A DNA stretch of 57,185 nucleotides from Albimonas pacifica (GTDB lineage: Bacteria; Pseudomonadota; Alphaproteobacteria; Rhodobacterales; Rhodobacteraceae), in assembly GCF_900113695.1 (NCBI RefSeq), contig NZ_FOQH01000016.1:1-57185 (forward strand). The letters are read 5' to 3'. Shown here piece by piece: positions 1 to 57,185 of this stretch (positions are counted from its first letter, which is position 1; every line of letters starts with the position of its first letter). The position numbers were made by a program, and so were the translations under genes. The notes beneath the pieces are model-generated. The model ran no database searches and was not told where the DNA came from. It saw only the letters and a list, made by a program, of their open reading frames with translations.

Positions 1-95
1 GACACCCTCGCCCGCATCCCGGACTGCAAGATCAACAGGATCGGAGATCTGCTCCCCTGGAATTACGCCAGATAGCGGTCAGGCCGGACGCTTAC
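1..95 (+). mobile_element. Right end of an IS66-family insertion sequence (transposase C-terminus plus inverted repeat)
   Basis: Reading frame 1 from base 1 gives 24 residues ending in KINRIGDLLPWNYAR and a TAG stop at 73-75. This matches the highly conserved C-terminal tail of IS66-family TnpC transposases (consensus ...INRIDELLPWNW). Twenty bases further, the top strand ends in CGCTTAC at 89-95, so the element end reads GTAAGCG on the other strand, the typical start of IS66 terminal repeats. The rest of the element lies left of the window. The boundary at 95 is supported because the neighbouring helicase reading frame changes from family-like to unrelated sequence exactly there. Confidence 0.85.
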
Positions 96-1161
96 CGTGG
101 ATCAGGCTCGACGTCCCGAAATCCAGCACGACGCAGTCGGTCTTGACGATGCCGGGATGTTCCTCTGGATCGACGGTGCGCAGGCCGCGCCCGACCATCT
201 GGATCATGGTGGACTTGTAGGAGCTGGGGCGCAGCAGCACGACGCAGGAGGTGGGCGGATGGTCCCAGCCCTCGGTCAGGACGGCCACGTTGACCACGAC
301 GCGGATGCTGCCCGCCGCATAGTCGGCGAGGATCGCCTTCCGCGTCTCGGCCGCCAGATCGCCGTGGATCAGCGCGGCGGAAACGCCCGCCGTCCTGAAG
401 GCGTCGGTGACGTGTTCGGCGTGCGCGACGGTGGAGCAGAACACCACGGTCTGCCGGTCGCCCGCCTTCTCCTTCCAGTGGCGGATCACCTCGTCGGTGA
501 CGGGCGCGCGGTCCATGATGCCCGCCACCTCCGCCATGTCAAAATCCGACATCGTCTTGCGGACCGAGCGCAGTTCGTCCTGCACGCCGACATCGATGAC
601 GAAGGTGCGCGGCGGCACCAGGTGGCCCGAGGCGATCAGCTCGCCCAGCCGCACCTGATCGGCGACATTGTCGAAGACCTCGCGCAGACCCTTCTTGTCG
701 CCCCGGTTCGGCGTCGCCGTGACCCCGAAGATGCGGGCGTCGGGATTGGCTTCGCGCACCCGGTCGATGATCCGGCGATAGCTGTCGGCGACGGCATGGT
801 GCGCCTCGTCGACAACCAGCAGGTCGAGGCGCGGCATGTCGGCGAGGTTCGAGGCCCGCGCCAGCGTCGGCACCATGGCGAAGGCGACCTGGCCGCCCCA
901 GGATTTCTCCGTGGCGTCGATCACCGAGGTGGCGACGCCCGGCACCACGCGCTGGAACTTGGCGCGGTTCTGGGCGGTCAGCTCGTCGCGATGGGCGAGC
1001 ACGCAGGCCTTGGCCCCGTCGCCGATCATCTCGCCGGTGACCGCCGAGAGCATGATGGTCTTGCCCGCACCGGTGGGCGCCACGCCCAGCGTGTTGCCGC
1101 GGGAAGCGAGCGCAGCAACGCTGCGCTCGACGAAGGTCTTCTGGCGGGGGCGCAGGCGCAT
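79..1161 (-). CDS. DEAD/DEAH-box (SF2) helicase, phage type, 3' end truncated by IS66
   Basis: Predicted ATP-dependent DNA/RNA helicase of superfamily 2, of the type found in phage replication-recombination modules. Visible motifs are Walker A (APTGAGKT, residues 28-35), DEAH (118-121), TAT (148-150), and the motif VI stretch QMVGRGLR (about 321-328), so both RecA-like lobes are present. The protein stops at 360 residues. Its last four residues (KRPA) and the stop codon are encoded by the IS66 terminal repeat, so the native C-terminus is lost. The start ATG at 1161 follows a GGGGGAG ribosome-binding site and lies 14 bases after the upstream gene. Whether the truncated protein still works is unknown, since all helicase motifs survive. 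Confidence 0.85.
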   Translation of the reverse strand: MRLRPRQKTFVERSVAALASRGNTLGVAPTGAGKTIMLSAVTGEMIGDGAKACVLAHRDELTAQNRAKFQRVVPGVATSVIDATEKSWGGQVAFAMVPTLARASNLADMPRLDLLVVDEAHHAVADSYRRIIDRVREANPDARIFGVTATPNRGDKKGLREVFDNVADQVRLGELIASGHLVPPRTFVIDVGVQDELRSVRKTMSDFDMAEVAGIMDRAPVTDEVIRHWKEKAGDRQTVVFCSTVAHAEHVTDAFRTAGVSAALIHGDLAAETRKAILADYAAGSIRVVVNVAVLTEGWDHPPTSCVVLLRPSSYKSTMIQMVGRGLRTVDPEEHPGIVKTDCVVLDFGTSSLIHGKRPA

Positions 1162-1175
1162 GGCCGGTCTCCCCC

Positions 1176-1781
1176 CTACTGCGCCCAGCTCGGCCGACCG
1201 GCGGCGCCGGTGGCGGACGCGGGCTGGCTGGGCTGCTGCGGGGCGTGGCCCTGCGCAGGGGCGGCGGAAACCTGCGGCGTGACCGCGCCCATCAGCGCGG
1301 CGTAGTCACGATGATCGGGGGTGACGGCGGCGCGGATTTCGTTCTTGTCCTCGCCGTTGGTGTCGGTGCCAATGTCGATGCGGGCGACGAACTCGACCCC
1401 GTCGAGATCGCCGAACCCGTTGATCCGGCGGCGGGCCTGCGCCTCGGGCGAGTTGTCCTTGTCGGACACGCCGCGCGCCGAGTTGAGGATGCCGCGGATC
1501 AGGCCGCGCCCCATGTTCGCCCAGTCCGGGCCCTTCGGGCTGTAGAGGCCGATCAGCGACCAGACCTTGCGCCGGGCATAGGGCCCCTCGAGCACCGTGT
1601 ATTCGGCGTCGAGATAGACGGCGCCGGTGGCGGCGCGGCGCGCCCAGCCACCGGTCCAGCCCTGCGAGGGGTCGTCGAAGCCGCCGGGGCGGAGCGTCAG
1701 ACGCACCTTGGCGAGCGTGCCCTTCGGGATGACGTTGGTGTTGGATTGGGCGGAGTTGAAGTCGTTCCAGGGTCCGGACAT
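1176..1781 (-). CDS. Phage-type conserved protein, possible ssDNA-binding protein (DUF669-like)
   Basis: 201-residue protein with a compact N-terminal domain (about residues 1-150) and a Pro/Ala/Gln-rich, disordered tail ending in W-A-Q. The domain pattern, a beta-strand followed by VLEGPYARRKVW, a helical RGLIRGILNSARG segment and a later strand LDGVEFVARIDI, resembles phage DUF669-type proteins thought to bind single-stranded DNA. An acidic or flexible tail would fit that role. The assignment is inference from pattern and context: it lies between a helicase and a RecA-like recombination ATPase, as in phage annealing modules. The ATG follows AAGGAG at a good distance, and the upstream leader carries a 33-bp repeat found three times in the region. 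Confidence 0.55.
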   Translation of the reverse strand: MSGPWNDFNSAQSNTNVIPKGTLAKVRLTLRPGGFDDPSQGWTGGWARRAATGAVYLDAEYTVLEGPYARRKVWSLIGLYSPKGPDWANMGRGLIRGILNSARGVSDKDNSPEAQARRRINGFGDLDGVEFVARIDIGTDTNGEDKNEIRAAVTPDHRDYAALMGAVTPQVSAAPAQGHAPQQPSQPASATGAAGRPSWAQ

Positions 1782-1830
1782 TGCGCGGCTCCTTTCAGTT
1801 GGAGGATGGGACGCGCAGTGGCGTCAGAGG

Positions 1831-1863
1831 GGAAAAGCCACCCCGGCGACCGGATCGGGACAT
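1831..1863 (-). repeat. Leader repeat, copy 1
   Basis: A 33-bp element upstream of the gene starting at 1781. Read on the minus strand it begins ATGTCCCGATCCGG and ends GGTGGCTTTTCC. It recurs at 3335-3367 and, in the other orientation, at 6843-6875, each time 40-85 bases before the start of a gene run. In copies 1 and 2 the similarity extends as a shorter match (CCTCCAAC-GAAAG) close to the start codon. The repeat could be a promoter or operator element. It also contains a short in-frame ATG reading M-S-R-S-G-R-R-G-G-F, so a leader peptide is possible. Confidence 0.6.
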
Positions 1864-1882
1864 CGGGCATGGCGAGAGGCGC

Positions 1883-2758
1883 TCAGCCATGTCCGGGCTC
1901 CTGCGCGGGCGCGGGATCGGCCGGGGTCACCGGCGGCCACGTCAGGCGTTCGGAGGCAGGCGCCGCGGGGCGCTGGATCTTCTCCATCAGCCGTCCGAGA
2001 TGCGGGGCCTCGACCCTGTCGAGACGGCCCGAGCGGTCCTTGGCCGGATAGCCCCAGGGGTTCAGCGTCTGGCAGACGAAGGCGCGCTGCGGCTTGCCGC
2101 TGGCATCGGCGATGTCGGCCATGGTGAGGACCTGATCGACGATCCCGGGCAGCTCGAGTCCGGTCTTCGAGCCGTCGATCTGCGGCTGGAAGACCTTGCG
2201 ATTGAAGTCGTCGAGCCGCTCGTCGAGGATGCCCACGAACCAGACATGCTTGCCGCGCGTGTGCTGCAGGTGGGTCAGCCAGCCGATCATCTCGCGGCCG
2301 TGAAGACCGTAGGCGCCACGGATGTCGGGCTTGCCGGTCTTCTCGGAGAACGCCTCGGGCTGGCCGCGGCACCACTGGAAGCAGAGCCGCCCGGCCACGG
2401 TGATCGAGTCGATGAAGACGGTCTCGTACTTCCCGATCACCGTGGGATCGCCGTAGCGCCCGCAGACCTCGTCGAAATGCGCCTGGCTGTAGGGCTGGTC
2501 CTCGCGCAGCGCCGGGTTCGGCCCGCCGATGAACACCGCGAAATCCCGGCACTCCTTCCAGGTGCGGGGCCGGAGCGTGTCGATCTCCAGCCCCTCGACC
2601 GCCAGGTCGCCAGCCTCGAGATCGAGGAAGAGCGTGGTCGAGGCGTTCAGCGTCCAGAGCAGGCTGGTCTTGCCGATGCCGGACCGCCCGAAGATGACGC
2701 CCTTGATGCCCTTGCGCTGCGCGAGCCGTTCGTCGGCGCCGATGATGGGAAGGGCCAT
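1883..2758 (-). CDS. RecA-like P-loop ATPase, probable phage recombinase (Sak4-like)
   Basis: 291-residue P-loop ATPase. Walker A is GRSGIGKT at residues 24-31 and a Walker B-like strand TVFIDS lies near residue 115. The single RecA-like fold without a helicase domain is typical of Sak4/AAA_24 ATPases, which phages use for single-strand annealing recombination. The C-terminal 30 residues are Pro/Ala-rich. The chosen ATG at 2758 overlaps the TGA of the preceding gene (TGATG), indicating translational coupling; a longer open frame upstream looks non-coding. The next gene downstream is the DUF669-like candidate, fitting a recombinase-SSB pair. A generic phage ATPase of another type remains possible. 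Confidence 0.65.
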   Translation of the reverse strand: MALPIIGADERLAQRKGIKGVIFGRSGIGKTSLLWTLNASTTLFLDLEAGDLAVEGLEIDTLRPRTWKECRDFAVFIGGPNPALREDQPYSQAHFDEVCGRYGDPTVIGKYETVFIDSITVAGRLCFQWCRGQPEAFSEKTGKPDIRGAYGLHGREMIGWLTHLQHTRGKHVWFVGILDERLDDFNRKVFQPQIDGSKTGLELPGIVDQVLTMADIADASGKPQRAFVCQTLNPWGYPAKDRSGRLDRVEAPHLGRLMEKIQRPAAPASERLTWPPVTPADPAPAQEPGHG

Positions 2759-3054
2759 CACTGGCCCTCCTTCTTCATCACCGCCGTGGCGGCGCGATCT
2801 GCGCCGACGCACCCCGCCTCGCGGGCGAGCTTGTAGAGGCGCTTAAGCGCGTCGGCGCGGCGGTAGGCGGCCGTGCTCTCGCGCTCAGCCTCCACGATCG
2901 CGAAGGCGATCTCGTCCACGGTCGCCTCCACGACTGGTAGCGGCGCGCGCGGCTCGTCGCCCGGGCGCTGCGGGAAGGCGATGGTTTCGGGGAGGTCTTC
3001 GAGCGCGTAGCTCGCCTTGCGAAGACGGGTGATGTCGTCCGGCTGGTCCGGCAT
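2758..3054 (-). CDS. Small conserved hypothetical protein
   Basis: 98-residue protein of unknown function. The C-terminal half is predicted helical and charged (EAERESTAAYRRADALKRL), suggesting a coiled or DNA-associated helix. The ATG at 3054 has a GGAG sequence about ten bases upstream. An alternative in-frame ATG at 3093 overlaps the stop of the upstream gene (TGATG) and would add 13 residues. The stop overlaps the start of the ATPase gene by one base. Its position inside the phage-type operon suggests an accessory role in replication or recombination, but no specific function can be read from it. Confidence 0.6.
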   Translation of the reverse strand: MPDQPDDITRLRKASYALEDLPETIAFPQRPGDEPRAPLPVVEATVDEIAFAIVEAERESTAAYRRADALKRLYKLAREAGCVGADRAATAVMKKEGQ

Positions 3055-3092
3055 GGCGGTTCTCCGTGAGATGAGGTGATCGAGGAGGCGCA

Positions 3093-3287
3093 TCACGCAG
3101 CCTCGCGGACGTCGGGCGCGGGCTCGGCGACGTAGATCGCCAAGAGCGGCGTCCCGTCGGCGTGGGCGCCGGCGTCCTCGATCTGATAGTTGCGGTTGGG
3201 CTCGCAGACCTCGGTCAGCTCCCAGCGGCGATAGAGCCCCGGAAGACGCCTGAAATCCTCGAGCGACAGATCGGCAGTGCGGTTCAT
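3093..3287 (-). CDS. Small conserved hypothetical protein, first gene of the ATPase operon
   Basis: 64-residue protein, rich in charged and aromatic residues (LPGLYRRWELTEVCEPNRNY), with no recognisable domain. It is the first gene of a three-gene leftward operon and its TGA overlaps a possible ATG of the next frame. The upstream leader (3288-3367) contains the 33-bp repeat shared with two other transcription units. The Shine-Dalgarno sequence is weak. Function unknown; the context suggests a phage early-region protein. Confidence 0.5.
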   Translation of the reverse strand: MNRTADLSLEDFRRLPGLYRRWELTEVCEPNRNYQIEDAGAHADGTPLLAIYVAEPAPDVREAA

Positions 3288-3334
3288 GCGTGTCTGCTTT
3301 CGGTTGGAGGGAAGGCGCTCGGGGCGCTCGAACT

Positions 3335-3367
3335 GGAAAAGCCACCGGCGGCACCGGATCGGGACAT
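3335..3367 (-). repeat. Leader repeat, copy 2
   Basis: Second copy of the 33-bp leader element, 48 bases upstream of the gene starting at 3287 and only five bases after the stop of the sigma-like gene. On the minus strand it begins ATGTCCCGATCCGG and ends GGTGGCTTTTCC; only the central six to eight bases differ from copy 1. The short reading frame starting at its ATG runs about 27 codons and ends in a TGA that overlaps the start codon of the next gene (ATGA), so it could also be a coupled leader peptide. Confidence 0.6.
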
Positions 3368-3371
3368 TGGT

Positions 3372-4094
3372 TCAGGGGATTTCCTCGAGGGCGTCGTGCA
3401 GCCGGCGCATGGCGCGCTGGTACCGCTTGCGGGCGGCAGCCTCGGTCAGGCCCAGTTCCACGGCGACCTCGGCCTGGGAGAAGCCCTCGATCGCCACGCG
3501 GATCACCAACAGGGCGTCATCGCCGAGCAGCTTCCGCACGGCGCCGTTCAGTCGCGCGTACCCGGCCGCGCCGATGCCGCTGTCGCCGTTGTCCGCCACC
3601 TCGTCGGGATCGGCGCCGCTGGCGAGATGTTCGCGTGTCTGGTCGCGCTGGCGCACGCGGATCATGTCGCGCTCGACATTCCGCAGCACCGTGGCCGCGA
3701 TCCAGTTGACGCGCCTGAGATCGAGGCTGCGGACCACCTCGGTGGTGCGCGCCAGAACGTCGGACGCGACCTCATCGGCAGTGCCGAGCCTGCGCCAGAT
3801 CGATCGGCGGCGGATGGCGTCGAGGCCGGGCCAGAGCGCCAGCAGCAGCAACGTCAGGGCGCAGTCGGACGCGGGCCCGTCGCCCTGCGCCGCCCTGACG
3901 AGCGCGGAGAGGATGTGGTTTTTCCGGGCGGGATCGCCGGGGGTGCTATGCAGCCCGTCCAGCAGGGCCGCCGGATCCCGGAACGGTGTGAGGGCAGCCT
4001 TCGCACGCCTGACGGCGTCGAAGCTGCGCTGGAAGTGAAGGTTGGAAGAAGAATGCATGAGGTTATCACGGATCTCGTGCCACGCGAAGGACAT
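3372..4094 (-). CDS. Sigma-70/ECF-like factor or related HTH regulator
   Basis: 240-residue protein. The C-terminus (about residues 200-238, SQAEVAVELGLTEAAARKRYQRAMRRL) is a clear sigma region 4-type helix-turn-helix, and a preceding helical stretch (NWIAATVLRNVERDMIR) fits a degenerate region 2. The N-terminal 90 residues are not recognised. It may direct transcription of the phage-like module, or be a sigma-derived phage regulator. The start at 4094 is preceded by a purine-rich AAGGCAGG. An internal Met at 4058 is possible but lacks a ribosome-binding site. Confidence 0.65.
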   Translation of the reverse strand: MSFAWHEIRDNLMHSSSNLHFQRSFDAVRRAKAALTPFRDPAALLDGLHSTPGDPARKNHILSALVRAAQGDGPASDCALTLLLLALWPGLDAIRRRSIWRRLGTADEVASDVLARTTEVVRSLDLRRVNWIAATVLRNVERDMIRVRQRDQTREHLASGADPDEVADNGDSGIGAAGYARLNGAVRKLLGDDALLVIRVAIEGFSQAEVAVELGLTEAAARKRYQRAMRRLHDALEEIP

Positions 4095-4193
4095 CGGACG
4101 CCTGCCTTGCGGCCAGGCGTCCGGCGCCTTCTCGTGGCCAGGTCAGGACGTCGCGCGTCTCTGCGATTTCAGGGGGTTGGGTGAAAGCGCGTG

Positions 4194-4439
4194 TCAGCGC
4201 GCGGGTGCGGTCGCGTTGTTCAGCGTGCCGCAGCCCCGACAGGTGGCCTGCACCGGGAAGCCCACGAGATACTCGTGCCCCCGCGCGAAGCGCAGGTGCA
4301 TCCGGCCGTCCCGGCAGACGCCGAGCAGCTTTTCACAGCGCGTGCAGCGCCATTCCGAGTTGGAGGTGGTGGGTTTGGTCGTCGCGGCGCCGGCCCAACT
4401 CGTCGGGGCTGCCTGGCGCGAGGGAAAGGGAGTCGGCAT
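4194..4439 (-). CDS. Com-like zinc-ribbon protein
   Basis: 81-residue protein with a four-cysteine zinc ribbon: Cys32 and Cys35 (RCTRCEKLLG) and Cys67 and Cys70 (CRGCGTLN). The spacing and the phrases CxxCxKLL and CxxCGTLN match the Com family. The founder is the phage Mu protein that binds mom mRNA and activates its translation. No mom-like modification gene is seen beside it, so the target is unknown. The 30-residue N-terminal extension is low in complexity. A strong AGAGGAG site precedes the ATG. It is separated from the sigma-like gene by about 100 bases and is read in the same direction. Confidence 0.65.
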   Translation of the reverse strand: MPTPFPSRQAAPTSWAGAATTKPTTSNSEWRCTRCEKLLGVCRDGRMHLRFARGHEYLVGFPVQATCRGCGTLNNATAPAR

Positions 4440-4523
4440 GGAAGTGCTCCTCTGATGTGGAGCCCTTCCAATAATCAGCGGTTTGTTAGACCGTCCCGCC
4501 CGAAACCCTAGATGAACTCTAGA

Positions 4524-6719
4524 TCACGCGGTGTCGGTCGCCTCGCCGAGACGCCAATAGCGATTGCTCGAGCCGTGCCGGATGTAAGTCGGATGCGCCT
4601 TCGCCCATGCGCCGGAAGAGAACAGCTGTCTGGGATTGTCGGACCCCATCCCGTCCATCAGGACCTTGGTCAGCCGCTGGCCTGTGCCATCGGTCGCCGC
4701 TTCAACAAGGCTTTCGAAGAGTTGGATCTGGCCCACGCCGTCGAGTGTGAGCGGCTCGAGACCAGGGATGATGAGCGTCGCAGAGCGAGGCGTGTGTCGC
4801 ACAACCTGAGCGACTTGCGCAGAGGTCGCCAGCGTTCGGTTTGCCTCGAAGCGCCGGGCCATTTCCTCTCGGTCCAGATCGCCGAGGCTTCCGTCGTTCA
4901 GCAGCAGGTCTCGCAGCGCGATAACGACGTTCGGCCCGAGGAATTGCGGCGGCTCATCGGAAACGGCGAGTACGAGACCGGGGCCCGCTGTATGCCGCGA
5001 CCGAAGCGCAGTCTCCACACTCTCGCGGGCTTTCAGATCGGCAAGGCGGCGCGCCAGGTAAAGTGGGACCTTTCGCTCGCCCAGTGCCATCGGCCCAAGC
5101 GAGACGAGGAACTCGTTGATGGTTTCGATGTTCCTGATGCCGAGAGAGCCAGCTATCGCCTTGAGGATGGTTTCGGCGAGCCATGCTCGATCGATCCCGT
5201 ACTCGATCGCATTGGTGTCGAGACGCAATCCATCCGCCTCTCCAAAGGAACCGGTTTGTCGAACCGTCCCTGGCTCCGGACCCGTTTGCTGCTCAACTTC
5301 GACAACCTCATCGTCATCCTCGGCGAGCCCAATCACCTGCCGCCCTTTGCGGGCAATCAATCTCGCACTGACCAGGCGCGCTGGATCGACGCCCGCGGAG
5401 TTGAAGAACGCACCTGCAACAGTGTCGCCGGGCAGGTCGTACAGCGACAGAAGAAAGCCGAACCACTGCGCCCGTTCCTGATCGGTGAGTGTCCGCAGGT
5501 TCTGCGTAAGACCCCAGTGTTCGAGCAGTCGGAACCCGAGGTCCCGAAGGAACGGATCGCGCATGCTCTGCACGTCCGAACTGCTGCCATCCGAGATCGA
5601 GACCCGGAAGGTTCCCTCCTTTCCGTCCGATCGACGGGTGTAACCAATTGCGATGGCGATTTTTGTGAAGCCGAAACTCCGGATCAGGTTGGCTGAATTG
5701 GAGACGTATTTCCGGACAACGTCCTCCATCTTGTCCTTTATGGTCACCTTGATGTTCAGTCTTCGGCCCCACGAGCCGAGGCGGACCTCGGCCTCGACTA
5801 CCGCCGCCATCGTGATCTCGACGTCCTCGAGATCCGGACAATCCAGATCGAAGGAAGACCTGAAGCGTTCGAGGTTGAATTCCCGGCGGGTCAACGGCTT
5901 GGCCGACGGCGGGCGCCCTAGAACGACCTCCGCGAAGACCTTAGAAGTCTTTTCGCGAACGTCGCTGCTGGCAGACGCGACCTCGATTTTCTTCAGCTGG
6001 GGTGTGTAGATCAGGACAGCCTCATGCGAGGGCCTGTAGTAATGGACGGTCCAGCCCCCTTCCTCGCGATGATTGTCGATACTCGACAGGGGCCCGGGAT
6101 GGCGCAGGGCGACCATGAAGGACGGCGGATAGTTGGCGGTCTCGGGCAATTCGAGGACGGACGCGGTGACCTTGCCCTTCAGTCCCAGAGCTTCCTGAAC
6201 AGCGTCACAGAGCTTCTCGTCAGGAATTCCGTCTGTGTCGGCAACAGAAGCGTGGTCGAAGTCCACTTCGCAGCATGTGTAGTACGTCCGCCGTTCTCGA
6301 TAGCGCCGCGCGGCATAGAAGCTCTGGGCGTCGTGGAAGTGCATCGGGAAGACCGTGCGCATCCAGATGCTCTTGCACAGCAGGTCAGGCTGGGACTCAT
6401 ACTGGTCGTAGTCGATATTCTGCAGCCGTTGGCCCGCAACCGTTTCGAGTGAGGTCGCTCCCTTGTCCTGGCCCATGTCGAGCAGAGCGCCAGCGATGCC
6501 CTCAAGTAGCCCGATGATTTCCTTGTCCTCCGAACGCAGGTACGCACTCAGCGCTGCCTTGCCCTGATCATCGGTCGTGCCCTCAGTGATTTCCGGCGGA
6601 GCGAGAAGAGTGTCGTCGGGCCGTTTGAAGCTGGCGAGAAACTGCCAGACCAGCGCAGCGGGGGCGCCCTGAAGGATACTCCCGAGGTTCGGTCCGAATT
6701 CGCTCTTCCTCCGCGCCAT
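4524..6719 (-). CDS. Large protein of unknown function (731 residues)
   Basis: Single large leftward gene with no recognised catalytic motif: I see no P-loop, no obvious nuclease signature and no membrane segment. The N-terminal ~90 residues are helical; a middle section (about 180-450) is rich in beta-strand patterns and ends in a basic, Ser/Gly-rich stretch. An acidic linker (AEDDDEVVEVEQQ, about 500) separates a C-terminal helical part that could contain a winged-helix-like end (FSSGAWAKAHPTYIRHGSSNRYWRLG). Codon usage is less GC-rich than in the chromosomal part, suggesting recent transfer. It stands alone, divergent from the recombinase cassette. That position between phage-like and restriction genes fits a cargo or anti-phage gene, which is inference only. 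Confidence 0.8.
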   Translation of the reverse strand: MARRKSEFGPNLGSILQGAPAALVWQFLASFKRPDDTLLAPPEITEGTTDDQGKAALSAYLRSEDKEIIGLLEGIAGALLDMGQDKGATSLETVAGQRLQNIDYDQYESQPDLLCKSIWMRTVFPMHFHDAQSFYAARRYRERRTYYTCCEVDFDHASVADTDGIPDEKLCDAVQEALGLKGKVTASVLELPETANYPPSFMVALRHPGPLSSIDNHREEGGWTVHYYRPSHEAVLIYTPQLKKIEVASASSDVREKTSKVFAEVVLGRPPSAKPLTRREFNLERFRSSFDLDCPDLEDVEITMAAVVEAEVRLGSWGRRLNIKVTIKDKMEDVVRKYVSNSANLIRSFGFTKIAIAIGYTRRSDGKEGTFRVSISDGSSSDVQSMRDPFLRDLGFRLLEHWGLTQNLRTLTDQERAQWFGFLLSLYDLPGDTVAGAFFNSAGVDPARLVSARLIARKGRQVIGLAEDDDEVVEVEQQTGPEPGTVRQTGSFGEADGLRLDTNAIEYGIDRAWLAETILKAIAGSLGIRNIETINEFLVSLGPMALGERKVPLYLARRLADLKARESVETALRSRHTAGPGLVLAVSDEPPQFLGPNVVIALRDLLLNDGSLGDLDREEMARRFEANRTLATSAQVAQVVRHTPRSATLIIPGLEPLTLDGVGQIQLFESLVEAATDGTGQRLTKVLMDGMGSDNPRQLFSSGAWAKAHPTYIRHGSSNRYWRLGEATDTA

Positions 6720-6842
6720 GAACTCACCTCAATGAACAACTGCTCTCGATTGATTCAACCCACGATAATCATGGACATATCCGTGATCGGCAAGCCCTGA
6801 TGTTCTCTCCCTGTTCGCATTTCTGCATTCCGTTCTTCTGAG

Positions 6843-6875
6843 ATGTCCTGTCCCGGGCGGCTGGGTGGCTTTTGA
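6843..6875 (+). repeat. Leader repeat, copy 3
   Basis: Third and most diverged copy of the 33-bp leader element, here on the plus strand and 35 bases before the ATG of the first gene of the recombinase cassette. It begins ATGTCCTGTCCCGGG and ends GGGTGGCTTTT. The orientation relative to the downstream gene is the same as in copies 1 and 2. Its short frame reads M-S-C-P-G-R-L-G-G-F then stop. Confidence 0.5.
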
Positions 6876-6910
6876 TCGGTAACGACACCACCGAGCATAG
6901 CCACCGAGAC

Positions 6911-7110
6911 ATGAAACGCCCGAACCCGCTCCCTCCCGACCACATGACGCCCGCCGAGCGCCGCGCCGAGCTCTGCGGCCTGTTGGCGCTCGGGCTTGTT
7001 CGGTTGCGCATGCGGGAGAAGGGCGAAGTATCTGACGATACTGGAGAAAGTTACCTACACTATCCGCCCGACCAATGCCGTCATGCAACTCCAACTCACC
7101 GGAGAAATGC

Positions 7111-7114
<4 letters not shown>
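6911..7114 (+). CDS. Small conserved protein, head of the recombinase cassette
   Basis: 67-residue protein without a named domain. The segment MTPAERRAELCGLLALGLVRLRMR followed by LHYPPDQCRHA is, as far as I recognise, common in alphaproteobacteria just ahead of DUF2924 and serine-recombinase genes. A possible alternative start is the internal ATG of MTPAERR, 11 codons further. The TGA overlaps the ATG of the DUF2924 gene by four bases (ATGA), the first of several such overlaps that make this a single translationally coupled operon. Confidence 0.65.
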
Positions 7115-7562
<448 letters not shown>

Positions 7563-7566
<4 letters not shown>

Positions 7567-8888
7567 CGAAGCCGCCCGAAAAATCGAAGGTCGTCCGCAA
7601 GCTGCGCTGTGCGGTCTACACCCGAAAATCCTCCGAGGAAGGGCTGGAACAGGAATTCAACAGCCTGCACGCCCAGCGAGAGGCCTGCGAGGCCTACATC
7701 GCCAGCCAACGCTCCGAGGGCTGGGTGCTGGTCCGCGATCAGTATGACGACGGCGGCATTTCCGGCGGCACTCTGGAACGCCCCGGCCTGAAGCAATTGG
7801 TGGAGGATATCGAGGACGGGCTGGTCGACGTGGTCGTCGTCTACAAGATCGACCGTCTCAGCCGCTCGCTGGCCGATTTCGCCAAGCTGGTCGAGGTGTT
7901 CGACCGGAACGGCGTGACGTTCGTCTCGGTCACGCAATCGTTCAACACCACCACGTCGATGGGGCGGCTGACGCTGAACATCCTGCTCTCGTTCGCGCAG
8001 TTCGAGCGCGAGGTCACGGCCGAGCGCATCCGCGACAAGGTCGCGGCCTCCCGCCGCAAGGGCATGTGGATGGGCGGCGTGCCGCCCTTCGGCTACCGCG
8101 TCGGGCATCGGAAACTGGTGGTCGACGAAGAAGCCGCAACGCATGTGCTCTGGATTTTCGACCGCTTTCTTGAGATCGGGTCCTGCACGGAACTGGCGCG
8201 GGAGGTCGGCACGCGGGGCCTCCGGACGCCGCGCGGCAACAGGATCGACAAGAAATACATCTACCGGATGCTCAGCAACCGCGCCTACATCGGCGAGGCG
8301 GTCCACAAGGGCGACAGCTATCCCGGCGAGCACGACGCCATCATCGACCGCGAGACGTGGGACCGTGTCCATGCGATCCTGCAGGAGAGCCCCCGGAAGC
8401 GCGCCGCCCGTACACGCGCCGACACGCCCGCGCTGCTGAAGGGGTTACTGTTCGGGCCCGATGGCGCCGCATTCTCGCCGACGCATACCCGCAAGGGCGA
8501 CCGGCTGTACCGCTACTATGTCAGCCAGACGGTGCTGAAGCATGGCGCTGGGTCGTGCCCGGTCGGCCGCGTGCCCGCGGGCGATATCGAGGCGGCGGTG
8601 ATCGACCAGCTTCGCGCCGTCTTTCGCCAGCCGGAGATTGTTGCGGGGACCTTGAAGGCGGCGCGTGCCTACGCCGAAGACATCTCCGAGGCCGACGCAC
8701 GCGCGGCCTTGCAGCAGCTCGATCCGCTGTGGGACGAACTCTTCCCCGCAGAGCAGGCCCGCATTGTCACGCTGCTGGTTGAGCGCGTCGATATCGGCAC
8801 GAACGGGCTCAACTTCCGGCTCCGGATGGACGGCCTCGGAGGGCTCGCGCGCGAGATGCTGTCTGGCAGCATCGGAGCAGCAGCATGA
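7563..8888 (+). CDS. Large serine recombinase
   Basis: 441-residue site-specific recombinase that cuts and rejoins DNA at specific sites through a serine nucleophile. The catalytic N-terminal domain (about 13-155) shows YTRKSS with the likely nucleophile Ser23, the KIDRLSRS arginine motif and the helix FAQFEREVTAERI. The recombinase domain follows (GVPPFGYR... to about 270). The expected cysteine-rich zinc ribbon is largely missing: where a CxxC pair is usual the sequence reads GLLFGPDGAAF, and only one cysteine remains nearby. The protein is somewhat shorter than phage integrases of this class. The start overlaps the DUF2924 stop by four bases. It is the best candidate for the mover of at least part of this region. 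Confidence 0.9.
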
Positions 8889-9355
8889 CCCGCGCGACGG
8901 CGGTCCCCGAGACGGTCACAATCCACGTGCCATTCCGCATCGTGAAGCGCGGCGGACGCAAGGAGATGCAACTGCCCGACCGCGTCCGACCAGAGCGCAC
9001 GCCGGACAGCACGCTGGTCAAGGCGCTGGCCCGCGCCTTCCGCTGGAAGCGGATGCTCGAGTCGGGTGAGTTCGCCACCATCGCCGAACTGGCCGAGCGA
9101 GAGGGGATCGCTGCACCATACCTTACGAGGACGATGCGCCTGTCGCATCTGTCCCCAGACCTGGTTGAGTCGATCCTCGACGGACGTCAGCCGCGCCACC
9201 TGACGCTGGAAGTCCTGCGGCAACCTCTGTCGGAAGACTGGAGCGAGCAGAAGCGTGCGCTTGGCGAAGCTGCGACACCTCAAGATCTGCGGCAAATCAG
9301 GGGATTCACGTCGGAACCAAGTCATGTTACCGTCAAAGAAAAGGGGCAGGCATGA
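8885..9355 (+). CDS. KorB/ParB-like helix-turn-helix protein, recombinase partner
   Basis: 156-residue protein. Residues about 65-95 (ATIAELAEREGIAAPYLTRTMRL) form a helix-turn-helix like that of ParB/KorB proteins, followed by SPDLVESILDGRQPRHLTLE. The N-terminal part is basic. Proteins of this type commonly follow recombinases in alphaproteobacterial islands and probably help at the recombination site or regulate the cassette; that role is inference. The start overlaps the recombinase stop by four bases and the stop overlaps the DUF488 start by four bases. Confidence 0.75.
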   Translation: MTRATAVPETVTIHVPFRIVKRGGRKEMQLPDRVRPERTPDSTLVKALARAFRWKRMLESGEFATIAELAEREGIAAPYLTRTMRLSHLSPDLVESILDGRQPRHLTLEVLRQPLSEDWSEQKRALGEAATPQDLRQIRGFTSEPSHVTVKEKGQA

Positions 9356-9867
9356 GCGTAGTATTCACGGTTGGCTATGAGGGAACCGACATTGATCGGT
9401 TCGTCCGGACGCTGAAAGCGGCTGGCGTCGAAAGGTTGGCCGATGTTCGCGCGGTCGCTGCATCGCGCAAGGCCGGCTTCTCGAAAACCAAGCTGGCTGC
9501 GCGTCTTGCCGACGAAGGTATCGAATATTCGCATTTCATCGCCCTTGGCGATCCCAAACCCGGCCGCGAAGCAGCCCGGGCCGGAGATTTTGACCTGTTT
9601 CGTTCAATTTACGGCGCGCATATCGAGACAACCCCAGCGCAAGAATCGCTGCGGAAATTGATAGATTTCGTTCAGGATGCGCCGACTTGCCTGCTCTGTT
9701 TCGAGCGCGATCCGGAAACCTGCCACAGGACAATCGTTGCGCACGAGGTGATCGAAGAGACGGGCTTCGAGGTATTCAATCTGTTCGCTGATGATCCGGA
9801 GCGATATGTCCGTCACGCTGCAAAACTGCCGCGTTTCCATTCTGGTGAAGGCCTTACCGCAGCGTAG
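9352..9867 (+). CDS. DUF488 family protein
   Basis: 171-residue DUF488 protein. The family hallmarks are present: N-terminal FTVGYEG, DVRAVAASRKAGFSK, HFIALGDPKPG, and a C-terminal CLLCFERDPETCHR with a cysteine pair and histidine that could form a metal or active site. The biochemical function of DUF488 is unknown. It starts in a four-base overlap with the HTH gene and its last 62 bases overlap the next gene, which is unusually long for this cassette and implies tight coupling of the two products. Confidence 0.85.
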   Translation: MSVVFTVGYEGTDIDRFVRTLKAAGVERLADVRAVAASRKAGFSKTKLAARLADEGIEYSHFIALGDPKPGREAARAGDFDLFRSIYGAHIETTPAQESLRKLIDFVQDAPTCLLCFERDPETCHRTIVAHEVIEETGFEVFNLFADDPERYVRHAAKLPRFHSGEGLTAA

Positions 9868-10570
9868 CGCCAACCACGGGGAAACTGTCTGCTGCGCCGG
9901 GGTGACAGCCCACGGCGAATTCAAGCGCCTGTTCCCAATCCGATTTCGGCATCTTTCCGACGGCGCTGCGTTCAAGCGCTGGGACTGGGTCGATTTCAAG
10001 TTCAGGCCGCCGACCAGTGATCGTCGTGCGGAGAGCTGCCATGTGATGGAAGACAGCATCACCGTGAACGGCAGCATGTCGCCGAAGGATCGAGCGTCGT
10101 TTCTCAGCCCGCTCGTGTCTGCCTCCATCAAGGAAGCCGAGGCGGCTGGCAGGTCGCTTGCGCTGATCCGGCCGCGAAATACCCGATTCTTCTACAAGGC
10201 CAAAAAGCCGGATGAGATCGAACAGGAACGGCGACTGTATGCGGAGGCCGCGCGCCAGGGGTCGTTCTTCGATGAGCAACTGAAGGCGCTCGAACCCAGT
10301 CCCTATGATTTCCGCTTCAAGTTCGAAGATGGCACGGGCCCCCACGACTGCGCGAATGGCGATTGGGAAGCCCACGCCATGTTCTTCAACGGCCGTCGGC
10401 GGGAGGGATCCGACCAGGCTGCGCTGGACTGGATGAGCAAGACCTTCAACGAGGAATACCCTCGGAAAGGCATGTTGTTCTGCGTCGGCAACATGGCCAA
10501 GCGCCATCACACATGGCAGTTGCTGGGTGTCCTCCGTGTGGACGACACTGGTCAGACGTCGCTGTTCTGA
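9806..10570 (+). CDS. DUF488-associated protein of unknown function
   Basis: 254-residue protein. The N-terminus resembles a family I recognise as a frequent neighbour of DUF488: VKALPQRSANHGETVCCAGV, then EFKRLFPIRFRHL and FKRWDWVDF, that is, a beta-rich module with a GETVC-AG and RL-PI-FR pattern (possibly two OB-like folds). The C-terminal part ends GMLFCVGNMAKRHHTWQLLGVLRV. Catalytic residues are not evident; OB-like folds would suggest nucleic-acid binding. The start is chosen at the ATG of MSVTLQN (9806); an ATG five codons earlier is also open. It is the last gene of the overlapping cassette. Confidence 0.7.
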   Translation: MSVTLQNCRVSILVKALPQRSANHGETVCCAGVTAHGEFKRLFPIRFRHLSDGAAFKRWDWVDFKFRPPTSDRRAESCHVMEDSITVNGSMSPKDRASFLSPLVSASIKEAEAAGRSLALIRPRNTRFFYKAKKPDEIEQERRLYAEAARQGSFFDEQLKALEPSPYDFRFKFEDGTGPHDCANGDWEAHAMFFNGRRREGSDQAALDWMSKTFNEEYPRKGMLFCVGNMAKRHHTWQLLGVLRVDDTGQTSLF

Positions 10571-10899
10571 AAATCGGATGGCCATTGTTGTCCATCCTGG
10601 CGCAGACAGGAGCCGAGGACTGCGGGCGCAAGCCGCCATTCGGCTTGCTTCATCATGCACTTGCGGTTTAGTCTGCGCGCGTAAACGGCGGTTCTGTCAG
10701 CTCATTTTCGCAGGGCGTTCGGCAAGTCCGTCGCCGCCTGACAGGACATAGAATTGATGACAGCCGCGACCGCGATCCCTACCACCTTGCCTGCCCACCG
10801 GACGCCTGCGGACGAGCGCGCGCATGCCTTGCTTCACACGGCGCGCGCGGGGCATCTCGGGTGCGGTACAGCTGCGGGTGAGGGGAACGAGGACTGGCA
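10571..10899 (+). other. Gap between the recombinase cassette and mod
   Basis: This 329-base stretch holds a weak inverted repeat just after the cassette (GGATGG at 10576 and CCATCC at 10592) without a T-run, and then a possible very short gene (10757-10912). I see no clear promoter for mod and no transposase remnant. Confidence 0.4.
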
Positions 10900-10912
10900 A
10901 TGTCGCGTCTGA
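10757..10912 (+). CDS. Possible small gene before mod
   Basis: A 51-codon frame starting ATG at 10757 and ending 13 bases inside the mod gene. It translates to an Ala/Thr/His-rich peptide with no recognised similarity. The only support is the overlap with the mod start, which resembles a coupled leader. It may equally be chance. Confidence 0.2.
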   Translation: MTAATAIPTTLPAHRTPADERAHALLHTARAGHLGCGTAAGEGNEDWQCRV

Positions 10913-13053
10913 CGGATCTGATCGCCCGGGCAAAGGCCAGGGACAGCGCTCTCGGGGATGAGCTCGAGCGGGAGTTCAAGGCGCTGGCGTCGCGGCGGGC
11001 CTTTGGTCTGAACTTCGAACGACACCGCCCCGAAAGCGTGGAACTGCCCGGCCGCCCCGTGCGGCGGGGCGACAAGGTACGCATCCTGCCGCCGCGGGGC
11101 TCTGTCCAGCGCGCAGACCAGCGGCTGTGGCGCGTCAAGCGAATTGACGGCGAAGGCGAGGCGCGAATGGCGGTGGTCGAGCTGATCGATGCCGAGGCGC
11201 CAGAGACGGTGGAGGTCGCCGTCGCCGATCTGGTCGTGGTGGCCGAGTTCCGGGATTACATCTATCCCGGCTTGGTCAGCACCGGGCGGGTGGAGCGCGG
11301 CGGCGACAAGCCGTTCCACACGGTGATCAACGGCGAGAACTTCCATGTGCTGGAGGCGCTGACCTACACACATCGTGGCAAGGTCGACGCCATCTACATC
11401 GACCCGCCCTACAATACAGGGGCGCGGGACTGGAAGTACAACAACGATTACGTCGAGGCTGAAGACCTGTATCGGCACTCAAAGTGGCTTGCGATGATCG
11501 AGCGCCGAATAAAGGTGGCCAAAGAACTACTTAATCCGGCGGCGAGCTGCCTTATCGTTTCAATAGATGAAAAGGAATTCCTGCGGCTCGGTCTGCTCCT
11601 CGAGCAGGTTTTCCCCGAATCTGAAGTTGTAATGATCACGAGCGTGATTAGTGCCAAAGGCGCAGTTCGCCCAGGACGTTTCTCGCGGGTTGAGGAGCAT
11701 ATTTTCTTTGTCTTCTTGGGTGAGGCAAAGGTCAAATGGTGGACAAGCAACATGCTTCCGTCCGGCGGCGACGAGGACAAGCGAGGTTCGAACAAAGAAC
11801 TCGCTCCGATCGAGTGGCTGTTGCTAAGGCGCCGCGAGCCGACAAGTTTCAGAAGCGCGCGGCCTAATCAGTTTTACCCGATTTTCGTTCGACTGTCCGA
11901 TGGCCACATTCACTCCATTGGCGACCCCATTCCGCCTGAAGTTGATCGAGATACCGTACCAGCCCCAGAAGGGACATTGGCTATCTGGCCGATCAAGCCT
12001 GACGGCACCGAAATGCTTTGGGGCCTTACACCGGATGTGCTGCGAAGAAATTGGGCCGAAGGCTATGTTCGGGTCAATAACTGGAAACCCAAGAAGCTTA
12101 CCGGCTCAGTTCAATATCTTCAGACCGGCGTAATCAAACGCATCAAGTCCGGCGATATCGTTATCACGGGACGTGCTTCGGATGGGTCAGTTCAAGGTCA
12201 CATTGCAGAGGGCGCCAATCTCGGAACATCGCCGAAACGAGTGTGGAACATGAGGTCTCACAACGCAGAAACCGGCGGTACCAACATGCTAACCACGCTC
12301 ATTCCGGGGCGCCGCTTCCCGTTTCCCAAGTCCCTGTACGCAGTGGAGGACGCTCTGCGCTTCATCGTCTCGGACAACCCTCAGGCGACAATCCTAGATT
12401 TCTTCTCGGGCTCAGGCACCACGGCACATGCGGTCATGCGCCTGAATCGCCAGGATGGCGGGCGACGGCAGTGCATCTCCGTCACCAACAACGAGGTTGC
12501 AGCCGACGAACATGCAGCTTTGCGTAAGGAAGGGCTTCGCCCTGGCGATGCGGATTGGGAGAAGCTGGGCATCTGCGACTACATCACCAAACCGCGCATC
12601 GCCGCCGCGATCACCGGCAAGACACCGGAGGGAGAGCACATCAAGGGCGAGTACAAGTTCACGGACGAATTCCCGATGGCCGATGGCTTCGAAGAAAATG
12701 CCGAGTTCTTCACGCTGACCTACGAAGCCCCTGTCGCCGTCAGCCACAACCTCGCATTCCAGCGCATCGCGCCGCTGTTGTGGATACGCGCCGGATCGGA
12801 GGGGCGCCGCATCAACGAACTTCCCGCCGCCGGCTGGGACGTGGCCGACACCTACGGCCTGCTCGTCGACCTGGACCGCGCCGCCGCGTTTTGCGACGCG
12901 GCCGCCGCCCAACCGACCCTGCGCAACGCCTACATCGTGACAGATGACGACCGCCGGTTCCAGGCGGTGGCGCGCGCGCTGCCCGACAGCGTCGAACCGG
13001 TGCGGCTCTACGAGTCGTACCTCTCCAATTTCCGCTTTTCGATGGGCCGCTGA
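10900..13053 (+). CDS. mod: Type III-like DNA methyltransferase (Mod)
   Basis: 717-residue N6-adenine methyltransferase of the beta class, the modification and specificity subunit of a Type III-like restriction system. The catalytic motif DPPY lies at residues 168-171 (YIDPPYNTG) and the AdoMet-binding motif DFFSGSGTT at about 500-508. DPPY before FxGxG is the beta-class order. The target-recognition domain should lie between them. That middle part (about 11.48-12.35 kb) uses more AT-rich codons (AGA, ATA, CTA, TTA) than the ends of the gene, suggesting a swapped recognition domain. The C-terminal ~180 residues carry a domain typical of Mod subunits that contact Res. The gene ends four bases before res. 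Confidence 0.9.
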   Translation: MSRLTDLIARAKARDSALGDELEREFKALASRRAFGLNFERHRPESVELPGRPVRRGDKVRILPPRGSVQRADQRLWRVKRIDGEGEARMAVVELIDAEAPETVEVAVADLVVVAEFRDYIYPGLVSTGRVERGGDKPFHTVINGENFHVLEALTYTHRGKVDAIYIDPPYNTGARDWKYNNDYVEAEDLYRHSKWLAMIERRIKVAKELLNPAASCLIVSIDEKEFLRLGLLLEQVFPESEVVMITSVISAKGAVRPGRFSRVEEHIFFVFLGEAKVKWWTSNMLPSGGDEDKRGSNKELAPIEWLLLRRREPTSFRSARPNQFYPIFVRLSDGHIHSIGDPIPPEVDRDTVPAPEGTLAIWPIKPDGTEMLWGLTPDVLRRNWAEGYVRVNNWKPKKLTGSVQYLQTGVIKRIKSGDIVITGRASDGSVQGHIAEGANLGTSPKRVWNMRSHNAETGGTNMLTTLIPGRRFPFPKSLYAVEDALRFIVSDNPQATILDFFSGSGTTAHAVMRLNRQDGGRRQCISVTNNEVAADEHAALRKEGLRPGDADWEKLGICDYITKPRIAAAITGKTPEGEHIKGEYKFTDEFPMADGFEENAEFFTLTYEAPVAVSHNLAFQRIAPLLWIRAGSEGRRINELPAAGWDVADTYGLLVDLDRAAAFCDAAAAQPTLRNAYIVTDDDRRFQAVARALPDSVEPVRLYESYLSNFRFSMGR

Positions 13054-13056
13054 GCC

Positions 13057-15645
13057 ATGAAGTTCACACTCAAGGATTATCAGGAAGAAGCCGTTCGGGA
13101 GGTTCTGGTGAACCTCAAGAAGGCCTCGCGTCGCTGGCGCGAGGACGGCGACAAGCATGCCTTCTCGCTGACGGCCACCACGGGCGCGGGCAAGACCGTG
13201 ATGGCGGCGGCGGTGTTCGAGGCGCTGTTCCACGGCGACGACAACTACGACATCGAGCCTGACCCGGGTGCCGTGGTGATCTGGTTCAGCGACGATCCGT
13301 CCCTGAACGAGCAGTCGCGGTTCCGCCTGCTCGAGGCATCTGACAGACTGTCGATCTCGGACCTTGTGGTGGTGCAAAGCACGTTCCAGCGCGAGGTGCT
13401 GGAACCGGGAAAGGTCTATTTCCTGAACACCCAGAAGCTGAGCAAGTCGAGCCTCCTGGTGCGCGGACACGATCCCGATGACGAGGGGATCGAGAAGGAC
13501 GGGCAGATCCGGCTGATGCCCGACAGTCGCTCCTTCACCATCTGGGACACGATCCAGAACACCATCGATGACCCGGCGCTGACGCTTTACCTCGTGCTCG
13601 ACGAGGCGCATCGCGGGATGCGCGCCGCGACCGGCGCGGGCGAGAAGACCACCATCGTCAAGCGGCTGATCAACGGCTCGGGTCCGGTCCCCGGCATCCC
13701 GGTCGTCTGGGGCATCTCGGCGACGGTCGAGCGGTTCAACGCCGCAATGACCGACATGACGGGCCGCGCGACCCTGCCGAACGTGGTGGTGGATTCCGCC
13801 AAGGTCCAGGCGTCAGGTCTGCTGAAGGATACGATCATCCTGGACGTGCCGAAGGAGGCGGGGCAGTTCGATACCGTGCTGGTGCGCCGCGGCACCGACA
13901 AGCTGAAGGAGATTTCCTCCGCCTGGGAGGCCTATGGCCAGCAGCAGGACGATGCCGGAACAGTGCTGCCCCTTATGGTTCTGCAAGTTCCGAACGCGCC
14001 CGATCACAACGACATCGGCCGGGCTCTCGACACCATCTTCACGCAGTGGCCGGACTTGCCCGAGGATGCGGTGGCGCATGTGTTCGGGGAACACTCCACC
14101 CAGACCTTCGGCCGCCACACCGTGCCCTACATCTCGCCCGAACGTGTTCAGGAATCGACGTGGGTCCGGATCCTGATCGCGAAGGACGCCATCAGCACGG
14201 GTTGGGATTGTCCGCGTGCCGAAGTCATGGTGTCGTTCCGGCCCGCTCGGGACAAGACGCACATCACGCAGCTACTGGGGCGCATGGTGCGCACGCCGCT
14301 GGCGCGGCGGATCCCGGGCAACGAACGACTGAACTCCGTCGATTGCCTGCTACCGTTCTTCGACGAAGCCTCGGTCAAGGACGTCGCCAAGGCGTTGATG
14401 TCCGGCGGGGACGGTGGCGACGATTTGCCGGGTCGCCGCGTACTGATCAACCCCGTCGAGTTGAAGCCCAATCCTTCGATCCCGGAGCCGGTGTGGGACA
14501 AGCTGCTCTCGCTGCCGTCCCAATCCCTGCCAAAGCGGCATGCCCGTCCAGTCAAGAGACTGACCTCGCTGGCGCATGAGCTGGCCTTCGATGGTCTGCT
14601 CGAAGACGCTGGCAAGGCTGCCCATGCGGAAATGCACAAGGTGCTCGATGGCGCCAGAGCGCGATACAAGGCGGAAATCGAGACTGCCCGCAAATCGGTC
14701 CTTACAGTCGAAGGAAAGAGCCTGAAGGCCGACCTGAAAGGCGGCGGCATGTCGTTCGACGACTTCCTCGAGGAAGCGGACTACGCCGTGATCGAAGACG
14801 CATATCGCAGGGCGGGCCGTGCGATCAGTCCGGACCTCGCGACGTCGTACAGCGACTACCTGGCGCGGAGCGAAGGCGATGCGGACGACATGGAGGCCGC
14901 TCTCATCGATGCGCACGTCACGATTGGCGCTTTAGGATTGGTTCCCGGCATCCGAGAGACACTTGAGGCTGAGGCCGAGAAACTCGCGAACCAATGGCTC
15001 ACTCGCTTCCGGGTCGACATCAAGAACCTCTCCGACGAGCGTCAGGACGTGTATCGCCAGATCCGGGAGATGAGCGCGAACCCCATGGATGTGGACCTGG
15101 CTCGACCGACGTCTTGGATGCAGCCGACGACGATCCGCGAGGCGAACGGCTCAGAGACCCCGCTGCCATCTTTCGAGCGGCACATGCTGTGCGATGAGCA
15201 TGGGATGTTCCCCGAGGACTTCAATTCCTGGGAAGGTGAAGTGGTGAAATCCGAACTCGCGCGGGCGGGAGCCGTCGCGTGGTACCGGAACCCGTCGCGC
15301 GCCAGCCAGGACTCGCTTGGCATCATTTACGAGGATGGTGGCGAACCAAGGATTGTCAGGCCCGACTTCGTATTTTTCGTTCAGCAGGACGATGGGACCG
15401 TCGCCGCCGATATCGTCGATCCGCACGGCATTCAGTTCGGCGACGCGATGCCGAAGCTCAAGGGGCTGGCGCAGTACGCAGAACGCTTCGGCGATCAGTA
15501 TCGTCGGATCGAGGCCGTTGCGAAGATCGGTGACAAGTTCCGTGTTCTGGACCTGAAGGAAGCCGCGACGCGCGCGTCAGTTTCTACCGCGACAACCATC
15601 AAGGCTCTGTATGAAAGCGCGGATGCATTCGATTACTTGCCCTAA
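13057..15645 (+). CDS. res: Type III-like restriction subunit (Res), helicase-nuclease
   Basis: 862-residue SF2 helicase with a C-terminal nuclease-like region; it would translocate and cut DNA with Mod. Walker A is TTGAGKT around residues 41-47, DEAH at about 182-185, and motif VI QLLGRMVRT near 405. The nuclease candidate at 769-791 reads RPDFVFF then ADIVDPHG. This keeps the first acidic residue (D770) and D785, but where classical Res has an E-x-K it has D-x-V-D-P-H, so the catalytic lysine is not evident. The ending differs from textbook Type III Res and may define a variant subfamily. It starts three bases after the mod stop. Confidence 0.85.
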   Translation: MKFTLKDYQEEAVREVLVNLKKASRRWREDGDKHAFSLTATTGAGKTVMAAAVFEALFHGDDNYDIEPDPGAVVIWFSDDPSLNEQSRFRLLEASDRLSISDLVVVQSTFQREVLEPGKVYFLNTQKLSKSSLLVRGHDPDDEGIEKDGQIRLMPDSRSFTIWDTIQNTIDDPALTLYLVLDEAHRGMRAATGAGEKTTIVKRLINGSGPVPGIPVVWGISATVERFNAAMTDMTGRATLPNVVVDSAKVQASGLLKDTIILDVPKEAGQFDTVLVRRGTDKLKEISSAWEAYGQQQDDAGTVLPLMVLQVPNAPDHNDIGRALDTIFTQWPDLPEDAVAHVFGEHSTQTFGRHTVPYISPERVQESTWVRILIAKDAISTGWDCPRAEVMVSFRPARDKTHITQLLGRMVRTPLARRIPGNERLNSVDCLLPFFDEASVKDVAKALMSGGDGGDDLPGRRVLINPVELKPNPSIPEPVWDKLLSLPSQSLPKRHARPVKRLTSLAHELAFDGLLEDAGKAAHAEMHKVLDGARARYKAEIETARKSVLTVEGKSLKADLKGGGMSFDDFLEEADYAVIEDAYRRAGRAISPDLATSYSDYLARSEGDADDMEAALIDAHVTIGALGLVPGIRETLEAEAEKLANQWLTRFRVDIKNLSDERQDVYRQIREMSANPMDVDLARPTSWMQPTTIREANGSETPLPSFERHMLCDEHGMFPEDFNSWEGEVVKSELARAGAVAWYRNPSRASQDSLGIIYEDGGEPRIVRPDFVFFVQQDDGTVAADIVDPHGIQFGDAMPKLKGLAQYAERFGDQYRRIEAVAKIGDKFRVLDLKEAATRASVSTATTIKALYESADAFDYLP

Positions 15646-15871
15646 CCATCACAGAGTTCGACGCCAGTTCCCTGCGGCATGGATACGGCTTTCACAACGG
15701 TTACGAATGACCTGTGGCCCAAAACCCTTCATTATCAGGGCCTTGATCGGCTTAACCGGACCGCGCGCGGTTAACAGGTCCGGAGAGTATCGGCCTTGAG
15801 AGACCGCTTTCGTCCCTCCTGGAACCGGGGCCGGTTAACAGCCCCTCCCGCATAACCCTCCAAAACAACGC
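15646..15871. other. Boundary between accessory region and chromosome, with short repeats
   Basis: No gene is seen here. Three copies of the heptamer CGGTTAA (or its complement) occur: TTAACCG at 15752-15758 and CGGTTAA at 15768-15774 form a short inverted repeat. CGGTTAACAG at 15768-15777 recurs as a direct repeat at 15832-15841. These could be remnants of a recombination site, since the right edge of the accessory region must lie between the res stop and the tRNA terminator. Confidence 0.4.
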
Positions 15872-15893
15872 AAAAATCCGGCCGCAGCCGGAT
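15871..15893 (-). terminator. Terminator of tRNA-Ser
   Basis: On the minus strand ATCCGGC-TGCG-GCCGGAT forms a 7-bp stem with a 4-base loop, followed by TTTTTG. It begins 27 bases beyond the 3' end of tRNA-Ser and is oriented to end that transcript. Confidence 0.75.
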
Positions 15894-15919
15894 GGGGAGA
15901 ACGCTTTCGCGAGGGCAAG

Positions 15920-16009
<90 letters not shown>

Positions 16010-16229
16010 GCACGTCCGTGGTCAGGACGGGCGGACGTTTAGCGGGGGGCGCGGGCGGTTGCAAGGGGCTCGGCGAGAGGAATTCGCGTCATCCTGTGGA
16101 CGGTGGGTCGGCAGGGCGGCGGAACGGTCCGGGGGAGGACCTCGCAGGGGCTTGCGCCGGGCAGGCCCCGCACGGGCGCGCGTCGCGCGCGGGCAAGAGA
16201 GGCGGGCAGGAGAGAGGGCCTTGCGGCGC

Positions 16230-16258
16230 TTGACTTCAGGGGGCGCCGGCGGCATAAG
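16230..16258 (+). promoter_or_regulatory. Candidate promoter of rplU-rpmA
   Basis: TTGACT at 16230-16235, a 17-base spacer, and CATAAG at 16253-16258. It is the only good promoter-like pair in the 436-base space between tRNA-Ser and rplU and would leave a leader of about 180 bases. The leader is very GC-rich and could fold, but I cannot assign it to a known ribosomal leader family. Confidence 0.45.
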
Positions 16259-16445
16259 CCCGGCTCCGGTCGCGGCGGGTTCTCCTGCCGCGTCACTCTC
16301 TGGCGCGACCGGCGCCGAACGCTCCCGACCGGGGGCGCGCCGTCCGAGGCGGGGCAGGGCGCAGGGGCCGGAAGGTCCTGGACGCCCGCTCCGGAAAGCC
16401 CGCGAAAGCGGCGCCGCAGGACGCGGAAGCAGGAAGGAAGACGCG

Positions 16446-16832
16446 ATGTTCGCTGTCATCAAGACGGGCGGCAAGCAGTACAAGGTCGCCTCCGGCGACG
16501 AGCTCGAGGTCGAGCTCCTGGCCGCCGAGGCCGGCGAGACCGTGCAGTTCAACGAGGTCCTGATGCTCGTGGGCGACGGCGAGCCCACCATCGGCGCGCC
16601 CTTCATCGAAGGCGCCGCGGTGCAGGCCGAGCTGGTCGAGTTCACCAAGGGTCCCAAGGTGATCTCGTTCAAGCGCCGCCGCCGCAAGCACTCCTCGGCC
16701 CGCCGCAAGGGCCACCGCCAGAAATTCGCCAAGGTGCGGATCACCGAGATCCTCGCCTCGGGCGGCGACGCCACCGGCGTCAAGGCCGCCGTCGGCGCCG
16801 CCTCGGCTCCCGAAGCCGTCGCGGCCGAGTAA
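16446..16832 (+). CDS. rplU: 50S ribosomal protein L21
   Basis: 128-residue ribosomal protein L21, which binds 23S rRNA in the large subunit. It starts MFAVIKTGGKQYKV, the family signature, and contains the basic FKRRRRKHSSARRKGHRQ segment that contacts RNA. The Ala-rich end (after about residue 105) is a common alphaproteobacterial extension. AGGAAGGAAG lies just upstream of the ATG. It forms a two-gene operon with rpmA, 25 bases downstream. Confidence 0.98.
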   Translation: MFAVIKTGGKQYKVASGDELEVELLAAEAGETVQFNEVLMLVGDGEPTIGAPFIEGAAVQAELVEFTKGPKVISFKRRRRKHSSARRKGHRQKFAKVRITEILASGGDATGVKAAVGAASAPEAVAAE

Positions 16833-16857
16833 CCGTCAGCGCAAGGAGACATAAGTC

Positions 16858-17127
16858 ATGGCTCACAAAAAGGCAGGCGGCTCCTCCCGCAACGGCCGCG
16901 ACTCCGCAGGCCGTCGCCTGGGCGTCAAGAAGTTCGGCGGCGAGGCCGTGATCCCCGGCAACATCCTGATCCGTCAGCGCGGCACCAAGTGGTGGCCGGG
17001 CGACAACGTCGGGATGGGCAAGGACCACACCATCTTCGCCACCGTCGAGGGCGCCGTGAAGTTCACCAAGGGCTTCCGCAACCGCACCTTCGTGTCCGTG
17101 ATCCCGCTTCCCGAGGCCGCGGAGTAA
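16858..17127 (+). CDS. rpmA: 50S ribosomal protein L27
   Basis: 89-residue ribosomal protein L27. The N-terminus [16 protein letters not shown] reaches toward the peptidyl-transferase centre in known ribosomes, and there is no N-terminal cleavage extension of the Firmicutes type. [10 protein letters not shown] and [10 protein letters not shown] are family signatures. It follows rplU and is ended by a strong terminator 31 bases after the stop. Confidence 0.98.
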
Positions 17128-17158
17128 CCCCCGCGCCCACCCCGGGCCGACATTCGGG

Positions 17159-17200
17159 AGGGCCGGCGGGGAAGGACCCCCGCCGGCCCTCCGGCTTTTT
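17159..17200 (+). terminator. Terminator of rplU-rpmA
   Basis: A perfect 13-bp stem (17159-17171 with 17078-relative partner 17178-17190) and a six-base loop, followed after CCGGC by CTTTTT. Strong rho-independent terminator in the direction of rpmA. Confidence 0.85.
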
Positions 17201-17320
17201 CGGCGCAGGCCGGGCGCAGCGACGCCGAGGTCCGCGCCCCGCCGATTTCACGGCCGCCGGCCCAGCGTCCGCAAGAGGCGCCCCGGCAAGGGACGATCCC
17301 TTGGGAGGGAGTTGGAAGAG

Positions 17321-17862
17321 ATGCTGGACGGATTGCAGATCGCGCCCCTGATCGAAGCGGACCGGATGGTCCTGCGCCCGCCGCGCCGTCGCGACGCGGG
17401 GCTGATCGCGCTGTATCTCTCGGATGCGCGCGCCGCCAAGTCGCTGGCGCTGATCCCCCATCCCTATCCCCCCGGCGCCGCCGAGCAGATGATCGAGCGG
17501 GCGCTGGAGGGCAAGCGCTCCGGCCCGCTCTACGTGATGGACGCGACCCCCTCGGACGGTCCCGAGATGATCGGGCTGGTGTTCCTCAACAAGGAGCCGG
17601 AGGACGGCGTCTACCAGGTCTCCTACGTCGTGGGTCCCGCCTTCCGCAACACCGGCTACGCCACCGAGGCGGTGCTGGCGGTGCGCGACCACCTGTTCGG
17701 GGCGGGCGCCAAGGCGCTGACCGCGAAGGTCTACCAGGACAACGACGCCTCCGCCCACGTGTTGACCCGCGCGGGCTTCGATTACCTCGGCGAGGGCGAG
17801 GCGTATTCCGCCGCGCGCGGCGCCGTGGCGCCCACCTGGCGCTACAGGCTGGAGCGGGACCG

Positions 17863-17884
<22 letters not shown>
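17321..17884 (+). CDS. GNAT family N-acetyltransferase
   Basis: 187-residue acetyltransferase of the RimJ/RimL type. It shows the N-terminal strand RMVLRPPRRRDAGLIALY, the acetyl-CoA region VVGPAFRNTGYATEAV (an R-x-x-G-Y-A-T-E version of the P-loop-like motif) and the late motif DNDASAHVLTRAGFDYLGEGE. Such enzymes acetylate N-termini or small molecules; the substrate is not visible. The ATG at 17321 is used; a TTG nine bases earlier is closer to GGGAGGG. The next GNAT gene starts 22 bases before its stop, so the two are translated together. Confidence 0.85.
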
Positions 17885-21228
<3,344 letters not shown>

Positions 21229-21229
<1 letters not shown>

Positions 21230-22518
21230 TGGACGGATCGATCGCAAACGACGCGAAGACCCTCGACGTCCCGGCGGTCATGGCGGAGATGGGCCGCCGG
21301 GCGAAGGCGGCGGCGGCGGAGCTCGCCTACGCCCCGGCCTCGGCCCGCGACGCCGCCCTCCGCGCCGCCGCCGAGGCGATCGAGACGCGCGAGGCCGAGA
21401 TCCTCGCCGCCAACGCGAAGGACATGGACTTCGGCCGCGAGAAGGGCCTGAGCGAGGCGATGATGGACCGCCTGCTCCTCACCGCCCCCCGGGTCGCCGC
21501 GATGGCGCAAGGGTTGCGCGAGGTCGCCGCCCAGGAGGATCCCGTCGGCCGCGTGCTGGAGGAATGGACCCGCCCCAACGGACTCCATTTCCGAAAGGTG
21601 GCGACGCCCCTGGGCGTCATCGGCGTAATCTACGAGAGCCGGCCCAACGTCACCGCCGACGCGGGCGGCCTGTGCCTGAAGTCGGGCAACGCCGCGATCC
21701 TGCGCGGCGGCTCGGAGAGCTTCCACTCCGCCGGCGCGATCCACGCCTGCCTGCAGGAGGGGCTGCGCGCCGCGGGTCTGCCCGCCGACGCCATCCAGCG
21801 GGTGCCGACGCGGGACCGCGCCGCGGTGGGCGAGATGCTGACGATGCAGGGCGCGATCGACGTGATCATCCCGCGCGGCGGCAAGGGCCTCGTGGGCCGG
21901 GTGCAGGCCGAGGCGCGGGTGCCGGTCTTCGCCCACCTCGAGGGCATCTGCCACGTCTACGCCGACGCCGCCGCCGACCCCGAGAAGGCGCGCCGGGTGA
22001 TCCTGAACGCCAAGACCCGGCGCACGGGCATCTGCGGTTCGGCCGAGTGCCTGCTGATGCACCGCGGCTACGCCGCGGGGCAGGGGGCCGCGACCGTCGC
22101 CATGCTGATCGACGCGGGCGTCGAGGTGCGCGGCGACGCGGCCGTGCAGGCGCTCGACCCCCGGGTCGTCCCGGCCACGGACGCCGACTGGGGCCGCGAG
22201 TTCCTCGACATGATCATCGCGGCGAAAGTGGTGGACGACGTCGACGGGGCCATCGCCCATATCCAGCGCTACGGCTCCCAGCACACCGAGGCGGTGCTGA
22301 CCGAGGACGACGCGGTGGCGGAGCGCTTCTTCGCCCGGCTCGACAGCGCGATCCTCCTGCGCAACGCCTCGACCCAGTTCGCCGACGGCGGCGAGTTCGG
22401 CTTCGGCGCCGAGATCGGCATTGCCACCGGCAAGATGCACGCCCGCGGGCCGGTGGGGGCCAAGCAGCTGACTTCGTTCAAGTACCTGGTCGAGGGCGAC
22501 GGCACGACCCGGCCGTAA
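21229..22518 (+). CDS. proA: Glutamate-5-semialdehyde dehydrogenase (gamma-glutamyl phosphate reductase)
   Basis: 429-residue second enzyme of proline synthesis, reducing gamma-glutamyl phosphate with NADPH. The aldehyde-dehydrogenase fold is clear: [40 protein letters not shown], and the catalytic-cysteine segment [15 protein letters not shown]. The end [22 protein letters not shown] is the usual family terminus. The ATG overlaps the proB stop, with GGAGGAG 13 bases upstream in proB, so proB and proA are co-translated. No terminator is evident behind it. Confidence 0.97.
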
Positions 22519-22814
22519 CCCTCCTCCGAGCCGAGCGCAGGCGTCGGTCGCCGGCCGGCCGCCCGCCCCACGGGCGCCCCGGGCTTGACCCGGGGCCTCT
22601 CGCGGCGCGCCCCGGGCGCCGCCGCCTGCCGGTTCCCGCCTGCGGCCCCGGGCCGGGCGCGCCTGACGGTCGAACCGGCCCGGACGCGCTCCGCCCCTTG
22701 CGATGGGCGCAACGCCCGGAACGGCGCCGCGACGTCGCCGCGCCGGCCTGACGCGCGCGTCGGGAAAAGCATTGACAGCTCAGGGCCCCGGGCGGACGCT
22801 TTTCGCTTGCGGCA
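22519..22814 (+). other. proA-preA intergenic region with candidate promoter and flanking inverted repeat
   Basis: 296 bases. At 22574-22601 is a GC palindrome (GCGCCCCGGGCTTGACCCGG...) that recurs at 37561-37587 in another gap. Near preA, TTGACA at 22772-22777 is a perfect -35 box; the -10 position (GACGCT, 22795) is poor. GAAAAGC at 22764-22770 and GCTTTTC at 22798-22804 form a 7-bp inverted repeat that brackets this promoter and could bind a regulator. No RutR-like box is seen here. Confidence 0.45.
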
Positions 22815-23927
22815 ATGAACGGGGATGCTGTGCAGAACACTCTCGCCACGCGCTTCACGGGTCTCGACTTCGTCAATCCCTTCGTGCTGGCCTCCGCGCC
22901 GCCGACGGAGAGCAAGCGCAAGATCCTGAAAGCCTTCGAATCCGGCTGGGGCGGCGTCGTCACCAAGACCATCGGTCTGCACCCGGTCGAGAACGTCGCC
23001 GGTCCCAGGACCATCTTCCAGCGCGCCAGCGAGGCGAAACCCTACGTCTCGCGCGCCAAGCGCCCGGACAGCGTCTCGCATTCCTCGTGGAACTGGGAGC
23101 TGATCTCCGACCAGCCGCTGGAGCAGTGGCTGCCCGACCTCGAGGAGATCAAGACCACCTGGCCCGACCGGATGCTGATCGGCTCGATCATGGCCGGCGC
23201 GGGCGGGGTCGAGGAGATGAACAACTGGCGCAAGCTCGCCGTCGCCTGCGTGAACGCCGGCTGCGACGCGCTGGAGCTGAACCTGTCGTGCCCGCATATG
23301 GACCGCAAGGACATGGGCGCGCATATCGCCAATGACGAGGAGATCATCCGCTCGATCCTCGCCGCCGTGACGTCCGCGGTGGACGTGCCGATCTGGGTGA
23401 AGCTGACGCCCTCGACTTCGACGCTGACGGATGCGGCGGGGGCGGCCTACGCGGCCGGCGCCTCGGCGATCTCGCTGTGCAACACCTTCCCCTCGCTGCC
23501 GCTGATGGACCCCGAGACGATGAAGTTCGAGGTCGAGGTCGACGGGCTGACGACCTCCGGCGGGCAGGGGGGCCTCGCGATCCTCAACCAGGCGCTGCAG
23601 CGCGTCTCGGACATCTCGCGCGCCTATCCCGACCGCTCGATCTCCGGCATCGGCGGCATCAAGGGCTTCCACGAGGCGTTCAACTTCATCGTCCACGGCG
23701 CCGGCAACCTGCAGGTCTGCACCGCGGCGATGGAGGAGAAGGGCTCGGGCGGCATCGGCGTGCAGCTGATCCGGGAGCTGACCACGGACCTCTCCGACTA
23801 CCTCGCGCGCAAGGGCTTCTCCTCGATCGAGGAGTTCCGCGGCATCGCCCGCGAGCGGATCGTCGAGCACTCCAAGGTCCGTCGCAAGTCCGAGGCTTAC
23901 AACGGCGGCTACGTGAAGTCGGCCTGA
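22815..23927 (+). CDS. preA: PreA-like dihydropyrimidine dehydrogenase subunit (no ferredoxin domain)
   Basis: 370-residue FMN barrel protein related to dihydroorotate dehydrogenases and to the uracil-reducing domain of dihydropyrimidine dehydrogenase. FVNPFVLASAPPT, GGVVTKTIGLHPVENV, ELNLSCPHMDRKDMG, WVKLTPS and NLQVCTAAMEEKGSGG are recognisable. It would carry out the first step of reductive pyrimidine breakdown. Two oddities: the C-terminal 4Fe-4S segment of E. coli-type PreA is absent, and no preT is in the window. ATG at 22815 lacks a ribosome-binding site; GTG at 22830, after GGGGAT, is an alternative. It converges with rutR, overlapping by 19 bases. Confidence 0.8.
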   Translation: MNGDAVQNTLATRFTGLDFVNPFVLASAPPTESKRKILKAFESGWGGVVTKTIGLHPVENVAGPRTIFQRASEAKPYVSRAKRPDSVSHSSWNWELISDQPLEQWLPDLEEIKTTWPDRMLIGSIMAGAGGVEEMNNWRKLAVACVNAGCDALELNLSCPHMDRKDMGAHIANDEEIIRSILAAVTSAVDVPIWVKLTPSTSTLTDAAGAAYAAGASAISLCNTFPSLPLMDPETMKFEVEVDGLTTSGGQGGLAILNQALQRVSDISRAYPDRSISGIGGIKGFHEAFNFIVHGAGNLQVCTAAMEEKGSGGIGVQLIRELTTDLSDYLARKGFSSIEEFRGIARERIVEHSKVRRKSEAYNGGYVKSA

Positions 23928-24589
23928 GGATCCTCCTCGCCCCCGGGCCGGCCGGGGGCGAGGCCCTTGAGGAACAGGTCCTCCAGGAACCGGGCCGCGT
24001 CGTCGATATGGCCGTCGCCCTCGACGCCCATCACGATGCGGATCTGCACGTCGAAATCGGCGTAGTGCTGGGTGGTCGACCAGATCGCGAAGATCAGGTG
24101 GTAGGGGTCCACGCGCCGGATCTTGCCGTCCGCGATCCAGGTCCGGATCACCTCGACCTTCTCGGCCACCAGCGTCTTCAGGCGGCCGTGGAGATAGTCC
24201 TCGATCCGGGGCGCGCCCGACATCACCTCCGAGGCGAAGAGCCGGCTCTCGCGCGGGCGCTCGCGGGCCATGTCGAGCTTGCGGCGCAGGTAGTCGCGGA
24301 TCTCGCGCAGGGCGTCGCCCTCGGCCGAGAGCGCCTCCAGCGGCTCCAGCCAGTCCTCGAGCAGGCTCTCCATCAGGGCCGCGTGGATGTCCTCCTTGCG
24401 GCGGAAGTAGTAGAGGAGGTTGGGCTTGGACATGCCCGCCCCCTCGGCGATCGCGTCCAGCGTCGCCCCCTTGAACCCGTGCTGGGAGAAGGCCTCGAGC
24501 GCGCTGTCGAGGATCTTCTCCTCGTTCTCCTGCTGGATGCGGGTGCGCCGCTTGGTGCGGGCCGCGCGGGGGGGCTCGGCGACGCTCAC
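23909..24589 (-). CDS. rutR: RutR-like TetR family regulator of pyrimidine catabolism
   Basis: 226-residue TetR-family repressor. The HTH is ILDSALEAFSQHGFKGATLDAIAEGAGMSKPNLLYYF. The ligand domain closely follows E. coli RutR, including ESRLFASEVMSGAP, KVEVIRTWIADGKI and the highly characteristic PYHLIFAIWSTTQHYADF. RutR senses uracil or thymine. It lies inside the pyrimidine-degradation locus, and two RutR-like palindromes occur at 24742 and 30870. The start is GTG at 24589, overlapping the TGA of a 31-codon upstream frame; the ribosome-binding site is poor, so the start is uncertain by some residues. It converges with preA. Confidence 0.88.
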   Translation of the reverse strand: MSVAEPPRAARTKRRTRIQQENEEKILDSALEAFSQHGFKGATLDAIAEGAGMSKPNLLYYFRRKEDIHAALMESLLEDWLEPLEALSAEGDALREIRDYLRRKLDMARERPRESRLFASEVMSGAPRIEDYLHGRLKTLVAEKVEVIRTWIADGKIRRVDPYHLIFAIWSTTQHYADFDVQIRIVMGVEGDGHIDDAARFLEDLFLKGLAPGRPGGEEDPQADFT

Positions 24590-24708
24590 CGGCCGGGTCC
24601 GGGGCCGGCGCCGAGGAACCGGGCGCCGCCGGCGGAGGCGCCTGTTCGAGAGGCGGGGGTGCGCGCTGCTGTCGCCGTCATGGGCGGCTCGCCTCCGGGG
24701 TTTTCCTG

Positions 24709-24757
24709 TTGACGGTCGGGGCCGTCCTGCTAGCGTGAACTTTGACCAGACGGTTAA
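24709..24757 (+). promoter_or_regulatory. Promoter and RutR-like operator of the pyrimidine-degradation operon
   Basis: TTGACG at 24709-24714, a 16-base spacer and TAGCGT at 24731-24736 form a promoter reading toward the amidohydrolase gene. Six bases on, 24742-24757 is TTGACCAGACGGTTAA, which differs at only two positions from the E. coli RutR consensus TTGACCA-NN-TGGTCAA. An operator at the expected transcription start would repress by blocking RNA polymerase. The site lies between rutR (minus) and the operon (plus), so it may also control rutR. The same -35 and box spacing recurs at 30839-30885. Confidence 0.75.
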
Positions 24758-24994
24758 CTCGCCGCAAGAGCTTTCGCCGGTCCGGGGGCGGCCCGGCGGA
24801 GGCCGGAGGACCCCCGCGATGAACGCCAGCGCGACGCCAGACGCCCCGCGCGCCCGTCCCGGGCCCGACCGCGGCCGCCATCCCCTCTTCGCAGCTCCCC
24901 GACCCGGCCGCGCATCGCGCCGGCCCGATCCCGCCGCGCGTCGCGCGGACCCGAAGCACGTCGCGCATCGCGCGGAAACGACAGGCAGAACGTC

Positions 24995-26245
24995 ATGGCT
25001 GACCTTGGCTCGAACCTCCAGATCAACTCCGACCGGCTGTGGGACTCGATCCACGAGCTCGCGAAGATCGGGCCGGGGGTGCGCGGCGGCTCCAACCGCC
25101 AGACGCTGACCGACGCGGACGCGCAGGGGCGGGCGCTGTTCAAGTCCTGGTGCGACGCGGCCGGGATGACCATGGGCGTGGACAAGCTGGGCAACATGTT
25201 CGCGCGGCGCGAGGGCGAGGATCCCTCCCTGCCGCCGGTCTACATGGGCTCGCATCTCGACACCCAGCCCACCGGAGGGCGCTACGACGGCGTGCTCGGC
25301 GTGCTGGGGGGGCTGGAGGTGATCCGCACCCTCAACGACCTGAACGTGAAGACCAGGCATCCCATCGTGGTGGTCAACTGGACCAACGAGGAGGGCACCC
25401 GCTTCGCCCCCGCCATGCTCGCCTCGGGCGTCTTCGCCGGCGTGCACGACCTCGACTTCGCCTACGCGCGCACCGACGCCGAGGGCAAGAAGTTCGGCGA
25501 GGAGCTGGAGCGCATCGGCTGGAAGGGCGAGGAGCCCGTCGGGAACCGCCCGATGAAGGCGATGTTCGAACTCCACATCGAGCAGGGCCCGATCCTCGAG
25601 GCGGAAGGGAAGGACATCGGCGTCGTCACCCACGGCCAGGGCCTGTGGTGGCTGCAGGTGACGCTGACCGGCAAGGACGCGCACACCGGCTCGACGCCCA
25701 TGGCGATGCGGGTGAACGCGGGCCTCGGCATGGCCCGGATCACCGAGCTGGTGCACACCATCGCCATGGACCACCAGCCCGGCGCGGTCGGCGCCATCGG
25801 CCATGTCGAGGTCTACCCCAACTCGCGCAACGTGATCCCGGGCAAGACCGTGTTCACGGTCGACTTCCGCTCCCCCGACCAGGAGAAGCTCGACGCCATG
25901 CGCGCGCGGCTGGAGGCCGAGGCCCCGAAGATCGCCGCCGACCTCGGCCTCGGGATCGAGATCGAGCCCACCGGCCATTTCGACGTGGTGACCTTCGATC
26001 CGGGCTGCGTGAGCGCGGTGCGCAAGGCGGCCGAGTCGCTCGGCTATTCCCACATGGACATCATCTCCGGCGCCGGCCACGACGCCTGCTGGATCAAAAA
26101 GGTGGCCCCCACCTCGATGATCATGTGCCCCTGCGTGGACGGGTTGAGCCACAACGAGGACGAGGAGATCTCGCAGGAGTGGGCGGCCAAGGGCACGAAC
26201 GTGCTGCTGCGCGCGGTGCTGGAGACGGCGGAGATCGTGGGGTGA
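24995..26245 (+). CDS. pydC: N-carbamoyl-beta-alanine amidohydrolase / M20 family Zn hydrolase
   Basis: 416-residue metal-dependent amidohydrolase of the M20 (hydantoinase/carbamoylase) family. Metal-binding segments are GSHLDTQPTGG-YDG, NEEGTRF and HIEQGP; the dimerisation-domain sequence GKDAHTGSTPM and the late GAGHDA-W and SHNEDE are all intact. In this locus it most likely hydrolyses N-carbamoyl-beta-alanine to beta-alanine, CO2 and ammonia, the third step of the reductive pathway. Allantoate or hydantoin-derived substrates are possible for the family. A ~240-base leader separates it from the RutR-controlled promoter. The stop overlaps the next gene's possible GTG start. Confidence 0.88.
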   Translation: MADLGSNLQINSDRLWDSIHELAKIGPGVRGGSNRQTLTDADAQGRALFKSWCDAAGMTMGVDKLGNMFARREGEDPSLPPVYMGSHLDTQPTGGRYDGVLGVLGGLEVIRTLNDLNVKTRHPIVVVNWTNEEGTRFAPAMLASGVFAGVHDLDFAYARTDAEGKKFGEELERIGWKGEEPVGNRPMKAMFELHIEQGPILEAEGKDIGVVTHGQGLWWLQVTLTGKDAHTGSTPMAMRVNAGLGMARITELVHTIAMDHQPGAVGAIGHVEVYPNSRNVIPGKTVFTVDFRSPDQEKLDAMRARLEAEAPKIAADLGLGIEIEPTGHFDVVTFDPGCVSAVRKAAESLGYSHMDIISGAGHDACWIKKVAPTSMIMCPCVDGLSHNEDEEISQEWAAKGTNVLLRAVLETAEIVG

Positions 26246-26253
26246 TCCGCGGC

Positions 26254-26505
26254 ATGTTCAGCCTCGACGCTCCGCCCGAGAGTATTCGGCTCGCTCGGCG
26301 CCTGGGGATGGTCGGCCTCGTGCTCGTCATATTCGCGCCGATCGGCGTGGACGTCTGGACCGGCGAGGAATCGACCATGCGGGCGCTTTCCCGGGCGATC
26401 GGCTCGGCTGTCGGCTTGGCGCTCGGTGCGCTTGTCGTCTACGGAGTTCGGCGCCTCTTCGGCGCCCGCCGCCGCGGCGAAGAAACCAGGGAGAAGCTTG
26501 AATGA
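26254..26505 (+). CDS. Small two-helix membrane protein
   Basis: 83-residue protein with two predicted transmembrane helices: residues about 19-37 (MVGLVLVIFAPIGVDVW) and 51-69 (AIGSAVGLALGALVVYGV). A basic, charged tail follows (RRLFGARRRGEE). No family is recognised. It sits between the amidohydrolase and dihydropyrimidinase genes; its TGA overlaps the next ATG by four bases (ATGA). A GTG at 26242 overlapping the previous stop would add four residues. The start of the gene uses more AT-rich codons than its neighbours. It may assist transport or membrane association of the pathway, which is inference only. Confidence 0.6.
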   Translation: MFSLDAPPESIRLARRLGMVGLVLVIFAPIGVDVWTGEESTMRALSRAIGSAVGLALGALVVYGVRRLFGARRRGEETREKLE

Positions 26506-27962
26506 CCAAGGTGATCAAGGGCGGCACGATCGTCACCGCCGACCGCACGTATGAGGCCGACGTCCTGATCGACGGCGAGACGATCCTCGAGATCGGCGAG
26601 AACCTGAAGGGCGACGAGACCCTCGACGCCGAGGGCGCCTATGTCATGCCCGGCGGCATCGACCCGCACACCCACCTGGAAATGCCCTTCATGGGCACCA
26701 CCGCCGCCGAGACCTTCGAATCCGGCACCTTCGCCGCCGCCGCCGGGGGCACCACCATGCTGGTGGACTTCTGCCTGCCGGGCGAGGACGGATCCATCAG
26801 GAACGCGATCCTGGAGTGGGACCGCAAGTCGAAGGACCAGATCTCGGTCGACATCTCGTATCACATGGCCATCACCGGCTGGAACGAGAGCATCTTCGAG
26901 GAGATGAAATTCGCCGTCGACCGCGGCATCAACACGTTCAAGCACTTCATGGCCTACAAGGGCGCGCTGATGGTGCAGGACGACGAGATGTTCGCCTCGT
27001 TCAAGCGCTGCGCCGAGCTGGGCGCCATGCCGCTGGTCCATGCCGAGAACGGCGACATCGTGGCCGAGCTCCAGCAGAAATACCTCGCCGACGGGGTCAC
27101 CGGGCCCGAGGGCCACGCCTACTCCCGCCCCCCCGAGGTGGAGGGAGAGGCCGCCAACCGCGCGATCATGATCGCCGATGCGGCGGGCGTGCCGCTCTAC
27201 ATCGTCCACGTCTCCTGCGAGCAGGCCCACGAGGCGATCCGCCGGGCCCGCCAGAAGGGCATGCGCGTCTACGGCGAGCCGCTGATCCAGCACCTGACGC
27301 TCGACGAGAGCGAGTATTTCGACAAGGACTGGGACTACGCCGCCCGCCGGGTGATGTCGCCGCCGTTCCGCAACAAGGAGCATCAGAACGGCCTGTGGAA
27401 CGGTCTCTCCGCGGGCTCCCTGCAGGTGGTGGCCACCGACCACTGCGCCTTCTCGACCGAGCAGAAGCGGTTCGGCCTTGGCGACTTCACCAAGATCCCC
27501 AACGGCACGGGCGGCATCGAGGACCGGCTCTCGGTCCTGTGGACGCACGGCGTCGAGACCGGGCGGCTGACGCCCGAGGAGTTCGTGGCGGTCACCTCGA
27601 CCAACATCGCCAAGATCCTCAACGTCTATCCCCGCAAGGGCGCGATCCTGCCCGGGGCGGATGCGGACATCGTGGTCTGGGATCCCAAGGCCACCAGGAC
27701 CATTTCGGCGGCCACCCAGAAATCCATCATCGACTACAACGTCTTCGAGGGGTTCGAGGTGACGGGCCTGCCGCGCTACACGCTGTCGCGCGGGGACGTG
27801 GTCTGGGCCGCCGGCCAGAACTCGCAGCCCCAGCCCGGCCGGGGCAAGTTCATCCCGCGCCCCGCCTTCCCCGCGCCCAACAAGGCGCTGTCGACCTGGA
27901 AGGCCCTGACCGCGCCCCGGGCCATCCAGCGCGATCCGCTCAACATCCCCTCGGGGCTCTGA
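26502..27962 (+). CDS. pydB: Dihydropyrimidinase
   Basis: 486-residue zinc amidohydrolase that opens dihydrouracil/dihydrothymine to N-carbamoyl-beta-amino acids, the second step of the pathway. The metal ligands are visible: DPHTHLEMPF (His-x-His), the carboxylated lysine in FKHFMAYKGAL, HAENGD, VHVSCEQ, and the catalytic aspartate in ATDHC. The length is normal for the family. The start overlaps the membrane-protein stop, and the gene ends seven bases before the ABC ATPase start, so enzymes and importer form one operon. Confidence 0.95.
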   Translation: MTKVIKGGTIVTADRTYEADVLIDGETILEIGENLKGDETLDAEGAYVMPGGIDPHTHLEMPFMGTTAAETFESGTFAAAAGGTTMLVDFCLPGEDGSIRNAILEWDRKSKDQISVDISYHMAITGWNESIFEEMKFAVDRGINTFKHFMAYKGALMVQDDEMFASFKRCAELGAMPLVHAENGDIVAELQQKYLADGVTGPEGHAYSRPPEVEGEAANRAIMIADAAGVPLYIVHVSCEQAHEAIRRARQKGMRVYGEPLIQHLTLDESEYFDKDWDYAARRVMSPPFRNKEHQNGLWNGLSAGSLQVVATDHCAFSTEQKRFGLGDFTKIPNGTGGIEDRLSVLWTHGVETGRLTPEEFVAVTSTNIAKILNVYPRKGAILPGADADIVVWDPKATRTISAATQKSIIDYNVFEGFEVTGLPRYTLSRGDVVWAAGQNSQPQPGRGKFIPRPAFPAPNKALSTWKALTAPRAIQRDPLNIPSGL

Positions 27963-27968
27963 GCGTCG

Positions 27969-28781
27969 ATGAGCCAGGCCGCGGACGCGACCCCAGCCGC
28001 CGCGCCTCGATCGGTGATCGAGGCGCGCGACCTGTGCCTGACCTTCGCCACCAACGACGGGCCGGTGCATGCGCTCTCGGACGTGGACCTGACGATCCGG
28101 CAGGGCGACTTCGTCTCCTTCATCGGGCCCTCGGGCTGCGGCAAGACCACTTTCCTGCGGGTGATCGCGGACCTCGAGCGGCCGACCTCCGGCACGATCA
28201 CCGTCAACGGCATGACGCCCGAGGAGGCCCGGCGCGCCCGCGCCTACGGCTACGTCTTTCAGGCCGCCGCGCTCTATCCCTGGCGCACCATCGCCGGCAA
28301 CATCCGGCTTCCCATTGAAATCATGGGCTTCTCGAAGCCCGAGCAGGAGAAGCGGATCGACCGGGTGCTGAGGCTCGTGGAGCTCGACGGGTTCGGGAAG
28401 AAGTATCCCTGGCAGCTGTCGGGGGGGATGCAGCAGCGGGCCTCCATCGCCCGGGCGCTCGCCTTCGACGCGGACCTGCTCCTGATGGACGAGCCCTTCG
28501 GCGCGCTCGACGAGATCGTGCGCGATCACCTCAACGAGCAGCTCCTGAAGCTGTGGCGCACGACCGGCAAGACCATCGGCTTCGTCACCCACTCGATCCC
28601 CGAGGCGGTCTATCTCTCGACCCGCATCGTGGTGATGAGCCCGCGCCCCGGCCGGATCGTGGACGTGATCGAGAGCCCCCTGCCGCTGGAGCGCCCGCTC
28701 GACATCCGCGAGAGCCCCGAGTTCCTCGCCGTCGCCCACCGGGTGCGCGAGGGGCTGCGGGCGGGGCATTCCTATGACTGA
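27969..28781 (+). CDS. ABC transporter ATPase (SsuB/TauB-type), probable pyrimidine importer
   Basis: 270-residue ATPase of the nitrate/sulfonate/NMT1-type importer class. All motifs are intact: Walker A GPSGCGKTT, the Q-loop YVFQAAALYPW, signature LSGGMQQRASIARAL, Walker B LLLMDEPFGALDE and the H-loop FVTHSIPEA. Genomic context (dihydropyrimidinase upstream, two permeases and a binding protein downstream, RutR-like boxes) points to uptake of uracil, thymine or related pyrimidines. It is followed after two bases by a long inverted repeat. Confidence 0.92.
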   Translation: MSQAADATPAAAPRSVIEARDLCLTFATNDGPVHALSDVDLTIRQGDFVSFIGPSGCGKTTFLRVIADLERPTSGTITVNGMTPEEARRARAYGYVFQAAALYPWRTIAGNIRLPIEIMGFSKPEQEKRIDRVLRLVELDGFGKKYPWQLSGGMQQRASIARALAFDADLLLMDEPFGALDEIVRDHLNEQLLKLWRTTGKTIGFVTHSIPEAVYLSTRIVVMSPRPGRIVDVIESPLPLERPLDIRESPEFLAVAHRVREGLRAGHSYD

Positions 28782-28782
28782 A

Positions 28783-28886
28783 CGCCCCCGTAGGGCGCAT
28801 TTCAATGCGCCGTCCCCCGCTCCGACCCTGGCGCCGTCCCCGGTCCCGTTCCGCCATGGCGCATTGAAATGCGCCCTACGGGGGCG
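28783..28886. repeat. Perfect 29-bp inverted repeat (REP-like) between importer genes
   Basis: Arms 28783-28811 and 28858-28886 are perfectly complementary over 29 bp with a 46-base loop. Each arm itself contains the near-palindrome GGCGCATTTCAATGCGCC. It begins two bases after the ATPase stop and ends three bases before the permease ATG at 28890, so it occupies almost the whole space between the two genes. In RNA it would form a very stable hairpin that could protect upstream mRNA or lower downstream expression. It looks like a pair of REP-type palindromes in head-to-head order. Confidence 0.9.
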
Positions 28887-28889
28887 GCG

Positions 28890-29762
28890 ATGAGCTGGAC
28901 GCGCAGCCTGCTGCCGATCCTGACCGTGGTCGCGGCCATCGTGGCGGTCTGGTATCTCTCCGCCGTCGCCCTCAACATGCCGTGGGAGCGGGACCAGGCC
29001 GCGCGCGCCGGGACCGAGGTCGCCTTCCTCGACCGCGTCGCGGGGACGCTCGCGCAGGATCGGCCGGTGCTGCCCGCCCCCCACCAGGTCGTCGCCGAGA
29101 TCTGGAAGACCACCGCCGAGCAGAAGATCACCTCCAAGCGCAGCCTGGTCTATCATGGCTGGATCACCCTCTCGGCGACGCTGCTGGGCTTCGTGTTCGG
29201 GACCGCGCTGGGGATGCTGCTGGCGGTGGGGATCGTGCATTCGCGAGCCATGGATCTCTCGATCATGCCCTGGGTTATCGCCTCCCAGACCATCCCGATC
29301 CTGGCGCTGGCGCCGATGATCATCGTGGTCCTGAACGCGGTCGGGCTGAAGGGGCTGATCCCCAAGGCGCTGATCTCGACCTACCTCTCGTTCTTCCCGG
29401 TCGTGGTGGGGATGGTGAAGGGTCTGCGCTCCCCCGACCGCATCCAGCTCGACCTGATGCGCACCTGGTCGGCGAGCGGGACCCAGACCTTCTGGAAGCT
29501 GCGCTGGCCGGCCTCGACCCCCTATCTCTTCGCCTCGCTCAAGATCGCGGCGGCGGCGAGCCTGGTGGGCGCCATCGTGGGCGAGATGCCCACCGGCGCG
29601 GTCGCGGGCCTGGGCGCGCGGCTGCTGGCGGGGAGCTATTACGGGCAGACCATCCAGATCTGGGCGGCGCTGTTCGCGGCCGCGGCGCTGGCGGCGGCGC
29701 TGGTGGCGCTGATCGGGCTCGCAGGTCGGGTCACGCTGACGCGCATGGGGTTCGGACGATGA
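28890..29762 (+). CDS. ABC transporter permease 1 (pyrimidine importer)
   Basis: 290-residue integral membrane protein of the BPD-transport family with an N-terminal helix (LLPILTVVAAIVAVWYLSAVAL) and about five further membrane spans. The cytoplasmic loop DLMRTWSASGTQTFWKLRWPASTPYLF is the EAA-type motif that contacts the ATPase. The ATG at 28890 (MSWTRSL) is preferred: the earlier in-frame ATG at 28869 lies inside the inverted repeat. GGGGGCGG immediately upstream, contributed by the repeat, must serve as ribosome-binding site. The stop overlaps the next permease by four bases. Confidence 0.88.
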   Translation: MSWTRSLLPILTVVAAIVAVWYLSAVALNMPWERDQAARAGTEVAFLDRVAGTLAQDRPVLPAPHQVVAEIWKTTAEQKITSKRSLVYHGWITLSATLLGFVFGTALGMLLAVGIVHSRAMDLSIMPWVIASQTIPILALAPMIIVVLNAVGLKGLIPKALISTYLSFFPVVVGMVKGLRSPDRIQLDLMRTWSASGTQTFWKLRWPASTPYLFASLKIAAAASLVGAIVGEMPTGAVAGLGARLLAGSYYGQTIQIWAALFAAAALAAALVALIGLAGRVTLTRMGFGR

Positions 29763-30727
29763 GCGTGGTGGCGCCCGCCGTCGGCGCGATCCGCGCCCGG
29801 GCCGCGGGGCTGTTGGCGCTGGCGGTGGCGATGGTGGTGCTGGGCCGGCTGCTGCTGGGGCTGGGGGGCGGAGGGTTCTACTGGCTCTGCGTCTTCGCGG
29901 GCTGGGCGGCGGCGGCGGCGCTGGTTTCGGCGCTGGCCCGGCTCGCCGACCGGGACCGGAGCTGGGGCAGGGCGGCCGCGCTGGCCGCGCCGCTGGTCTT
30001 CGGAGCCACGCTGCTCCTGCTGTGGGAGGCGGTGGTGCGCGGAGCCGGCGTGCCGCCGGTGCTGCTGCCTCCGCCCTCGATGATCTTCGCGCGGCTGATC
30101 TCCTCGCCCGAAATCCTGTGGGCGGACTTCCAGCAGACCTTCCTGAAGTCGGTGCTGATCGGATACGCGCTGGGCTGCGGCTCGGCGATCCTCACGGCGC
30201 TCGCCATCGAGCGGTCGGAGTTCCTGCAGCGCGGCTTGCTGCCGGTCGGCAACTTCGTCGCCGCCCTGCCGATCGTGGGCGTGGCGCCGATCATGGTGAT
30301 GTGGTTCGGGTTCGACTGGCCCTCCAAGGCCGCGGTGGTGGTGGTGATGGTGTTCTTCCCGATGCTGGTGAACACGGTCGAGGGGCTGAAGGCCGCCGAC
30401 CGGATGCAGCGGGACCTGATGCGCACCTGGGCCGCCACGCCGCGCCAGGAGCTGTGGCGCCTGCGCCTGCCGATGGCCGCGCCCTTCATCTTCAACGGGC
30501 TGAAGATCGCCTCCACCCTCGCCCTGATCGGCGCGATCGTGGCGGAGTTCTTCGGAACCCCCGTGGTGGGCATGGGCTTCCGCATCTCGACCGAGGTCGG
30601 GCGGATGAACGTCGACATGGTCTGGGCCGAGATCGCGGTGGCCGCCGTGGCGGGCTCGGCCTTCTACGGCCTGGTCTCGCTGGTCGAACGCTGGGTGACC
30701 TTCTGGCACCCCTCGCAGCGGCGCTAG
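29759..30727 (+). CDS. ABC transporter permease 2 (pyrimidine importer)
   Basis: 322-residue permease with two extra N-terminal helices and a family core from about residue 95. The ATPase-contact loop DRMQRDLMRTWAATPRQELWRLRLPMAAPF is very close to that of permease 1, so the two form a heterodimer. It starts in an ATGA overlap with permease 1. A gap of about 200 bases holding a separate RutR-like promoter lies before the binding-protein gene, so the latter can be made in excess. Confidence 0.9.
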   Translation: MSVVAPAVGAIRARAAGLLALAVAMVVLGRLLLGLGGGGFYWLCVFAGWAAAAALVSALARLADRDRSWGRAAALAAPLVFGATLLLLWEAVVRGAGVPPVLLPPPSMIFARLISSPEILWADFQQTFLKSVLIGYALGCGSAILTALAIERSEFLQRGLLPVGNFVAALPIVGVAPIMVMWFGFDWPSKAAVVVVMVFFPMLVNTVEGLKAADRMQRDLMRTWAATPRQELWRLRLPMAAPFIFNGLKIASTLALIGAIVAEFFGTPVVGMGFRISTEVGRMNVDMVWAEIAVAAVAGSAFYGLVSLVERWVTFWHPSQRR

Positions 30728-30838
30728 TCGGCGGAGCGGACGAGGCGCTTCTGCCCATCACGCGCGCCCGCGCCCCGGCCCGGCGCCCGCGCGGCGGGCA
30801 GAACGGGCGGAGCGATGATTTCAGGGGCCGTTCAGTCG

Positions 30839-30885
30839 TTGACGGCTTCGCGCGGGCCGCGCTACGCCTTTTATCAGATGGACAA
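30839..30885 (+). promoter_or_regulatory. Promoter and second RutR-like box before the binding-protein gene
   Basis: TTGACG at 30839-30844 and a possible -10 around CTACGC (30862) precede TTTATCAGATGGACAA at 30870-30885, which matches the RutR consensus TTGACCAGATGGTCAA at 13 of 16 positions. The -35 element and the box start 31 bases apart, against 33 bases at the first site (24709/24742), and both begin TTGACGG. The two promoters therefore look like copies of one control design. Confidence 0.65.
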
Positions 30886-30925
30886 AACCGGGGCGTGGAA
30901 TCCCGGTCGCCAACAGGAGAGCCAG

Positions 30926-31918
30926 ATGAAAAGCCGTTCCCTCATCGCCGCCGCCGCGGCGGCCGTCGCGGGCCTCGCGGCCGCCGGCGCCGCCCAGGCG
31001 CAGGACGTGACGCTTCAGCTCAAGTGGGTCACGCAGGCCCAGTTCGCCGGCTACTACGTCGCCCAGGACAAGGGCTTCTACGAGGAGGAGGGGCTCGAGG
31101 TCGAGATCCTGCCCGGCGGCCCCGACATCGCGCCCGTGCAGGTGCTGGCGGGCGGCGGCGCCGACGTGATGGTCGACTGGATGCCCTCGGCGCTGGCCGC
31201 GCGGGAGCGGGGCGTGCCGGTGGTCAACATCGCCCAGCCGTTCAAGAAGTCCGGCATGATGCTGACCTGCCTCAAGGAATCCGGCGTGACCAGCCCGGAG
31301 GACTTCCCCGGCTCGACGCTCGGCGTCTGGTTCTTCGGCAACGAGTATCCGTTCCTGAGCTGGATGGCCCACCTGGGCGTCCCGACCGAGGGCGGCGAGG
31401 ACGGGGTCACGGTGCTGAAGCAGGGCTTCAACGTCGATCCGCTGCTGCAGAAGCAGGCGGCCTGCATCTCGACCATGACCTACAACGAGTATTGGCAGGT
31501 GATCGACGCGGGCATCTCCGAGGACCAGCTCGTCACCTTCAAGTACGAGGACCAGGGGGTCGCGACGCTGGAAGACGGCCTCTACGTGCTGGAGGACAAC
31601 CTGGACGATCCCGAGTTCAAGGAGAAGATGGTCAAGTTCGTCCGGGCCTCGATGAAGGGCTGGAAATACGCCGAGGAGAACCCCGACGAGGCCGCCGAGA
31701 TCGTGCTCGAGAACGACGCCACCGGCGCCCAGACCGAGAAGCACCAGAAGCGGATGATGGGCGAGATCGCGAAGCTGACCGCAGGCTCGGACGGCACGCT
31801 GGACGAGGCCGACTACCGGCGCACCGTCGACAGCCTGCTCGCCGGCGGCTCCGACCCGGTGATCACCAAGGAGCCCGAGGGCGCCTGGACCCACGCGATC
31901 ACCGACGAGGCGCTCTGA
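30926..31918 (+). CDS. NMT1/THI5-like ABC substrate-binding protein (pyrimidine importer)
   Basis: 330-residue periplasmic binding protein. A signal peptide (residues 1-25, MKSRSLIAAAAAAVAGLAAAGAAQAQ with an A-Q-A cleavage site) precedes the mature protein beginning DVTLQLKWVTQAQFAGYYVAQDKGFY. This is the typical start of NMT1/THI5-like proteins that bind thiamine-precursor pyrimidines and related molecules. With the catabolic genes, the ligand is probably a pyrimidine base. AGGAGAG lies seven bases before the ATG. The gene is followed by a strong terminator and closes the locus. Confidence 0.9.
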   Translation: MKSRSLIAAAAAAVAGLAAAGAAQAQDVTLQLKWVTQAQFAGYYVAQDKGFYEEEGLEVEILPGGPDIAPVQVLAGGGADVMVDWMPSALAARERGVPVVNIAQPFKKSGMMLTCLKESGVTSPEDFPGSTLGVWFFGNEYPFLSWMAHLGVPTEGGEDGVTVLKQGFNVDPLLQKQAACISTMTYNEYWQVIDAGISEDQLVTFKYEDQGVATLEDGLYVLEDNLDDPEFKEKMVKFVRASMKGWKYAEENPDEAAEIVLENDATGAQTEKHQKRMMGEIAKLTAGSDGTLDEADYRRTVDSLLAGGSDPVITKEPEGAWTHAITDEAL

Positions 31919-31943
31919 CCGACGCGGCGTCGCGAGACGGGAG

Positions 31944-31970
31944 AAGGGGTCGCCTCGGCGGCCCCTTTTT
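31944..31970 (+). terminator. Terminator of the pyrimidine locus
   Basis: AAGGGG-T-CGCC-TC-GGCG-G-CCCCTT forms a hairpin and runs into TTTTT, 25 bases after the binding-protein stop. Confidence 0.88.
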
Positions 31971-32168
31971 CATGACTGCGAGGGCGATTTTAAATCAGAT
32001 CGGTTGATTTGCTCGACTCTGCGAGGGTCCGGGGATGGGCGGGGGGCGGAGGGGGGAAACGGGGGGCGGGAGGGGGACCCGGCGGCTTGTTCATGACGTA
32101 GGGGAATGACGTGGCGTAGGCTTGGCTCCGGCGGCAAGGGTCGTCCGGATGTCGAGGGAACCAGGGAC
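31971..32168 (+). promoter_or_regulatory. aqpZ upstream region with an AT-rich palindrome
   Basis: About 200 bases before the aqpZ start. 31992-32010 reads AAATCAGATCGGTTGATTT, an inverted repeat of AAATCA/TGATTT that stands out as AT-rich in very GC-rich surroundings. It could be an operator or part of a promoter. The remainder is G-rich with no other recognised site. Confidence 0.35.
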
Positions 32169-32891
32169 ATGAACGCGAAACTCGGCGCCGAATTCATCGG
32201 CGCCTTCTGGCTGGTGTTTGGGGGGTGCGGCAGCGCGGTGATCGCGGCGGGCGTGCCGGACGTGGGCATCGGCCTGCTGGGGGTCTCGCTCGCCTTCGGG
32301 CTGACGGTGCTGAGCATGGCCTATGCGGTCGGCGGCATATCCGGCGGGCACTTCAACCCGGCGGTGACGCTCGGCCTCGCGGTGGCGGGGCGGTTCGAGA
32401 CCCGGATGATCGCGCCCTACTGGGCGGCGCAGGTCGCGGGGTCGGTCGCGGCGGCCGCGGTGCTCTACGTGATCGTCTCGGGGCAGGCGGAGTTCGCGGG
32501 CGTCGGCGGCTTCGCGTCGAACGGCTACGGCGCGGCCTCTCCGGGCGGCTACGGGCTGACCGCGGCGCTGGTCGCCGAGGTGGTGCTGACGGCGGGGTTC
32601 GTGATCGTGATCCTCGGCGCGACCTCGGCCTCGGCCCCGCCGGGCTTCGCGGCGATCGCCATCGGGCTGGCGCTGACGCTGATCCACCTGGTCTCGATCC
32701 CGGTGACCAACACCTCGGTGAACCCGGCCCGCTCGACGGGCGTGGCGCTGTTCGCGGAGGGGCCGGCGCTGGCGCAGCTGTGGCTGTTCTGGGTCGCGCC
32801 GCTGGCGGGCGGCGTGCTGGGCGCCCTGCTGTGGCGGCTGCTGTTCCCGACCCCGGTCCCCGCGCCGGGCCCGACCGGCGAGCCGGCCTGA
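32169..32891 (+). CDS. aqpZ: Aquaporin Z
   Basis: 240-residue water channel of the inner membrane. Six membrane helices and the two NPA loops are present: GGHFNPAVT and SVNPARSTG. The selectivity residues expected for a water-specific channel (His in [18 protein letters not shown], the Arg after the second NPA, an aromatic Phe in the early helix [13 protein letters not shown]) are in place, so this is AqpZ rather than a glycerol facilitator. The start is the ATG of MNAKLGAEF with AGGGA upstream; an ATG 21 codons earlier lacks support. It converges with nusB. Confidence 0.95.
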
Positions 32892-32905
32892 GCCGCAGGG
32901 CCCCG

Positions 32906-32938
32906 GAAAAGAAAGGCCGCCCCGGCGCGGGGCGGCCC
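32906..32938 (-). terminator. Terminator of the ribBA-ribH-nusB run
   Basis: A 9-bp stem GGCCGCCCC/GGGGCGGCC (32915-32923 and 32929-32937). Read on the minus strand it is followed by TTTCTTTT, so it ends transcription coming from nusB; the hairpin may also serve aqpZ. Confidence 0.75.
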
Positions 32939-32960
32939 CTGATGCGTCAGGCGGCGCGGT

Positions 32961-33488
32961 TCAGCGGAAGGCGTCGGGGCGCGCTTCGCGGGCGACCTTG
33001 TCGAGGACCGCGTTGACGAAGCCGCCCTCCTTGCCTTCGGGGAAGAAGGCGCGGGCGACGTCGACGAACTCGGAGATGATCACCTTCGGCGGGGTGACGG
33101 TCGAGTCGAACAGCTCCGCCCCCGCGGCGCGGAAGATCGCGCGCAGCGTGGGGTCGATGCGGTGGATCGGCCAGGCGACGTCGAGCGCGCGGTTGGTGGC
33201 CTGGTCGATCTGGGCCTGCCGGTTCACCGTGCCCTCGAGGATCGCGTCGAAGAGGTAGGGGTCCGCCTCGCGGTACTCCTCCCCCTCGATCGACTGGCCG
33301 AAGCGGTGGTTGACGAACTCGCGCCGGACCTCGCGCCAGTCGTCGCCGCTCTTCTCCATCTGGAAGAGGGCCTGGACCGCGGCGAGGCGGGCGGCCGAGC
33401 GCATCAGCTTCTTCTCCTGGCGGGAGGGCTCGGGGCGCGGGGCCGGCTCGGCGTTGTCGGACTCGGGGGTGTCGGTCATCGCGTTCAT
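32961..33488 (-). CDS. nusB: Transcription antitermination protein NusB
   Basis: 175-residue NusB, which with NusE binds boxA RNA and supports rRNA antitermination. An acidic-basic N-terminal extension of about 28 residues precedes the all-helical core beginning RSAARLAAVQALFQM. Family features include HRIDPTLRAIFRAAGAELF, KVIISEFVDVARAFF and the C-terminal GGFVNAVLDKVAREAR. The start overlaps the ribH stop by four bases, the usual alphaproteobacterial ribH-nusB arrangement. Confidence 0.96.
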   Translation of the reverse strand: MNAMTDTPESDNAEPAPRPEPSRQEKKLMRSAARLAAVQALFQMEKSGDDWREVRREFVNHRFGQSIEGEEYREADPYLFDAILEGTVNRQAQIDQATNRALDVAWPIHRIDPTLRAIFRAAGAELFDSTVTPPKVIISEFVDVARAFFPEGKEGGFVNAVLDKVAREARPDAFR

Positions 33489-33961
33489 CCCGCGAAACGG
33501 CGCGCCAGCGCCACCAGGTGCAGGGCCGCGGCGGCGGCGCCGCCGCCCTTGTCCATCTCCGACGGGTCCGCGCGGACCACGGCCTGGGCCATGTCCTCGG
33601 GCGTCAGGATGCCGTTGCCGATCGCCAGCCCCTCGAGGCCCAGCAGGGTCAGGCCGCGGCCGCTCTCGTTGCAGACCAGCTCGAAGTGGTAGGTCTCGCC
33701 GCGGATGATGCAGCCCAGCGCCACATAGCCCTCGTAGCCGCCGCGCTTGTGCGCCATGCGGATCGCGGGCGGGATCTCCAGCGCGCCGGGGACCTCGATC
33801 ACGTCGAAGGTGGCGCCGGCGGTCTTGAGGGTCGCGGCGGCGCCCGCGATCAGGTCGTCGGCGATCTTGCGGTAGAAGGGGGCGACGACGAGCAGGATGT
33901 TGGGCGCGAAGCCCTCGAACGTCGGCAGCGGCAGGGCGCCTTCCTGTTCGGTGCTGGCCAT
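33485..33961 (-). CDS. ribH: 6,7-dimethyl-8-ribityllumazine synthase
   Basis: 158-residue lumazine synthase, the penultimate step of riboflavin synthesis. It contains the active-site segments VVAPFYRKIADDL, VPGALEIPPAI, GCIIRGETYHFELV and GNGILTPED (usually GNGVLT--). It sits three bases after the ribBA stop and overlaps nusB. The last 20 residues include a GGGAAAAAL stretch where homologs read KG-EAA. Confidence 0.96.
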   Translation of the reverse strand: MASTEQEGALPLPTFEGFAPNILLVVAPFYRKIADDLIAGAAATLKTAGATFDVIEVPGALEIPPAIRMAHKRGGYEGYVALGCIIRGETYHFELVCNESGRGLTLLGLEGLAIGNGILTPEDMAQAVVRADPSEMDKGGGAAAAALHLVALARRFAG

Positions 33962-33964
33962 GGC

Positions 33965-35089
33965 TCAGCCCTCCGTCTTCTTGAGGGAGCGGGTCCCGGC
34001 GATGGACAGGCCGTAGCCCTCCAGGCCGACGACGCGCGGGGCGGTGGAGGTGGTCAGCAGCTCCATCTCGTGGATGCCGAGGGCCGCCAGGATCTGGGCG
34101 CCGATGCCGTAGTGGCGCAGCGTCTGGGTCGAGACCCCCTTGGCCGCGTCCGAGATCATGCCTGTCAGGCGCCCCGGCGAGTGGTCGCGCAACAGCACGA
34201 TCACGCCCCGGCCCTCGTCGGCGATGGCCTGCATCGCGGCCTGGACCATGCCGTGCCGCTCGGGCGTGGCGCCGACGATGTCGTCGATGGGGTTCAGCAC
34301 ATGCATGCGCACCAGCACCGGCCCGGGCGCCGAAAGGTCGCCCTTCGAGAGCACCATGTGCTCCGACTGGGAGGTGGCGTCGGTGAACACGCGCATCAGC
34401 CAGTCGCCGCCGTAGGGCGAATGCACCGGGCGGGCCGACGCCTCGCGCACCAGGTTGTCGTGGCGGCGGCGGTAGGCGATCAGGTCCGAGATCGCGCCGA
34501 TCTTCAGCCCGTGCTTCTGGGCGAAGGAGACGAGGTCGGGCAGCCGCGCCATGGTCCCGTCCTCCTTCATGATCTCGCAGATCACGCCGGAGGGGTTGAG
34601 CCCCGCGAGGCGGGAGATGTCCACGGCCGCCTCGGTATGGCCGGCGCGGACCAGCACGCCGCCGTCGCGGGCGCGCAGCGGGAAGACGTGGCCGGGCGTG
34701 GCGATGTCCTGCGGCCCGGACCGGCCGTCGATCGCGACCGAGATGGTGCGCGCCCGGTCATGGGCCGAGATGCCGGTGGTCACGCCTTCACGGGCCTCGA
34801 TCGAGGTGGTGAAGGCGGTCTCGTGGCGGCTCTGGTTGTTCGAGGACATCAGCGGCAGGCCGAGCTCCTCGATCCGCTGGGCGGTCAGCGACAGGCAGAT
34901 CAGGCCGCGCCCGTGGGTGGCCATGAAGTTGATCGCGTCGGGCGTCGCCATCTGCGCGGGGATCACGAGATCGCCCTCGTTCTCGCGGTCCTCGTGGTCG
35001 ACGAGGATGAACATGCGCCCGTTGCGCGCGTCCTCGATGATCTCCTCGACCGAGGAGAGGGCGTCGGAAAAGTCGTCGCTGCCAGCCAT
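33965..35089 (-). CDS. ribB: 3,4-dihydroxy-2-butanone-4-phosphate synthase with degenerate GTP cyclohydrolase II-like domain
   Basis: 374-residue RibBA-type protein. The N-terminal RibB domain (about 8-215) has the catalytic sequences DHEDRENEGD, MATHGRGLICL and RAGHTEAAVD. The C-terminal half aligns with RibA, but the zinc cysteines and the C-x-x-G-D---S--C-C motif are missing; in that place it reads VRMHVLNPIDDIVGA. Only the RibB activity is therefore expected, as in other alphaproteobacterial RibBA-like proteins, and GTP cyclohydrolase II must come from elsewhere. The ATG at 35089 is preferred; a longer frame upstream is low-complexity. Confidence 0.92.
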   Translation of the reverse strand: MAGSDDFSDALSSVEEIIEDARNGRMFILVDHEDRENEGDLVIPAQMATPDAINFMATHGRGLICLSLTAQRIEELGLPLMSSNNQSRHETAFTTSIEAREGVTTGISAHDRARTISVAIDGRSGPQDIATPGHVFPLRARDGGVLVRAGHTEAAVDISRLAGLNPSGVICEIMKEDGTMARLPDLVSFAQKHGLKIGAISDLIAYRRRHDNLVREASARPVHSPYGGDWLMRVFTDATSQSEHMVLSKGDLSAPGPVLVRMHVLNPIDDIVGATPERHGMVQAAMQAIADEGRGVIVLLRDHSPGRLTGMISDAAKGVSTQTLRHYGIGAQILAALGIHEMELLTTSTAPRVVGLEGYGLSIAGTRSLKKTEG

Positions 35090-35349
35090 GAGTCTCGCCT
35101 GGGTCTCTTTTTCGTTCCGCGGCGGTCCTACCGCAGGCGGAAGCGCGAGGCCAGACGGGATGCGCCTGCCGGCGGTCGGCCGGGCGGAGACGGTCCGTCG
35201 CCGCGCGGGCCCCTTGCCGGCGGTCTGCGGAGTTTTCTTGGCGAGGACCAACCGTTTGCCCTAGCGTGGGTCCGCGCCCCGGCCGCCCGCGGCGCGACCG
35301 GACCGGAACACCGGCCGGATGATTGCAGATCGTCCAGGGAGGACGCCCG

Positions 35350-36627
35350 ATGAAGCCCTTTTCCCCCGCCGCCCTTGGGGCGGCGCTGACGCTGGCCATA
35401 GGCCTCGGCTTTCCCGCGCTCGCCGATCCGCTGCCCCAGGGCGATCCGGCGAGCCTCGGCTTTTCCGCCGAGCGGCTGGCCGCGATCGACGCGAAGCTCC
35501 AGGAGCATATCGCGGCCGGCGACATGCCCGGCGCCTCGATCCTGATCGCGCGCCACGGCAAGATCGTGCACACGGCCGTGCTGGGCGACGTTCGTCCCGA
35601 CGGGCCGGAGATGACCCGCGACGCGATCTTCCGCATCTACTCGATGACCAAGCCGATCACCTCGGTCGCCGCCCTGATGCTGGTCGAGCAGGGCAAGCTC
35701 GACATCGGCGACAAGGTCTCGAAGTACCTGCCGGAATACAAGTCGATGACGGTGGCCACCGGCTACGGCCCCAAGGGCGAACCGACGACGGAGCCCGCGA
35801 AGCGCGAGATGACGGTGCAGGACCTGCTGCGCCACACCTCCGGGCTGACCTACGGCTTCTTCGGCCAGGGCCCCGCGCGCGAGGCCTACCTTGCGGCGCG
35901 GGCCGGCGACAGCGCGCGCAGCAACCGCGAGAACGCCGAGGATCTGGCGAAGCTGCCGCTCGAGCATCATCCGGGCGAGAAATGGGAGTACTCCCGCTCG
36001 ACCGACGTTCTGGGCGCGGTGGTCGAGGTTGTGGCCGGCAAGCCGCTGGGCGAGGTCTTCGACGAGATGATCTTCACGCCGCTGGGCATGGACGACACCA
36101 TGTTCGCGGTCGACGACCCGGCGCTGCACGCGCGCATCGCCGAGCCCTATCCCGAGTACGCCAAGATCGGGCCCTACGAGATGGCCGATCCCCGCGTGAA
36201 GGTGGCCTTCGAGAGCGGGGGCGGCGGGCTGCACTCGACCCTCGACGACTACTCGCGCTTCGCGCAGATGCTGCTGAACGGGGGCGAGCTCGACGGCGCG
36301 CGGCTGCTGTCGCCGCAGACGGTCGCCTGGATGACCTCCGACCACCTCGGCGAGCGGATCCAGCCGGGCAAGTACTACCTGCCGGGCGCGGGCTACACCT
36401 TCGGGCTGGGCGTCGCGGTGCGCACGGAGGACGGGATCTCGTCCGACATGGGCCGCAAGGGCGAGTACCGCTGGGGCGGCGCCGCCGGCACCGCCTGGTG
36501 GAACGACCCGTTGAACGACCTGCAGGTGGTCTTCATGATCCAGTCGCGCCCCAAGGGCTCCGAGATGCGGCCCTGGCTGAAGAGCATGGTCTACGCGGCG
36601 ATGACCGACGAGCAGCCGACGAACTGA
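35350..36627 (+). CDS. Secreted serine hydrolase (class C beta-lactamase / esterase fold)
   Basis: 425-residue protein with a signal peptide (residues 1-22, ending ALADP) and a beta-lactamase-type fold. The Ser-x-x-Lys motif is YSMTKPI near residue 98, the tyrosine motif is WEYSRS (Tyr-Ser-Arg in place of Tyr-x-Asn), and the third motif appears as RWGGAAGT. Such proteins are usually esterases or peptidases rather than antibiotic hydrolases. It lies on the plus strand between ribBA and ribE, which are both on the minus strand, so it interrupts the riboflavin gene run. GGGAGG precedes the ATG at 35350. Confidence 0.88.
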   Translation: MKPFSPAALGAALTLAIGLGFPALADPLPQGDPASLGFSAERLAAIDAKLQEHIAAGDMPGASILIARHGKIVHTAVLGDVRPDGPEMTRDAIFRIYSMTKPITSVAALMLVEQGKLDIGDKVSKYLPEYKSMTVATGYGPKGEPTTEPAKREMTVQDLLRHTSGLTYGFFGQGPAREAYLAARAGDSARSNRENAEDLAKLPLEHHPGEKWEYSRSTDVLGAVVEVVAGKPLGEVFDEMIFTPLGMDDTMFAVDDPALHARIAEPYPEYAKIGPYEMADPRVKVAFESGGGGLHSTLDDYSRFAQMLLNGGELDGARLLSPQTVAWMTSDHLGERIQPGKYYLPGAGYTFGLGVAVRTEDGISSDMGRKGEYRWGGAAGTAWWNDPLNDLQVVFMIQSRPKGSEMRPWLKSMVYAAMTDEQPTN

Positions 36628-36646
36628 GGTCGGCGGAAGCAGGAAC

Positions 36647-36670
36647 GGCGGCCCCTCGGGGCCGCCCTTT
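36647..36670 (+). terminator. Terminator of the serine hydrolase gene
   Basis: GGCGGCCCC/GGGGCCGCC (36647-36655 and 36658-36666) folds to a tight hairpin followed by CTTTCC, 20 bases after the stop and between convergent genes. Confidence 0.65.
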
Positions 36671-36700
36671 CCATTTGGGGCGATACCTTTCGGATAGCGC

Positions 36701-37309
36701 CTAGAGCTGCGAGGTCTCGGCCAGCCGCGCCACGTAGCGGGCGAGCGTGTCGATCTCGAGGTTGACCCGGTCGCCGGCCTTGCGGTCGCCCCAGGTGGTG
36801 ACGGTCTTGGTGTGGGGGATCAGGTTGACCCCGAAGGTCGCGCCCTCGACCTCGTTCACCGTCAGCGAGGTTCCGTTCAGGCAGACCGAGCCCTTGGAGG
36901 CGATGAAGCGCGCCAGCGCGTCGGGGGCGCGGAACAGGACCCGGGTCGAGTCGCCCTCGTCGGTCATCGACAGGATCTCGGCGGGCCCGTCCACATGGCC
37001 GGTGACGATATGCCCGCCCAGTTCGTCGCCCACCTTCAGCGCCCGCTCCAGGTTGATGCGGGTCCCCGGGGCCCAGCTCGCCAGCGTGGTCTTGGAGACG
37101 GTCTCGGCCGAGACGTCGACCTCGAACCAGCCGCGCCCGTCCTCGCTCTCGCCCGAGGCGACGACGGTCAGGCAGACCCCGTCGCAGGCGATCGAGGCGC
37201 CCAGCTCGGCGCGGGCGGTGGCGGGCGAGCAGAGGATGCGCGCCTGCAGGTCGCCGCGCTTCTCGAGCGAGCCGATCTCGCCGATGTCGGTCACGATGCC
37301 GGTGAACAT
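36701..37309 (-). CDS. ribE: Riboflavin synthase alpha subunit
   Basis: 202-residue riboflavin synthase, the last step of riboflavin synthesis. The two barrel repeats begin MFTGIVTDIGEIGS and (about 98 on) GGHIVTGHVDGPAEI. ACDGVCLTVV in the first and LNGTSLTVNEV in the second are the matching substrate-binding motifs. The ATG at 37309 is the canonical start, though the frame is open further. It is separated from ribBA by the oppositely oriented serine hydrolase gene. I saw no FMN riboswitch upstream. Confidence 0.96.
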   Translation of the reverse strand: MFTGIVTDIGEIGSLEKRGDLQARILCSPATARAELGASIACDGVCLTVVASGESEDGRGWFEVDVSAETVSKTTLASWAPGTRINLERALKVGDELGGHIVTGHVDGPAEILSMTDEGDSTRVLFRAPDALARFIASKGSVCLNGTSLTVNEVEGATFGVNLIPHTKTVTTWGDRKAGDRVNLEIDTLARYVARLAETSQL

Positions 37310-37625
37310 GTGGGGTCTCCCGAATGCGTCCGCCCCGGACCTAGCGAGGCCGCGCCCGCGCGGCAAGAGGCGAGGGCGGGGCAGGGCGCCCGGAGACGGC
37401 CCGCGGCAGGCGCGACGCGCGCCCCGCCGAGCCTTGAACCACGGCTCTGGGCGCGGCCGCAGCCCCGGCTCTCCCGGCCCCGAACGCGTCCCCCGGCCCC
37501 AAGCGCTTCCCTATGGCGCGCCCTGTCGCCGGGCGCGGGCGTAGCGCGGCGGTCCCCAGAGCGCCCCGGGCTCGGCCCGGGAACTCTCCTTCCAGATCGG
37601 AGGCGCCAGGGCGCCCGGCGCTCCG
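37310..37625. other. Intergenic region ribE - oxidoreductase
   Basis: 316 very GC-rich bases with no gene. It carries the palindrome at 37561-37587 (GCGCCCCGGGCTCGGCCCGGG...) that repeats the one at 22574-22601; both end in CTC. It probably belongs to a dispersed short palindromic repeat of this genome. Confidence 0.45.
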
Positions 37626-38555
37626 TCAGGGGATCAGCACCACCTTCCCGACCGGCTTCTCGGCCGCGAGGAAGGCCTGCGCCGCGCCCGCCTCGGCCAG
37701 CGGGAATTCCTTCGCGACCTGCGGCCTGAGCCGGCCCTCGGCGCCGAGCTTCGCCAGCTCCTCGAGCTGCGGCCCATTGGGGCGCACGCCGATGCGCCGC
37801 AGCGTCTTGCCCTCGGCCTCGGCGGTCTTGCGGGCGGCGTCGGAGGGGTCGCGCAGGCTGACCAGCGTGCCGCCGGGCTTCAGCGCGGGCAGCAGGGTCT
37901 CGGAGGTCTCGCCGCCGAAGGCGTCGAAGATCAGGTCGAAGCGCGCGCCTCCGGCGCCGGGCGCCTCGGCTGCATAGTCGAGCGTCTCCGCCGCGCCCCA
38001 GCCCTTGACCGCGGCGTGCTTGCCGGCGCTGGCCGAGCCCACGACCCGCGCCCCCAGGGCGGCGGCGATCTGCACCGCGAGATGGCCCACGCCGCCGGCG
38101 GCGGCGGTGATCAGCACCTCCTGGCCCGCGGCGATCCCGCCCGCCGCGACCAGCCCCTGCCAGGCCGTGAGGCCCGCGAGCGGGATCGCCGCGGCCTCGG
38201 CGTCGCTCCAGGCTTCGGGCGTGGCGGCGAGCTCCGCCTCCGGCGCCGCGATCATCGAGGCGTAGCCGCCCGCCTCCCTGGGAAAGCGCGGCATCCCGAA
38301 GACCCGCGTGCCCGGCGCGAAGCGCCCGGCGCCGGGCCCGGCCGAGACCACGGTCCCCGCGATGTCCCAGCCGACGGTGAAGGGCAGCGCCGGCAGCATC
38401 GGGAACATCCCGGAGCGGAAGGCCGCGTCGACCGGGTTGATCCCGGCGGCGGCGACGGCGACGAGGATCTCGCCCTCGCCCGGCGCGGGATCGGGCGCCT
38501 CGACGAGCGTCAGCACCTCGGGGCCGCCGGTGGCGGACTGGACGATCTTGCGCAT
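37626..38555 (-). CDS. NADP-dependent, zinc-free alcohol dehydrogenase/quinone reductase family protein
   Basis: 309-residue medium-chain reductase. The GroES-like N-terminus (AAGINPVDAAFRSG, PFTVGWDIAGTVV) is followed by a nucleotide-binding fold with AAAGGVGHLAVQIAAALGA. Catalytic zinc ligands are absent, as in quinone reductases. The substrate is probably a quinone or enone. It is divergent from an HxlR regulator across 92 bases, a common pairing in which the regulator, often redox- or aldehyde-sensing, controls the enzyme. Confidence 0.88.
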   Translation of the reverse strand: MRKIVQSATGGPEVLTLVEAPDPAPGEGEILVAVAAAGINPVDAAFRSGMFPMLPALPFTVGWDIAGTVVSAGPGAGRFAPGTRVFGMPRFPREAGGYASMIAAPEAELAATPEAWSDAEAAAIPLAGLTAWQGLVAAGGIAAGQEVLITAAAGGVGHLAVQIAAALGARVVGSASAGKHAAVKGWGAAETLDYAAEAPGAGGARFDLIFDAFGGETSETLLPALKPGGTLVSLRDPSDAARKTAEAEGKTLRRIGVRPNGPQLEELAKLGAEGRLRPQVAKEFPLAEAGAAQAFLAAEKPVGKVVLIP

Positions 38556-38597
38556 GGGGGGCTTCCTCGGGTCGCTTCTGACTTAACGTTACGGTCG

Positions 38598-38623
38598 GTT
38601 GCGACTATCCTGCAGAAAGCAAC
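38598..38623. promoter_or_regulatory. Candidate HxlR operator
   Basis: GTTGC at 38598-38602 and GCAAC at 38619-38623 form an inverted repeat with a 16-base spacer in the 92-base space between the divergent oxidoreductase and HxlR genes. HxlR proteins bind such short inverted sequences; this assignment is inference from position. Confidence 0.35.
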
Positions 38624-38647
38624 TACCTTCAAGAGAGCGGGTTCCCG

Positions 38648-39172
38648 ATGGATAGCGACGACCCGACCCCCGATCCCACGCGCGATCCCATGACCGGGCC
38701 GTCGCCCGGCGCGGCCCGGGACCGTCCCGCCTGCGCAGACCCCGCGCAGGCGGCGGAGCGATGGACCCCGGTGGTCTTCGACGTCTATCGCCGCGACTGC
38801 GCCTCCCATGTCCTGCTCAAGGGCCTGGCGAACCGGTGGGTGGTTCTGGTGGTCTCGGCCCTGGCGATGGGGACCCTGCGCCACTCGGAGCTGGCGCGGA
38901 AGGTCGAGGGGGCGACGCCGAAGATGCTGACCCAGACCCTGCGCGAGCTGGAGCGCGACGGCCTCGTGACCCGCCGCGTCTCGCCCGCCTCGCCCCCGCG
39001 GGTGGACTACGCGCTGACCCCTGCGGGCCGGGACCTCGCCGTGATCCTGCGCCGATTCTGCCGCTGGTCCGAAACGCACGCCGCCGGCATCCTGCTCGCC
39101 CGCGCGCGCGCCGCCGGCGAGCCCCTCTCCGAGACCACCTGGCGCCGCCTCGCGGGCCTCGAGCGCGGCTAG
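38648..39172 (+). CDS. HxlR family transcriptional regulator
   Basis: 174-residue regulator with a winged helix-turn-helix of the HxlR type: NRWVVLVVSALAMGTLRHSELARKVEGATPKMLTQTLRELERDGLVTRR and the wing PPRVDYALTPAGRDL. An acidic, Pro-rich N-terminus of about 40 residues precedes it. Cys-containing segment YRRDCASHVLLKG lies just before the HTH; HxlR members often sense electrophiles through such a cysteine. It is divergent from the oxidoreductase it probably controls. The gene is followed by repeat element copy A. Confidence 0.88.
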   Translation: MDSDDPTPDPTRDPMTGPSPGAARDRPACADPAQAAERWTPVVFDVYRRDCASHVLLKGLANRWVVLVVSALAMGTLRHSELARKVEGATPKMLTQTLRELERDGLVTRRVSPASPPRVDYALTPAGRDLAVILRRFCRWSETHAAGILLARARAAGEPLSETTWRRLAGLERG

Positions 39173-39200
39173 CCCCAAGCCCCCGTGCCGCCCCCGCCAA

Positions 39201-39483
39201 GCGCCTGTTCTCCGGAGCCGTCCATCGCGGATGCCGATCAGAGCGACTCGCCCGCCCCGGTCAAGGATCGCGAAGCGACCCGGCGAAGCCGGGCTTGTCC
39301 TTGACCGGGGCGGGCGAGTCGCTCAGGCATCGGACGCGATGGACGGATCCGGAGGACAGGCGCGGGCTTGTTCTTGGGTGAGTCAGGAGCCCGCCGGAGG
39401 CGCCGCCGCAGACGTTCGCGCGCCTCCGCCGCCCCGCGCGCGCCGCAGCCAGGCCCGCCCGCAGGGCGCCTGCAGACCGCTCC
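39201..39483 (+). repeat. Palindromic repeat element, copy A
   Basis: A 163-bp core (39201-39363) has 28-bp terminal inverted repeats that start GCGCCTGTTCTCCGGAGCCG and end with the complement. Inside, 39241-39267 and 39298-39324 are a perfect 27-bp inverted repeat. A conserved tail (GGGCTTGTTCTTGGGTGAGT, to about 39401) and, after a variable stretch, a block containing CCCGCCCGCAGGGCGCCTGC (to 39483) follow on the same side. It lies between convergent genes. No transposase is encoded; it looks like a non-autonomous palindromic element. Confidence 0.9.
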
Positions 39484-39553
39484 CCACCGCCTGGCGACGC
39501 GTCCGCCGTGCCGACGCCTGGGGCTGCGGTCCCCGGGCCGGGCCCGCCCGCCG

Positions 39554-41008
39554 TCAGAGCTTCTTCACCTTCAGCCGGGTGACCTGGTTGCGCCGCCGCT
39601 CCAGCACCTCGAAGCGGAAGCCGTGGAAGGAGAAGATCTGGCCCGCCGAGGGGATCGCCTGGGCCTCGTGGATCACCAGGCCGGCGATCGTGTTCGCCTC
39701 GTCGTCGGGCAGGGTCCAGTCGGTGGCGCGCACGAAATCGCGGATCGTCGTCGCCCCGTTCACGATCAGCGCGCCGTCGGGCAGGCGGGTCAGCCCCTCG
39801 ACCTCGGCGTCGTGCTCGTCGGCGATGTCGCCCACGATCTCCTCGAGGATGTCCTCGAGCGTGATCAGACCCTGCAGGGCGCCGTATTCGTCCACCACCA
39901 GGGCGAAATGCGACCGCCGCGTGAGGAACGCGCGAAGCTGCTCGTCGAGCGAGGTGGTGTCGGGGACGAACCAGGGCTCCATGGCGACCTCGACCACGTC
40001 CAGGCGCTGCAGCGCCGTCCACCCGTCCGAGGCGTCCGCCGTCAGGCGGTGCACGGCGCGCAGCAGGTCCTTGGCGTGGACCACGCCGACGATGTTCTCG
40101 GGCTCGTCCCGCCAGAGCGGAATGCGGGTGTGGGCGGACTTCAGGCAGAAGTCGAGGATCTCGGCCGGCGGCAGCGAGGCGTCGATCGTCTCGATGTTGC
40201 GCCGGTGGCGCATGACCTCGGCCACCTCCCGCTCGCGCAGGTCGAGGGCGGCGAGCAGGCGGTCGCGCTCGGCCTTCTCCACCGCGCCTTCGGAGTGGTG
40301 GAGGTCGACCATGCCCCGGATCTCGTCGAGCGCCAGCGCATGGGCCTCGGGGTCCATGCGCACGCCGAAAAGGCGCAGGAACAGGCGCACGCCCTTGGTC
40401 ACCGCGCCGACCACGGGGGCGAGGATGCGCACCACCACCTCGATCGGACGGGCCACGAAGGCCGCCGCCCGCTCGGGGTTGGAATAGGCGTAGTTCTTCG
40501 GCGCGATCTCGGAGAAGACCACCACCATCGCGGTCATCGCCAGCGTCGCCACCGCGATGCCGTTGGGGCCCACCAGCAGGGTGAACAGCGAGGTCGCGAG
40601 CGCGGTGCCCAGGATGTTGGCGATGTTGTTGCCGACCAGGATCGCGCCGATCAGCCGCTCGCCGTCCTCCTTCACCCTGAGCGCCGCCTGCGCGCCCTTG
40701 GAGCCGCGGTCGGCCATGCCGTGCAGCTTGGCGCGCGAGGAGGCGGTCAGCGCCGTTTCCGAGCCCGAGAAGAAGGCCGAGACCACCAGCAGCAGCACGA
40801 TGCCCGCGCCGATCCCCAGCACCTCGGCGGGCACGCCCGCGATGGTCATCGCGCCGTCGGCGAGGCCGGAGGCGGCCTGGGCGCCGCCGTCGGAGGCCGG
40901 GCCGCCCGCCTGAGCGAGGCGCAGCGGCGCCTCCGACGCGCCCGAGGGGTCTGCGAACGGGGCGCCCGGGGCGAGGGCGTCGGCGGCGGCTCGCGGATCG
41001 GGGGTCAC
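39554..41008 (-). CDS. CNNM/CorC family transporter-associated protein (HlyC/CorC type)
   Basis: 484-residue membrane protein. Domain order: a low-complexity N-terminus of about 55 residues; a DUF21 membrane domain with roughly four helices (IGAGIVLLLVVSAFFSGSETAL to VVFSEIAPKNYAYSNPE); two CBS domains (about 265-385, including HTRIPLWRDEPENIVGVVHAKDLL and SHFALVVDEYGALQGLITLEDILE); and a C-terminal CorC/HlyC domain. The family is linked to Mg2+/Co2+ efflux. The GTG start at 41008 follows AAGGAG at ten bases. It is divergent from the kinase gene. Confidence 0.92.
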   Translation of the reverse strand: MTPDPRAAADALAPGAPFADPSGASEAPLRLAQAGGPASDGGAQAASGLADGAMTIAGVPAEVLGIGAGIVLLLVVSAFFSGSETALTASSRAKLHGMADRGSKGAQAALRVKEDGERLIGAILVGNNIANILGTALATSLFTLLVGPNGIAVATLAMTAMVVVFSEIAPKNYAYSNPERAAAFVARPIEVVVRILAPVVGAVTKGVRLFLRLFGVRMDPEAHALALDEIRGMVDLHHSEGAVEKAERDRLLAALDLREREVAEVMRHRRNIETIDASLPPAEILDFCLKSAHTRIPLWRDEPENIVGVVHAKDLLRAVHRLTADASDGWTALQRLDVVEVAMEPWFVPDTTSLDEQLRAFLTRRSHFALVVDEYGALQGLITLEDILEEIVGDIADEHDAEVEGLTRLPDGALIVNGATTIRDFVRATDWTLPDDEANTIAGLVIHEAQAIPSAGQIFSFHGFRFEVLERRRNQVTRLKVKKL

Positions 41009-41132
41009 GGGCGGGGCGCTCCTTGTGGTCGAGGCGGTTGCGGGGGACGGCCGGAGGCCTCCTTATGGGGCGCGAGGGCGGCCCGGACAAGGCGGGGGCC
41101 GGCCGAAAGGACTCGAGCACGCGGGGGACGAC

Positions 41133-41996
41133 GTGGCGGAACGGCGGGAACGGGAGGCGGGGCGGGTGCTGTCGATCCAGTCGCTGGTCGCGGCGGGGCA
41201 CGTGGGGCACGGCGCCTCGGCCTTCGCGCTGGCGGCGGAGGGGATCGAGACGGTGGTGGCGCCGACGGTCGTGCTCTCGGGCCACGCGGCGACGCCGGGC
41301 GTGCAGGGGCGCCGCCTGCCGGGCGAGGAGATCGCGGCCCTGGGGCGCGGGCTGGCCGCGGCCGGCGTGCTGGCGGACTGCGCGGGCATCCTGACCGGCT
41401 ACCTCGGCGCAGGGGAGACGGCGGAGGCGGTCGCGGGCCTCGTCGAGGCCGCGAAGGCGGCGCGGCCGGGGGCGCTCTACCTGTGCGACCCGGTTCTGGG
41501 GGACGACGGGCCGGGGCTCTACCTGCCCGCCGAGGTCGGCGAGATCTACCGCACCCGCCTGCTGCCGCTCGCGGACGTGGCGATGCCGAACCGGTTCGAG
41601 CTGGGCTGGCTGACGGGGCGGCCGGTGGCGACGATCGAGGAGATCTGCACCGCCGCCGCGGCGCTGCGCGCGGCGGGGCCCCGGGCGGTGATCGTGACCT
41701 CGGCGCCGGTGGGCGACGGCGTGGGGCTGCTGAGCGAGACGGCCGAGGGCGCCTGGCTCGCGACGACGCCGCGCGTGGCGCGGGCGCTGAACGGGGCGGG
41801 GGACTTCGTGGCGGCGGTGACGATGGCGGGCCTGATGAAGGGGCTCGACGTGCCGCAGGCGGCGGCGAGGGCCGCCGGCGCGGCCTGGGCGGCGGCGCAG
41901 GCCGCCGAGCGGCTGGGCCGCCACGACATGCCGGTCGTGCTGGCCCAGGCGGAGTGGCGGGCGGCCGGGCCGGCGCAGAGCACGCGGCTGGGGTGA
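41133..41996 (+). CDS. pdxY: Pyridoxal/pyridoxine kinase (PdxY-like)
   Basis: 287-residue ribokinase-fold enzyme that phosphorylates pyridoxal in vitamin B6 salvage. It starts its conserved part with VLSIQSLVAAGHVGHGAS. Further features are GILTGYLG, YLCDPVLGDDG-GLY, MPNRFELGWLTG and the catalytic GAGDFVAAVTMAGL. The GTG at 41133 is chosen; a GTG at 41166, directly before the conserved start and after GGGAGG, is a serious alternative (276 residues). In the anion-hole segment it reads NGAGDF, where PdxY usually has GVGDV. It ends directly against repeat copy B. Confidence 0.82.
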   Translation: MAERREREAGRVLSIQSLVAAGHVGHGASAFALAAEGIETVVAPTVVLSGHAATPGVQGRRLPGEEIAALGRGLAAAGVLADCAGILTGYLGAGETAEAVAGLVEAAKAARPGALYLCDPVLGDDGPGLYLPAEVGEIYRTRLLPLADVAMPNRFELGWLTGRPVATIEEICTAAAALRAAGPRAVIVTSAPVGDGVGLLSETAEGAWLATTPRVARALNGAGDFVAAVTMAGLMKGLDVPQAAARAAGAAWAAAQAAERLGRHDMPVVLAQAEWRAAGPAQSTRLG

Positions 41997-41998
41997 GG

Positions 41999-42267
41999 AG
42001 GCGCCCTGCGGGCGGGCTTGGCCGGGGGGCGTCCGGGGAGCGGTTCGAGGGGCCGGGGAGGAGGGAGCCTCCGGCGGGCTCCTGACTCACCCGAGAACAA
42101 GCCCGCGCCTGTTCCCCGGATCCGTCTCTCGCTTGCGATGCCTGAGCGACTCGCCCCCCGCGGTCAAGGACAAGCCCCGCTGCGCGGGGTCGCTGCGCGA
42201 TCCTTGACCCCGGGGGGCGAGTCGCTCCGGGCGGCATCCGCGAGAGACGGCTCCGGAGAACAGGCGC
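41999..42267 (-). repeat. Palindromic repeat element, copy B
   Basis: Same element as copy A in opposite orientation. The palindromic core is 42105-42267 (163 bp); the tail and the GGCGCCCTGCGGGCGGGC block lie on its left, starting three bases after the kinase stop. The terminal repeats show a few mismatches to copy A. It again lies between convergent genes (kinase and ABC ATPase). Confidence 0.9.
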
Positions 42268-42359
42268 TTTGCGAGGCTTGGCGGGCGTTGCGCGAGGGGC
42301 GCATGGGGCGGGCGTCGGGAAAGGGGAAGGCGCAGGGTCCGCGAGGCGGCCGGGGGCGG

Positions 42360-43112
42360 TCAGGGGAGGAGCTGGCCGGAGAGCCAGGCGCGGGCGGGGT
42401 CGGAGACGGGGCGCGCGAGGAGCTCGGCGGTCGGACCGGTCTCGTGGTCGCGGCCGCGGTGCATGAAGATCGTGTGCTCGGCCAGGCGGGCGGCCTGCAG
42501 CGGATCGTCGGTGGCGAGGAGCACGGCCACGTCCTCGGCGACGATGCGGCGGATCAGGGCGTCGAGCTCGGCCGCGGCGCGCGGGTCGAGCCCGGCTGCG
42601 GGCTCGTCGAGGAGCAGGAGCCGCGGGCTCGCCGCCAGCGCCCGGGCGACGGCGAGACGCCTAGCCTCCCCGGGCGGCAGGGCGCGCGCCGGACGATCGG
42701 CGAGCGCGGCGAGCCCGGCGAGCGAGAGCAGCGCCTCGATCCGCGCGGGCCGCTCGCGCCGGCGCACCCGGGCCGCCCGCAGCGCGTGGTCGAGGTTGGC
42801 GCGCACCGGGCGGCGCAGGAGCGCGGCCCCCCGCGGGACCAGCGCCGTCGCCGGCGCCAGCGCGTGCACCTCGCCGAGGTCGAGCGGCACGAGGCCCGCC
42901 AGCACCTCCAGCGCCAGGGTCTTGCCCGCGCCGCGCGGACCCAGCAGCGCCGTGACCCCGCGCCCGGGCAGGCGCAGGGTCAGCCCGTCGAGCAGCCGCC
43001 GCCCGGCGTGAAGCGCCACCGCGCCGTCGAGCGCGGGCGGCGGCTCGGGCAGCGGCGGCGGCGGGGCGCGGCGGGGCGGGGGGAAGGGGATGACCTCGGG
43101 GCGCTCAGGCAT
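42360..43112 (-). CDS. tupC: ABC ATPase of a tungstate-type transporter, with unusual motifs
   Basis: 250-residue ATPase partnered with the downstream-facing permease gene that precedes it. Walker A (GPRGAGKT) and Walker B (LLLLDEPAAGLD) are normal. The signature motif is LPPGE instead of LSGGE, and the H-loop reads ATDDPLQA where other family members have ATHD, so two ATPase-critical motifs are altered. The N-terminal 25 residues are Pro-rich. The pairing with a TupB-like permease suggests tungstate (or molybdate) uptake. The first eight bases overlap the permease gene. Activity is uncertain. Confidence 0.7.
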   Translation of the reverse strand: MPERPEVIPFPPPRRAPPPPLPEPPPALDGAVALHAGRRLLDGLTLRLPGRGVTALLGPRGAGKTLALEVLAGLVPLDLGEVHALAPATALVPRGAALLRRPVRANLDHALRAARVRRRERPARIEALLSLAGLAALADRPARALPPGEARRLAVARALAASPRLLLLDEPAAGLDPRAAAELDALIRRIVAEDVAVLLATDDPLQAARLAEHTIFMHRGRDHETGPTAELLARPVSDPARAWLSGQLLP

Positions 43113-43899
43113 GGGCGGGCGCCTCCTGCGCCGGGCGCAGCAGCGCCGCGGCGAGATGCAGGGCGAGCGCCAGCGCCGCGAGCGTCAGCGCCAGCGCGAC
43201 GGCGAGGGCCGCCGCCCGCGCCGCCTCCGGAACCGCGGCGCCCGGGCCCATCGCGGCGGCGGCGCCCAGCAGCTGCGTGCGATGGGGCATGGCCCCGCCG
43301 ACGGCGAGCGCCGCCCCCGTCTCGCCCAGGGCCCGCGACAGCGCGGCGAGCGCGGCCGCCAGCAGCGCCGGGCGCGCCTCGCCCAGCAGGGTGCGCAGGG
43401 CGAAGAGGCGCGGGACGCGCATGGCGCGCAGGGTGGCCGCATGGGTCCGACGCTCGGCCGCCAGCGCCCGGCAGGCGAGGGCGGCGGCGACGGGGAAGGC
43501 CAGAAGGCCCTGGGCGAGCGCGAGCGCCGCGGGCGTGCCCAGCAACGCCGCGCCGGCGGGCGTCGCCGCCAGCGCCAGGCCCGCGGCCACCCCCACGCTG
43601 GCCGGCGGCAGGGCGGCCAGCGCGGCCAGCGTCCCGGCCAGAGCCCGACGCCCCGGGGCCGAGGCGAAGGCCAGCGCCGCGCCGAGCGGCAGGCCCAGCG
43701 CGCAGGCCGCCCCCGTGGCGCAGAGCGCCACGACCAGGCTGCGCGTGGCGATCTCGACCAGCAGCGGATCGAGCGACAGGATCAGCGAGACCGCCTCCCC
43801 CAGCGTCTCCCCCGGCCCGGAGGCGGGGGGCGCGGCGAAGGACCCGGCGCCGGTCCCGGCGTCGGGCGTCGCGGCGAGCGTCTCGCCCGTGCCTTCCAT
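43105..43899 (-). CDS. tupB: Tungstate-type ABC transporter permease
   Basis: 264-residue permease with about five or six membrane helices. The start of the core, ETLGEAVSLILSLDPLLVEIATRSLVVAL, resembles the TupB family (typically ...L-SGDPEV-EI--RSL-VSL). The ATPase-contact loop contains LSRALGETGAAL, typical of molybdate/tungstate/sulfate permeases. The 30-residue N-terminus is Gly/Ala/Pro-rich. No TupA-type binding protein is in the window, so the transporter is incomplete here. Confidence 0.7.
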   Translation of the reverse strand: MEGTGETLAATPDAGTGAGSFAAPPASGPGETLGEAVSLILSLDPLLVEIATRSLVVALCATGAACALGLPLGAALAFASAPGRRALAGTLAALAALPPASVGVAAGLALAATPAGAALLGTPAALALAQGLLAFPVAAALACRALAAERRTHAATLRAMRVPRLFALRTLLGEARPALLAAALAALSRALGETGAALAVGGAMPHRTQLLGAAAAMGPGAAVPEAARAAALAVALALTLAALALALHLAAALLRPAQEAPAHA

Positions 43900-43970
43900 G
43901 CAGCCTCCCGCAGCCTGCGCGCCGCCCGACGCCGCCCACCGGGCCCGGGCCGTCGCGCAGGAGCCGGAGC

Positions 43971-44834
43971 TCAGGGCATCAGGTCGAGCACGTAGCGGGG
44001 CAGCGCGAAGGCGGCGACGTGAACGTCGGGGGTATAGTAGCGGGTGGTTATGTCCGCTTTCTTGAAGCGCGCGGCGATCGTGGCGGGCGAGGTGGAGCGC
44101 GCCTCGCCCTTGCAGCCCCAGCCGAAGGCCATCGGCCCGCCGGCATAGGTGGGGATGGTGGCCATGTAGCAGGTCCAGTCCGCGAACAGGGCCTTGAAGG
44201 CGCGCAGCGTGTTGGTCAGCTCCTGCCCCTGCAGGAAGGGCACGCCGTTCTGGGTGACGAGGATGCCGCCCTCGTTCAGCAGGCGGTGGGCCTGGCCGTA
44301 GAAGGTGTCGGTGAACAGGACCTCGCCCGGGCCGATGGGGTCGGTGGAGTCGACGATGATCACGTCGTAGCCTGGCATGTCGCGGCGCACGAACTCGGCC
44401 CCGTCGGCGATCTGCAGGTCGAGGCGCGGGTCGTCGAAGGCGCCGTCGGAGATCGAGGGCATGTAGGTCTTGGAGAACTCGACCACGCCCGCGTCGATCT
44501 CGACCATGGTGACATGCTCGACCGACCTGTGGCGCAGCGCCTCGCGGGCCATGCCGCCGTCGCCGCCCCCGATGATCAGGATCCGCTTCGCAGCGCCGTG
44601 GGCGAGCACGGGCACGTGGGTCATCATCTCGTGGTAGATGAACTCGTCGCCCTCGGTCACCTGCACCACGCCGTCGAGCGTCAGGATCCGCCCGAAGGTG
44701 GGGTTGCGGAACACGCGCAGGCGCTGGTGCTCGGTCTCGCTGTCATAGAGCAGCGCGGTCTCGCGCAGGGCCTGGGCATGGTCCTCGTGCAGCGTCTCCA
44801 CCGTCCAGCCGGGGATTTCGCGGATGTCGGTCAT
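43971..44834 (-). CDS. speE: Spermidine synthase
   Basis: 287-residue aminopropyltransferase that makes spermidine from putrescine and decarboxylated AdoMet. The Rossmann core shows ILIIGGGDGGMAREALRH, VEIDAGVVEFSK, the substrate-side VDSTDPIGP and the Tyr/Gln-rich YHEMMTHVP and LVTQNGVPFLQ segments. GDEFIYHEM and ATIPTYAGGPMAFGW are family signatures. The ATG at 44834 (MTDIREIPGW) is taken. It is divergent from glpK. Confidence 0.95.
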   Translation of the reverse strand: MTDIREIPGWTVETLHEDHAQALRETALLYDSETEHQRLRVFRNPTFGRILTLDGVVQVTEGDEFIYHEMMTHVPVLAHGAAKRILIIGGGDGGMAREALRHRSVEHVTMVEIDAGVVEFSKTYMPSISDGAFDDPRLDLQIADGAEFVRRDMPGYDVIIVDSTDPIGPGEVLFTDTFYGQAHRLLNEGGILVTQNGVPFLQGQELTNTLRAFKALFADWTCYMATIPTYAGGPMAFGWGCKGEARSTSPATIAARFKKADITTRYYTPDVHVAAFALPRYVLDLMP

Positions 44835-45036
44835 GGGCGGGCGGTCTCCTGCGGGGGATGGGCGAAAGCGGGCTTCGGCCTGCCTAGACGGCGGCCGGGC
44901 GGGAGGCAACCCGAGGATTGGCGGGCGGGCCCTCCGCCGCGGCATGGAGGCGCTCTCCGCCCCACGGAGGGTGCGCCGCCTCGGGGGACGGGCGCTTCGC
45001 CGCCGGGGGTTGCCGGGCCGCGGATCGGCTGCAAGT

Positions 45037-45062
45037 CTTCCCTGCGAAGAAACGCAGGGAGG
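45037..45062 (+). promoter_or_regulatory. Hairpin covering the glpK ribosome-binding site
   Basis: CTTCCCTGCG (45037-45046) and CGCAGGGAGG (45053-45062) can pair over ten positions (one G-T) with the six-base loop AAGAAA. The AGGGAGG part of the right arm is the Shine-Dalgarno sequence of glpK, whose ATG is at 45068. The hairpin would hide the ribosome-binding site, so it may be a translational control element. Confidence 0.5.
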
Positions 45063-45067
45063 CGCGG

Positions 45068-46555
45068 ATGGGCTACGTTCTGGCCATCGACCAGGGAACC
45101 ACTTCGACGCGGGCGATCCTGTTCGGGGAGGACCGCGCGGTGGTCGCCGCCGGGCAGGAGGAGTTCCGCCAGCATTTTCCGCGCTCGGGCTGGGTCGAGC
45201 ACGACCCCTCCGACCTGTGGTCGACCACCGCCGCCACCTGCCGCGAGGCGATGGAGCGCGCGGGCGTGCGCGCCGGCGACATCGCGGCCATCGGCATCAC
45301 CAACCAGCGCGAGACGGTGGTGCTGTGGGACCGCAAGACCGGGCGCGCCGTGGCCCCCGCGATCGTGTGGCAGGACCGGCGCACCGCCGAGATGACCCAC
45401 GAGCTCAAGGAGCAGGGCCACGAGCGGATGGCGCGCGAGCGCACCGGCCTGCTGCTGGACCCGTATTTCTCGGGCTCGAAACTGTCGTGGATGCTCGACC
45501 AGGACGGGCTGCGGGAGCGGGCCGAGCGCGGGGAGCTCGCCTTCGGCACCGTCGACAGCTGGCTGATCTGGAACCTGACGGGGGGCGAGGTGCATGCGAC
45601 CGACGCCACCAACGCCTCGCGCACGCTGCTCTACAACATCCATGAGCAGCAGTGGGACCAGGAGATGCTGAAGCTGCTCAGGATCCCTGAGAGCCTGCTG
45701 CCGGAGGTGCTTGATTCGAATGCCGATTTCGGGATGGCCCGGGCGGACCTGTTCGGCGCGCCGATCCCGATCCTGGGCGTGGCGGGCGACCAGCAGGCGG
45801 CGACCGTCGGCCAGGCCTGCTTCCGGCCGGGGATGCTGAAGTCGACCTACGGGACGGGGTGCTTCGCGCTGCTCAACACCGGCGAGCGGCCGGTGCTGTC
45901 GGAGAACCGGCTGCTCTCGACCATCGCCTACCGGATCGACGGCAAGACCACTTATGCGCTGGAAGGCTCGATCTTCATCGCCGGCGCGGTGGTGCAGTGG
46001 CTGCGGGACGGGTTGAAGATCATCCGCCATGCCTCTGAAACGCAGGCGCTGGCGGAGGCCGCGGACCCGCATCAGTCGGTCTATCTGGTGCCGGCCTTCG
46101 CGGGCCTCGGCGCGCCCTGGTGGGATCCAGACGCGCGCGGCGCGATCCACGGGCTGACCCGGGCGACGGGGCCCGCGGAGCTCGCCCGCGCGGCGCTGGA
46201 GAGCGTGGGCTACCAGACGCTCGACCTGCTGGAGGCGATGCGCCGCGACTGGCCGGAGGGGGAGGCCGACACGGTGCTGCGCGTCGACGGGGGGATGACC
46301 GCCTCGGACTGGGCGCTGCAGTTCCTCGCCGACATGCTCGACGCCCCGGTGGACCGGCCGAAGATCCTGGAGACGACCGCGCTGGGGGCGGCGTGGCTGG
46401 CGGGCTCCAAGGCCGGGGTCTGGCCGGGGATGGAGGAGTTCGCGCAGAGCTGGAAGCTCGACCGCCGCTTCGAGCCGAAGATGCCCGACGACGACCGGGC
46501 GCGGAAGATCGCGGGCTGGCGGGACGCGGTGCGCCGGACGCTGACCGAGACCTGA
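45068..46555 (+). CDS. glpK: Glycerol kinase
   Basis: 495-residue FGGY kinase that phosphorylates glycerol to glycerol-3-phosphate. Family features: [76 protein letters not shown] and the late [10 protein letters not shown]. The C-terminal stop lies in a ten-base tandem repeat (CCGAGACCTGA twice). It stands alone; glpF, glpD and a regulator are not in the window. Its ribosome-binding site lies in a hairpin (see 45037). Confidence 0.97.
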
Positions 46556-46594
46556 CCGAGACCTGACAGGGGCTTGCAGGGTGGAGCTGAGAGA

Positions 46595-47035
46595 TCAGGG
46601 CAGCTCCAGCGCGGCCGCGTCGCCGCGCAGCCACTCGGCCAGCGCCTGCGCCGTCGCCGGGGTTCGGCGCACGGTCAGGGCGCATTCCCAGACCACAGCG
46701 GCGCGCCAGCCCAGCGCCGTCAGCTCGGCCAGAGCCCGCGCGTCACGGGCGACGTTGCGCTCGAATTTCGGCAGCCAGTAGTCGGTTCGCGTGGCGGGCG
46801 TGGTGGCGCGCGGGCAGCCCGGGTGGCGGTGCCAGAAGCAGCCGTGCACGAAGACCGCGGCGCGGAAGCGGGGGTAGACGAGATCGGGGCTGCCGGGCAG
46901 GGCGCGCACCTGAAGACGGTGCCGCAAGCCCATGGCATGCATGGCTTTCCTCAGCCGCATCTCCGGCGAGGTGTCGCGCCCTTTCACCGCCGCCATGGTC
47001 CGCGAGCGCGTAGCCGCGTCGAACACGTCCGTCAT
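46595..47035 (-). CDS. vsr: Very-short-patch repair endonuclease (Vsr)
   Basis: 146-residue endonuclease that nicks at T:G mismatches arising from deamination of 5-methylcytosine. The family core is intact: TRSRTMAAVKGRDTSPEMRLR (with the early glutamate), GSPDLVYPRFRAAVFVHGCFWHRHPGC (catalytic Asp and His residues), DYWLPKFERNVARD, and GWRAAVVWEC. Normally vsr sits beside a cytosine C5-methyltransferase (dcm-like). None is present in this window, so it is an orphan here. It converges with glpK. Confidence 0.94.
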   Translation of the reverse strand: MTDVFDAATRSRTMAAVKGRDTSPEMRLRKAMHAMGLRHRLQVRALPGSPDLVYPRFRAAVFVHGCFWHRHPGCPRATTPATRTDYWLPKFERNVARDARALAELTALGWRAAVVWECALTVRRTPATAQALAEWLRGDAAALELP

Positions 47036-47197
47036 CCGGCCTCCCCTGTCCCGACCGCACAAGGTGCGGACCGGGCGGCCCGGGTCAAGGGGTGGAAGGC
47101 GAGCGCCACGAACGGGTTCGCGCCGGGCCTTCACGCGCAACGGCAGGAGCGGAGACGGCGACGCCGGAGGGGGCGTCGCCGGCTTCGAAAAGGTTGG

Positions 47198-47683
47198 TCA
47201 GAGGCTTGCCGCGGTTTCTTCAAGCTGCTCGGCGGCGACGCCCCAGCCCTCGTGAAAGCCCATCGCCTCGTGGCTGGCCTTGCCCTCGTCGGTGAAATGG
47301 CGGGCGCGGGCGGTGTAGAGCGTGCCGCCTTCGGGCGCGTCCTCCAGCTCGACGATGCCGACGAACAGGGGCTCGTCCGCGATCACCCAGCCGGCGCGGA
47401 AGGCGTCGGTGAACACCAGCCGCGTCTGGGGGACGACCTCGAGGTAGACGCCGTCGTTGGGAAAGGCCTCGCCGTCCGGCCCGCGCATGATCATCGAGCT
47501 CGCCCCGCCCGGGCGCACGTCCAGCGAGACGTCGGTGACCCGCCAGGGACGCGGGCAGAACCAGGGCTCCAGCAGCGCCGGCTCGGTCCAGCAGCGCCAT
47601 ACCGCGGCGCGCGGCGCGGCGAGGCGGCGACGGATCGCGAGCTCGCGCGGGGTGGAGGGGGTCACGTCCAGGATCTCGGGCAT
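47198..47683 (-). CDS. SRPBCC/AHSA1 family protein
   Basis: 161-residue protein of the AHSA1 (activator of Hsp90 homology) START-like fold: ELAIRRRLAAPRAAVWRCWTEPALLEPWFCP and the late YTARARHFTDEGKASHEAMGFHEGWGVAAEQL. Such proteins bind small hydrophobic ligands and often accompany VOC proteins and ArsR/TetR regulators. It is the last gene of a TetR-VOC-SRPBCC operon; its start overlaps the VOC stop (TGATG). Confidence 0.85.
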   Translation of the reverse strand: MPEILDVTPSTPRELAIRRRLAAPRAAVWRCWTEPALLEPWFCPRPWRVTDVSLDVRPGGASSMIMRGPDGEAFPNDGVYLEVVPQTRLVFTDAFRAGWVIADEPLFVGIVELEDAPEGGTLYTARARHFTDEGKASHEAMGFHEGWGVAAEQLEETAASL

Positions 47684-48087
47684 CAGGCCTCTCCCGCGGC
47701 GGGTTCGTCGACGGCCCAGAGCAGGCCGAACGGGTCGACGACCATCCCCCAGCGGTCGCCCCAGAACATGGTCTGCAGGGGCACGCTCACCTCGCAGCCC
47801 GCCTCCAGCGCGCGGGCCCACCAGGCGTCGGCGTCGTCGACCACGATCTGCAGGTGGAAGCCCTGGGGCGGCACGTAGGGCGAGGCCGGGTCGCTCATGT
47901 CCGAGGCCATCAGGCCGCCGCCGTTGATTTCCATCTGCAGGTGGATCAGGCGGTCGGGATCCTCGGACGGCATGCGCGCCACCTCGGTCGCGCCGAAGGC
48001 GCGGGTCCAGAAGGCCGAGGCCTCCGCCGCGCGGCCGTTCAGGCCGATGTAGGGGATCACGCCCGAAAGGGGCGGCGTCTGGGTCAT
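47683..48087 (-). CDS. VOC family (glyoxalase/PhnB-like) protein
   Basis: 134-residue PhnB-type VOC protein: VIPYIGLNGRAAEASAFWTRAFGA, HLQMEINGGGLMASDM, and the end WGDRWGMVVDPFGLLWAV, which is typical for PhnB-like members that lack some metal ligands. The function is not predictable; such proteins bind or modify small molecules. It starts in an ATGA overlap with the TetR gene and its stop overlaps the SRPBCC start. Confidence 0.87.
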   Translation of the reverse strand: MTQTPPLSGVIPYIGLNGRAAEASAFWTRAFGATEVARMPSEDPDRLIHLQMEINGGGLMASDMSDPASPYVPPQGFHLQIVVDDADAWWARALEAGCEVSVPLQTMFWGDRWGMVVDPFGLLWAVDEPAAGEA

Positions 48088-48752
48088 GATGTTCCTCCCT
48101 GGAACGGCGCCGGGGGGATCTGCGGGACGGAGGTCCCGAGCCGGCCGGCGAGATAGGCGAGCAGGTGGGCCGCGCTTTCGCGCGCGGGGGCCGCGTCTCC
48201 GGCGGCCTTGGCGAGCACGAAGGCGCCCTGAAGAACCGCCTGGACGTGCCGCGAAAGCGAGGCGGCCTCGGCGGGGTCGGCCCCGGCGTCGGCCAGCGCC
48301 TCGGCGAAGTCGGGCTCGAGGCGTTCGGCATGGCCCAGGATCTCGGCCGCCGCGGCTTCGCGGATGGCGGGGTGGGAGGCCCAGACCTCCTGCGTCAGGG
48401 TTCCGGCGTAGCAGGTCCAGCTCTCGATCGGCCCCTGCATCAGCGCGCAGCGCAGCGCCACGTAGCCCAGCACACGGTCGGCGGCGCGGGGATGGGCGCG
48501 GAAGGGCGCGGCGGCGAAGAGGCCGTCGGCCATGCGCCCGAAATGGCCGGCGGCGGCCACGGCCAGCGCCTCCTTCGAGGCGAAGTGGTGGAAGAACGCG
48601 CCCTTGGTCACGCCCGCTGCGCGGCAGAGGTCGTCGACCGTCGTCCCCGCATAGCCCTGCGCCCGGAACACCGACAGCGCCGCGTCCAGCAGCGCCGGGC
48701 GCGCGTCGCCGCGGCGGATGCGGGCAGGACGGGGGGCGGGGTCGTCGGGCAT
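48084..48752 (-). CDS. TetR family transcriptional regulator
   Basis: 222-residue TetR regulator. The HTH is ALLDAALSVFRAQGYAGTTVDDLCRAAGVTKGAFFHHF, followed by SKEALAVAAAGHF. The C-terminal domain (WTCYAGTLTQEVWASHPAIREA...) suggests a small-molecule sensor of the DhaR/AcuR-like group. The start ATG is at 48752. An 18-bp palindrome 27 bases upstream (48779) is the obvious autoregulatory operator, so the regulator represses its own operon with the VOC and SRPBCC genes. Confidence 0.9.
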   Translation of the reverse strand: MPDDPAPRPARIRRGDARPALLDAALSVFRAQGYAGTTVDDLCRAAGVTKGAFFHHFASKEALAVAAAGHFGRMADGLFAAAPFRAHPRAADRVLGYVALRCALMQGPIESWTCYAGTLTQEVWASHPAIREAAAAEILGHAERLEPDFAEALADAGADPAEAASLSRHVQAVLQGAFVLAKAAGDAAPARESAAHLLAYLAGRLGTSVPQIPPAPFQGGTS

Positions 48753-48778
48753 GCGGGTCTCCTTGAGGCAGAAGCTTA

Positions 48779-48796
48779 ATACCGACTGGTCGGTAT
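48779..48796. promoter_or_regulatory. TetR operator (18-bp palindrome)
   Basis: ATACCGACTGGTCGGTAT: two perfect 8-bp arms around a TG centre, 27 bases upstream of the TetR start codon. This is a classical TetR-family operator shape; the minus-strand promoter must overlap it. Confidence 0.85.
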
Positions 48797-48898
48797 GTTT
48801 GGCAAGCGAAGACTGACGCACGCGGATCGCAGATGCGGCCGACGCAGCGCGCAAACCCCAGCGGGCCGCTTGGGATCATTTCGGGGATGGGGGGGGCG

Positions 48899-48974
48899 TG
48901 GTGCCCGGGGGCGGATTCGAACCACCGACACGCGGATTTTCAATCCGCTGCTCTACCAACTGAGCTACCCGGGC
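48899..48974 (-). tRNA. tRNA-Phe (anticodon GAA)
   Basis: 76-base tRNA with encoded CCA on the minus strand: acceptor GCCCGGG/CCCGGGC, D-arm AGCTCAGTTGGTAGAGC, anticodon loop TTGAAAA (GAA), T-arm GGTTCGAATCC. Confidence 0.97.
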
Positions 48975-49061
48975 GGGGCGCCGTCTTGGCGGCGCGAGGG
49001 GGGAGATATCGAATGGCGGAGGGGCTGACAAGAGCCTCCGGAGGATTTTGTGCGGCCGGTT

Positions 49062-49244
49062 TCAGGACGTCGCGTCACGGGGCGCGGGCAGGGCCGCGTC
49101 CTCGGCGTCGGGGTCGTCCTCCTCGACGGCAGGAATGGCGTAGGCGCCGTTCAGCCAGCGCGCCAGGTCCACGTCCGCGCAGCGCTTGGAGCAGAACGGG
49201 CGATAGGCCTGGACGGTGGGCTTGCGGCAGATCGGGCAGGGCAT
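49062..49244 (-). CDS. yacG: Zinc-finger protein YacG (DNA gyrase inhibitor family)
   Basis: 60-residue protein with a four-cysteine zinc site: MPCPICRKP (CxxC) and FCSKRCADVDLARWLNG (CxxxC). The acidic tail (EEDDPDAEDAA) is family-like. In E. coli YacG binds GyrB and inhibits gyrase. It follows the RNase E/G gene by about 120 bases on the same strand, as in many alphaproteobacteria. Confidence 0.92.
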   Translation of the reverse strand: MPCPICRKPTVQAYRPFCSKRCADVDLARWLNGAYAIPAVEEDDPDAEDAALPAPRDATS

Positions 49245-49362
49245 GGGCGGGCTCCTTTCGCGGCGGGGGCAGGGTCGCGCCTATCCGGGAACGCGGCAAG
49301 CCCCGCGAGGGCGGGGCGCGCGGCGAGGCGGGCAGGGGCGCGCAGGGCGCGCGCCCCATGGG

Positions 49363-50463
49363 TCAGGAGAAGTCGCGGGGCAGCAGCTCGCGCAGGGGGC
49401 GACGCTCGCGCCGGCGGGTCAGCTCGATGTGGCCCAGCGGGGTCCAGCCGAGGACCTGGGTGTCCACGGGGTCCTCGCGCAGCGCGCGCTTGATGGCGGT
49501 CTCGGCCTGCTTGCGGTCGCGCTTCGACAGGGGGGCGAGGTCGATGACGATCTGCCCGCCCAGGCCCCGCAGGCGCAGCTGGCGGGGCAGGTCGGCGAGC
49601 GCGGCGAGATTGGCCTTCAGTCCCGCGGCGGTCGAGAAATCGCCGCCGGTGTTCACGTCGATCGCGGTCAGGGCCGAGGTCGGCTCGACCATCATCCAGG
49701 CGTCGGTCCCGAGATCCACGCGCGGGCGCAGCAGCGCGCCGAGCTGGTCGAGCGCGCCCATGTCGTCCCACAGGCGCAGGTCGCCGCGGATCACTTCCTC
49801 GGGCTCGGGGTCGACCCAGTCGCGCCAGGCGCGGGTCACGGCGTCGGGGGCGGCGACGACCTCGGCGGGCTCTCCGCCCTCGGCCTCGGCGGCGCGGGCG
49901 GCGTTGAGCAATTCGGCCAGCGCCGCCACGTCGTCGTGGATCGCCTCCTCGTCCACGCCCTCGGCGGCGGAGCGCAGGATGGCGCCGGGGGCGGCCTCGC
50001 CCAGCGCCTCGGCGCCGAGGCCAAGGGCGGAGAGCGCCTCCTCGGCGATGACGCGCAGGCGGGCGGCCTCGTCCTCGTCGCGCACGCGGCGGGCGACGTT
50101 GATGCCGGGCGCATGGGGCGTGAGGATCGCGTAGCGGCCCTTGTAGAGCGGCTCGTCGGAGACGGGGGTCGCCTTGCCGGGCTCGGCATGGCGGGCGACC
50201 TGGACGAGGAGCTTCTCCCCGGGGCGGGCCTTCCGGGGGGCTTTCAGAAAGCCCTCGCGGCCGTCGCCGAGGTCCAGGAACAGGGCGCCGATGGCCTCGA
50301 CCCGGCGGATGACTTTCGCCAGGTGCACGGCCTCGAGCCGCGGGGCGGGGTCGCTCTCGGGCGGGTCGATGGCAAGGTCCTCGATGCGCCCGTCGACCAT
50401 CAGGGCGGCGAGGGCGGGCCATTTCGGCTCGTCCTCGAGGATCAGAACGGCGCGGCCCTTCAT
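49363..50463 (-). CDS. Short ribonuclease E/G family protein
   Basis: 366-residue RNase E/G-type protein. The DNase-I-like catalytic part is recognisable with both metal aspartates: [10 protein letters not shown] and [15 protein letters not shown]. An S1-like region ([12 protein letters not shown]) lies near the N-terminus. The protein ends at [13 protein letters not shown], before the Zn-link CPxCxG segment of RNase E and G, so it is a shorter subfamily. It starts in an overlap with the maf stop (ATGA). A role in RNA processing is expected but untested for this branch. Confidence 0.88.
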
Positions 50464-51143
50464 GCGGGGGATCCTTCCCAGGTGACGGGCACGCCCGCGC
50501 CCTGGAGGAGGTTCGCGACCTCGACCAGGGGCAGGCCCACCACGTTGGTGTAGCTGCCGTTGATGGCGGGGACGAAGCCGGCGCCGATGCCCTGGATGGC
50601 GTAGCCGCCGGCCTTGCCGCGCCACTCGCCCGAGCGCAGGTAGGCCGAGATCTCGGCGTCCGACAGGCGCTTGAAGCGGACCTGGGTTTCCACGCGGCGG
50701 GTCCACTCCCGGCCGCCGCGCCGCAGGGCGACGCCGGTGATCACGCGGTGTCGGCGCCCGGAGAGGAGGGAGAGGAACCCATAGGCCTCCGCCTCGTCCT
50801 GCGGCTTGCCCAGGATCCGGCGGCCGGCGGCGACGACCGTGTCGGCGGCGAGCACCGCGTCGTCCCCGCCGAGGCCCGCGGCCACCGCCTTCGCCTTCTC
50901 GCGCGCGAGGCGCAGGGCGTAGGGGCGGGGCTCCTCGTCCTTCTTCGGGGTCTCGTCGATGTCGGCGGGGATCACCGCGTCGGGGACGACCCCGATCGAG
51001 GCGAGCAGCGCCAGCCGGCGCGGCGAGGCGGAGCCGAGCACGAGGCGCGGCCCGGCGGCGTCGGGCGTCCGGCGGGGGGCCGGATCGGCCGCCGGCCCGT
51101 CCGCGCCTGGCGCCTGCGGCGCAGGGGCGGGGTCGGCGGTCAT
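50460..51143 (-). CDS. maf: Maf-like nucleotide pyrophosphatase
   Basis: 227-residue Maf/Ham1-superfamily protein that hydrolyses non-canonical or modified NTPs. The core begins [18 protein letters not shown] and has the acidic/lysine residues in [29 protein letters not shown] and [16 protein letters not shown]. An additional 31-residue Ala/Pro-rich N-terminus precedes the core; the ATG at 51143 directly follows infA (four bases after its stop). The infA-maf-RNase E/G order is conserved in alphaproteobacteria. Confidence 0.93.
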
Positions 51144-51147
51144 CGTC

Positions 51148-51366
51148 TTACTTGAAGCGGTAGGTGATGCGGCCCTTGGTCAGGTCGTAGGGCGTCATCT
51201 CCACCTGGACCTTGTCGCCCGCCAGCACGCGGATGCGGTTCTTGCGCATCTTGCCCGCGGTGTGGGCGATGATCTCATGGCCGTTCTCGAGCTTCACCCG
51301 AAAGGTCGCGTTCGGCAGAAGTTCGACAACGACCCCGGGAAATTCGAGAGTCTCTTCCTTGGCCAT
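51148..51366 (-). CDS. infA: Translation initiation factor IF-1
   Basis: 72-residue OB-fold initiation factor: [41 protein letters not shown] and the end [12 protein letters not shown] match IF-1 throughout. It begins a leftward run infA-maf-RNase E/G. Confidence 0.98.
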
Positions 51367-51703
51367 GCCATCTCCGGAGCAGCAAACAGGGATCGCCGCG
51401 GCGCGCCCCTGCGCGTCGCGTGCCGGGGGGTATGGCGCCCTGCGCGCCGGATTTCAAGGCGCCGCGGACGAGCGGGCGCGAAGTCGGGGGCGGCGGGGAC
51501 GGGAGACGCGGGGCCCGCGTGCGGGGCCCGGACAAGGACGCGGGCGTTTTCCCGCCGAACTCGCGTCGATTGCGGCGGCGCCGCCCAAATCGGGGCGAAG
51601 TCGGGGTGTTGTTGCGAACCGCGTTGAAGGCGCGGAACGCCCGCCCATCTCTTGGACCGAGGCGCGCCACGACAGGCTGCGCCCCGGAACAACGGAGGAC
51701 ACC
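51367..51703. other. Divergent promoter region infA / DUF992 gene
   Basis: 337 bases between the divergent infA and DUF992 genes. Both promoters must be here, but no clear -35/-10 pair stands out. The only palindrome-like sequence is GGCGCCCTGCGCGCC at 51434-51448 next to ATTTCAAGGCGCC. Confidence 0.35.
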
Positions 51704-52216
51704 ATGATCAACCGCAAGATCGCCGGCCTTTCCGCTCTGGCCCTGACCGCCGCCGCGGCGGTCTCCGCCCCTGCGCTCGCCGCGGGCCAGGCCAACGAGC
51801 GCGAGGCGGCTGTGGAAGTCGGGGTGCTGACCTGCGACCTGACCGCCAAGGACAACGACATCATCCGCGCCAAGACCGAGTACGTGTGCTCGCTGGACGC
51901 GCAGGACGACCAGTTCGACGGCACGTATGTCGCCAACATCACCAAGTGGGGCGTGGATCTCTCGACCACGGACCAGGAAGTGATCAAGTGGGCGGTGCTG
52001 ACCACGCAGGAGAAGTTCAACCCCACGATGATGGACGGCGAGTACGTGGGCGCCTCGGCCGACGTCTCGGTGGCCTACGGCGCGGGCGTGCGGGTGCTGG
52101 TGGGCGGCGAGTCCGACGCCATCTCGCTGCAGCCGCTGTCGGTGTCCGGCAAGGAGGGCTACGGCCTCGCGGTCGGCCTCGAGTCGATGGAGCTGCGCGC
52201 GGTCGACCCTTCGTAA
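51704..52216 (+). CDS. DUF992 family secreted protein
   Basis: 170-residue protein with an N-terminal signal peptide (residues 1-27, ending in ALAAGQ). The mature part matches DUF992: VGVLTCDLTAK, VCSLDAQDDQFDGTYVANITKWGVDL, GEYVGASADVSVAYGAGVRVLVGG and SLQPLSVSGKEGYGLAVGLESMELR. The fold is beta-rich and the function unknown; periplasmic or surface location is expected. GGAGGAC lies just before the ATG. A strong hairpin terminator follows. Confidence 0.88.
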   Translation: MINRKIAGLSALALTAAAAVSAPALAAGQANEREAAVEVGVLTCDLTAKDNDIIRAKTEYVCSLDAQDDQFDGTYVANITKWGVDLSTTDQEVIKWAVLTTQEKFNPTMMDGEYVGASADVSVAYGAGVRVLVGGESDAISLQPLSVSGKEGYGLAVGLESMELRAVDPS

Positions 52217-52223
52217 GCCGCTC

Positions 52224-52262
52224 GGCCCGGCCGCGGACCCGATCCGCGGCCGGGCCCGGTTT
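52224..52262 (+). terminator. Terminator after the DUF992 gene
   Basis: Perfect 14-bp stem (52224-52237 with 52243-52256) with the five-base loop CCCGA, then CGGTTTCC. Eight bases after the stop codon. Confidence 0.7.
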
Positions 52263-52534
52263 CCCGGCGCGGGATCCGCGCGCCGGGGCGAGGCCCGACG
52301 GCCCGCCGCCCCGGCGTCCTTCGTGAACCCAGAGCCTTCGATCCCTCGAGGCTCGCCAGCGGCCGGACCGGGCGTCGTCCCTCGCGCCCCGTCCGCCCCC
52401 GCCCGGGAGAGGCGCGCCCCGCACAAGCGGGGCGCGTCGCTGCCTGTGCCCTCCCCCGGGCCCTTCCCGTCTTCCCCCCTTTCGCGACGTCCGCCCCGGG
52501 CGCCCCTGGCGCGACGCCCGCCAGGCCCCGCAAA

Positions 52535-52807
52535 GCGCCTGTTCTCCGGAGCCGTCTCTCGCGGATGCCGACCAGAGCGACTCGGCCCCCGGGGTCAAGG
52601 ATCGCGCAGCGACCCCGCGCAGCGGGGCTTGTCCTTGACCCCGGGGGGCGAGTCGCTCAGGCATCGCAAGCGAGAGACGGGTCCGGAGAACAGGCGCGGG
52701 CTTGTTCTTGGGTGAGTCAGGAGCCCGCCGGAGGCTTCGACGCCGGCAGTCCGTGACCACGGTCCCGCCAGGCGCCCCCCGGCCAAGCCCGCCCGCAGGG
52801 CGCCTGC
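52535..52807 (+). repeat. Palindromic repeat element, copy C
   Basis: Core 52535-52697 (163 bp) with the same terminal inverted repeats as copy A; inner inverted repeat 52575-52601 with 52632-52658. Tail to about 52735 and terminal block to 52807. It lies between convergent genes. The 270 bases before it (52263-52534) are GC-rich and contain no gene that I can see. Confidence 0.9.
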
Positions 52808-52823
52808 GAGCCCGGGAACCCCT

Positions 52824-53270
52824 TCAGAACGCCGGGAACTCCCGGCGCAGGTTCGCCAGGATCTGGTCGCGCGTCTGCCGGTAGGCGTCGAGCTTCTGTT
52901 CCCGCGTCTGTCCGATCCCGGTGGGATCGAGCGTCGGCCAGTAGCGCACTTCGGTCGCGAACCAGCGGGTCTGGTCGAGCGCCGCGCGCTGGGCGGCGGG
53001 GGAGAGGGCCACGATCAGCTCGTAGCTGTCGATCTGGTCGCCGCCCATCGCCAGGTCCTCGAAGGAGCGCACCTTGTGGGCGGTCAGCTCCACCCCGATC
53101 TCGGCGCAGGCGGCGACCGCGAACGGGTCCACGTCCATGTCGTGCTTCACGCCCGCCGACTGCACGAAGACCCGCGCCCCGTGCAGCTTCTTCATCATCC
53201 CCTCGGCCATCGGCGAGCGCACCGCGTTGTGATCGCAGCAGAACAGGATCGAGGCGGGGAGCTCGGCCAA
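52824..53270 (-). CDS. Low-molecular-weight phosphatase family protein
   Basis: 148-residue protein with the LMW protein tyrosine phosphatase / arsenate reductase fold. The catalytic loop CDHNAVRS (C-x5-R, Cys12 to Arg18) is followed by PMAEGMMKKLHG; the late aspartate region reads YWPTLDPTGIG. Whether it acts on phosphotyrosine or arsenate is not clear. The start is TTG at 53270, which follows GAGGG and lies directly behind the UPF0262 gene; the frame is open further upstream, where it overlaps that gene. Confidence 0.82.
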   Translation of the reverse strand: MAELPASILFCCDHNAVRSPMAEGMMKKLHGARVFVQSAGVKHDMDVDPFAVAACAEIGVELTAHKVRSFEDLAMGGDQIDSYELIVALSPAAQRAALDQTRWFATEVRYWPTLDPTGIGQTREQKLDAYRQTRDQILANLRREFPAF

Positions 53271-53280
53271 GCGTCTGCCC

Positions 53281-53751
53281 TCAGCCGCGGAAGTGGAGGA
53301 CGCAGACCAGGGTGAACAGGCGCCGGGCGGTGTCGGCATCGACCACCGCCTTGCCCTCGAGCCGTTCCTCGAGGATCCGCGCGCCCTCGTTGTGGATGCC
53401 GCGCCGGCCCATGTCGATCGCCTCGATCTGGGAGGGCGGCAGCCGCTTCACCGCGTCGTAGTAGCTTTCGCAGATCGCGAAGTAGTCCTTGATGATCTGG
53501 CGGAACGGCCCGAGCGAGAGGTGGAACTCGGCGGCGGGCTCGCCCGCCTCGGTGCGGATGTCGAAGACCAGCCGGCGGTCGCGGATCGAGAGGTCGAGCC
53601 GGTAGGGGCCCGGCGGCACGCCCTCCTTCTGCACGTCGAAGGCGTTCTCCTCGAGCAGGTCGAAGATCGCGACCTTGCGCTCCTGCTCGACCTCGGGCGT
53701 GGGGGGCGCGAGGCCCGCCTCGTCGAGGGTGACGGCGACCAGACGGCTCAT
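53281..53751 (-). CDS. UPF0262 family protein
   Basis: 156-residue protein of the UPF0262 family, found mainly in alphaproteobacteria beside hisD. The characteristic sequence [48 protein letters not shown] is present (given here in parts: [36 protein letters not shown]). Function unknown. Its start overlaps the hisD stop by four bases and the phosphatase gene follows after ten bases, so the three form one operon. Confidence 0.92.
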
Positions 53752-55076
53752 GTCCCGGACTCCATCGAGGCTTCCTCCTCGTTGAGCGCCGCGAGGCGCA
53801 GGCCGACGGAGAGCGCGTGCGCCTCCAGGCTCTCCGAGCGCGCCAGGGTCTCGGCGGCGGGGCCGATGGCGGCGAGCGCGCCGGGCGTCATCCGCGCGAT
53901 GGTGGTGCGCTTCATGAAGTCGAGCACCGAGAGCCCCGACGAGAACCGCGCCGAGCGGGCGGTGGGCAGCACGTGGTTGGGCCCCCCCACGTAGTCGCCG
54001 ATCGCCTCGGGCGTGAAGGCGCCGAGGAAGATCGCGCCGGCGTGGCGGATGTTCGCGGCCACCGCCTCGGGGTCGGCGGTGACGATCTCGAGGTGCTCGG
54101 GCGCGATCCGGTCGGAGACGGCGGCGGCCTCGGCCATGTCGCGCACCAGGATCACCGCGCCGTTGGCCCGCCAGGAGGCGGCGGCGATCTCGGCGCGCTC
54201 GAGCCGGGTCAGCAGCCGCTCGACCGCCGCGATCACCGCCTGGGCGAGGGCGGCCGAGTCGGTGACGAGGATCGACTGGGCGGAGGGATCGTGCTCGGCC
54301 TGGGACATCAGGTCCATGGCGACCCACTCGGGGTTGGCCGTCGCGTCGGCGATGACCAGGATCTCGGAGGGGCCGGCGATCATGTCGATGCCGACGGTGC
54401 CGAAGACCCGCCGCTTGGCGGCGGCCACGTAGGCGTTGCCGGGGCCGGCGATCTTGTCGACGGCGCGAATCGTGTCGGTGCCGTAGGCGAGCGCGCCGAT
54501 CGCCTGCGCGCCGCCGATCCGCCAGACCTCGTCGACGCCCGCGATCCGGGCCGCGAGCAGGGTCAGCGGATTGGCCTTGCCCCCCGGGGTCGGCATGCAG
54601 ACCGCCAGCCGCTCGACGCCGGCCACCCGCGCGGGGATCGCGTTCATCAGCAGCGACGAGGGGTAGGAGGCGAGCCCGCCCGGCACGTAGAGCCCCGCCG
54701 CCTCGACCGCCGTCCAGCGCCAGCCCAGCGTGGCGCCGTGGGGGTCCTGGAAGGAGACGTCCTCGGGGCGCTGGCGGGCGTGGTAGGCCTCGATCCGCTC
54801 GGCGGCGATCTCCAGCGCGCGGGCCTCCTCGGGGGGGACGGCGGCGCAGGCGACCGCGATCTCCTCCTCGGAGATGGCGAGCGTGTCGGGGGCGAGCTGC
54901 ATGCGGTCGAAGCGCGCGGTGTGGTCGATGACCGCGTCGTCGCCGCGTTTGCGCACGTCGTCGAGGATCGCCGCCACGACGTCGTCCACCTCGGGCGAGG
55001 ACTCCCGTTTCATCGACAGGAGGTCGCGGAACCGGCTCTCGAAATCCGGGGCGTCGGCGCGGAGCGTGACGGGCAT
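53748..55076 (-). CDS. hisD: Histidinol dehydrogenase
   Basis: 442-residue zinc enzyme carrying out the last two steps of histidine synthesis (histidinol to histidine with NAD). Family sequences: [69 protein letters not shown], and [18 protein letters not shown]. The ATG at 55076 (MPVTLRAD) is preferred. It is the first gene of a hisD-UPF0262-phosphatase operon. Confidence 0.97.
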
Positions 55077-55159
55077 GGGGCCTCCGAAATCAGCGTTCCG
55101 CGGTGATAGCGGGCGGCGGCGGCGGTCACAACCGGGGGCGAACATCGCGGAAGCGGTCC

Positions 55160-55436
55160 GCAGGCGCCCTGCGGGCGGGCGCGGCGGCGTCGCGCCGGAT
55201 GGGGCGAGGGGCGAGGGAGCGGCTGGCTGCGGAGCCTCCGGCGGGCTCCTGACTCACCAAAGAACAAGCCCCGCGCCTGTTCTCCGGCGCCGTCCATCGC
55301 CTAGGCTGCCTGAGCGACTCGCCGGGAGCGGTCAAGGACAAGCCCGCGCAAGCGCGGGTCGCTGCGCGATCCCTGACCGCTCCCGGCGAGTCGCTCTGAT
55401 CGGCGCCCGCGACGGACGGCTCCGGAGAATAGGCGC
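55160..55436 (-). repeat. Palindromic repeat element, copy D
   Basis: Reverse orientation like copy B. Core 55273-55436 (164 bp); the tail and the AGGCGCCCTGCGGGCGGGC block are to the left. The right terminal repeat has a C-to-T change in AGGCGC's neighbour (ATAGGCGC) and the inner stem uses a CGGGAGCGGTCA variant, with compensating changes on the other arm (TGACCGCTCCCG). It lies between hisD and the DUF2948 gene, which share the same strand. Confidence 0.88.
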
Positions 55437-55543
55437 TCGGCGAGGGCCGGTGGGCGTCGCGCCGGCGCCCGCCCCGGGCCGCGGCGCTTGCGGGGAGGGA
55501 GGATGGCGCGGGCCGAGGGGAGGGCTAGGCAGGACCGCCGCCC

Positions 55544-56032
55544 TCAATCCCCGGGGTGGCTCGGGGCCTTGCCGGAGGGGGCCAGGTAGGGGCGGGTCAC
55601 GTCCTCGACCCGCACCTCCAGCGCCTCGACCTGGATCGCGATCTCGCCGTCGCCGGCGAGGATGATGCGCAGGAGGCCCGAGGGGTCCTCCGGGTCGGGC
55701 GAGCCCGCGAACTCCAGCCGCAGCACCGAGAGCGCCTGGCCGCGCTCCGACGGGTCGACGCCGGCGGCGCGCACGCTCTCGACGTTCTCGACCAGCGCCA
55801 CGCAGCGCACCCGCTCGTAGGGGCGGCCGGCCTTCTCGGCGCGCTCGCGGTCCTCCCAGCGGAAGCGGTTGAGGAACAGCGCGAAGCGGCGCTTGCGGCG
55901 CATCCAGGCGAGGTCGCCCGCCACGCCGGCGGCGTCCTGCAGCAGGGCGGAGACGACCTCGAGGTCCTCCGCGCTCTCGGCCCGCAGGCGGATCGGCCGC
56001 TCGGCCGCGTCTTCGAAACGTGCGTCGCTCAT
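55544..56032 (-). CDS. DUF2948 family protein
   Basis: 162-residue protein of the DUF2948 family: IRLRAESAEDLEVVSALLQDA, AWMRRKRRFALFLNRFRWED and the end EALEVRVEDVTRPYLAPSGKAPSHP are characteristic. It is conserved in alphaproteobacteria near murA and hisD. Function unknown. It lies between repeat copies D and E, which separate it from both neighbours. Confidence 0.9.
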   Translation of the reverse strand: MSDARFEDAAERPIRLRAESAEDLEVVSALLQDAAGVAGDLAWMRRKRRFALFLNRFRWEDRERAEKAGRPYERVRCVALVENVESVRAAGVDPSERGQALSVLRLEFAGSPDPEDPSGLLRIILAGDGEIAIQVEALEVRVEDVTRPYLAPSGKAPSHPGD

Positions 56033-56128
56033 CGCTCCCCCTGCGCCCTTCGGCGCTGCAACAGATCCCGCCCGCGCCCCAGATAGGGGACCGGGCGCCC
56101 GGGTGGCAAGGGCAGGCCCCCTGCGGGA

Positions 56129-56416
56129 GCGCCTGTTCTCCGGAGCCGTCCGTCGCTGGCGGCCGACGGAGCGACTCGCCCCCCGGGGTCAAGGATCGCG
56201 AAGCGACCCCCCGCAGGGGGGCTTGTCCTTGACCCCGGGGGGCGAGTCGCTCAGGCAGGCCAGAAGCGATGGACGGCTCCGGAGACCAGGCGCGGGGCTT
56301 GTTCTTGGGTGAGTCAGGAGCCCGCCGGAGGCTCCCGACCTTCCCGGCGCCTCCCATCGGCCGCCACGAGAACCGACCCAGCCAAGCCCGCCCGCAGGGC
56401 GCCTGCAGACCGCTCC
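56129..56416 (+). repeat. Palindromic repeat element, copy E
   Basis: Core 56129-56293 (165 bp), then the GGGGCTTGTTCTTGGGTGAG tail and the AAGCCCGCCCGCAGGGCGCC block, ending two bases before the murA stop. Inner stem GAGCGACTCGCCCCCCGGGG with its complement. It lies between murA and the DUF2948 gene. Confidence 0.9.
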
Positions 56417-56418
56417 GC

Positions 56419-57185
<767 letters not shown>

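Follow-up and report, generated by a model that had tools for sequence, protein, structure and literature searches.

The window, which is the whole 57,185-nt stretch of Albimonas pacifica DNA that was analyzed, carries five copies of a fold-back element (Table 1). All five had been reported in a sequence-only reading, and analysis of repeats and inverted pairs finds each of them at the same coordinates. As that reading also held, none lies inside a gene according to the gene finder: copies A, B and C are located between convergent genes, and copies D and E between tandem genes. The direction of a copy is defined by the side on which its tail lies, by which copies B and D are inverted relative to A, C and E, which run left to right.

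Table 1. Coordinates of the fold-back copies and their parts in the window
Feature	Position	Strand	Remarks
Copy A core, 163 bp	39201..39363	+	P1 28 bp, P2 27 bp, apex hairpins P3 and P4
Copy A apex, TCAAGGA-P3-P4-CTTGTCCTTGA	39261..39304	+	P4 terminator-like
Copy A tail	39364..39404	+	U-rich start, GAGTC site, small GC hairpin; repeat analysis
Copy A terminal block	39447..39480	+	separate REP-like repeat; repeat analysis
Copy B core	42105..42267	-	repeat analysis
Copy B apex	42164..42207	-	
Copy B tail	42064..42104	-	repeat analysis
Copy B terminal block	41992..42026	-	repeat analysis
Copy C core	52535..52697	+	repeat analysis, RNA folding
Copy C apex	52595..52638	+	
Copy C tail	52698..52738	+	repeat analysis
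Copy C terminal block	52775..52810	+	repeat analysis
Copy D core, 164 bp	55273..55436	-	inner stem changed on both arms
Copy D apex	55332..55376	-	TCAGGGA variant, G-U pair
Copy D tail	55231..55271	-	repeat analysis
Copy D terminal block	55152..55194	-	repeat analysis
Copy E core, 165 bp	56129..56293	+	repeat analysis
Copy E apex	56189..56232	+	
Copy E tail	56295..56335	+	repeat analysis
Copy E terminal block	56377..56411	+	repeat analysis

The whole unit consists of a 163-bp fold-back core, a tail of about 41 nt, a variable spacer of about 40 nt and a terminal block of about 35 nt, and at a total of about 275 bp it is longer than the element first described, although the three parts that follow the core in that description, namely the tail, the variable stretch and the second of the constant blocks, are all confirmed. 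The inverted repeats are likewise present, but P1 is not perfect: 94.2% of its pairs are Watson-Crick, with a standing mismatch at pair 17, against 98.0% for P2 (133 copies). P1 also contains the tetranucleotide CGTC. The predicted RNA fold of copy C with its tail lies 11.8 SD below that of shuffled sequences. The terminal block is a repeat of its own, REP-like in character, because it also occurs away from cores, partly as close inverted pairs; its pattern matches the genome 191 times, and the control 5 times.

These five copies, all real, are members of a family that numbers roughly 150 in the genome of the host, a congener of Albimonas sp. CAU 1670. The 22-base end pattern, with up to three mismatches, has 147 + 149 genome matches, and the tail pattern 40 + 63; because both match often and their controls (reversed in the case of the end pattern) give 0, a chance origin of the repeats is excluded. 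From the matches listed, 141 host copies were taken, a set that leaves out the copy at C48:152000; the 7 without a full core were dropped, which leaves 134 complete cores of 160–165 bp; one core without a readable tip was further dropped, leaving 133 copies for the pairing statistics. In the sister species (G001), 2 of 65 copies lacked a full core and were dropped.

Genome-wide, the copies avoid genes, with 0/134 complete cores overlapping a predicted gene. Convergent contexts (51) far exceed divergent ones (11; p 3e-7), the remaining 72 cores lying between tandem genes, and the upstream gene has the same direction as the element at 93/134 cores (p 8e-6). Within tandem pairs, however, the direction bias is not significant (42 vs 30, p 0.19), which argues against a role at 3′ ends. 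In 800 kb of sister-species sequence taken without selection there are 24 copies, 22 of them with a complete core (8 convergent, 0 divergent and 14 tandem), against a background of 99 convergent, 98 divergent and 503 tandem gene pairs. Because these 22 cores stand among 701 predicted genes, the element is no general terminator.

The stems covary. In copy D, the inner-stem substitutions are matched on the opposite arm, as the sequence-only reading had noticed, and across the host genome two-sided changes that keep pairing are found at 14/64 consensus pairs, in 32 copies. Similarly, pairing holds in 88% of the cells when 16 tips of several genera are compared, and in 66% in shuffles. The inner 9-mer matches exactly from arm to arm in 100/133 copies, with a mutual information between arms of 2.91 (1.80 when permuted), whereas that between an arm and the intervening P4 is 1.66, against 1.55 ± 0.04; the hairpin between the arms is thus swapped almost independently of them. 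Whether selection might act on RNA was judged from one-transition mismatches in G000 and G001. In columns where they recur in more than one copy, G-U accounts for 19 and A-C for 0, and in single-copy columns the numbers are 20 and 10 (p 0.004, two genomes added), in a test that counts columns in related copies and whose asymmetry strand-biased mutation could imitate. Other mismatches (G-G, G-A, T-C and so on) recur in 10 columns in G000 and 8 in G001, about the same as G-U (11 and 8), and A-C alone is confined to single copies. A crude walk through other family genomes, in which 8/24 stems yielded only 2 pairs, gave 9 G-U and 5 A-C cells. As a test of selection at the RNA level, the result is mixed and only partly favorable.

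We tentatively prefer to regard the element as a non-autonomous intergenic repeat that provides a predicted RNA hairpin at transcript 3′ ends, as a terminator or end protector, and that is kept uniform by recombination. Transcription of the upstream gene would enter the core, and the RNA would fold into the long stem P1 and then P2, capped by the small hairpins P3 and P4 and followed by the tail hairpin. The folded RNA would then end or protect the transcript, and the near-palindrome may serve a convergent gene from the opposite side too, less well. A terminator-like arrangement, P4+CTTGTCCTTG, in which a GC hairpin is followed by a U-rich tract, is present in 5/5 window copies (8 terminator-like sites in the region in total, compared with 3.5 ± 1.7 in shuffles); in some other genera the U-rich tract behind P4 is not conserved. 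Where a gene ends 60 bp or more ahead of an element, its own hairpin is weaker (median z -0.30, n=93) than at convergent ends that have no element (-1.01, n=118; p 0.02), in groups drawn partly from different genomes. Since the element-side ends remain distinct from non-ends (0.43, n=74; p 0.002), many of them already own a hairpin. A bidirectional terminator or mRNA-stability unit, one of three interpretations in the sequence-only reading that taken together are partly supported, is favored by the 3′-end location, the covariation and the terminator-like matches; the RNA-level test is mixed. Because the other mismatches spread too, and because plasmid tips fold with DNA parameters (see below), we have weighted this explanation down and its rivals up.

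Comparison between species suggests how the copies are maintained. The sister species occupies 13/18 comparable sites and leaves 5/18 unoccupied, and in a third species (G002) 0/5 comparable sites are occupied; outside these 18 and 5, flanks are not adjacent at 4 sites in each species, and one flank only is found at 2 (G001) and 21 (G002) sites. Orthologous copies are barely more similar than other copies, and their arms are nonetheless matched. Recombination that keeps the copies uniform is the best reading of these observations. Uniformity would arise by exchange of short segments, possibly through conversion, and either selection on the fold or repair of one arm from the other would keep the arms matched. 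As tip and arms are exchanged almost independently, one can ask which of the two, fold selection or self-templated DNA repair, matches the arms.

It is possible, although we consider it doubtful, that the family is a selfish element of the MITE or REPIN kind without a host role, which some transposase scattered in the past and which selection then purged from genes and promoters, so that copies near gene 3′ ends persisted. Its uneven distribution would fit this explanation: copies are many in two species, whereas the third, besides its unfilled sites, gave 1 weak partial match against 26 among the matches listed in the sister species; at least 20 copies occur in G076, at least 10 in G006 and 1–5 among the matches listed in other genomes, the host apart; and relatives reside on plasmids. 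The 28-bp P1 (94.2% paired) moreover supplies the terminal inverted repeats that are a trait of MITEs of the ERIC, NEMIS and RUP type. However, because 22/24 copies in the unselected 800 kb are complete, there is little decay, and because 13/18 sites are shared at about 90% protein identity, movement is slow. The transposase search covered Y1_Tnp (RAYT), with 0 matches in G000, G001, G002, G076, G006, G020 and G022 and 1 match each in G124 and G152; RAYT-driven REP movement was therefore rejected for the host genome. The transposable element proposed in the sequence-only reading hence agrees with the copy numbers and the unoccupied sites but finds no RAYT. Ten unoccupied sites that were aligned, and 2 more that were inspected, consist of diverged intergenic DNA in which an empty site or a duplication is unreadable.

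No named family had been recognized initially, and when Rfam covariance models were compared with positions 39000–57185 of the window and with 20 relatives, no family attained its gathering score on the elements (best 34.1 bits against 62 in the window); among the papers listed from the part of the literature that was searched, none describes this repeat. By description, rather than by sequence, the element resembles YPAL/RU-2, a Yersinia palindromic sequence of about 168 bp (PMC2229807, PMC2267715), which in the parts of these sources consulted resembles the Albimonas element in size, fold-back structure, intergenic location, tens to about 100 copies and a supposed effect on RNA of the upstream gene. 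YPAL has target duplications of 3–26 bp (PMC2229807), which are unreadable here, and exchange of stem modules, as seen here, is not mentioned for YPAL in those parts (PMC2229807, PMC2267715). ERIC/IRU and NEMIS are likewise described there as long hairpin repeats that enter transcripts, and in Yersinia action via RNA hairpins is reported or proposed for ERIC and NEMIS, but they have TA termini and target duplications (PMC2267715, PMC2229807), whereas the Albimonas ends are GCGCC. REP/BIME, REPIN and CGTC-REP sequences, as far as the portion consulted describes them, share the many extragenic copies, and the terminal block is REP-like with inverted pairs; REPs measure 20–40 bp (PMC3733652), a size that fits the terminal block and not the 160–165 bp core, and no Y1 (RAYT) was found in the host genome. 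With roughly 150 natural copies in which stem letters vary and shape is constant, the family, located beside gene ends, offers a ready test of the effect of long palindromic repeats on bacterial transcripts, a question long open for REP, ERIC and YPAL.

A further explanation, which we judge unlikely, is that the element acts as DNA and is read by a CcrM/GANTC system, by analogy with what has been proposed for CIR of Caulobacter and Brucella. Both feet of P2 carry GANTC in 121/133 host copies and in 59/63 copies of CAU 1670, with a covarying central base, and of the 729 GANTC sites of an 800-kb contig, 59 fall inside 5.6 kb of elements. Both feet are GANTC in 17/29 other loci examined, in 2 of which GATTC stands opposite GACTC, so that the center is mispaired and GANTC is kept; in 12/29, including plasmid pWP4, however, neither foot has the site, and 6/133 host copies have lost it through a compensated change from A-T to G-C. 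One host gene product is CcrM-like (E 8e-162 to 6pbd) and scores 628.7 bits with the NCBIfam CcrM model, under its cut-off of 830. The chromosomal binding site considered in the sequence-only reading is conceivable in view of the conserved GANTC feet and the CcrM-like gene. CIR, which was compared by description and not by sequence, is similar in the source parts consulted in being alphaproteobacterial, intergenic, kept across species and endowed with conserved GANTC, and its two hairpin arms with a linker recall the wider form of the Albimonas family (PMC2229807). It differs in being about 110 bp long with GANTC at or in the terminal loop, instead of in a stem foot of a 160–165 bp core with a two-hairpin tip. 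It also counts against a GANTC function that the tip, and not the foot, is the most widely found part.

This tip, in which two small hairpins sit on top of a stem, is also present in genomes of other Rhodobacterales, in a few other families and on plasmids. The E-values of the covariance model are rough, and some weak matches (L380, L384 and L398) are unlike the full form. The tip lies outside listed genes on pBBR1, pZMO1A, pYQ39, pA29J1, a Yersinia plasmid of 1.4 kb and further small plasmids, which have unrelated initiators and for which the gene table is incomplete. The plasmid motif of pBBR1, pZMO1A and others, TCAAGGc-hairpin-hairpin-CTTGgCCTTGA, is the same tip without a similar P1 or tail, and no named family was found for it. 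A single-strand replication signal of the sso/ssi type, derived from plasmids and acting as folded ssDNA, appears improbable as an explanation of the element. It would account for the location on small plasmids, and for 8 plasmid tips folding into the two-hairpin shape in 6 cases with DNA parameters and in 1 with RNA parameters; a relative, L394 (G327), also has a weak match to Rep_trans nearby (24.1 bits, cut-off 29.6). P3 carries a GAA or GCA loop in 132/133 copies, and such loops are very stable in DNA. Nevertheless, the direction of the tip relative to rep differs among plasmids, and the link with local strand skew seen in the host alone (91/129 copies) is not significant in the sister species (34/59). 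Replication polarity, for which contig C32 appeared one-sided at first, was dropped, as chromosomal neighbors agree in direction in 50/98 cases (permutation mean 50.5). A phage origin was rejected, neither the element nor the tip of one relative having a phage match. In viral contigs, at least 120 stretches fit the tip pattern and 3 passed a filter for two adjacent hairpin-forming segments, of which only L245 and L294 look like true tips by eye; because so few form true tips, most of these matches are due to chance. The hisD protein of the window has no relative in the viral contigs searched.

With some doubt, the tip TCAAGG-[hairpin]-[hairpin]-CTTG-CCTTGA might be seen as an undescribed structured element that Proteobacteria and Actinobacteria carry on both chromosomes and plasmids, that a conserved host factor would recognize, on plasmids perhaps as folded ssDNA, and that was amplified on the chromosome near gene 3′ ends in some Rhodobacterales, where its arms are matched and its hairpin exchanged almost independently. 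Should the tip serve a single function on pBBR1 and on chromosomes alike, this would bear on a widely used laboratory replicon.

The five near-palindromic copies described by the sequence-only reading are borne out by sequence and repeat analysis of the window, which forms part of contig C18 in the 6.02-Mb genome of A. pacifica, a member of the Rhodobacterales (NCBI family Paracoccaceae; "family genomes" below denotes the search tool's own grouping, f1). Oriented so that the tail comes after the core, the element comprises a 163-bp core, a tail of ~41 nt (GGGCTTGTTCTTGGGTGAGTCAGGAGCCCGCCGGAGGC and a few further bases), a variable stretch of ~40 nt and a terminal block around GCCAAGCCCGCCCGCAGGGCGCCTG. 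The core consists of an outer stem of 28 bp (P1), a short asymmetric junction, an inner stem of 27 bp (P2) and a tip in which the hairpins P3 and P4 are accompanied by the linker CTTG. The terminal block is a separate repeat, with 191 genome matches vs 5 in the control, some of them in close inverted pairs, and it is still present at one site without a core. It is REP-like, one inverted pair lying at C31:439877/439921 of the same genome.

A pattern for the core ends gave 147 + 149 matches in the A. pacifica genome (≤3 mismatches; none for the reversed control), and because each copy has two ends, the genome contains roughly 150 copies. Outside the window, 136 were placed from the end matches listed and 135 of these were fetched; a profile search of the fetched places and the window recovered 141 copies. 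The core is complete in 134 of them, of which 121 have the tail and 120 extend to the terminal block. An unselected 800 kb of the sister species Albimonas sp. CAU 1670 holds 24 copies, 22 of them with a complete core.

Positions of features in the window and of tips on plasmids
Feature	Record	Position	Strand or orientation	Context
Copy A	window	39201-39363		
Copy B	window	42105-42267	inverted	between pyridoxal-kinase-like gene and ABC-type ATPase gene
Copy C	window	52535-52697		
Copy D	window	55273-55436	inverted	adjoins hisD
Copy E	window	56129-56293		adjoins murA
Terminal block	window	39447-39480		
Terminal block	window	41992-42026		
Terminal block	window	52775-52810		
Terminal block	window	55152-55194		
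Terminal block	window	56377-56411		
tRNA gene	window	48902-48974	minus	Rfam
pBBR1 tip	L410	1277-1322		~460 bp ahead of rep
Plasmid tip	L031	314-353		
Plasmid tip	L417	1441-1485		
Plasmid tip	L422	603-648		
Plasmid tip	L421	4001-4045		

With genes called by a purpose-written codon-usage gene finder, none of the 134 complete cores in A. pacifica overlaps a predicted gene. Relative to element direction, the flanking genes are co/anti (convergent) at 51 copies, co/co at 42, anti/anti at 30 and anti/co (divergent) at 11; the corresponding numbers are 24, 17, 17 and 1 for CAU 1670 loci selected by an exact tail (4 of 63 are without a flank) and 8, 8, 6 and 0 in the unselected 800 kb. Because convergent and divergent gene pairs are equally frequent in that stretch (99 and 98), the convergent excess of elements is real. 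Element direction also tracks the local fourfold-site skew of nearby genes in 91 of 129 element regions of A. pacifica; in the sister species it does so in 34 of 59, which is not significant, and neighbouring copies show no agreement in direction.

A single transition at a paired site yields G-U or A-C depending on the strand; RNA tolerates G-U alone, and DNA folding or arm-to-arm repair would be expected to treat the two equally. On the element strand, G-U outnumbers A-C by 150 to 9 cells in A. pacifica and by 101 to 1 in CAU 1670. Columns in which the mismatch stands in several copies number 19 for G-U vs 0 for A-C, and those in which it occurs in a single copy 20 vs 10 (p 0.004). Other mismatches likewise stand in several copies, in 10 columns in A. 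pacifica and 8 in CAU 1670, including a standing G-A or G-G at pair 17 of P1, so that A-C is the exception rather than G-U alone being tolerated. These counts are moderate evidence for selection on the RNA of the element strand. Elsewhere G-U and A-C number 9 vs 5 in other family genomes, by a crude count, and 14 vs 2 in other loci and plasmids.

As for an action at transcript 3′-ends, a terminator scan marked P4 followed by CTTGTCCTTG in all five window copies. At gene ends running into an element, the gene's own hairpin is weaker than at element-free convergent ends and stronger than at non-ends, in groups that mix two genomes, and one element-free A. pacifica site bears a short GC hairpin in place of the element. 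A universal terminator is disfavoured by two observations: some other genera have lost the U-rich linker, and another genome, G006, has TCAACCC/GGGGTTGA, a compensated change in an otherwise constant stem.

Among 59 CAU 1670 copies flanked by a gene on each side, a sample biased in that the A. pacifica stretches had been fetched for their elements, 37 have a counterpart in A. pacifica, an element lying between the same neighbouring pair of genes; of the others, 2 correspond to adjacent genes without an element, 3 to genes that are not adjacent, 7 to one flank only and 10 to none found. In a less biased test, 13 of 18 A. pacifica sites with both flanks adjacent in the CAU 1670 800 kb carry an element there, and none of five comparable sites does in a third species. 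Same-site copies are barely more similar to each other than copies from different sites (medians 83.2% vs 81.7%), and the ortholog is the best match for only one of 37 copies (median rank 15). A. pacifica has 46 variants of an inner-stem 9-mer and 29 of P4, and the combination of outer stem, inner stem and P4 is distinct in 110 of 133 copies. Linkage is tight between the two inner-stem arms and weak between these arms and the intervening P4 (1.66 vs 1.55 ± 0.04). The outer stem shows linkage with the junction (0.385 vs 0.171 ± 0.026) and with the inner stem (0.603 vs 0.421 ± 0.033), and none with P4 was found among the A. pacifica copies. Thus, not every module is freely exchanged. Because a single conversion tract would not take both arms and yet spare P4, the arms are probably kept matched either by copying of one from its partner or by selection that restores pairing.

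GANTC occurs at both feet of P2 in 121 of 133 A. pacifica copies and 59 of 63 CAU 1670 copies, and in the tail of 102 and 58, respectively; A. pacifica encodes a CcrM-like protein. The motif is shared with the CIR repeats as described in PMC2229807, although it lies in the stem here and at or in a terminal loop there. In its mode of action the element may resemble YPAL, ERIC and NEMIS, which are long hairpin repeats. Because no RAYT was found in A. pacifica, the element is not of REP size, it has no Rfam match above the gathering score, no target duplication is readable and GANTC is in the stem, it is not filed as a member of YPAL, ERIC, NEMIS or CIR.

The most novel part of the element is the shared tip. 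A tip pattern matched 10 of 198 family genomes, A. pacifica included, and both hairpins were recognized by eye in eight of the nine others. A covariance model built from 16 tips matched 21 of 149 family genomes (A. pacifica and six others of these had supplied training sequences). It also matched 7 of 385 genomes sampled from the class, including five that belong to other families, and 13 of 398 from the phylum. In the wider family form, P2 with its tip is followed by a spacer, by a second hairpin that frequently has GGGCAGACCTGCCC and finally by CCTCTCAGCA; three single copies are flanked by an aldehyde-dehydrogenase/GMC-oxidoreductase gene pair. Two loci of a genome from another genus (L378 and L389) share a block (ACGCTGGAGTCAGCGCGGACAGGGATATGGAGGGCGGGCG) beyond a variable spacer, so that the same arrangement of core, spacer and block is seen there with another sequence.

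On plasmids, blastn with one family tip as query found 12 records at E 1e-3, and the pBBR1 tip found 94 at E 0.01. The tip is also present in pZMO1A, pYQ39, pA29J1, a 1.4-kb Yersinia plasmid, and Mycobacterium and Streptomyces plasmids; L416, L425 and L428 are partial matches. With DNA parameters, 15 of 20 plasmid loci folded into the two-hairpin shape (9 of 12 and 6 of 8 in two sets, both of which include L426, without this shape; L416, folded as RNA alone, was scored negative). With RNA parameters one of eight did so, and in most others P3 pairs with P4. The small plasmids that carry a closely similar tip hairpin outside their listed genes range from Proteobacteria to Actinobacteria and have unrelated replication proteins. 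In a Bradyrhizobium plasmid (L414), the tip at 3001-3052 and the 3′-end of an ISNCY transposase gene are ~80 bp apart, a position suggesting that an insertion sequence may carry the tip.

Elsewhere in the window, a 723-codon frame is matched at 11383-12453 by an N6/N4 methyltransferase profile in two pieces and is possibly a restriction-modification gene.
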